A stretch of DNA of 33,021 bases from positions 1-33,021 of the forward strand of contig JABMRV010000154.1 in assembly GCA_013202285.1 (NCBI GenBank), given 5' to 3'. The stretch comes from a bacterium. GTDB lineage: Bacteria; Electryoneota; AABM5-125-24; Hatepunaeales; Hatepunaeaceae. Numbering within the stretch: position 1 is the stretch's first letter; every line of letters starts with the position of its first letter. Positions 1 to 33,021 of the stretch are shown in pieces. The notes beneath the pieces were generated by a model. That model saw only the letters and a program-made list of their open reading frames with translations. It searched no databases and was not told where the DNA came from. A program made the position numbers and the translations under genes.

Positions 1-989
1 GCATTGAACAACCGAATGAAATGATCGATCAAATAAGGGATATCAATTCGACGATCTTTAAGGGGGGGGAGATCAAATTTAATAACCGCCAGGCGAAAGT
101 AGAGATCATCTCTGAACTTACCTTTTTCAACAAGTTCACGCAAATTACTGTTGGTCGCTGCAACGATCCGGATATCGGCTTTAACTGTTTTTACGCTCCC
201 GAGAGGTTCGTACTCTCGCTGCTGAAGAAGTCGAAGCAGTTTCACCTGAGTCGATAAGGGGAGTTCACCGACCTCGTCAAGAAATACGGTTCCCGCTTCG
301 GCTGTGGTTAGTTTGCCCGGTTTATCCCGCTTGGCATCGGTAAACGCCCCTTTCAGATATCCGAACAGTTCAGACTCGAAAAGCTGTGGCGGTAGTGTTC
401 CGCAGTTTATAACTACATACGGTTTATTCCTGCGGGGAGACAAATTGTGAATAGCTCGTGCGAACAATTCCTTGCCCGTTCCGGATGGTCCCTGGATCAG
501 AACTGTACTCTCGCTCTCAGCAACATCGGGGAGCATTGACAGCATCTTCAGAAGTATAGGGCTTTTAGTGACAATATCTTCAAATGAATAGCTCTTCTCA
601 AGTTGCTTGCGGAGGTCTTCAATAGCCGATAAATCACGGAATGTCTCAACTGCTCCGAGCAGGCGGCCATCATCGTCACGGAGAACCGCTGTTGAGATTG
701 AAATTGGAACTCGACGACCGTTGCAGTCAAGGATGTGAACTGGGATATCGATTGCTTCCTGTCCCGTTTGCATACTCCTTTCGAGAAAGCAACCGGTTTC
801 ACAGATATCTGAGTGGAAGACCTCATAGCACTTTTTCCCGATGGCATGCTTTGCCGGAGTGCCTGTGATACGTTCAGCGGCAGGATTGAAGGATGTTATA
901 TATCTGTTTTCATCGACGGTGAATACACCATCGGCAATTGAACTCAGAATAACCTTGAAAAAGCGGTTGTCCTGATTTGAATCATTCAT
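1..989 (-). CDS. PAS domain / sigma-54 AAA+ transcriptional activator (C-terminus beyond window)
   Basis: The reverse strand reads as one open frame from ATG at 989 to the window edge (329 residues visible). Residues ~8-118 form a PAS sensor domain with three closely placed cysteines (C54, C63, C67), a pattern seen in other PAS-type sigma-54 activators. Residues ~135-329 are a sigma-54 interaction AAA+ ATPase: Walker A GPSGTGK (167-173), the L1-loop motif as GAFTDA (214-219) rather than the usual GAFTGA, Walker B FLDE with D238/E239, and later conserved LRLLQQREYEPLG and FRDDLYFRL segments. The protein would use ATP hydrolysis to remodel sigma-54 RNA polymerase at an enhancer-dependent promoter. 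There is no receiver domain, so PAS ligand or redox binding is the likely input. AAAGGA lies ~13 nt upstream of the ATG. The C-terminal Fis-type DNA-binding helix would lie outside the window. The target is unknown; the gene is divergent from the giant secreted-protein gene. Confidence 0.93.
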   Translation of the reverse strand, partial: MNDSNQDNRFFKVILSSIADGVFTVDENRYITSFNPAAERITGTPAKHAIGKKCYEVFHSDICETGCFLERSMQTGQEAIDIPVHILDCNGRRVPISISTAVLRDDDGRLLGAVETFRDLSAIEDLRKQLEKSYSFEDIVTKSPILLKMLSMLPDVAESESTVLIQGPSGTGKELFARAIHNLSPRRNKPYVVINCGTLPPQLFESELFGYLKGAFTDAKRDKPGKLTTAEAGTVFLDEVGELPLSTQVKLLRLLQQREYEPLGSVKTVKADIRIVAATNSNLRELVEKGKFRDDLYFRLAVIKFDLPPLKDRRIDIPYLIDHFIRLFN

Positions 990-1641
990 AATATAGTTGT
1001 GATTCCTTTTTTCCGTATTTGTATTTCGATGATTTTCCTTATAAGATACGTTAGTAACCTTCATCTTTCAAGAAAAACATCTGTTTGGTGCTTCCCGAGA
1101 CGTTTTGAACTAACCTGCTACATGTCGATGTGGGGATAAAGGAAGATTACATCAAAAACCGTCACCGTCTGCATCGGATCACCGGATTGAAGATGCAAAT
1201 AGGCATGAAATCGATAAATAATCAAATATTATTCATTTTTTCTGAAAATGTGATTTAGAACAAGTTGAAACATAAATCTTTGTTTTAATTTATTAACAGG
1301 AAGAGGATATTTATTTAAAAACACCTTAGACGAATGTTTCTGATTTCACTTATCACTTGTAAATTTAATATATTAAGACAATATCAGATACACCCTGGTG
1401 AACAGGAAAATGATAATTCAAGAAATACGACATTCTTTGATAAATCCGCACGGTTCTTAATAAATCCAATGATGCTATCGATAGTATTGATTTTCATTAC
1501 AGGTATTAGTATATTTACATTAGTCTTTTAGTTTTTGATTTTCTTCTTTGCCCAGCTATGATCTTTATTCTCTATTTATAAGACATTAAAGTTAAACCAG
1601 AGACTTTTCAGGCAGAACCACGATCTTGCACAGGTGTTAAA
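990..1641. other. AT-rich intergenic region between divergent genes
   Basis: This 652-nt stretch separates the sigma-54 activator from the giant secreted-protein gene. It is visibly more AT-rich than the flanking genes, and I found no RNA gene or strong hairpin in it. A 65-codon plus-strand ORF (1334-1531) lacks a ribosome binding site and is not called. I looked for a -24/-12 sigma-54 promoter (GG-N10-GC) ahead of the giant gene and did not find a convincing one. The clearest signal is a sigma-70-like promoter at 1535-1562. Confidence 0.6.
1535..1562 (+). promoter_or_regulatory. Putative promoter for the giant secreted-protein gene
   Basis: TTGATT (1535-1540), a 16-nt spacer and TATGAT (1557-1562) resemble a -35/-10 pair. 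This would give a 5' UTR of about 70 nt before the ATG at 1642. A similar arrangement (TTGATT, 16 nt, TATATT) precedes the TIR gene. AT-rich sequence makes chance matches common. Confidence 0.35.
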
Positions 1642-4600
1642 ATGAAACGTTTGATATTTATTTCTCTCTCTTTCACCGCTCTTCTTCTCGCATTCACTTC
1701 CGTGTACGGTGATCACTTTGAAGTCGTCTATGATCAGGGAACCAATCACAGCTTAGAGATTGAGAATGCCTTTATTAACGATCAACCTCTCGAGGAGCAG
1801 GACGAAATCGGGATATTTACACCGGGAGGAATCTGCGCGGGAGTCGTGGTTGTAACCGATGAGGGCGCTCCATTCGGGGTTGCTGTCTATGGCGATAATC
1901 CCGAGAGCGAGGAACTGGATGGTTTCCTTACCAACGAAGAGTTTAGTTTCCTGATCTGGGACGCATTCGAGGGTCGCGAATACGATGCCCGAGCACAGTT
2001 CACTTCCGGACCCAGAACCTGGCAGCGCAATGGTATAACCCGCATTGCCAGAGTTTTCTATTATGATGACAATACACCGGTGATAATGGTCTCGACCCGC
2101 AACATCGACTTCGGTCTGGTTGGTGTAAATCATACCCTCAACTTGACATTAACTGTTGAAAATATTGGCTATGGTGATCTTTCGCTTAGCGAAATCGTTG
2201 TTATCAACCAGGTCTTTGAGACGAACTTCGATGACCTGAATATCGATAACCTTGATCCGGGGGAATCACTTGAACTGACCGTGATGTTCACACCGGGAGC
2301 TGCGCGTGATTATTCGGGCGAACTGCGAATATTTACAAATGATCCTAATAACGGCATGGTCAGGGTGATACTTACAGGCGAGGGTACGAGAGACATCGAA
2401 CCGGATATTTCCCTCTCAGAACTCGAACACGACTATGGTGAATGGCGTCTTCATTACACCATTGAGTGGGTGCTCCGAATTTACAATGATGGTACGGACA
2501 ATCTTACAATTGAAGATATTGATTTCGATGATGACGTATATAATTCTGATTGGGATGGAGATCCGTTAGTCATCGCCCCAAGAGGAACACACCATCTGAT
2601 TGTCGGATTTACTCCGGATGCTACGGAAGAATACCCAGGAACACTCACGATAATATCCGATGATCCCGACGAAGATGAACTGACTGTTTCACTTAGCGGT
2701 GTTGGTGTTGAGTCCGACGATCACTTTATCGATTACGGTCCCACAGATTCCAATCAGTCGCTTCTCATCTTTGAGGCAAAACTTAATAACGAATGGCTCT
2801 GTATCGGTGATGAGATTGCCGTGTTAGACCCGGATGACGTCTGCGCAGGATATGTAGTCATCGGTCCGGGTGATGATCCAAGTAGAATGAGAGGTATCCG
2901 CGCCTTGGGCGATGATCCGGGATCCCCGCGAGATGAGGGTTTCGAGGAAGGTGAAGAACTCCGTTTCCTCTACTGGGATATCTCCGCAGGTGTTGAAATA
3001 GATGCTATACCGGAATTCCTGGGCGGGATCCGTCTCTGGTCACCTGACACCTTTGTAGGACTGAACCTTTCCGGTCATCGAGATCCGCTTCCAATCATCA
3101 GCGCAACTCCAATGGTCAAGAATTTCGGTGAAGTTCACGCCAACCAGACCTACGAATCGTTTATTACAGTTACCAACAACGGCGAGACGGCTCTCCGTGT
3201 CTATAACATCGTATCCTCCATACCTCGCTATTTTGATGTTGACTTCGAAGTCGGATTCGTGCTGGCTCCGGAGGAATACCGGAATATCGCCATCACGTTC
3301 CAACCGGACGATGTCGATGATTATCAGGCTGAACTTAATATCACCTCGAATGGACACCACCAAGCGCTGACCGTTGTTGAACTTCGCGGTACGGGTATAA
3401 CTCCGCCTCAGACTATCGAGGTCAGTGAAATCGAACACGACTTCGGTCAGGTTCAGGTGGATCATATGGGAACATGGGAACTAATCATTTCAAACTCAGG
3501 CTGGGCAGAACTTGTCCTCGACAGGATTGAATCCGACAACAACGCCTTCACAACAAATTTCCCCGATAATCCGGTCAGGCTTGGTCGGGAGGAGGATCTG
3601 TTGGTTGAAGTCTATTTCATACCTTATCAGAATGGGTTCTTCGACGGCACACTGACCATCCATTCAAACGATGATGAAAATCCTACAGTTGATATCCAGT
3701 TGTCCGGCGAGGGGGTATCCTATGCTGGGATAGTTGTCGATCCGCCGGACCTCGATTTCGGTATGATTTTGGTCGGTGATCTGCTGGCACAGCGTTTCAC
3801 CATCACCAATGAAGGCAACGCCGACTTGCACATTACCAATATTATTATAGATGGAGAAGGCTTTTTCGTCAACTTCGACGGTGAAATCACTCTCGGTCCC
3901 GATGAGAGTCAAGACGTGCCGGTTTACTTTTATCCTGACTGGGACGACGAGTTCAATGCTCAGGTGATCATCGAATCAGACGACGAAGAGCAAGGGCAGG
4001 TCACGGTGGGACTCAACGGCGAGAGTTACATGCCCTCACAGGACATCCAATTACGTTATGCCCAGGGTGAGGTTTACGTACCGGAATTTGACATCCATGA
4101 TATAGTAGATGATTTCGACAATGCCCATCATGCACTCGGTGTCGATCTTGATAGGGATGGAGACGTCGATATACTCGGCGTAGCGGATATTGATGATGAA
4201 ATCTCCTGGTGGGATAATGACGGAGAACAGAACTTCACTAAATTCGTAATCAGCAACAATTTCGACGGCGCAGGCAAGGTGCATTATGCGGACATCGATG
4301 CCGATGGAGACATCGATGTTATCGGTGGCGCTCACGGTGCCAACCAGATCTCGTGGTGGGAAAATGACGGACGTATGAATTTCGATGAGCATGTCCTGGT
4401 GCAGAATTTCGATGCGTTAGGTGTTTACGGCATTGACATGGACGATGACCTCGATATCGATATCCTGGGTGTTGACCGGAACAACGGAATATATTACTGG
4501 GAGAACGACGGCAACAGCGGATTTACCAGGCGTACCGTAGTTGACAACTTCGAAGGATGCTGGACTGCTTATCCGGTCGATCTTGACGATGATAACGATA

Positions 4601-7600
4601 TGGATGTGATCGCTGCGTCGAGCAACACAAATCAGGTTGTCTGGTTTGAGAACGATGGCAACCAGGATTTCAGCAGGCATACTATAGCCAACAATTTCAT
4701 GGATTCGCGTTCGCTCTATCCGATAGACATCGACAGCGATGGAGACTGGGACATCGTCGCGGCTGCATTCGGTGATGACGAAGTCGCCTGGTTCGAGAAC
4801 GATGGTAATGAAAGCTTTTCCAAACATACACTATTAAACGATTTTCGTTTGGCGAACCGGGTCACTGCCGCTGACCTGGACGAAGACGGTGATGTTGATG
4901 TTACCGCGATATCCTTTTTTGGCAACGATGTCGTCTGGCTGGAGAACGACGGCAGCGAAGAGTTTACGACTCATGACATTTCACCGGGATATTCACGACC
5001 CACATCGATATCTACCTCGGATATAGATTCCGATGGATACCTCGATATTATCACCACTTACAACAGTAACAAGATATCGTGGTTTGAGAACCTGTACCAG
5101 GTTGAGCATGACTTCGGTAATTACGCAATCCACGAGGAGACGACTTGGACATTCACCATAGCCAACGTCGGTCAGGAGAGGCTACGGATTCGGACTATAA
5201 TACCTGTTCCTGATGACGGTATCTTCACCACCGATTTTGAAGAGCAGGCTACTATTCTTCCCGGTGCAGCCATTCAGGTTGTGGTCTCCTTCCAGCCGGA
5301 CTTCGTGGATCTGTTCGAGGGCTTTCTGATTATCGAGTCGGATGATCCTGACGAAGATGCGGTCATTGTCCCTTTGAAGGGAGAGGGTGTTCCCGGCAAT
5401 CAGCCGCCTTTTGTTGTTAGTCCAATCGACACATTGACGCTGGATGAGGATGACTTCGAAGATCTGGCCGTCGCCTGGCTCGACACGGTATTTGAAGATC
5501 CTGACGGCGATGATATGACATACAGCGCGATAAGTAATGATGGGGATTTCATCGTCCGGGTCGATGAGAATGACAGGTTGATCTTCGACAGTGCAGAACA
5601 TTGGTACGGCGAAGTGATGGTTACAGTCACCGCCGATGACGGGTATGAATTCCGAGATGATCCCGAATTACTCGGGACACGTCAACTCAGGATAATTGCA
5701 CGCAACCGACCCGAACAAGACGAGAATCGAGCCTTTTCAATGGCAGACGGTGGTAACGATCTGGATTACCATGAACGGATACCGGGGAGAGATTTTACTA
5801 CCGATCATATTATAAGCGTCACAGTAAACTCTGTGAACGATCCACCTGTATGGGATGAGGTGCCGGGTGACATAAACGTTGAAGAAGGTGACCATATCGT
5901 GTTCAGTGTCTCAGGAAGCGATATTGAAAATGACATTCTTGAAATCATAGACGACATCCCCGAGGGAGCTGTATTCACCGATAACAACAACGGAAACGGA
6001 GACTTCGAATGGCAGACTAATAACGAGGATGAAGGGAACTACATTGTAACACTCCTGCTCACCGATAGAACGGATACCACCACTGCAAGCATTAATATAA
6101 CAGTGGGCAACGTCAACCAACCTCCGATCTGGACCAGTCTTCAGGTAGAAGTCATCGGCTGGGAAGAGCATTTACTTACATTCACAGTTGAAGCAACCGA
6201 TCTCGACGGTGACCCCCTGACCATAGTGGAGCATTCAGACGATCTCCCGGAAGGATGGGAATTCGTGGACAATGAAAACGGCAGCGGTACATTCAACTGG
6301 ATACCCGGTTATGAGGATGAAGGAAACTATACCCTGAACTTGACAGTTTCCGACGGTCAGATCCCCGTTCCTGCGGATATCTCGATTATCATAAACAATA
6401 CAAACCGTCCGCCTGAATGGATAGATCCCCCTGATACGGTTAGGGTGAATGAAGAAGAGGAACTCCTGTTCAGCGTCGAAGCGATCGATCCGGATGGTGG
6501 AGTACCGGGATTGAGCGCTGCATCAGATGATCTTCCGGATGGCTGGGGATTCACCAATAACGACGATGGAACAGGAGAGTTTAGATGGACGCCGACCTAT
6601 GATGATTCAGGAGAATACATACTGACATTAGCTGCATCAGACAATGAAGACATTACCGAGACAGATGTTGTTGTCATCGTTAATAATGTCAATCGAGAGC
6701 CATATTTCGTCGATCCGCCTGAAATCGTCGATGGAAAGGAAGGCGAGGAACTTGTATTTATTTTTGAAGCTGTCGATCCCGATGGCGACGATGTGAGTAT
6801 CTGGATTTCATCCGAAAACCCGCCGGAAGGCATTCAATTCACCGATCATGGAGACGGTACCGCCACGCTTGTATGGACGCCAGGCTGGGAGGACGAAGGC
6901 GATTATAACCTCACTGTGTCAGCGGCTGATTACGAATACGAAGTTGATGCTGATTTTATTATCTCAATCGCACGCGGGAACCGTGAGCAGTTCTGGGTTG
7001 ACATACCGGACAGCGTCGAAGTTAACGAGGGAGAGGAATTGTCCTTCATTGTCGAAGCTGACGATCTCGACGGCGACGACCTGTCGCTCTGGGTCTCATC
7101 CGACGAACTGCCGGAGGGCTGGAACTTCACTGATTATGGCGATAACACCGGTGAATTCGTCTGGACGCCTGGTTTCGATGATTCGGGTCAATATACAGCC
7201 ACCTTTACTACTTATGATAGAATAGAATGGTACGTCGAGGAGGATGTTGTTTTCACGGTGCATCATGTGAACCGTGAACCTTACTGGGATTATATACCGG
7301 ATGCCGAACAGGCTGCAGAGGGCGCGGAGATCAGCTTCACTGTTAGAGGTTTAGATCCCGACAGTGACGATCTGACTATCGAGGCGCGTTCTGATGATCT
7401 CCCGAATGGATGGCAGTTCACTGACTATCAAGACGGAACGGGAGTCTTCTCCTGGCAGACCGATTATGATGACGAAGGAAATTACACCGCTTACTTCACC
7501 CTGTCGGACGGCGAGTATCCCATCGAGGAGGATGTGCTTATTGCCGTTGGTAACACCAATCTACCTCCGTTCTGGGTATTCATTCCCGATACGATTAACG

Positions 7601-10600
7601 CCGCCGAACCGGAACTCATTGAGGTTACTTTAATAGCAGAAGATCCCGACGGCGACCAGGTTTTCATCTCTTTCGAAGAGGAAGGCTGGCCTGACGAGGT
7701 GAGTTTAACCGATCATGACGATGGAACGGCTACATTCTACTGGCAGACCGATTATAACAGCGCCGGTGAATACTTAGCTGCGTTCTCCGTAACCGATGGC
7801 GATCTTCCCATCTCTGCCGATGTGCCTGTCATAGTTGCAAACACCAACCGCCCTCCTGACTGGGACGATTACCCTGAACATGTTTACGCTGAAGAGGACG
7901 AACTAATTCAATTCACAGTACAGGGCTCCGATCTCGACGGCGATCCTCTATCCATCGATTATGAATCCGGTGATATTCCCGATGCCGATTTCTTCGACAA
8001 TAATGACGGCAGCGGTGATTTTAGTTGGCAGACCTCAGCTTTGGACGAAGGTGATTATATTGCCACCTTTACTCTTTTCGACGGCGAGGACTATGTTCCG
8101 GTCGATGTTCCCATTACCGTATCGCACGTCGATCACGCGCCTACATGGGATGATATTCCTGTACGAGTAGAGGTGGATGAGGACGAGATTGTTCAGTTCA
8201 GTTTCGCGGGCAGCGACCTCGATGACGACCAGCTTTCGATTACTGTTACTTCGGACAACCTTCCCGACGGCGACTGGGGATACGTTGACAATGGCGACGG
8301 AACAGGTTCCTTCACCTGGCAGACTACCTTTGAAGATGCAGGTGAATACAGCGCTGATTTCAGCTTGACCGACGATCAATTCATCGCTGATACTTCTGTT
8401 ATTATCGTCGTCTATAATGTAAACCGGCAGCCTGAATGGTACTGCGTTCCAGCCGAACCGGAGGGGAGGGAGAACGAGGAACTTCAGTTCACCATATTCA
8501 CTTCCGATCCCGACGGAGACGACGTCTCGTTCGAAATAACCGATGAACTTCCCGAGGGTATGAACGTTCAGGACAACGGGGATGATTCCCACACATTAAG
8601 CTGGACACCAGGCTATGACGATGCCGGTGATTATCGTCTGGATTTCGATGTTTCCGACAATCAACTGACCACACCGGGCAGCGTATCATTCAGTATAATC
8701 AATGTCAACCGTCCGCCTGTTTGGGATGATACTCCGGTGCAGGTGGAAGTCCTGGAAACCGAGGAAGCCATTTTCAGCGTGAGCGGCAGCGATCCGGACG
8801 GAGATTTCCTCCGGATATTAACGTTTTCGGATGATCTTCCGAATGGCTGGAGTTTCTCCGACAACGGAAACGGCACCGGCGATTTTTCCTGGGAAACGGG
8901 TTATGATGACTCCGGTGATTATACACTAACCCTGACAATCACCGACGGCGTGGACAGCGCATCGGCAGATGTGAGCATTGTGATTAATAATTACAATCCT
9001 GAGCCGGTCTGGGATAATCTGCCTCTTCAGAGGACGGTCGATGAGGGTGATCTGTTCAGTTTCACCGTACAGGCTTCCGATCCTGCAGGTGAAGACGATC
9101 TTGTAATCACCTGGTACTCAGATAATTTGCCGGAGGATATACAGTTCACCGAGATGGATGATCCCGATCGGGTGCTGGTCGAATGGCAGACCGATTATGC
9201 CGATTCCGGCGAATATGTCATAACCTTCACTGTCTCCGACGGTGAATGGGACATAGAGGCGGATCTTACGATTGTCGTCAACGATGTGAATCCGGCGCCT
9301 GTTTTCGATGTTATACCCGAATTCTACATAGCCGATGAGACCGAAGTCATTCAATTCGCCATTCGGGGACATGATCCCGATGGATCGGCTGTCACGATAA
9401 GTTATTCATCGGATGATCTACCGGATGTCATCGAATTTGTTGACAACGAAAACGGCACCGCGTCCTTCACCTGGCAAACTACCTATGAAGACTCCGGTGA
9501 ATACACAGCCACGTTCAGCATCTCCGACGGTGTTAATGTAACTGAGCAGGATGTTCCGATCACAGTGAGGAATCTCAACCGTTGGCCCGTCTGGGATGAT
9601 GTACCGGAATTAGTCGAAATCAACGAAAACGACCGGATTGAGTTTTCGGTTTTCGGCAGCGATGAGGACGATGATCTCCTCCAGATAATTGCTTCTTCCG
9701 AAGACCTTCCCGAAGATTCGGGATGGGAATTCACCGACAATGGAGACGGCAGCGGTTTATTCATCTGGCAAACAACTTACGATGACTCCGGGAGTTACAC
9801 CGCAACGTTTACGCTGACAGACGGCTTTGAACCGGTCGATGCTGAAGTACAAATAATTGTCATCAACATGAACCGCCCGCCGGAATGGGTTGACGTACCT
9901 TCAGAACCGATCATTGCCGACGAGAACGATATTATCGATTTTATAGTTACCGGCATCGATCTCGACGCTGACGATGACTTAACCATTATCTATAGCTCCG
10001 ATAATATCCCCGAAGCCGCAGATTTCACGGATTTAACGGATGGAACAGCTTCATTCCGCTGGCAACCGACATTTGACGATGCCGGCAACTACAGCGCCAC
10101 CTTCACGCTGTCGGACGGCATGATTCAGGTTGACACAACGGTTCAGATTACAATTCTCAACGTCAATCGACGACCGATTTGGGATTATGTACCGGAACAG
10201 GAAACCGTCGATGAGGAGCAGACACTCGAATTCACCGTATCGGCATCCGATCCGGACGGCGAGAGGGTTTTCCTTACAGCCACCTCACTCGACATGCCCC
10301 CGGGCTGGGAGTTTGTTGACAACGATGACGGAACGGGCAGTTTCAACTGGACTCCGGGTTACGAGGATTCCGGTGAATATACTCTCTCTGTTCGGGCTTC
10401 AGACGGCGATCTCTGGGTGGTGAGTGATATCACCATCAGAGTTATCAATGTAAACCAGGCGCCGGTTTGGGATAATATTCCCGATTATAGGAGTGTCGAG
10501 GAAACCGAGATAGTCCAGTTCTATTTCCATGGCTACGACCCTGATGGTGATGCAGTAAACCTCGATATCGATCCTGACAATCTGCCGGACAGTTACGAAT

Positions 10601-13600
10601 TTATTGACAACGGCGACGGTAGCGGATCATTTCTCTGGGAAACCACGTTTGAAGATTCAGGAACATATAGACCTGTCTTCCTGATATCCGACAATGCATT
10701 GACAACCGAACATACTGTCATAATCGATGTCGGCAACGTCAATCAGCCACCCTTCTGGACCGATATCCCCGTGGAGGTGCAAGTCCGTGAGGGAGATCTG
10801 TTAGAATTTACGATGTCAGCCGAAGACACGGACGAAGACGATCTCTCCTTCAGCTTTGACGAAGACGACGTTCCCGACGATCCCGAAGACCCGGACAATC
10901 CGTTCCTTGATGATCGGGGTCTCGGAACCGCCCGTTTCACCTGGACGCCAACTTATGCCGATCAGGGTGTGCATGACGTGACCTTCTCGGTATCGGATGG
11001 CATTGCGACAATCGACCGTGATGTGAGAATTACCGTTATCCATGTAAATCTCCCGCCGGTCTGGACAAGGGTTGAGGAATTCATCCAGTTTGGCGAAGGC
11101 GACCTGGTCCTGTTCAGCGTCGAAGGTGAGGATCCCGACAATGACAACCTCACTATCGATTACTATTCCGGCGATCTTCCAGAGGAAGAAGTGACTTTCG
11201 TCGATCACGGAGTCGGTGTAGGTACTTTGAGCTGGCAGACTGAATTCGGCGATGTCGATGAATATCATGCCACATTCACTATCTCGGACGATCAATATCA
11301 TGTGGATGTTGACGTCACCATCTCGGTCAGCGATGTGAACCGCCGCCCGGTCTGGGATGTCTATCCCAATCCAATCAGTGCGGAGGAGAGTGATCTGATT
11401 CAGTTCACTATCGAAGCCTACGATCCGGACGACGATCCTTTGAGAATTAGGCATATTGGTCTGCCGGACGAAGCGCAGTTCATCGACAACGAGGACGGTA
11501 CTGGAAGATTCTCATGGCAGACAGATTACTTCGATGCAGGTGAATACGTGGTAACATTCATCGTCTCCGATGGCGATATCGATGTTCCACTATACATTGA
11601 CATAACCATAACCGGCATCAATCAGCGTCCTTTATGGACAGACATTCCCGACGCTGTTCATGCCGACAATCCGGGCGATCTGATTGAATTCGACATAGTC
11701 GGGGAAGACATCGACGGCGATAATCTTGATATCACCGAGGTTATTCCCCAGGGCGCTGAATTCAACGAAACCGGGAACGGCAGAGGAAGCTTCTACTGGC
11801 AGACGAATGAGGATGACGAAGGCGTGTATTACGCCAGCTTCACGCTGTCCGACTGGGAGTTTGACGAGACCAAGCAGGTTGTTATAACCATCGGCGACGT
11901 GAACCAACCGCCGGAATGGGTGGAATTTCCCGACGACATGATCGTTGACGAAGGCGATTTGATTTCCTTTACCGTCCGCGGTAGCGATCCTGATGATGAT
12001 CCTTTGAGATTTAGGCATGACGGTCTGCCGGATGAAGCGCTGTTCACCGACAACTTGGACGGCACAGGTGATTTCGAGTGGCAGACCGGACCTCACGATT
12101 CCGGTGAATATACGCTCACCTTCACCCTGCGAGACGGTAATTATCACATCGACCGCATTTTACGCATCAGGGTCAACGATACAAATCAACCGCCCGAATG
12201 GACAAGTGTGCCGGGAGATATAGTTGAAAACGAAGGCGAAACGGTTGATTTCTTCCTGCGCGGTGTTGATAACGACGGTGACGATGTTACCATCACCTTC
12301 GATGACCAGGGTTGGCCCGATGAGGTTACGTTCAACGATCTCGGTGATGGTCGTGCGGTTTTCGCGTGGGAGCCCAACTTTAATGATGCCGGTGGATATA
12401 CTGCCAGATTCACACTGTCCGACGGTGTATTCTCTGTCGATACGACAGTAAACATCACCATTGACAATGTAAACTGTGAACCTTTCTACACGATTGAGCC
12501 TGAACCTATAACAGTTTTAGAGGGCGAATTCATAAACTTCATCATATCAGGCGACGATATCGATGGCGACGAACTGACTATTGTTTTCGACACTACCGGC
12601 TGGACAGACGCCGCTCAGTTCACAAACTTAGGCAGTGGAAGCGGTATTTTCGCCTGGCAGACGAACTACAATGATGCTGGCAATTACACCGCTCACTTCA
12701 CGCTCTCCGACGGGGAATTCGACGTCGAGACCGATGTTGAGATCTCTGTAACGGATGTCAACCGTGAACCGATATGGATTTATATGCCAGACAGGTTCAC
12801 CGGATACGAGGACAGTGAAGTCGAAATAGCCGTTTTTGCTGTCGATCCCGATGATGACGAACTGACACTCGACTGCGATTCAGATGATCTGCCCGAAGGA
12901 TGGGAGTTCACGGATGAAGGCGAAGGAATCGGGTTCTTTGACTGGACACCCGGTTACGAGGACTCCGGTCAATACACGGCGACGTTCACCGTCTCGGACG
13001 GCGAAAACGCATCTTCAGGTGATGTTCTGATTACAATCAACAATGTGAACCGCCCACCGCAATTCACAGATATTCCTGTGTATGTTGAAGAATACGAGTT
13101 AGAGATAGTGGAGTTCACCATCTCCGGCAGCGATCCTGACGGCGAGAATGTGACTCTCGATATGATCGTGGACGATCTGCCCGATGAGATGCAATTCACT
13201 GACAACGGCGACGGCAGCGGTTCTTTCTATTGGGAAACAACCTATGAAGACCAGGGTGAATATCTAATAACGTTCGTGATATCCGATGGCAATCTTGATA
13301 CCGAAGGCGACGTTCAGGTAAGGATCCTCAATGTTAACCGTGAACCTGTCTGGGTTTATGTGCCGGATGAGATCACCAGAGACGAGGACGAATCGTTCGA
13401 CTTCGGTCTGGTGGCAAGGGATCCTGATGACGATCAACTGACAATAACAATGCAGTCCGTTGATCTGCCTGAGGAAGCCGTGTTGAACGATGAAGGCGAC
13501 GGCAGGGCGCGCTTTACTTGGGACACCGATCTTGAAGACGCCGGTACATATAATCCAATATTCTATCTCTCCGATGGGGTAGCAGTTGTTGAGACGACCA

Positions 13601-16600
13601 TGACCTTGATCGTCAACAATGTCAATCAGGCGCCGTACTGGGCTCAGATACCCGATACAATCTCTGCCGACGAGGGGACGATGTTTTCCCTCACTGTGGT
13701 CGGAATCGACCATGACGGGGACGATCTCACTACCTCACACTTCTCGGACGATATCCCGGAAAATGCGGATTTCACCGATCATGGGGATGGAACGGGTACT
13801 CTTTTGTGGGATATTACTTATGCTGATGCCGGCGTATATACCAGTCTTTTCACGATCAGCGATGGAGTGCTTGAATCGACTGCACCCGTAACCATAATAG
13901 TGAATAATGTGAATAATCCGCCGTACTGGGTCGATATGCCTGACTTCATAGGAATCGATGAAGGCGGATTGGTCGTATTCTACGTCGAGGGTGTCGATTC
14001 CGAGGGTGACGCTCTCGAAATCCGCTATAGCTCAATCGACATACCGGAATCCGCAGATTTCTCAGATTTCGGAAATGGTACGGGAGTCTTCACATGGCAG
14101 ACTAACTTCGAAGACATGGGCAGATACAGAGCGCTATTCACACTCTCCGACGGCACTCACGACGTCCCCGCGGCGGTAATCATCACTGTAGGCGATGTCA
14201 ATATGCCGCCCGAATGGGTGGATGTCCCTGATACTGTGATAGTTACCGAAGGCAACCAGCTTGATTTCTTTGTCAATGGCAGCGATCCTGATGGTGATGC
14301 CCTTACCATCTACTTTTACTCTCACTACCTGCCCGAAGAAGCCATATTTACCGATAACGGCGATGGTACAGGAAATTTCACATGGCAGACCGGTTATGAG
14401 GATGAGGGAGTATATTTAGCTACTCCGATCCTCTCAGATGGTGAATACGATGTCGAGGCTGAAGTCCAGATCATCGTCCTCCACAGCAATCGTGAACCTG
14501 AATGGGTCGTACTGCCCGAACAGGAGATTGTGATCGACGAGGGTGATCTGCTGCAGTTCGATGTTGCCGCCAGCGATCCGGATGGTGATATCCTGAGATT
14601 GAGCATGACTTCTCCAGATCTGCCGGAAGCCGCAGTTCTCACAGATAACGGGGATGGTACAGGAGTCTTCACCTGGCAGACCAGTTACCTCGACGGTGGA
14701 TTCTATGAACTCATCCTCGTTGTATCAGACGGCGAAGATTCCGATGAGGCGGACATCTTCATCAATGTCGGCAACCTGAATCAGGTTCCGGTGTGGACGG
14801 AATATCCCGAGAATCTCACCGTAATCGGTTACGTGGAGAACGATGTATCGGTCGAGCTAACGGCTGAAGATCGCGATGGCGACGATCTTGAGTTCTTCTG
14901 GCAGTGGTCAGGGGAACGACCGGGCGATCCGCAGGTTAATTTCGAGGTCATCGATGACAACCGAATCAGGTTCACACTGAATACCGACCGCTTCGAGTTC
15001 GGTGTTTACAACGTGACCTTCTCAGTCTCAGACGGTGTGAATGAACCCCAGCTTGATATTGCATTTAATATCGGAACCGATCATTTCATCTACACTGAGA
15101 CCGGGAGTTCGCACGAGATCCGAATAGACAGACTGGTTCATTTCGGCGATGTACTCGAACGCGATGAACCTGAAATCTGGGATGAGATCGGTGTTCTGAC
15201 GCCCGATGGTGTAGTAGGCGGCTCTTACAGGTTCACTGATCAGATCGATATGCCTTTGACACTCATGGCTTATGGTGATGATCCTAACACGCAGGATATC
15301 GAAGGTTTTGCTCCCGACGAATCTTTCACCTTCCGTTGCTGGGATTACGATGAAGGCGTCGAATACGGCGCACGCGCCGAATTAATTGCCGGTGACCGAA
15401 ACTGGCGGCATGACGGATTCTCACTGATTGAACTGTTCATCGGCACCGGCTTAACCGTCGAACCCGGAGAACTTGATTTCGGTCAGCTGCATGTTCAGGA
15501 GAGTTCCTCTCTGAATCTGACATTGAGAAATTCCGGCACCATACCCATTGAAGGCTTGACGTGTCTTATTGATGGAGGCAATTTCTCAGTTCCAGACCTT
15601 TCATACGACCTTGATGTCGATGAGGAGATCGAAATCGAAGTAACCTTCTCACCTGTATCCGACAGAGCTTATAACGCTGTTCTGCATATACGCGCCGATT
15701 TCGTGGATCTTGCCACAGTCGAGCTTACCGGAACCGGTATCGAAACCTGGTATTACGATTATACCATCACCGGGATATTCCACAACATAGACGTACTGCA
15801 GGCTGACTTTGACGGCATTCCCGTCGAGGATTACACCGAAATCGGTGTTATGACACCGGCTGGATTATGTGCCGGAGCCATCCTCGCCGCGGGAGATGCA
15901 CCCTGGGAGATCAGGGTCTATGGCGATGATCCTGAAACGCAGGAAATTGACGGTTTCCGTGCCGGTGAGCAGTTCCACTTCGCCTTCGCCGATACGATGG
16001 GAGGGGATGAGATTGAAGTTGAAGCCACTTATCTTGCTGGTCCCGACGAATGGGAGGAGGACGGTTATTCTGCGGTCATCCTGTCCACAGGAGACGCGCA
16101 TTTCCACCCTGTCATTAACGAAAGAGCGCATCATGTTTTCATCATTTCCGTTGATTATTTCGGCGAAGCGCTAAACTACACCGATGAGATCGCCGCGATC
16201 ACACCGCGCGGCGACATCGCTGGCAGCGTGATGATCACACCTGATCTCGAAATCTGGGAACTTGACGCTTACGGGGATAATCCCGATACCCGTAATGTGG
16301 TTGAGGGCTTCCGAACCGGAGAGTATATCTATTTCCGGTTGTGGGATGCTCAAAGCGAAATCGAGGTTGTTGTCAGGGCTGAATGGGCGGAAGGACCGAA
16401 CCGCTGGGATGACGACGCCGAAAGCCATGTTGTTCTGACAGCCGTCAGCGACAATAACGCTCCCATTTTCAGACCGCTGGACGATATCACGGTTACAGAG
16501 GATGAGGATATAGATCTTCTTCTCTACGTTCTCGATGGCGATGAAGATCCTATCAGCCTGTCGCTGATCGGTGTAAACCTCCCTCAGGGAATTGCATTTA

Positions 16601-19600
16601 CCGATCTGCATAACGGCAGAGGACTCTTCTCCTGGAGACCGAATTATAATCAGGCTGGGCAGTATATTGCTCTCTTCCGAGCCTTTGACGGAATCGATGA
16701 AACCAGGCTTGAGATCCCCATCAGAGTGACCAACGTAAATCGCCCGCCGGTGATAGCTGAAATAGACTCTATTGAAATCGACGAGGGCGAGCGGTTACTG
16801 CGGCTCCTCGAAGCCTATGATCCGGATGGCGATCCGGTCAGCTTCTCGATAGAGAACCTGCCCGTCGGGGCTTCACTTGTCGGCGCTATCCTGCGCTGGA
16901 CTCCGGGATACGACCAGGCGGGAGAATATGATCTCACCATTCGCGCCACCGATTTCGGACAACCTCCGTTGTCCGACGAGGAGCTTGTTCATATATTGGT
17001 TATCGAAGCCCAGAGAGCGCCCACCTGGGATGAGGTAGATATCGTCAGGGCTCATGAAAGTGATTTCGTCGAACTGAACCTGAGAGCTGTCGATCCCGAC
17101 GGAGATGAACTGGAACTCACTGCATTCAACCTGCCTCAAGGGTCGCAGTTCATGGACCTCGGCGGTGGTGACGGTGTTTTCACCTGGCAGACAGGTTACA
17201 TACATGCAGGATATTACCAGCCCTCATTCGTCGCCAGTGACGGCGTGTTAGCGGACACGATGATAGTCGAAATCTACATCCTGAACGTGAACCGGATGCC
17301 GATTCTCGAACCGATCGACAACCAGACGGCTTATGTCGGAAGTTCGGTTGAATTTGACGTCACCGCCAGCGATTCCGATGATGAAGATAACGGTCAACTC
17401 GAGATTTCCACGCGCAATGCGCCGCAGGGATTAACGCTCAATGAATGGGACGGTTCCAGCGGCAGTTACATTTGGGCTCCTGATGAGCAGGGAATTTTCC
17501 CCGATGTGCGCATCAGGGTATCCGACTCCGGTGGTGGATGGGACGAGCAGACGATCATCCTTACCGCTCTTCCTATCGACGAAGAGCCACCGGTAATAAC
17601 CGGTCTCAATCCGGCTAACGAGGAGATACTGCGCATCGACCGCCCGGCTATCCGCGCCAATATCACCGATGAGGGTAGCGGTATCGATATCGTTGAACTG
17701 ACCTTAGACGATCAACCTTGTGAGGACTGCACGTTTAATCCTCAAACCGGCGGTCTCGTGTGGGTTAGCGCAGGAGAACTGTCAGAAGGCGATCATAACT
17801 ACACGGTGCGCGCGGTGGATCATGCCGGAAACCAAACACAGATCAATGTAGTATTCGTAGTCAATGCTGATCCCGGCGTCATTGAACCGGATGATTATAC
17901 CATATACACTCTGTACGACAGAATCGACCTGAGCGGCACGACCGATCCCTTCGTGGATGTTGAACTGTGGTTGGACGGTGACCTTACAGGCGAAGCCTAT
18001 GCCGATTACCGCGGTCGGTTCACCTTCGAGCAGGTGGAACTGAACGAGGAGATGAACCGCTTCATTATGCGTGGTCATGACAACCTCATGGCGCCCGTGA
18101 GAGTGGATGTATATCTCGACATTGAACCGCCCGATATCGATCTTGTCTTCCCGATCGGCTGGATTTCCGAAACAATGCCTCGCATTCGAGCGTGGATCGA
18201 TGACGAAGGAATCGGATTGGACGTCGAAGAGGGCATTTATCTGGCAATCGACGGCGTTCAGATTGAAGGATATGGCTTCTTGGACGGCTTCCTGACATAC
18301 AACATTCAGGATCCCCTCGAAGAGGGTGAGCACGTCATCAGCATTGCAGCCGTTGACCTTTTAGGCAACACTCCGGATGACTCACTCGATGCAGTTATCT
18401 TCATCGACAGCCAGGCGCCGGTTGTCGATCACCCGTACTTCACCGAGGGCATGGTTTTTATCTCCAACCGGTCTCCCGAGCTGATTATCCCGATAAACGA
18501 CCCTATTCCCTCCAGCGGAATCCTGGGTAATGATCTGGTACTTAGCGTGGACGGCGAAGAACTGGACTATGATTGGTTCGAGATCGATCAGTCCGTTATA
18601 TTCGATTTCGACGGGTACGATGAATTAGAAGCTGGTGAACATACCATCATTATCGACGTTGACGACCGGGCGAGGAATAATACCAGAGCTACCGGCGGGT
18701 TCATTATCACAGATATCCAGGACTATGAGGCGCCGGTAATCTCGAACATGTTTCCTCCTCACGAGAGTACTGCCGGCGATGGAGATGGAGGCTTCGGCAT
18801 CATACCTGCGAGATTCTCCGCTGATACTGTGGCGTTCGTCATCAGTGACAATGATGTCGGAGTCGATTGGGATACGGTCTGGATGTGGGTGATTGCCTTG
18901 AACGATCCCGGTGATCCGGCAGATAACGACACCACCGTGTATCTACCCGGCGAGCTGTTCCAGATGCCCCACGGCAGGATGGTGGCTGTCATGCGTAATA
19001 ACGGTGATGGTCCGCAGCTCTCACCCAACGAGATGGGCGGTCTGCAGATCGGTCTTATCCAGATCGAAGCTTTCGGAGACGATGAAGTGGGTAACCAGGC
19101 GTCGCAGTTGTGGCAGTTCTTCTTCGATCCTGCTGCGCCAGAGACTCCGACACTGGTCGAACCGAATTTCTATTACACCAACGACGCCGTCATCAGTATT
19201 GACGGGTTCGCCGGAGGCGACGAACCGATTTATCCGGATGACTATGAGAATCTCATCACAATCAGGATCTATAGGAACGACGATATCGCTGCCGAGATTT
19301 ATGCAGATACGTTCTTCGATTTCACCGTACCGGAAGTTCTGCTGGTCGAAGGTGTGAACAGTATCACAGCAACCATGCTCGACGGTGGCGGTAACGAATC
19401 GGAATTCAGCGATCCAATCGAACTGGTTCTCGACCTTACATCACCTGAAATAACGGGCTTCGAAACTCCGCGCGGACCTCATATTTCCGATATAACACCT
19501 CTCTTCTCGGCAACATTGCGCGACCAGGGAACCGGTATTCAGGTCGCCGATATTGTGTTTAGTGTTGACGAAATTGAGTACGAATCGATATATAACCCGA

Positions 19601-22600
19601 ATAACGGCTCCCTTATCGCATCGGTCATGGATGATCTCGACGAGGGAGAGCATACCGCCCGCATCGATGTCAGCGATCTGGCTGGTAACACGACGTCGGA
19701 GGAGTACTCCTTTGAAATACATCTCCCACCGGTCGATCCACCTGAATTTGAACTGACACCCTATACGAGTACAAACCGCATATCCCTGACCGGTACTTCT
19801 GATGCCGGAAACGATATTGTTATTATCGTAAACGACAGGGAAACCGGCATAGTCGAAACAGATAATGCCAACGAATTCAACTTCGTCTATAACGCGCCTG
19901 AACTCCCTGAACCCACATGGATCAGTCTCATGGCGGTGAGCGAGGAGGAGGTCGAGAGCGAACATACCGAACCGCAGATGCTGCGCCACGATTATGCCGT
20001 GCCACTCTTCACCGGAACCCAACCGGAAAACGGCACGATTGTAGCCGTTTGGGAGCTTGATTCCGTCTCAGTTCATGTAAGCGACGCCGACGCCGGACTC
20101 GACTCTGAAGGCTTCTCCATCTCCCTGATGGGTGAAGCGGTGATGTTCAACTCGTTCGAGTCCGATTCCGGATACTGGCTGAGTGCTGATGTGGCTGATA
20201 TTGAGTTCGTCAACAATCAGACAGTCGAAGTCATAGCCGGTGCGAATGATCTTGCAGTTCCACCGAATCAGGGCAGACTGCGCTGGGAGTTCGTCACCCA
20301 GGTCGGAGCTTCTCCCGTTCTCATGCTGCCTGACACCTCGGTAAACGAAGATGAACAGCTTGCGCTGAACCTGTTTGCTTACGCCGATGACCCGGATCAT
20401 ACCTGGCAGGACTTGAACCTCACTGCTGAACTGGTCGAGGGCGACGAACATGCCCAACTGGCGCTCGATAACCTCGGTGTTCTACGCGTCAGAGCAGAGG
20501 AAAATTGGTTCGGGCGTCTCAGCATCGCCGTAGAAGTGGTCGATCCGGATGAACAGAGCGGCGCTGACACGATGATCGTGGATGTACTGCCGGTGAACGA
20601 CGCGCCAGTGTTCGACGAAATCGAGGATATGGTGGTCGATGAGGGTGAAATCGTACAGATTTGGGTTACGGCAACCGACATTGATCCGGATGATCAACTG
20701 ACCTTCAGTACAACCTCCAACCTGTTCAACCTCTCACCGTTCGGAGTGGCTGTTTTCCGTGCAGTAGGTGCCATGCGCGGCGTTCACGAGATTGAACTGT
20801 TCGTTAGAGATGAAGCGGGAGCAACCGGTCGGACGACATTCGAACTGACGATCAATTCAGTCAATAGTCCGGTGGAGGCAATCGGAGATATCCCCGATCT
20901 GGTGATAGATGAAGACTCCGAAGCCTTTACTGTCGCATCACTCGATACGATATTCTTCGACGCGGATGATGACCCGCTGTTCTATGAAGTTGAGTGCAGG
21001 GGTGGACTTATCATAGAGATCGACCCGGAGTCGAAACAGGTTACCATCGAACCGGAGAGGAATTTCTTTGGTGAGCGACGCGTTACGATCAGCGCCGATG
21101 ACCGCAATGGCTCGACGGCTTACGCCGAGTTCTGGCTGACAGTAACGGGAATAAACGATCCGCCTGAGCGTCGCGGTTTTCTGCCGTTCGATATCTCGCT
21201 GCCTGAAGATCCGGGCAGATACGTAATTGCCGATCTGGACAGCGTTTTCTTCGACCCGGACGGCGACAACATCGAGTTCGATACCGATGGCGGCGATTCG
21301 CTCGGAGTGATGATCGACGCCTATGGCATACTCACGCTGAACCCGATGCCGGACTGGTACGGTGTGCAGACGTTCACTCTGAAAGCCGATGATGGACATG
21401 AACCTGAAGGCGGACCGGTGAGAAATTCCGGCGACGCTGAATTTGTTGATTTCAGTAACTGGACAATGTCAAACGGCGCTCCTTCACGCGACGATTACAT
21501 ACCGATTGACATCATGGTGGAGATTCTGTCAGAAAACGACGCACCGCGGATCATAGCTCCGATTGAAGACCAGGTGTTGTATGAAGATGACATTCCCAGA
21601 CCTCTTCTCAACCTTTTCGATGTATTTGTCGAAGTCGATGGTGATGACATGGAGTTCTTCGTAACTGCGGAACAACCTTTGGAAGTTAGATGGAGCGACC
21701 AAAACGGCAATCTGCTGCTGATTGCTCCTGACAACTTCCACGGTCTCGACCTTGAGGTCGTCGTTGTTGCTAAGGATCCGTCCAGACTTGAGTCAACCGA
21801 CATTTTCATGGTTGACATACTGTCGATCAACGATCCTCCGCAGGTGATGAATCCCATCGCTGACCAGGAATTTGAGGAAGATGACGGACCCTGGATGGTG
21901 GTCGATCTTGATGATGTATTCTTCGATCCGGAGGGCGATCCGTTCTACTATCGCGTTCGTGCGGAAGAACCGCTGATTGTTGAGATCGATGACGATCACC
22001 TGCTTACAGTAATGGCTCCCGACAACTTCAACGGAACGGACATCGAGGTAACTGTTATCGCTTCGGACACCCCATTCCAAATCACAACCGGATCGGGCAG
22101 GGTCGCAAGATCGACAAGATCAATAAAGCGCGATGTCGGTCCTGTGAGGCAGTTGCGGTCAACCCGAAGCGTAGGTCGAAGTGTAGGGGCTGAACATCTT
22201 CAGCCAATACAATTTGGAAATCGCTTTGACGATTCTCGACCACCTCGCCGCGACGAAGAGATTGAGGAAATCTTCAAGGTGACCATTACTCCCGTTAACG
22301 ACGTACCGGTCTGGACGAATTACCCCGTGAACGTTCAGGTAGCCGAACTCGACTCGATTAAATTCGACGTTATAGCAATTGACGTCGATATGATATATGG
22401 GGGTGAACTGCTTGCTCTGAGGATCGTTGAGGAGAATGGCGTCATCGCGAGAGGCGCGTTTTTCACCGACAACGGCGACGGCACGGGAAGATTTTACTGG
22501 CTGACCGATTATGACGATGCCGGTGATTTCTACATTGTCGTGGAGGCAAGGGACCGGGCAGATGTAGCCGTATATGCGGACATCAGTATCACCGTCAATA

Positions 22601-23520
22601 ACATGAATCGTCCGCTTATTCTGGAACACGAACTTCCCGACATGGCGTTCGCGGAGGACGATTCGTTCAGGATGGACTATAACCTGAACTATCACTTCTC
22701 CGATGCCGATAACGATACACTCGTCTTTACCGTACCGGAACATCATGGGATAGTCTATCTGCTCGACGAGGACAACCATCTATTCCTGAAACCTGAACCC
22801 GACTGGAACGGCGAGACCGAAGTTGTCATCGCTGCTACCGATGGCTTCATGCAGGTAACGGATACTCTTATCGTTTCAGTCGAATCGATCAACGATCTGC
22901 CGACTGCTTTCGATCTGAGTCAACCGGCGGACAGCGTGTATAGATACAGTTATCCATCGGTGCAGTTCAGTTGGCAGGAATCGATAGACATCGTTGAGGA
23001 TTCAACCATGACCTATAACCTGGTTATGTACTTCAACGATGAGGAACATTGGTACCGCGACCTTCCGGATACAACACTCTATGTGATGCGTGAGGACTTC
23101 GTCATCAATCCAGATGAACCGACCGAAGTAGAGTGGTGGGTCTGGGCTTATGACGGCATTGATTCCGTGCGCAGCGACGGTACCAACATTGTTATCATCG
23201 CCGCGATAATCACTTTCAGGCCGGAAAAATTAATCATTCCGTCCGAATTTGTGCTTGGAAATGCCTATCCGAACCCGTTCAACGACGCCACGCGCATACC
23301 GTACGACCTGCCTGAACCGTCCGACGTGGTCATCACCATATACGATCATACCGGCAGGCTGGTTAAAACTGTCGAAAACCGTTATATTTACGCCGGACGC
23401 CATGTAGCTATGTGGGACGGGAAAGACCGGTACGGTATAAGGTCTTCTGCAGGATTGTATTTCATCAAGCTCAAAACGGATCTCGGTGTGAAGATGAGTC
23501 GGGTGATGTTGTTGAGATAA
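1642..23520 (+). CDS. Giant secreted multidomain protein (7292 aa) with T9SS type A sorting tail
   Basis: A single uninterrupted frame starts at an ATG with AGGTG 5 nt upstream. Residues 1-23 are a signal peptide ending SVYG. In order: a 'DEIG...CAG' module (~24-148); two choice-of-anchor-D domains (~148-356); a second DEIG module (~360-478); three more anchor-D domains (~484-794); seven FG-GAP/VCBS units (~815-1150); another anchor-D domain (~1152-1252); a cadherin-like domain with a long insertion (~1254-1399); 32 tandem cadherin/Ig-like (CADG/He_PIG type) domains (1400-4478); three DEIG modules with a seventh anchor-D domain (~4480-4935); four more CADG-like domains (~4938-5313); bacterial Ig-like domains (~5314-6217); cadherin-like domains (~6220-6885); one further CADG domain, a cadherin-like and an FN3-like domain; and the sorting tail (7200-7292). 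The protein is very acidic, with DPDGD-type calcium-binding sequences in most domains. Family knowledge points to an exported surface or matrix adhesin delivered by T9SS; the ligand is unknown. Confidence 0.93.
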   Translation: MKRLIFISLSFTALLLAFTSVYGDHFEVVYDQGTNHSLEIENAFINDQPLEEQDEIGIFTPGGICAGVVVVTDEGAPFGVAVYGDNPESEELDGFLTNEEFSFLIWDAFEGREYDARAQFTSGPRTWQRNGITRIARVFYYDDNTPVIMVSTRNIDFGLVGVNHTLNLTLTVENIGYGDLSLSEIVVINQVFETNFDDLNIDNLDPGESLELTVMFTPGAARDYSGELRIFTNDPNNGMVRVILTGEGTRDIEPDISLSELEHDYGEWRLHYTIEWVLRIYNDGTDNLTIEDIDFDDDVYNSDWDGDPLVIAPRGTHHLIVGFTPDATEEYPGTLTIISDDPDEDELTVSLSGVGVESDDHFIDYGPTDSNQSLLIFEAKLNNEWLCIGDEIAVLDPDDVCAGYVVIGPGDDPSRMRGIRALGDDPGSPRDEGFEEGEELRFLYWDISAGVEIDAIPEFLGGIRLWSPDTFVGLNLSGHRDPLPIISATPMVKNFGEVHANQTYESFITVTNNGETALRVYNIVSSIPRYFDVDFEVGFVLAPEEYRNIAITFQPDDVDDYQAELNITSNGHHQALTVVELRGTGITPPQTIEVSEIEHDFGQVQVDHMGTWELIISNSGWAELVLDRIESDNNAFTTNFPDNPVRLGREEDLLVEVYFIPYQNGFFDGTLTIHSNDDENPTVDIQLSGEGVSYAGIVVDPPDLDFGMILVGDLLAQRFTITNEGNADLHITNIIIDGEGFFVNFDGEITLGPDESQDVPVYFYPDWDDEFNAQVIIESDDEEQGQVTVGLNGESYMPSQDIQLRYAQGEVYVPEFDIHDIVDDFDNAHHALGVDLDRDGDVDILGVADIDDEISWWDNDGEQNFTKFVISNNFDGAGKVHYADIDADGDIDVIGGAHGANQISWWENDGRMNFDEHVLVQNFDALGVYGIDMDDDLDIDILGVDRNNGIYYWENDGNSGFTRRTVVDNFEGCWTAYPVDLDDDNDMDVIAASSNTNQVVWFENDGNQDFSRHTIANNFMDSRSLYPIDIDSDGDWDIVAAAFGDDEVAWFENDGNESFSKHTLLNDFRLANRVTAADLDEDGDVDVTAISFFGNDVVWLENDGSEEFTTHDISPGYSRPTSISTSDIDSDGYLDIITTYNSNKISWFENLYQVEHDFGNYAIHEETTWTFTIANVGQERLRIRTIIPVPDDGIFTTDFEEQATILPGAAIQVVVSFQPDFVDLFEGFLIIESDDPDEDAVIVPLKGEGVPGNQPPFVVSPIDTLTLDEDDFEDLAVAWLDTVFEDPDGDDMTYSAISNDGDFIVRVDENDRLIFDSAEHWYGEVMVTVTADDGYEFRDDPELLGTRQLRIIARNRPEQDENRAFSMADGGNDLDYHERIPGRDFTTDHIISVTVNSVNDPPVWDEVPGDINVEEGDHIVFSVSGSDIENDILEIIDDIPEGAVFTDNNNGNGDFEWQTNNEDEGNYIVTLLLTDRTDTTTASINITVGNVNQPPIWTSLQVEVIGWEEHLLTFTVEATDLDGDPLTIVEHSDDLPEGWEFVDNENGSGTFNWIPGYEDEGNYTLNLTVSDGQIPVPADISIIINNTNRPPEWIDPPDTVRVNEEEELLFSVEAIDPDGGVPGLSAASDDLPDGWGFTNNDDGTGEFRWTPTYDDSGEYILTLAASDNEDITETDVVVIVNNVNREPYFVDPPEIVDGKEGEELVFIFEAVDPDGDDVSIWISSENPPEGIQFTDHGDGTATLVWTPGWEDEGDYNLTVSAADYEYEVDADFIISIARGNREQFWVDIPDSVEVNEGEELSFIVEADDLDGDDLSLWVSSDELPEGWNFTDYGDNTGEFVWTPGFDDSGQYTATFTTYDRIEWYVEEDVVFTVHHVNREPYWDYIPDAEQAAEGAEISFTVRGLDPDSDDLTIEARSDDLPNGWQFTDYQDGTGVFSWQTDYDDEGNYTAYFTLSDGEYPIEEDVLIAVGNTNLPPFWVFIPDTINAAEPELIEVTLIAEDPDGDQVFISFEEEGWPDEVSLTDHDDGTATFYWQTDYNSAGEYLAAFSVTDGDLPISADVPVIVANTNRPPDWDDYPEHVYAEEDELIQFTVQGSDLDGDPLSIDYESGDIPDADFFDNNDGSGDFSWQTSALDEGDYIATFTLFDGEDYVPVDVPITVSHVDHAPTWDDIPVRVEVDEDEIVQFSFAGSDLDDDQLSITVTSDNLPDGDWGYVDNGDGTGSFTWQTTFEDAGEYSADFSLTDDQFIADTSVIIVVYNVNRQPEWYCVPAEPEGRENEELQFTIFTSDPDGDDVSFEITDELPEGMNVQDNGDDSHTLSWTPGYDDAGDYRLDFDVSDNQLTTPGSVSFSIINVNRPPVWDDTPVQVEVLETEEAIFSVSGSDPDGDFLRILTFSDDLPNGWSFSDNGNGTGDFSWETGYDDSGDYTLTLTITDGVDSASADVSIVINNYNPEPVWDNLPLQRTVDEGDLFSFTVQASDPAGEDDLVITWYSDNLPEDIQFTEMDDPDRVLVEWQTDYADSGEYVITFTVSDGEWDIEADLTIVVNDVNPAPVFDVIPEFYIADETEVIQFAIRGHDPDGSAVTISYSSDDLPDVIEFVDNENGTASFTWQTTYEDSGEYTATFSISDGVNVTEQDVPITVRNLNRWPVWDDVPELVEINENDRIEFSVFGSDEDDDLLQIIASSEDLPEDSGWEFTDNGDGSGLFIWQTTYDDSGSYTATFTLTDGFEPVDAEVQIIVINMNRPPEWVDVPSEPIIADENDIIDFIVTGIDLDADDDLTIIYSSDNIPEAADFTDLTDGTASFRWQPTFDDAGNYSATFTLSDGMIQVDTTVQITILNVNRRPIWDYVPEQETVDEEQTLEFTVSASDPDGERVFLTATSLDMPPGWEFVDNDDGTGSFNWTPGYEDSGEYTLSVRASDGDLWVVSDITIRVINVNQAPVWDNIPDYRSVEETEIVQFYFHGYDPDGDAVNLDIDPDNLPDSYEFIDNGDGSGSFLWETTFEDSGTYRPVFLISDNALTTEHTVIIDVGNVNQPPFWTDIPVEVQVREGDLLEFTMSAEDTDEDDLSFSFDEDDVPDDPEDPDNPFLDDRGLGTARFTWTPTYADQGVHDVTFSVSDGIATIDRDVRITVIHVNLPPVWTRVEEFIQFGEGDLVLFSVEGEDPDNDNLTIDYYSGDLPEEEVTFVDHGVGVGTLSWQTEFGDVDEYHATFTISDDQYHVDVDVTISVSDVNRRPVWDVYPNPISAEESDLIQFTIEAYDPDDDPLRIRHIGLPDEAQFIDNEDGTGRFSWQTDYFDAGEYVVTFIVSDGDIDVPLYIDITITGINQRPLWTDIPDAVHADNPGDLIEFDIVGEDIDGDNLDITEVIPQGAEFNETGNGRGSFYWQTNEDDEGVYYASFTLSDWEFDETKQVVITIGDVNQPPEWVEFPDDMIVDEGDLISFTVRGSDPDDDPLRFRHDGLPDEALFTDNLDGTGDFEWQTGPHDSGEYTLTFTLRDGNYHIDRILRIRVNDTNQPPEWTSVPGDIVENEGETVDFFLRGVDNDGDDVTITFDDQGWPDEVTFNDLGDGRAVFAWEPNFNDAGGYTARFTLSDGVFSVDTTVNITIDNVNCEPFYTIEPEPITVLEGEFINFIISGDDIDGDELTIVFDTTGWTDAAQFTNLGSGSGIFAWQTNYNDAGNYTAHFTLSDGEFDVETDVEISVTDVNREPIWIYMPDRFTGYEDSEVEIAVFAVDPDDDELTLDCDSDDLPEGWEFTDEGEGIGFFDWTPGYEDSGQYTATFTVSDGENASSGDVLITINNVNRPPQFTDIPVYVEEYELEIVEFTISGSDPDGENVTLDMIVDDLPDEMQFTDNGDGSGSFYWETTYEDQGEYLITFVISDGNLDTEGDVQVRILNVNREPVWVYVPDEITRDEDESFDFGLVARDPDDDQLTITMQSVDLPEEAVLNDEGDGRARFTWDTDLEDAGTYNPIFYLSDGVAVVETTMTLIVNNVNQAPYWAQIPDTISADEGTMFSLTVVGIDHDGDDLTTSHFSDDIPENADFTDHGDGTGTLLWDITYADAGVYTSLFTISDGVLESTAPVTIIVNNVNNPPYWVDMPDFIGIDEGGLVVFYVEGVDSEGDALEIRYSSIDIPESADFSDFGNGTGVFTWQTNFEDMGRYRALFTLSDGTHDVPAAVIITVGDVNMPPEWVDVPDTVIVTEGNQLDFFVNGSDPDGDALTIYFYSHYLPEEAIFTDNGDGTGNFTWQTGYEDEGVYLATPILSDGEYDVEAEVQIIVLHSNREPEWVVLPEQEIVIDEGDLLQFDVAASDPDGDILRLSMTSPDLPEAAVLTDNGDGTGVFTWQTSYLDGGFYELILVVSDGEDSDEADIFINVGNLNQVPVWTEYPENLTVIGYVENDVSVELTAEDRDGDDLEFFWQWSGERPGDPQVNFEVIDDNRIRFTLNTDRFEFGVYNVTFSVSDGVNEPQLDIAFNIGTDHFIYTETGSSHEIRIDRLVHFGDVLERDEPEIWDEIGVLTPDGVVGGSYRFTDQIDMPLTLMAYGDDPNTQDIEGFAPDESFTFRCWDYDEGVEYGARAELIAGDRNWRHDGFSLIELFIGTGLTVEPGELDFGQLHVQESSSLNLTLRNSGTIPIEGLTCLIDGGNFSVPDLSYDLDVDEEIEIEVTFSPVSDRAYNAVLHIRADFVDLATVELTGTGIETWYYDYTITGIFHNIDVLQADFDGIPVEDYTEIGVMTPAGLCAGAILAAGDAPWEIRVYGDDPETQEIDGFRAGEQFHFAFADTMGGDEIEVEATYLAGPDEWEEDGYSAVILSTGDAHFHPVINERAHHVFIISVDYFGEALNYTDEIAAITPRGDIAGSVMITPDLEIWELDAYGDNPDTRNVVEGFRTGEYIYFRLWDAQSEIEVVVRAEWAEGPNRWDDDAESHVVLTAVSDNNAPIFRPLDDITVTEDEDIDLLLYVLDGDEDPISLSLIGVNLPQGIAFTDLHNGRGLFSWRPNYNQAGQYIALFRAFDGIDETRLEIPIRVTNVNRPPVIAEIDSIEIDEGERLLRLLEAYDPDGDPVSFSIENLPVGASLVGAILRWTPGYDQAGEYDLTIRATDFGQPPLSDEELVHILVIEAQRAPTWDEVDIVRAHESDFVELNLRAVDPDGDELELTAFNLPQGSQFMDLGGGDGVFTWQTGYIHAGYYQPSFVASDGVLADTMIVEIYILNVNRMPILEPIDNQTAYVGSSVEFDVTASDSDDEDNGQLEISTRNAPQGLTLNEWDGSSGSYIWAPDEQGIFPDVRIRVSDSGGGWDEQTIILTALPIDEEPPVITGLNPANEEILRIDRPAIRANITDEGSGIDIVELTLDDQPCEDCTFNPQTGGLVWVSAGELSEGDHNYTVRAVDHAGNQTQINVVFVVNADPGVIEPDDYTIYTLYDRIDLSGTTDPFVDVELWLDGDLTGEAYADYRGRFTFEQVELNEEMNRFIMRGHDNLMAPVRVDVYLDIEPPDIDLVFPIGWISETMPRIRAWIDDEGIGLDVEEGIYLAIDGVQIEGYGFLDGFLTYNIQDPLEEGEHVISIAAVDLLGNTPDDSLDAVIFIDSQAPVVDHPYFTEGMVFISNRSPELIIPINDPIPSSGILGNDLVLSVDGEELDYDWFEIDQSVIFDFDGYDELEAGEHTIIIDVDDRARNNTRATGGFIITDIQDYEAPVISNMFPPHESTAGDGDGGFGIIPARFSADTVAFVISDNDVGVDWDTVWMWVIALNDPGDPADNDTTVYLPGELFQMPHGRMVAVMRNNGDGPQLSPNEMGGLQIGLIQIEAFGDDEVGNQASQLWQFFFDPAAPETPTLVEPNFYYTNDAVISIDGFAGGDEPIYPDDYENLITIRIYRNDDIAAEIYADTFFDFTVPEVLLVEGVNSITATMLDGGGNESEFSDPIELVLDLTSPEITGFETPRGPHISDITPLFSATLRDQGTGIQVADIVFSVDEIEYESIYNPNNGSLIASVMDDLDEGEHTARIDVSDLAGNTTSEEYSFEIHLPPVDPPEFELTPYTSTNRISLTGTSDAGNDIVIIVNDRETGIVETDNANEFNFVYNAPELPEPTWISLMAVSEEEVESEHTEPQMLRHDYAVPLFTGTQPENGTIVAVWELDSVSVHVSDADAGLDSEGFSISLMGEAVMFNSFESDSGYWLSADVADIEFVNNQTVEVIAGANDLAVPPNQGRLRWEFVTQVGASPVLMLPDTSVNEDEQLALNLFAYADDPDHTWQDLNLTAELVEGDEHAQLALDNLGVLRVRAEENWFGRLSIAVEVVDPDEQSGADTMIVDVLPVNDAPVFDEIEDMVVDEGEIVQIWVTATDIDPDDQLTFSTTSNLFNLSPFGVAVFRAVGAMRGVHEIELFVRDEAGATGRTTFELTINSVNSPVEAIGDIPDLVIDEDSEAFTVASLDTIFFDADDDPLFYEVECRGGLIIEIDPESKQVTIEPERNFFGERRVTISADDRNGSTAYAEFWLTVTGINDPPERRGFLPFDISLPEDPGRYVIADLDSVFFDPDGDNIEFDTDGGDSLGVMIDAYGILTLNPMPDWYGVQTFTLKADDGHEPEGGPVRNSGDAEFVDFSNWTMSNGAPSRDDYIPIDIMVEILSENDAPRIIAPIEDQVLYEDDIPRPLLNLFDVFVEVDGDDMEFFVTAEQPLEVRWSDQNGNLLLIAPDNFHGLDLEVVVVAKDPSRLESTDIFMVDILSINDPPQVMNPIADQEFEEDDGPWMVVDLDDVFFDPEGDPFYYRVRAEEPLIVEIDDDHLLTVMAPDNFNGTDIEVTVIASDTPFQITTGSGRVARSTRSIKRDVGPVRQLRSTRSVGRSVGAEHLQPIQFGNRFDDSRPPRRDEEIEEIFKVTITPVNDVPVWTNYPVNVQVAELDSIKFDVIAIDVDMIYGGELLALRIVEENGVIARGAFFTDNGDGTGRFYWLTDYDDAGDFYIVVEARDRADVAVYADISITVNNMNRPLILEHELPDMAFAEDDSFRMDYNLNYHFSDADNDTLVFTVPEHHGIVYLLDEDNHLFLKPEPDWNGETEVVIAATDGFMQVTDTLIVSVESINDLPTAFDLSQPADSVYRYSYPSVQFSWQESIDIVEDSTMTYNLVMYFNDEEHWYRDLPDTTLYVMREDFVINPDEPTEVEWWVWAYDGIDSVRSDGTNIVIIAAIITFRPEKLIIPSEFVLGNAYPNPFNDATRIPYDLPEPSDVVITIYDHTGRLVKTVENRYIYAGRHVAMWDGKDRYGIRSSAGLYFIKLKTDLGVKMSRVMLLR
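4084..5090 (+). repeat. Seven FG-GAP/VCBS units (probable seven-bladed beta-propeller) inside the giant protein
   Basis: Seven consecutive units of about 48 residues (protein ~815-1150) share the pattern NNF...(V/A)DxDxDGDxDh....(I/V)xW(W/F)ENDG...F..H. Each has an Asp-rich DxDxDGDxD calcium-type loop (weaker in unit 3, and DxDSDGYLD in unit 7) and a W-ENDG strand. Seven units match the usual blade count for a closed FG-GAP propeller such as the integrin alpha head. The last unit is shortened after WFEN and runs straight into an anchor-D domain. Confidence 0.85.
5839..15075 (+). repeat. Array of 32 tandem cadherin/Ig-like (CADG/He_PIG-type) domains
   Basis: Thirty-two units of ~92-102 residues follow each other without linkers (protein 1400-4478). 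Each begins after a VN boundary as (R/Q)xPxW.xIP, followed by an Asp-Glu turn (VDEGD), SDPDGDxL, SDDLPxxxxF.DNGDGTG.F.WQT.Y.D.GxY...F..SDG, and closes with a VxxxVN strand. I counted units by the PxW starts and VN ends. Unit 18 carries an acidic insertion (DDPEDPDNP), and unit 32 is degenerate. Spacing is uniform, but most copies have diverged at the DNA level, which suggests an old expansion with selection on fold and length. This probably forms a long, calcium-stiffened stalk. Confidence 0.9.
15079..16445 (+). repeat. Three further copies of the ~115-residue 'DEIG...CAG' module, with one anchor-D domain
   Basis: Copies lie at protein ~4480-4603, ~4703-4815 and ~4819-4935. Two more are near the N-terminus (nt 1711-2090 and 2719-3075). 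Shared features are a start like DHF, then (D/T)EIGVxTPxGxCAG, AYGDDPxTxxxDGF..GExFxFxxWD and W..DG. The core cysteine is replaced by Val in the third copy of the protein and by Ile in the fifth. Similar DEIGVFDG-type modules occur in other T9SS-tailed proteins of FCB bacteria; their ligand is not known to me. Confidence 0.8.
22063..22280 (+). other. Arg/Ser-rich basic insertion inside a cadherin-like domain of the giant protein
   Basis: Between the penultimate strand (VTVIASD) and the last strand (FKVTITPVND) of a cadherin-like domain, the protein carries about 65 extra residues. They include ARSTRSIKRD, RQLRSTRS and GRSVG, which are strikingly basic in an otherwise very acidic protein. Two other cadherin-like domains have insertions in the same loop (nt ~5653-5805 and ~21396-21500). 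The reading frame is continuous, so this is not a frameshift artefact. Confidence 0.75.
23239..23517 (+). other. T9SS type A sorting domain (FlgD-like C-terminal tail) of the giant protein
   Basis: The last 93 residues (7200-7292) match the Por secretion tail family: YPNPFN near the start, TRIPYDLPEPSDVVITIYD, GRLVKTV, AGRHVAMWDGKDRYG, SSAGLYFIKL and a final short strand. In type IX secretion this domain directs the folded cargo across the outer membrane and is then usually removed or exchanged for a surface anchor. It is the strongest taxonomic marker in the window. Confidence 0.9.
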
Positions 23521-23552
23521 TTTACCTGAACCTTCTTCATTCTTTATTCAAT

Positions 23553-23583
23553 AAGGGCGTCCCGACTAATTCGGGACGCCCTT
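23553..23583. terminator. Bidirectional hairpin terminator between convergent genes
   Basis: A perfect 13-bp stem (AAGGGCGTCCCGA paired with TCGGGACGCCCTT) encloses the 5-nt loop CTAAT. It sits 32 nt after the giant gene's stop and 25 nt beyond the channel gene's stop, so it can serve both strands. The T-tracts are weak on both sides. Confidence 0.8.
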
Positions 23584-23608
23584 GTAATTTATATATGTAT
23601 CCGATTTA

Positions 23609-24925
23609 TCATCTAATCCATATCCTACCGAGCGACACCAGGAACAGAGCCAACAATAACCATCCCAGTAAACCTTCAATCATTGCTAACGTACGGAATC
23701 TCAATATGCCAATCTCGCGATTTTTCACTTTAAATTTAATGAGATATTTCGCAGTTGGATACCAGTCTCCATAACCGACAGTTGTGAAAGTATTTACACT
23801 GAAATAAAATGCATCCTGAAATTGCCGCCATTTAATCAACAGTTTTTCAGACCACCGTTTGTTCTTAATATCAAATTTTCTTTCCTCGACATCGAATCTG
23901 CGTTCCTGAATCGCACCAAGCTTGAAATAGCATAGTGCAAAGAGCAGAATCATTATACCCGCTAGCCTGATCGTATAAAACGGCTTCACCCCATATCCGC
24001 AGGAAAACCAGAGCAGCCAGTCACCAAACCAGGCAAAACCGGACTTGAAACTTCTTTCCATTTTCCGTCTTTCCAAATAACATGCATCCAGGTCATCATG
24101 TTTTCCCTGTTTTGCGAATTCAGATTCAACAAGTATATAATTCTTTTTGAGTGATTCCGCTCTGGATTCGGTTGTGTCTGGTGAATCAATCTTTCCAGCC
24201 CATTGGTTCCAATTAACCAGCAACTGATGAAAATTTAAATTATCAAAGAAGAATCTTGCAGAATCAGTGAAAAGTGAGGTACGAAAATCCAAAGTTGTTT
24301 GAAAATTAGATTCAGAAAGATAAAGTTTTGAATCAAATTTTGTATTATGAAAATTCGGTGATTTAATAAAATTAGCCTCCCAGAAGGAAACCTTCCCTGA
24401 AAACGTAGACACAGCGAAGTAAACACGATCTAAAAATGTAACCCTTTCAAAGAAAGCCAACTCTGAAAAAGTGACCTTCAGAAAGAAAACCAACTCTGAA
24501 AACGTGACATTCCAGAACTTAGCCTCCCCTGAAAACGTGGAATTAAAGAAGTTAGTTTTTCCTAGAAATGCAGTATTATGAAAACTAACCTCCCCTGAAA
24601 ACGTAGTCTCAACGAAGTGAACATCCCCTGAAAACGTGGTAGATCTGAAATAAACATCCCCTGAAAACGTAGTTGTTTTTTTAGTATCCCCAAATTTCAA
24701 CATGCACTTAAGCGTATCACGCCATGTAATGTCTCCTTCAATCACTAAACCGGCACACCACAAAGTATCCTCAGCACCAAGTTCCCCAAACCATTTCATC
24801 ACCTCTTCAGCCTGCACGGTGTCGTTTACGGCATAGTCCTGCATATCCACAATCCGCGCTTGAGATTGACCGGACAGGCAGAGAACACTGATAATGATTA
24901 AAATCCCTGTTATTGAACGCATCAT
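23609..24925 (-). CDS. Pentapeptide-repeat, two-pore-helix K+ channel protein with N-terminal signal sequence
   Basis: The start is the first of two tandem ATGs at 24925, because AAGGAGGAG precedes it and the upstream TIR gene's TAA overlaps it (TAATG). Starting one codon later is equally possible. The protein has 438 residues. Residues ~2-24 form a signal peptide or anchor (ITGILIIISVLCL, then SGQSQA). Residues 85-227 are thirteen 11-residue units of the Pentapeptide_3 type (TTFSGDVxF). A W-rich FGDWLLWFSCGYGV segment follows at ~299-312, then TM1 (~317-337), a pore loop with the K+ selectivity filter TVGYGD (382-387), and TM2 (~413-433). The protein ends right after TM2, with no RCK/TrkA regulatory domain. 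Pentapeptide proteins fused to Ion_trans_2 channels are a known architecture. Close coupling to a TIR protein suggests the channel is the membrane effector or partner of that protein, which is inference. Confidence 0.88.
   Translation of the reverse strand: MMRSITGILIIISVLCLSGQSQARIVDMQDYAVNDTVQAEEVMKWFGELGAEDTLWCAGLVIEGDITWRDTLKCMLKFGDTKKTTTFSGDVYFRSTTFSGDVHFVETTFSGEVSFHNTAFLGKTNFFNSTFSGEAKFWNVTFSELVFFLKVTFSELAFFERVTFLDRVYFAVSTFSGKVSFWEANFIKSPNFHNTKFDSKLYLSESNFQTTLDFRTSLFTDSARFFFDNLNFHQLLVNWNQWAGKIDSPDTTESRAESLKKNYILVESEFAKQGKHDDLDACYLERRKMERSFKSGFAWFGDWLLWFSCGYGVKPFYTIRLAGIMILLFALCYFKLGAIQERRFDVEERKFDIKNKRWSEKLLIKWRQFQDAFYFSVNTFTTVGYGDWYPTAKYLIKFKVKNREIGILRFRTLAMIEGLLGWLLLALFLVSLGRIWIR
24395..24670 (-). 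repeat. 33-nt coding repeats in the channel gene
   Basis: The plus-strand 12-mer CCCTGAAAACGT occurs exactly at 24395, 24527, 24593, 24626 and 24659, all separated by multiples of 33 nt. Each encodes TFSG on the minus strand, at the start of an 11-residue pentapeptide-type unit. Identical DNA copies within a diverged array suggest recent duplication or gene conversion of solenoid coils. Confidence 0.85.
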
Positions 24926-25977
24926 TACTCCTCCTTTTCTGGCTTCTGTTCCGACTTCAGCCATTTCATCAGGAATTCGAACGATTTCAGGTATTCGTCA
25001 TGCTCTTTCCATTTTGTGAAATCGCCTATGCTTCGGCTGGTCAATCTTGTAGCCCAGTTATCTTCACACTCAAACACACTGTCATCAAGCCTGACAGGCA
25101 TCAGTATATCCGCTTTGCGCCTGACTTCCTCATCGAGGGTTTTATCGACTTCATACTCAACCCAGTTGCTTTGGACTGTTTTTTCTGAGAGAACCAATAT
25201 TACTTTATCCCTGTCTCGGATTTCCACATCGATGACTTTCCTCATTCGTCCGCCAATTGGCATGTCATGCGTATAAAGCCAAACCCTGACTCCCTTGTCC
25301 AGTAAATCGGCATGCAGCCTTTCAGCGAATTCCTGATCTTCATGGTAATAGCTGATGAAACAGGTGTGAAACTGGAAGGGACTGGTATCGAATAGAGATG
25401 GGAGGTAGTCAATATAGACTTCAGGCAGACCCACACCGCGTAGGAATTTTCTCGGTAGTGGTCCGGATTTCTGAAGAGTACGGAAATCGATTACACTCGG
25501 ACCAACATGAAAACATAAGTCCAGATTTATAGCATTACTAAGATCTACATCAGCAAATATGGTTTCATTAAGAAGAGCTTGTCTAAAATCAGAATCTTTA
25601 AGCTCTACTCGTGCAAGTCTCGCTCCCGGAAGGTATGCACCAAAAAGATTCGCACCTCGTAGGTTAGCACTCCAAAGATTCGCTTCCACAAGGTTTGTTT
25701 TAACGAGGCTTGCTCCCTCAAGATTTGCATACATTAGGTTCGCACCTCTAAGGTTCGCATCCTGAAGATTCGCGTTAAAAAGGTTCGCCCGCTCAAGGTT
25801 CACATTTCCAAGGTATGCACCCCAAAGGTTTGCATACCTAAGGTTCACACCACCAAGGTTCGCATCCTCAAGGTTCACACCTCTTAGTTCAGGTTGAATT
25901 CCGGGATTATCTTCCCGCCATTTATTCCAAAACTCAACTCCTAGTTTGAGTATTTCAAAATGTTTAGGCTTAACCAT
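24925..25977 (-). CDS. Pentapeptide-repeat TIR domain protein (probable NADase-type)
   Basis: The protein has 350 residues; the ATG at 25977 has AAAGGTGA upstream. Residues 31-150 are 24 uninterrupted pentapeptides of the A(N/D)LxX type (LRGAN, LQDAN), enough for about six coils of a quadrilateral beta-helix. Residues ~203-340 are a TIR domain: CFISYYHEDQEFAERLHADL (box 1), GVRVWLYTHDMPIGG, VILVLSEKTVQSNWVEYEV and ILMPVRLDD. In SARM1 the catalytic glutamate lies in a WVxxE sequence; here the same spacing gives W272, V273 and E276, so NAD+ cleavage or conversion is plausible. There is no signal peptide, so it should be cytoplasmic. Its stop overlaps the channel gene's start, which implies translational coupling. 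Pentapeptide-TIR proteins are known, but their role is unsettled. A NAD-linked immune sensor is the leading inference. Confidence 0.92.
   Translation of the reverse strand: MVKPKHFEILKLGVEFWNKWREDNPGIQPELRGVNLEDANLGGVNLRYANLWGAYLGNVNLERANLFNANLQDANLRGANLMYANLEGASLVKTNLVEANLWSANLRGANLFGAYLPGARLARVELKDSDFRQALLNETIFADVDLSNAINLDLCFHVGPSVIDFRTLQKSGPLPRKFLRGVGLPEVYIDYLPSLFDTSPFQFHTCFISYYHEDQEFAERLHADLLDKGVRVWLYTHDMPIGGRMRKVIDVEIRDRDKVILVLSEKTVQSNWVEYEVDKTLDEEVRRKADILMPVRLDDSVFECEDNWATRLTSRSIGDFTKWKEHDEYLKSFEFLMKWLKSEQKPEKEE
25528..25887 (-). repeat. 24 tandem 15-nt pentapeptide repeats in the TIR gene
   Basis: The 360-nt block encodes 24 pentapeptides with Leu or Phe at each central position. The plus strand shows recurring AAGGTTCGCA-type 15-nt units. 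An opposite-strand ORF through this block (RFAxxRFAP) is only its shadow. Confidence 0.85.
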
Positions 25978-26015
25978 TGTTCACCTTTGAATTGATTTTC
26001 AATCGTATAAGTATG

Positions 26016-26043
26016 AATATACAACAATTCCAGCGAAAATCAA
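26016..26043 (-). promoter_or_regulatory. Putative promoter for the TIR/channel gene pair
   Basis: Read on the minus strand, TTGATT (26038-26043), a 16-nt spacer and TATATT (26016-26021) form a -35/-10 pair about 40 nt upstream of the TIR start. If real, the pair can be expressed separately from the ABC, DUF1854 and small-ORF genes upstream. Confidence 0.4.
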
Positions 26044-26055
26044 CCACGAACGTGG
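26044..26055. repeat. Short perfect palindrome upstream of the TIR promoter
   Basis: CCACG-AA-CGTGG is a 5-bp inverted repeat that abuts the putative -35 element. On the minus strand it is followed by TTGATTTT. It could be an operator or a weak terminator for the small ORF upstream; the sequence cannot decide. Confidence 0.3.
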
Positions 26056-26085
26056 CGTTAGCAGCATTTCAGATGGCGACTGATT

Positions 26086-26256
26086 TCATCTCTCTTCCTC
26101 CCAATCTTTCTCATACTTCCGCTTGCGGACATACTTCGCCCTGTCGCCCATATCCGATGTGGGTTTCGGCATCGGTCGGCGCGCCATCTCCTCAGCCCGC
26201 TTGAAAGCTTTCTTCGGAGTTTTCAACGCCCGGTATTTCCTGCCTTTTTGTGTCAT
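26086..26256 (-). CDS. Small basic hypothetical protein (56 aa)
   Basis: The frame runs from ATG at 26256 to TGA at 26086. It encodes 56 residues rich in Lys and Arg, beginning MTQKGRKYRA and ending KYEKDWEEER, with two basic stretches (KTPKKAFKR and RKRKYEK). It lies 37 nt after the DUF1854 stop and 108 nt before the TIR start, on the same strand. Its ribosome binding site is weak (AGAAG next to the ATG). I do not recognise the family. The charge pattern suggests nucleic-acid or ribosome contact, which is only a guess. It is supported by its codon texture and its fit in the gap. Confidence 0.5.
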   Translation of the reverse strand: MTQKGRKYRALKTPKKAFKRAEEMARRPMPKPTSDMGDRAKYVRKRKYEKDWEEER

Positions 26257-26293
26257 TCTTCTACTTTTCTAAATGTTGTCTCTTAATGAGGCA

Positions 26294-26752
26294 TTATGAG
26301 ACGAAAGCCCAGATCAGTTTTCGACTTGACTCGTCCAGGCTGTGAGGGTCCTCGATATGGAACAGATCGCCTGCCACGTCGCGAATCAACAGTCCTCCAC
26401 CCGGCAACGACTGTGGCCAATCGTCGAGTTTGGTCTGGAAATGACGCTTACCCTGGCAGGTTTCGACATGCCAACTGCGGATCTCAAAATCCTCTTTCAG
26501 CGAGATTACACCTGTAATCTCCATTACGAATCCAGCCTCAATTAGTGCCAGTTCAAGAGCTTCACGAGACGTTTCGTCAAGATCGGTCAGATCTTCAACC
26601 AGCGCCACCTCGTTGTCTTCCTTGTCGCGCAGCGAGATATAAGACTTCGATTTGCTCCAGGGAAAGCAGCACCGCGCCTGAACCGGCGTATCGGTGTTGT
26701 CTTTACTCACCCAGAGCTTCCCGTCGCTGCGCCATTCAATTTTTAGTTGCAT
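26294..26752 (-). CDS. DUF1854 family protein (cyanophycin-metabolism-associated type)
   Basis: The protein has 152 residues, a normal length for DUF1854. Family features are FPWSKSKSYISLRDKEDNEVALVEDL near residues 30-55, the LD.TSREALELAL helix, EITGVISL, a W-VETCQGKRHF strand and the closing GLLIRDVAGDLFHIEDPHSLDESSRK. Reference databases describe this family as associated with cyanophycin metabolism together with a dedicated ABC transporter. That fits the gene immediately upstream, an ABC exporter with a long N-terminal extension. GTAAGGAT sits directly before the ATG. A 166-nt gap that contains a palindromic element separates the two genes. The molecular function is not established, and no cyanophycin synthetase or cyanophycinase is in the window. 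Confidence 0.82.
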   Translation of the reverse strand: MQLKIEWRSDGKLWVSKDNTDTPVQARCCFPWSKSKSYISLRDKEDNEVALVEDLTDLDETSREALELALIEAGFVMEITGVISLKEDFEIRSWHVETCQGKRHFQTKLDDWPQSLPGGGLLIRDVAGDLFHIEDPHSLDESSRKLIWAFVS

Positions 26753-26793
26753 ATCCTTACCGTTATTATCAAAACCGTTTTGTTGTGAACATA

Positions 26794-26906
26794 CCCTTCC
26801 CCCCCTACAGAGTAGGGGGGGATTCAGGGGGGGTTACCTCAAGAAAAATACAAACTCATAATAAGGAAACCCCCTTTTATTCCCCCTACTGCGTAGGGGG
26901 GAAAGG
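26794..26906. repeat. Double-hairpin palindromic intergenic element (MITE/REP-like)
   Basis: Two G/C-run arms, 26794-26837 and 26865-26906, are inverted copies of each other. Each arm is itself a hairpin: CCCCCCTAC-AGA-GTAGGGGGG on the left and CCCCCTAC-TGC-GTAGGGGG on the right, each followed towards the centre by a second G-run or C-run. The AT-rich centre (26838-26864) separates them. The whole fits a small palindromic repeat mobilised in trans or by a RAYT-type enzyme. It lies between the ABC and DUF1854 genes and could trim or attenuate their shared mRNA. Confidence 0.75.
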
Positions 26907-26918
26907 TGAAGAGGGTGA

Positions 26919-29204
26919 TTAGATCGCATAGCTTTCCTGCAACTCCTGCTGCATCCTCTGCAGTTTGTAGTACATGCCTTCAGAATTGTCCAGCAATTCG
27001 GCATGAGTTCCTTCTTCGGTTATCCTTCCGTCTTCGATCACCAGCAGACGGGTTGCCTTACGCAGCGTCGATAACCGGTGCGCAATGGCGAAGACCGTTC
27101 GACCGGCAATTAACCTGTCCAACGCCTCCTGGATCTTTCGCTCGGTCTCCGTGTCAACGCTGCTGGTGGCTTCGTCCAGAATCAAGATACGAGGATTGCT
27201 CAATATCGCCCTGGCAATCGAAACCCTCTGTCGTTCACCGCCCGACAGTGTGTGTCCGCGCTCGCCGATCATGGTATCGTAACCGTGCGGCAGCTTGCAG
27301 ATGAAGTCATGAGCATTGGCGATCTTAGCCGATTCGATAACCCGGCTCAGTCCCACTTCCGGCATGGCGTACCGGATGTTATCCAGTACTGGACCGTGAA
27401 ACAGGTAAGGATCCTGCAGCACCATCCCGACCTGGCGGCGGTAATGACCGGTGTCAAGGTCACGGAGGTCAACTCCATCTATCAGAATTCTGCCTCCGGA
27501 GATCTCGTAGAACCTGGCTATCAGGTTGGTGATCGTCGTCTTACCGGCGCCGGACGGTCCGACCAGACCGATCATCTCACCCGGTTTTACATCGAAGGAG
27601 ATTCCTCTGATGATCTGCCGGATACCATCATAGGCGAAAGTCACATTGTCAAACGTAACTCGCCCTTGGACAGGCTCAAGCCGGATCGATTCACGTTTGT
27701 CAACGATCTCCGGCTCGGTGTCCAGAACCTCGAAGATGCGATGCGCCGAACTGGTGGCTCGGTTCAGCATCCTCGCCATCATCCCGATTGTTTCAATAGG
27801 CTGCAAATACATTCCCATATATAGAAGGAAGGTTACGAATGTCCCGACCGTCAGACCGGCGCCGTGACCGAAGACCCTCGGCAGAGCGAAAACCCATACC
27901 AGCAGCGTCAGGATATGAACTGCCATCAGCAGGAAGGGGCAGAACCTGGTCCACACCTCGTGAATGTAGTTGAAGTGAGTAACGCAGGACATATTCCTGT
28001 CGTCAAACCTCTGTTTTTCACGATCCTCCTGATTGAACGCTTTGACAACCCTTATACCGGGAATGGTGTCGGACAGTACTGAAGTCATGTTCGACCATTT
28101 CCGCCAGGCGCTGAGGAACAGCCCTTGCATCCGGCTGCCATGTACGAAAAACATCCAGATGAACAACGGGATCGGCAGAGTCAGTATTAATCCAAGCTGC
28201 CAATCGAGTGTCATCAACACGGTTCCGAGTCCCAGCAGCATGATAACCGACAAAGAGACTTCTACCACACCGAAGGCGATGAAATCCCACAAGCGGTCAG
28301 AATCGCTGCTGACACGGCTGATGAGGCTGCCCGTCTGTCTGGTTGAATAGAAACTGAGACTGAGCTTCTGAAGATGCTCGTAGATGTCACGACGAAGATC
28401 GCCGGCGACCAGTTCGCCGAGTACCGACATCGACCTCAGCCTTACCCACATGTTCGCTGTCCGTATGATATAAGTCAACGCAAGCGCACCGATGATGACC
28501 CATGCGATTGCCATCGCCGAACCGTAGTCGAGTTCTCCTCCCTGAAACGGCTTTATCACCCGGTCTATTACATAACCGGTCAGGTAAGCTGGAAGAAGAC
28601 TGACAATAGTCATCACAATCGCCGCTGCCATTCCGAAAGAAACTCGTCTGGAATACGGCTTAAGGTATGCCATCAACCGCCAGACAACCGCCATTTTATT
28701 AGCGGCAACCGACGCCTGTGCCTCGCGGATCGAATGCGTTACCGCATTTGAATAAGCCTCATCCGGCTCTTTAGTATGCTTAACCTCATGTCCTTCAATT
28801 CTCTGCTCGATGATGAACTTGATGTTCTCCATCGCCCTCCGTTGACGGTGGGTATAGCGAAAGATTGCAAGCGGCGGTTCTCCGGGCTTCCCGAACAGCG
28901 TCATGTTGGTACAGCTCAAGCCGGGCGTCTCACGAACCTCTTCGATTTGAGAAAGCTCGATGTTATCAATTTTCTCTTCGGACTGTTCATCGTCATGAAC
29001 GATTGCCAGATTGTCGGCTCCCAGCGCAACCCAGATCCGGTTTAATTTCATCGAGGCATCGAGATCCGCCAGTGCATACAACTGCACAGGTCCGTTGTTC
29101 CAGGCTGTTTCAATCTTGTCTCGCAGATTGCCAGGCAGTTTTGCCGGTTGATCCGTGTAACGGGAGATCAGATCGAAATTACTGTGATTGCTTTTAGTCA
29201 ACAT
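26919..29204 (-). CDS. ABC exporter, fused permease and ATPase (cyanophycin-associated type)
   Basis: The protein has 761 residues; the ATG at 29204 has AAGG ~9 nt upstream. Residues 1-~165 are a soluble N-terminal extension of unclear fold, longer than in ordinary ABC exporters. Residues ~175-490 form a type 1 exporter membrane domain with about six TM segments (e.g. FGMAAAIVMTIVSLL) and the YSTRQTGSLISRVSSDSDRL coupling region. Residues ~515-750 are the nucleotide-binding domain: Walker A GPSGAGKT (549-556), VLQDPYLF Q-loop, LSGGERQ signature (653-659), Walker B ILILDEA (673-679) and H-loop His709. Motifs are complete, so it should be an active homodimer. The extension plus the adjacent DUF1854 gene match the transporter found with cyanophycin genes; its substrate is unknown. 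Expression may be controlled by the terminator-containing leader upstream. Confidence 0.9.
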   Translation of the reverse strand: MLTKSNHSNFDLISRYTDQPAKLPGNLRDKIETAWNNGPVQLYALADLDASMKLNRIWVALGADNLAIVHDDEQSEEKIDNIELSQIEEVRETPGLSCTNMTLFGKPGEPPLAIFRYTHRQRRAMENIKFIIEQRIEGHEVKHTKEPDEAYSNAVTHSIREAQASVAANKMAVVWRLMAYLKPYSRRVSFGMAAAIVMTIVSLLPAYLTGYVIDRVIKPFQGGELDYGSAMAIAWVIIGALALTYIIRTANMWVRLRSMSVLGELVAGDLRRDIYEHLQKLSLSFYSTRQTGSLISRVSSDSDRLWDFIAFGVVEVSLSVIMLLGLGTVLMTLDWQLGLILTLPIPLFIWMFFVHGSRMQGLFLSAWRKWSNMTSVLSDTIPGIRVVKAFNQEDREKQRFDDRNMSCVTHFNYIHEVWTRFCPFLLMAVHILTLLVWVFALPRVFGHGAGLTVGTFVTFLLYMGMYLQPIETIGMMARMLNRATSSAHRIFEVLDTEPEIVDKRESIRLEPVQGRVTFDNVTFAYDGIRQIIRGISFDVKPGEMIGLVGPSGAGKTTITNLIARFYEISGGRILIDGVDLRDLDTGHYRRQVGMVLQDPYLFHGPVLDNIRYAMPEVGLSRVIESAKIANAHDFICKLPHGYDTMIGERGHTLSGGERQRVSIARAILSNPRILILDEATSSVDTETERKIQEALDRLIAGRTVFAIAHRLSTLRKATRLLVIEDGRITEEGTHAELLDNSEGMYYKLQRMQQELQESYAI

Positions 29205-29246
29205 GATTTCTAACCTTACAAATTACTCAACTTCCAAATTTTACTC

Positions 29247-29280
29247 AAAAAAAATCCTTCCGAGGTCAAACCCCGGAAGG
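29247..29280 (-). terminator. Intrinsic terminator upstream of the ABC exporter gene
   Basis: On the minus strand, CCTTCCG (29274-29280 side) and CGGAAGG (29256-29262 side) form a 7-bp stem, extended by two more G-C pairs past one mismatch, with a 5-nt loop. It is followed by A and eight Us (29247-29254). This is a textbook rho-independent terminator reading towards the ABC gene, whose start lies 42 nt further on. No large minus-strand gene lies upstream of it. Confidence 0.85.
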
Positions 29281-29310
29281 CAATTCATCTCAAAAATATG
29301 CCAGGTATGG

Positions 29311-29430
29311 TTAAGGGGTCCACTCCTCTCTTGATTCTTGCGGAAGATTATCCACGTCAGTGACTGCAAAAGGCAGATTCGTGCCATTGCAGACTACACT
29401 TGAAGGAAGGATAACTGTCATCCACTTCAT
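29311..29430 (-). CDS. Possible 39-residue micro-ORF within the leader
   Basis: The frame runs from ATG at 29430 to TAA at 29311. It encodes 39 residues, beginning MKWMTVILPSS and ending ESREEWTP. It lies wholly between the strong promoter and the terminator. AGG stands ~10 nt upstream of the ATG, so the ribosome binding site is weak. I do not recognise it. It could be a leader peptide, a small secreted or precursor peptide, or chance. The proposed antiterminator segment lies inside its early codons, so its translation could affect termination. Confidence 0.35.
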   Translation of the reverse strand: MKWMTVILPSSVVCNGTNLPFAVTDVDNLPQESREEWTP

Positions 29431-29496
29431 TTAATTAAACCTGATCATTATTTATGGACTCCCTTTGGATAATGTAAAATTACCTTTGAAGTTCTC

Positions 29497-29525
29497 ATTG
29501 TAACATTTTTTCCTGTCATTGTCAA
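29497..29525 (-). promoter_or_regulatory. Near-consensus sigma-70-type promoter towards the ABC gene
   Basis: On the minus strand, TTGACA (29520-29525), exactly 17 nt of spacer and TACAAT (29497-29502) give a perfect -35 and a five-of-six -10. Transcription would begin near 29490. Confidence 0.8.
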
Positions 29526-29582
29526 GCCTGATGTAAGTATATTTCTGCTGAACATCAAAAACATGGATTAGTGAGGAATCTC

Positions 29583-32027
29583 ATGAAACATTTACATAAC
29601 TACCAGCCCCGATTATACCGTTTAATATCCCTGCTGCCGGTGATATTACTCCTGCTCTTTGCGTCTGAAGCAGTGTCGGTAGATGAGCCTCCCAAGCCCT
29701 TTATCGGTATCAATCACCAGTTGGTAAAGGAACTGCCCGCAGTCGATGATGCACCTGCAGCAAAGGCTGGTATCCGGATCACCAGCGTTCAAAAGAATAC
29801 GCCAGCTTTCAGGGCCGGGTTGTCGGCGGGGGATATTATCATCGGCGTGGACGGTTTCATGTTCGACATCGAACCGGACAGCATCCCCACCAGATTCACC
29901 GAGATACTTTACAACCTCCATCCGGGCGATCCACTGCCGATGACACTGCTGCACCTTGAGATCACCAACCGACTTCTCGTCGATGAAGATGAGGGCGATC
30001 CGAAGGAGTATATCATCGATCCCGTTAAGTTTACTGATAACCTGCCAGACGGTTCAACCCTGAATTTCACCACTCATCGTGCATGGATAGTGAAAAAACT
30101 TACGGTTATCTTGGGTGTACGCAGTGAGGTCAAGTTACCACCGATTGCGGATATTGAGACCACTGACCTCGGCAGATTGCTCACTCTCGCAGGAGCCGAA
30201 CAACCTGAATGGGAATCATGGGTCGATGAGACAGTGGATCGCTATAAACTGACAGAGGACTATCACGATCTGCGTGAACGACTGCGGAGGATTGAAGCCG
30301 GTGACGACGGCTACAGACTGCCCGCCATGGCAGCCATCCACTGCGATCCCGCATTCCTCGAAACCTATGGGAGACATTTCACCGATGGATTGATGAGAGG
30401 TGTTGAACAGAAGTCAGACTGCTCTCCAGCCTGGCTCATGTCCTCAGTTTATGTAACGGGCAATGAGATTCATTTCGACATACCGGAATTTGAACCACTC
30501 TCAAACGAAGCAGATGAAACCGGTTTCAAAACGTGGTTCGAGACTGAAATGACGTTTCTTAACCGGCAGCTTGAGAACCTGTACTCCTTCATGACTCCCG
30601 ATGATCGTTCCTTCCTGATGGATCACCGCTTCGAACTCTCCGATGCAATGTCTGAGGGAATCTACATTTCCTCCGATGAAAACCCGGAACGGCTTGAACA
30701 CAATCTCAGGACTATCGAACTCGGCTCCCGCATCGATCTCGACTCGCTTTACATGACAGCTCGTCTCATAATGCAGTTCCTGCTCGAAACCGAAGACAGG
30801 GTGTTCTCCTGGATGGAAAAACATCCTGAATCAAAATTCATTGAGACCCGGTGGGGCAAAATCGGATTCGGCAGGACGGGGCATGATCGTTGGGATAAAG
30901 CCGATTTCAAGTTCATCTATGATCCCGCGGGTGACGATTTCTATGCCGATGGAACCGGGGTTGCCGGTTCATTCGAGCAGCCGATTGCCTGGATAATCGA
31001 CAGAGAGGGAAACGACGCCTATCAATCGACCGTCGATGGCGCACAGGGAAGCGGTCTGCCCGGTGTGGGGATATTGATCGACCGATCCGGAGATGACAGC
31101 TACATCGGTTTGCGTTGGACGCAGGGAACCGGCTTCATGGGCGTCGGCATCCTGATGGATGAAGTCGGCGATGATAATTATCACGGCACGGAATACATAC
31201 AGGGCGCCGGTCTGTTCGGTCTGGGTATCCTTGCCGATATCGACGGCAACGACCGCTATAACGGTACTGTCCATGCGCAAGGGGTCGGCTTCACCAATGG
31301 GCTCGGAATGCTGATCGACTACGCAGGGGACGACAACGGTTACTGCACAGGCAAATATCCCACCAACTATGGCGATCCGGGCATCTTCGACGCCTGGGCT
31401 CAAGGCTGTGGAATGGGATTTAGAGGAATCGCCAGCGGTGGGATCGGTGTGGTTATAGATGCCGATGGCGAGGATAGATGGGAAGCCGGCAACTTCTCGC
31501 AGGGAGGCGGCTATTACTACGGATTTGGTATCTTCCGGGCAGGAGGCGACGGGAACGACACCTATATCGGATCACGCTACGGACAGGGATTCTGTGCGCA
31601 CCAGGCTGCCGGACTGTTTATCGAGGACGGTGGCGATGACTTCTACACCACCCGCCAGGGGGTGGTTACCGGTCTGGCGTGGGATGAGTGCGTCACCATC
31701 TTCATCGACGAGGGAGGAGACGACTATTACAACGGAGGCACCGGTTTCTCGCTGGGAGCAAGTGCACATAACTCCTTTTGTTTGTTCCTCGACAGGAGCG
31801 GACGGGATGAGTATAACTACAAGCCCGGTCCGGCGCGCGCCGGTGGAAACAAATATCACGGAGGATCGAGTTTCAGCCTGTTTGTGGATTTGGGAGATGA
31901 TCAGGATATTTATTCATGCGATCGCGTTCAAAACGACGTGGAGATCGTCAGACCTGAATTCGGAGTGTTCCGCGATGGAAAAGGGGAGCCGCTTATGCCG
32001 TTCGAGCGACCGGAGAAGGATGAATGA
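29583..32027 (+). CDS. Exported PDZ-domain protein with C-terminal 'GDD-Y / QG' repeat domain
   Basis: I chose the ATG at 29583 (814 residues) because GTGAGGA is well placed 6 nt upstream; a GTG four codons earlier overlaps that site. Residues 1-~31 are a signal peptide (LISLLPVILLLLF). Residues ~35-120 form a PDZ domain (FIGIN...GIRITSVQKNTPAFRAGLSAGDIIIGVDG), usually a peptide-binding module. The middle (~200-420) is mostly helical and unrecognised. Residues ~430-790 hold about 11 repeats of roughly 26 residues with the pattern D.(S/G)GDDxYxG....QGxGxxGxGILxD, Asp and Gly rich, likely a beta-solenoid or propeller that binds calcium. No protease triad is seen, so it is not an HtrA-type enzyme. 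There is no T9SS tail. A periplasmic or surface location is inferred; function is unknown. Confidence 0.88.
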   Translation: MKHLHNYQPRLYRLISLLPVILLLLFASEAVSVDEPPKPFIGINHQLVKELPAVDDAPAAKAGIRITSVQKNTPAFRAGLSAGDIIIGVDGFMFDIEPDSIPTRFTEILYNLHPGDPLPMTLLHLEITNRLLVDEDEGDPKEYIIDPVKFTDNLPDGSTLNFTTHRAWIVKKLTVILGVRSEVKLPPIADIETTDLGRLLTLAGAEQPEWESWVDETVDRYKLTEDYHDLRERLRRIEAGDDGYRLPAMAAIHCDPAFLETYGRHFTDGLMRGVEQKSDCSPAWLMSSVYVTGNEIHFDIPEFEPLSNEADETGFKTWFETEMTFLNRQLENLYSFMTPDDRSFLMDHRFELSDAMSEGIYISSDENPERLEHNLRTIELGSRIDLDSLYMTARLIMQFLLETEDRVFSWMEKHPESKFIETRWGKIGFGRTGHDRWDKADFKFIYDPAGDDFYADGTGVAGSFEQPIAWIIDREGNDAYQSTVDGAQGSGLPGVGILIDRSGDDSYIGLRWTQGTGFMGVGILMDEVGDDNYHGTEYIQGAGLFGLGILADIDGNDRYNGTVHAQGVGFTNGLGMLIDYAGDDNGYCTGKYPTNYGDPGIFDAWAQGCGMGFRGIASGGIGVVIDADGEDRWEAGNFSQGGGYYYGFGIFRAGGDGNDTYIGSRYGQGFCAHQAAGLFIEDGGDDFYTTRQGVVTGLAWDECVTIFIDEGGDDYYNGGTGFSLGASAHNSFCLFLDRSGRDEYNYKPGPARAGGNKYHGGSSFSLFVDLGDDQDIYSCDRVQNDVEIVRPEFGVFRDGKGEPLMPFERPEKDE
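30871..31940 (+). repeat. About 11 copies of a ~26-residue GDDxY/QG repeat
   Basis: Copies start with sequences such as SGDDSYIG, VGDDNYHG, DGNDRYNG, DGEDRWEAG, GDGNDTYIG, GGDDFYTT and GGDDYYNGG. They continue with QGxGxxG and close with a hydrophobic G(I/L)(L/F)xD strand. They recall RTX nonapeptides (GGxGxD) but with a longer period and a conserved aromatic after the Asp pair. Confidence 0.8.
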
Positions 32028-32104
32028 TCCCTCATACTATTGCATTCAAAGAGGAAATACAAACTGGTGGGGAGGGCAAATTAGGTTTCGTATACAGAAT
32101 TATC

Positions 32105-32533
32105 TCAGTCACCAAGCTTGATGAGCAGCTCGATTTTGTCGTGGTCTGACATGTTTATTATGCAGTTAATCAATTGCACATCGAGAGAGGTGAGACTTGG
32201 TTGATCTTTTGTTTTTACGGGTTTTGCAACGGGATGGATTGTCTTAACTCTCTGTGAGTGTTTTATTACGGTTTCGCTGACCGTTTTCTCCACAGCCTGA
32301 ACTGCCCTGGTTCCTGTATCCTTAAATACCCTGGTGGCGACAGCAGCTACATCGTTTCCACCCGTCCTCAACGCTCTGAGAATGCGCTGGAGTTTCTTCT
32401 TCTGAGGTGTGGACAGACCCAGTTCGAGGCGTGTAATGGTGTTAATATTTACACCTGCCATTTCAGCCAGCTTCGATTTTGACCACTCGAGTTTTTCGCG
32501 CAGTTTCTTGATATGGGCTGAATTGATGCGCAT
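32105..32533 (-). CDS. XRE-family helix-turn-helix DNA-binding protein
   Basis: The protein has 142 residues; the ATG at 32533 follows GTGAGGAT at good spacing. Residues ~7-58 are a classic XRE helix-turn-helix (IKKLREKLEWSKSKLAEMAGVNINTITRLELGLSTPQKKKLQRILRAL, positions 9-56). A Thr/Val/Lys-rich linker (~60-112) follows, then a short acidic helix (DVQLINCIINMSDHDKIELLIKL) that may mediate dimerisation. It is convergent with the PDZ gene (77-nt gap, no terminator seen) and divergent from the small ORF at 32613. It may repress its own promoter or the divergent genes in the 79-nt gap. No toxin partner is adjacent on the same strand. Confidence 0.88.
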   Translation of the reverse strand: MRINSAHIKKLREKLEWSKSKLAEMAGVNINTITRLELGLSTPQKKKLQRILRALRTGGNDVAAVATRVFKDTGTRAVQAVEKTVSETVIKHSQRVKTIHPVAKPVKTKDQPSLTSLDVQLINCIINMSDHDKIELLIKLGD

Positions 32534-32612
32534 TATATCCTCACTTTAAATTTCAGACGATGCAAGTTTCTCTTGACCATTCTCTCTTCGCAACATAGGA
32601 AGGAGCGAACCA

Positions 32613-32852
32613 TTGGAAGAAAAGCTCATCTGGATACCAATCATGGAATTTAAGTTAGAGATTTCGATTTGTCAAGAACTTCGTAGAGTTTTTACGAATT
32701 TATCGCCTCCAAATTCATCAGAAGGGATAATTGTTGTTTCGAGGAGAAGAAAAAACCGATCAAGTGATAATATACAGTGTTTTTACTTCAAGATATGGAA
32801 ATTCTTAGAATCTCTGCCATCCCAACAACTCCTTAACAACTTGCGTAATTAG
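32613..32852 (+). CDS. Small hypothetical protein (79 aa, TTG start)
   Basis: The frame starts at TTG (32613), 7 nt after a strong AGGAAGGAG, and ends at TAG (32850-32852). An ATG at 32643 is an alternative start but has no ribosome binding site. The product is short and mildly basic in the middle (SRRRKNRSSDN), with no domain I recognise. It lies 45 nt upstream of the next plus-strand gene and is divergent from the XRE gene, so the two may form a regulated unit. The ribosome binding site is the main support. Confidence 0.45.
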   Translation: MEEKLIWIPIMEFKLEISICQELRRVFTNLSPPNSSEGIIVVSRRRKNRSSDNIQCFYFKIWKFLESLPSQQLLNNLRN

Positions 32853-32897
32853 AATGATTATATTATCAGCAAAATTTCGATATTTCTGGAGGGTAGA

Positions 32898-33021
32898 ATG
32901 AAAGAAATGAGCAAGTTCCATAAGTGGGGATTGATCATTTTATCTGCAATTGTTATATCCTCACTTTTGTTTTTCCATCTAAGGTGGGGAACGTGGATAT
33001 TTTACAGGATTAATAATTCAA
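32898..33021 (+). CDS. N-terminus of a membrane or exported protein (cut by window edge)
   Basis: The ATG at 32898 has GGAGGG 5-6 nt upstream. The visible 41 residues contain a basic N-terminus and one hydrophobic segment (WGLIILSAIVISSLLFF), followed by a Trp/Arg-rich stretch. This is an uncleaved anchor or a signal peptide. Nothing further can be said without the rest of the gene. Confidence 0.65.
   Translation, partial: MKEMSKFHKWGLIILSAIVISSLLFFHLRWGTWIFYRINNS

Follow-up and report, generated by a model that had tools for sequence, protein, structure and literature searches.

A giant predicted type IX secretion cargo in one intact reading frame of a bacterium of the phylum Electryoneota

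The window analysed here, the whole stretch of 33,021 nucleotides, is one contig (C137) of a draft genome of 3.0 Mb from an uncultured host (91.9% complete, 261 contigs), and most of it is occupied by a single intact gene for a protein of 7,292 residues, whose domain order is conserved in a second genus and whose host carries SprA, PorU and a PorV-family gene of the type IX secretion system (T9SS). Read from its sequence, the product is probably a giant acidic surface protein that would leave the cell by Sec and then by T9SS export (SprA, PorV, PorU), forming a rod stiffened by Ca2+ that would act as an adhesin or matrix fibre. Its features, with the basis of each assignment, are as follows.

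1642 to 23520 (+): giant open reading frame, 7,292 aa; intact frame, with a complete 7,293-aa orthologue in genome G006
1642 to 1710 (+): Sec signal peptide MKRLIFISLSFTALLLAFTSVYG; by eye, layout alike in six relatives
1711 to 2085 (+): display module 1, an undescribed all-beta domain; profile match, AlphaFold2 pLDDT 93.7
2716 to 3096 (+): display module 2; profile match
3100 to 4026 (+): ASH/HYDIN-like (choice-of-anchor-D) domains; Pfam and NCBIfam, edges approximate
4081 to 5091 (+): FG-GAP-type beta-propeller; Pfam/NCBIfam scan
5839 to 15072 (+): stalk of 32 cadherin-like (Big_9/tandem-95) domains of 89-98 aa each; Pfam, NCBIfam and repeat profile
15076 to 16464 (+): second module set, display modules 3-5 and one ASH domain; Pfam and module profile
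16456 to 17562 (+): second short array of four cadherin-like domains; iterated repeat profile
17569 to 20300 (+): Big_13/OmpL47-like Ig domains; Pfam and NCBIfam, edges approximate
20338 to 22596 (+): tandem-95/cadherin-like domains, including an Arg-rich insert around aa 6816-6870; NCBIfam and repeat profile
23263 to 23508 (+): T9SS type A sorting domain (TIGR04183/Por_Secre_tail/FlgD-Ig fold); Pfam, NCBIfam and structure model
23551 to 23585 (+): terminator-like hairpin of 15 bp, starting 31 nt past the stop codon; consensus match only

The frame opens with ATG and runs without any internal stop, which at the given base composition would occur by chance with a probability of about 10^-154, and its GC content by codon position is even over the whole length (about 0.60/0.37/0.51-0.61); the gene thus bears no sign of having been fused from several. 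The computed mass of the product is 812.6 kDa and its pI 4.05, so that the unbroken frame of roughly 800 kDa described in an earlier note on this DNA stands. That such a gene might be an artefact of assembly, through collapsed repeats or the fusion of neighbouring genes, is suggested by the fragmentation of the draft and by the length of the repeat array. Against this, a genome of the same family and another genus (G006, contig C4) holds a complete orthologue with identical order, which aligns over 7,159 residues at 46% identity and is collinear from the signal peptide through the tail, and the retention of nearly the same length in a relative marks the frame as a real gene. A third copy (G008) reaches at least 6,013 aa, where it leaves its contig, and another (G003) is cut at about 1,545 aa. 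The stalk repeats share on average 63% and at most 72% nucleotide identity, too divergent for ordinary collapse, and the codon-position GC is uniform throughout. The artefact is therefore refuted for practical purposes, its residual probability being negligible, and the collapse or fusion that the earlier note had named as fatal to its reading is contradicted by the orthologue in the other genus. The surroundings of the gene are less constant: seven flanking genes were searched for around the fetched orthologous and paralogous genes, with zero matches. Downstream of the giant gene and on the opposite strand lie two adjacent pentapeptide-repeat genes (23609-25977, -), one with an ion-channel domain and the other with a TIR domain, which may form a defence-like pair, and an ABC transporter adjoining a DUF1854 protein (26294-29204, -).

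The order of modules, propeller, 32-domain stalk, second module set and sorting tail that had been proposed was confirmed by Pfam and NCBIfam together with the repeat profile. The motif HFE stands immediately C-terminal to the signal peptide in six relatives, further ASH/HYDIN-like domains are found between display modules 1 and 2 and also C-terminal to the propeller, and the propeller has relatives of 25-39% identity in MAGs of Bacteroidota, Ignavibacteria, Calditrichota and others. In the iterated repeat profile the stalk comprises exactly 32 consecutive domains (aa 1400-4477) with constant 5-residue linkers, and repeat units recur outside it: a separate block of four (aa 4939-5307), a single full unit (6887-6985) and a weak partial one at 6320. 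Acidic motifs of the D-x-D type are present in nearly all stalk units (30 counted) and the repeats match cadherin-23 weakly, which makes Ca2+-dependent stiffening of the stalk likely. Total repeat matches number 38 in the giant and 36 in the G006 orthologue, whose array is slightly shorter; many middle repeats find their best match at another position of the orthologue, and units from 27 onward mostly preserve their order. Such out-of-order matches suggest turnover within the array while the total length stays conserved. The Arg-rich insert (aa 6816-6870, about 22087-22251) lies inside a cadherin-like domain, the Arg-rich inserts of orthologues sitting elsewhere; it is probably unstructured, and Arg-specific C25 proteases might process the protein there.

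The display module, of about 105 residues, occurs five times in the giant (aa 32-134, 368-472, 4487-4595, 4710-4811 and 4826-4929) and has 63 copies in a collection of 15 giant proteins, 11 of which contain it. Thirty sampled copies gave zero credible Pfam and zero NCBIfam matches, and comparison with the PDB by sequence returned no credible relative. AlphaFold2 folds module 1 with confidence into an all-beta model (pLDDT 93.7, pTM 0.87), for which no PDB structure matched at E <= 0.001. All nine same-family genomes contain the module, with 17 to at least 71 matches each, and it is scattered elsewhere in the phylum; 22 genomes outside the host phylum gave zero matches. Restriction to the phylum was nonetheless ruled out by matches in three named Bacteroidota MAGs, with 103 copies in one (Bacteroidetes bin.444) and one in each of the other two. 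Inspected by eye, three of four Bacteroidota loci place the module just N-terminal to a T9SS-like tail, and in both loci read of Bacteroidetes bin.444 it adjoins such a tail. We therefore regard the module as a putative undescribed domain, greatly amplified in the host family and present in some Bacteroidota.

Export by the T9SS is suggested by both ends of the protein. At the N-terminus, the Sec signal peptide expected of type A cargo was recognised by eye rather than by a predictor, six relatives being similar; at the C-terminus, aa 7209-7289 of 7292 match the type A sorting-domain model TIGR04183 with a modest 31.7 bits (cut-off 23). The same segment reaches 23.8 bits with Pfam Por_Secre_tail (PF18962), below its cut-off of 27, and 32.5 bits with FlgD_ig (PF13860), over its cut-off. 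Its structure model (pLDDT 92.0) finds FlgD Ig domains as top matches, but also resembles the C-terminal domains (CTDs) of PorU (6za2, 6.4e-4) and PorZ (5m11, 2.5e-3) and, more weakly, RemZ in the extended SprA translocon (8gl8, 1.7e-2), and the tail profile matches the cargo tails of 8glj and 8glk. Since the fold is common to FlgD Ig domains, it is by itself no proof of export. CTDs can be specific to a species (PMC11285876). The host genome encodes SprA (SprA_N present; a frame of 2,332 residues whose halves score 503 and 306 bits, equivalog cut-off 200), PorU (652.8 bits, equivalog cut-off 420) and a PorV-family gene (276.8 bits with the PorV/PorQ model, cut-off 90; 207.2 bits with the PorV equivalog, below its cut-off of 250), so that translocon, shuttle and sortase are all represented, and sprA, porV and porU, which the earlier note had named as components to look for, were all found. 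The genes porU and porV are adjacent on contig C127, where a T9SS-tailed M6-like protein (7372-10563, -) directly follows them. At least 150 T9SS tails are present in the genome, 94 of the 103 tail hits in fetched loci end at most 6 residues from the stop codon, and among 23 Peptidase_C25 matches some of the peptidases bear the tail themselves. With SprA, the adjacent PorU-PorV pair, the C25 peptidases and the abundance of tails, the designation as a predicted T9SS cargo is well supported, in agreement with the earlier claim.

An unused tail, with a FlgD-like Ig domain merely closing a periplasmic or otherwise exported protein, would fit the FlgD_ig score over its cut-off where Por_Secre_tail stays under its own, the FlgD structures as best matches, and the failure to detect GldM and GldN. 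We consider it improbable, as it must be set against the recurrence of the tail, mostly close to the end of the frame, in a genome that also encodes SprA, PorU and PorV, against the C25 peptidases among its bearers and against a TIGR04183 score exceeding the cut-off. On the preferred reading as T9SS cargo, the giant protein would cross the inner membrane via Sec, its C-terminal type A sorting domain would be recognised by the T9SS, it would pass the outer membrane by way of the SprA pore, shuttled by PorV, and PorU would cleave and attach, or release, the protein. Outside the cell, Ca2+ would rigidify the 32+4 cadherin-like domains into a long rod with a set of binding modules at each of two places, beside the propeller close to the N-terminal tip and again further along. 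From this anatomy a plausible role would be attachment to a surface or to a neighbouring cell, or a place in a matrix fibre.

The T9SS has been placed across the FCB phyla in reviews (PMC11205867, PMC8754138, PMC11285876) and in Bacteroidetes only in an earlier model-based survey (PMC4793230). In the RpoB tree the host phylum forms a clade apart from Bacteroidota plus Ignavibacteria. Of gldKLMN, also proposed for checking in the earlier note, GldL, GldM and GldN were searched for, with another outcome than for the translocon: profiles of GldM and GldN had zero matches in nine genomes of the host phylum (the host and eight relatives) and likewise in Ignavibacteriaceae, Calditrichota and another FCB MAG, both profiles matching in two Bacteroidota control genomes. 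Uncontrolled searches of the host genome with GldL and GldM_4th gave no match. Sequence profiles can miss divergent Gld forms, and the motor is to be taken as undetected, not as proven absent. The Gld ring and motor characterise the secretion system of the host and not the cargo. A tentative and rather unlikely reading is a T9SS variant outside Bacteroidota that would keep SprA, PorV and PorU but lack the GldLM/GldN drive, with proteins of 0.6 to >1 MDa still exported by means of another energy source, or of folding and Ca2+ binding outside the cell.

The composition of the protein is also peculiar. The giant contains 23 lysines in 7,292 residues, and only one in aa 1700-6464 (4,765 residues), with arginine at 3-4%; the G006 orthologue has 0 lysines across 5,693 residues, again with arginine at 3-4%. 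Lysine amounts to 0.09-0.77% in the other giants, about 0.5-2% in shorter T9SS-tailed proteins and 3-8% in most cytoplasmic-type proteins of the host genome. Possible reasons for its avoidance are a halophile-like acidic ectodomain, escape from Lys-specific C25 proteases, or the keeping of amines away from the PorU sortase. Together with the undescribed display module, the near-absence of lysine provides concrete new leads.

Giant T9SS-tailed proteins recur in the host family. The host genome encodes a larger one of 10,052 aa (contig C21, about 12.4-42.5 kb) and others of 5,833 aa (C149) and 5,579 aa (C140), besides a frame of at least 6,240 aa (C85) that runs off its contig before any tail; related genomes contain open frames of 7,043 to 10,816 aa with display-module or propeller sequence. 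These sizes bear on the earlier suggestion that the protein tests the limits of T9SS export, which is weakened by the 10,052-aa frame and by SprB of Flavobacterium johnsoniae, a gliding adhesin of 6,497 aa exported by the T9SS (PMC9870892, PMC10202324). With SprB as precedent, a size of 7,292 residues is not without parallel, and the 10,052-aa protein of the same genome goes well beyond SprB. What stands out is a predicted megadalton T9SS cargo in a phylum without detectable motor genes, a combination that makes the energy source of export accessible to comparative genomics. A literature search of incomplete coverage turned up no paper that connects giant proteins from candidate phyla with the T9SS.

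Among known systems, SprB is one of the closest parallels, being likewise a giant filamentous T9SS-dependent surface protein, and it is by size and tail that the present giant is likened to it (PMC9870892). These same features could point to a SprB-like gliding adhesin, propelled over the surface of the cell by a motor coupled to the T9SS. SprB, however, carries a type B CTD requiring SprF (PMC10202324) and depends on GldLM motors, whereas the giant belongs to another phylum and has a tail of predicted type A (in the NCBIfam scan TIGR04183 exceeds its cut-off, and no match to a type B model was returned). GldM and GldN, required for the display and movement of SprB, were undetected, GldM of the GldLM motor included, and gliding thus appears very unlikely. 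Nearer relatives of the predicted cargo are the paralogue of 5,833 aa on contig C149 and its counterparts in G006 (C316) and G003 (C61), which have the opening sequence, display modules, cadherin-like array and second module set in common with it. The T9SS-type tail is present in C149 and C316, C61 ending at its contig edge; the array of C149 is shorter than that of the giant, whose propeller segment falls outside the matched region. A plasmid search for relatives gave generic choice-of-anchor-D and cadherin-like matches only. The inter-module ASH domains exceed the cut-off of the choice-of-anchor-D/ASH-HYDIN surface proteins (NF012200, PF22544), but are here one component of a far larger protein. 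The stalk domains fall in the families of tandem-95/cadherin-like repeat adhesins (NF012211, PF17963 Big_9, PF17803), the tandem-95 model NF012211 scoring 351.5 and 296.4 bits in the two halves of the giant (cut-off 90); in contrast to those adhesins, the giant combines 32 strictly spaced consecutive units with display modules, a propeller and a T9SS tail.
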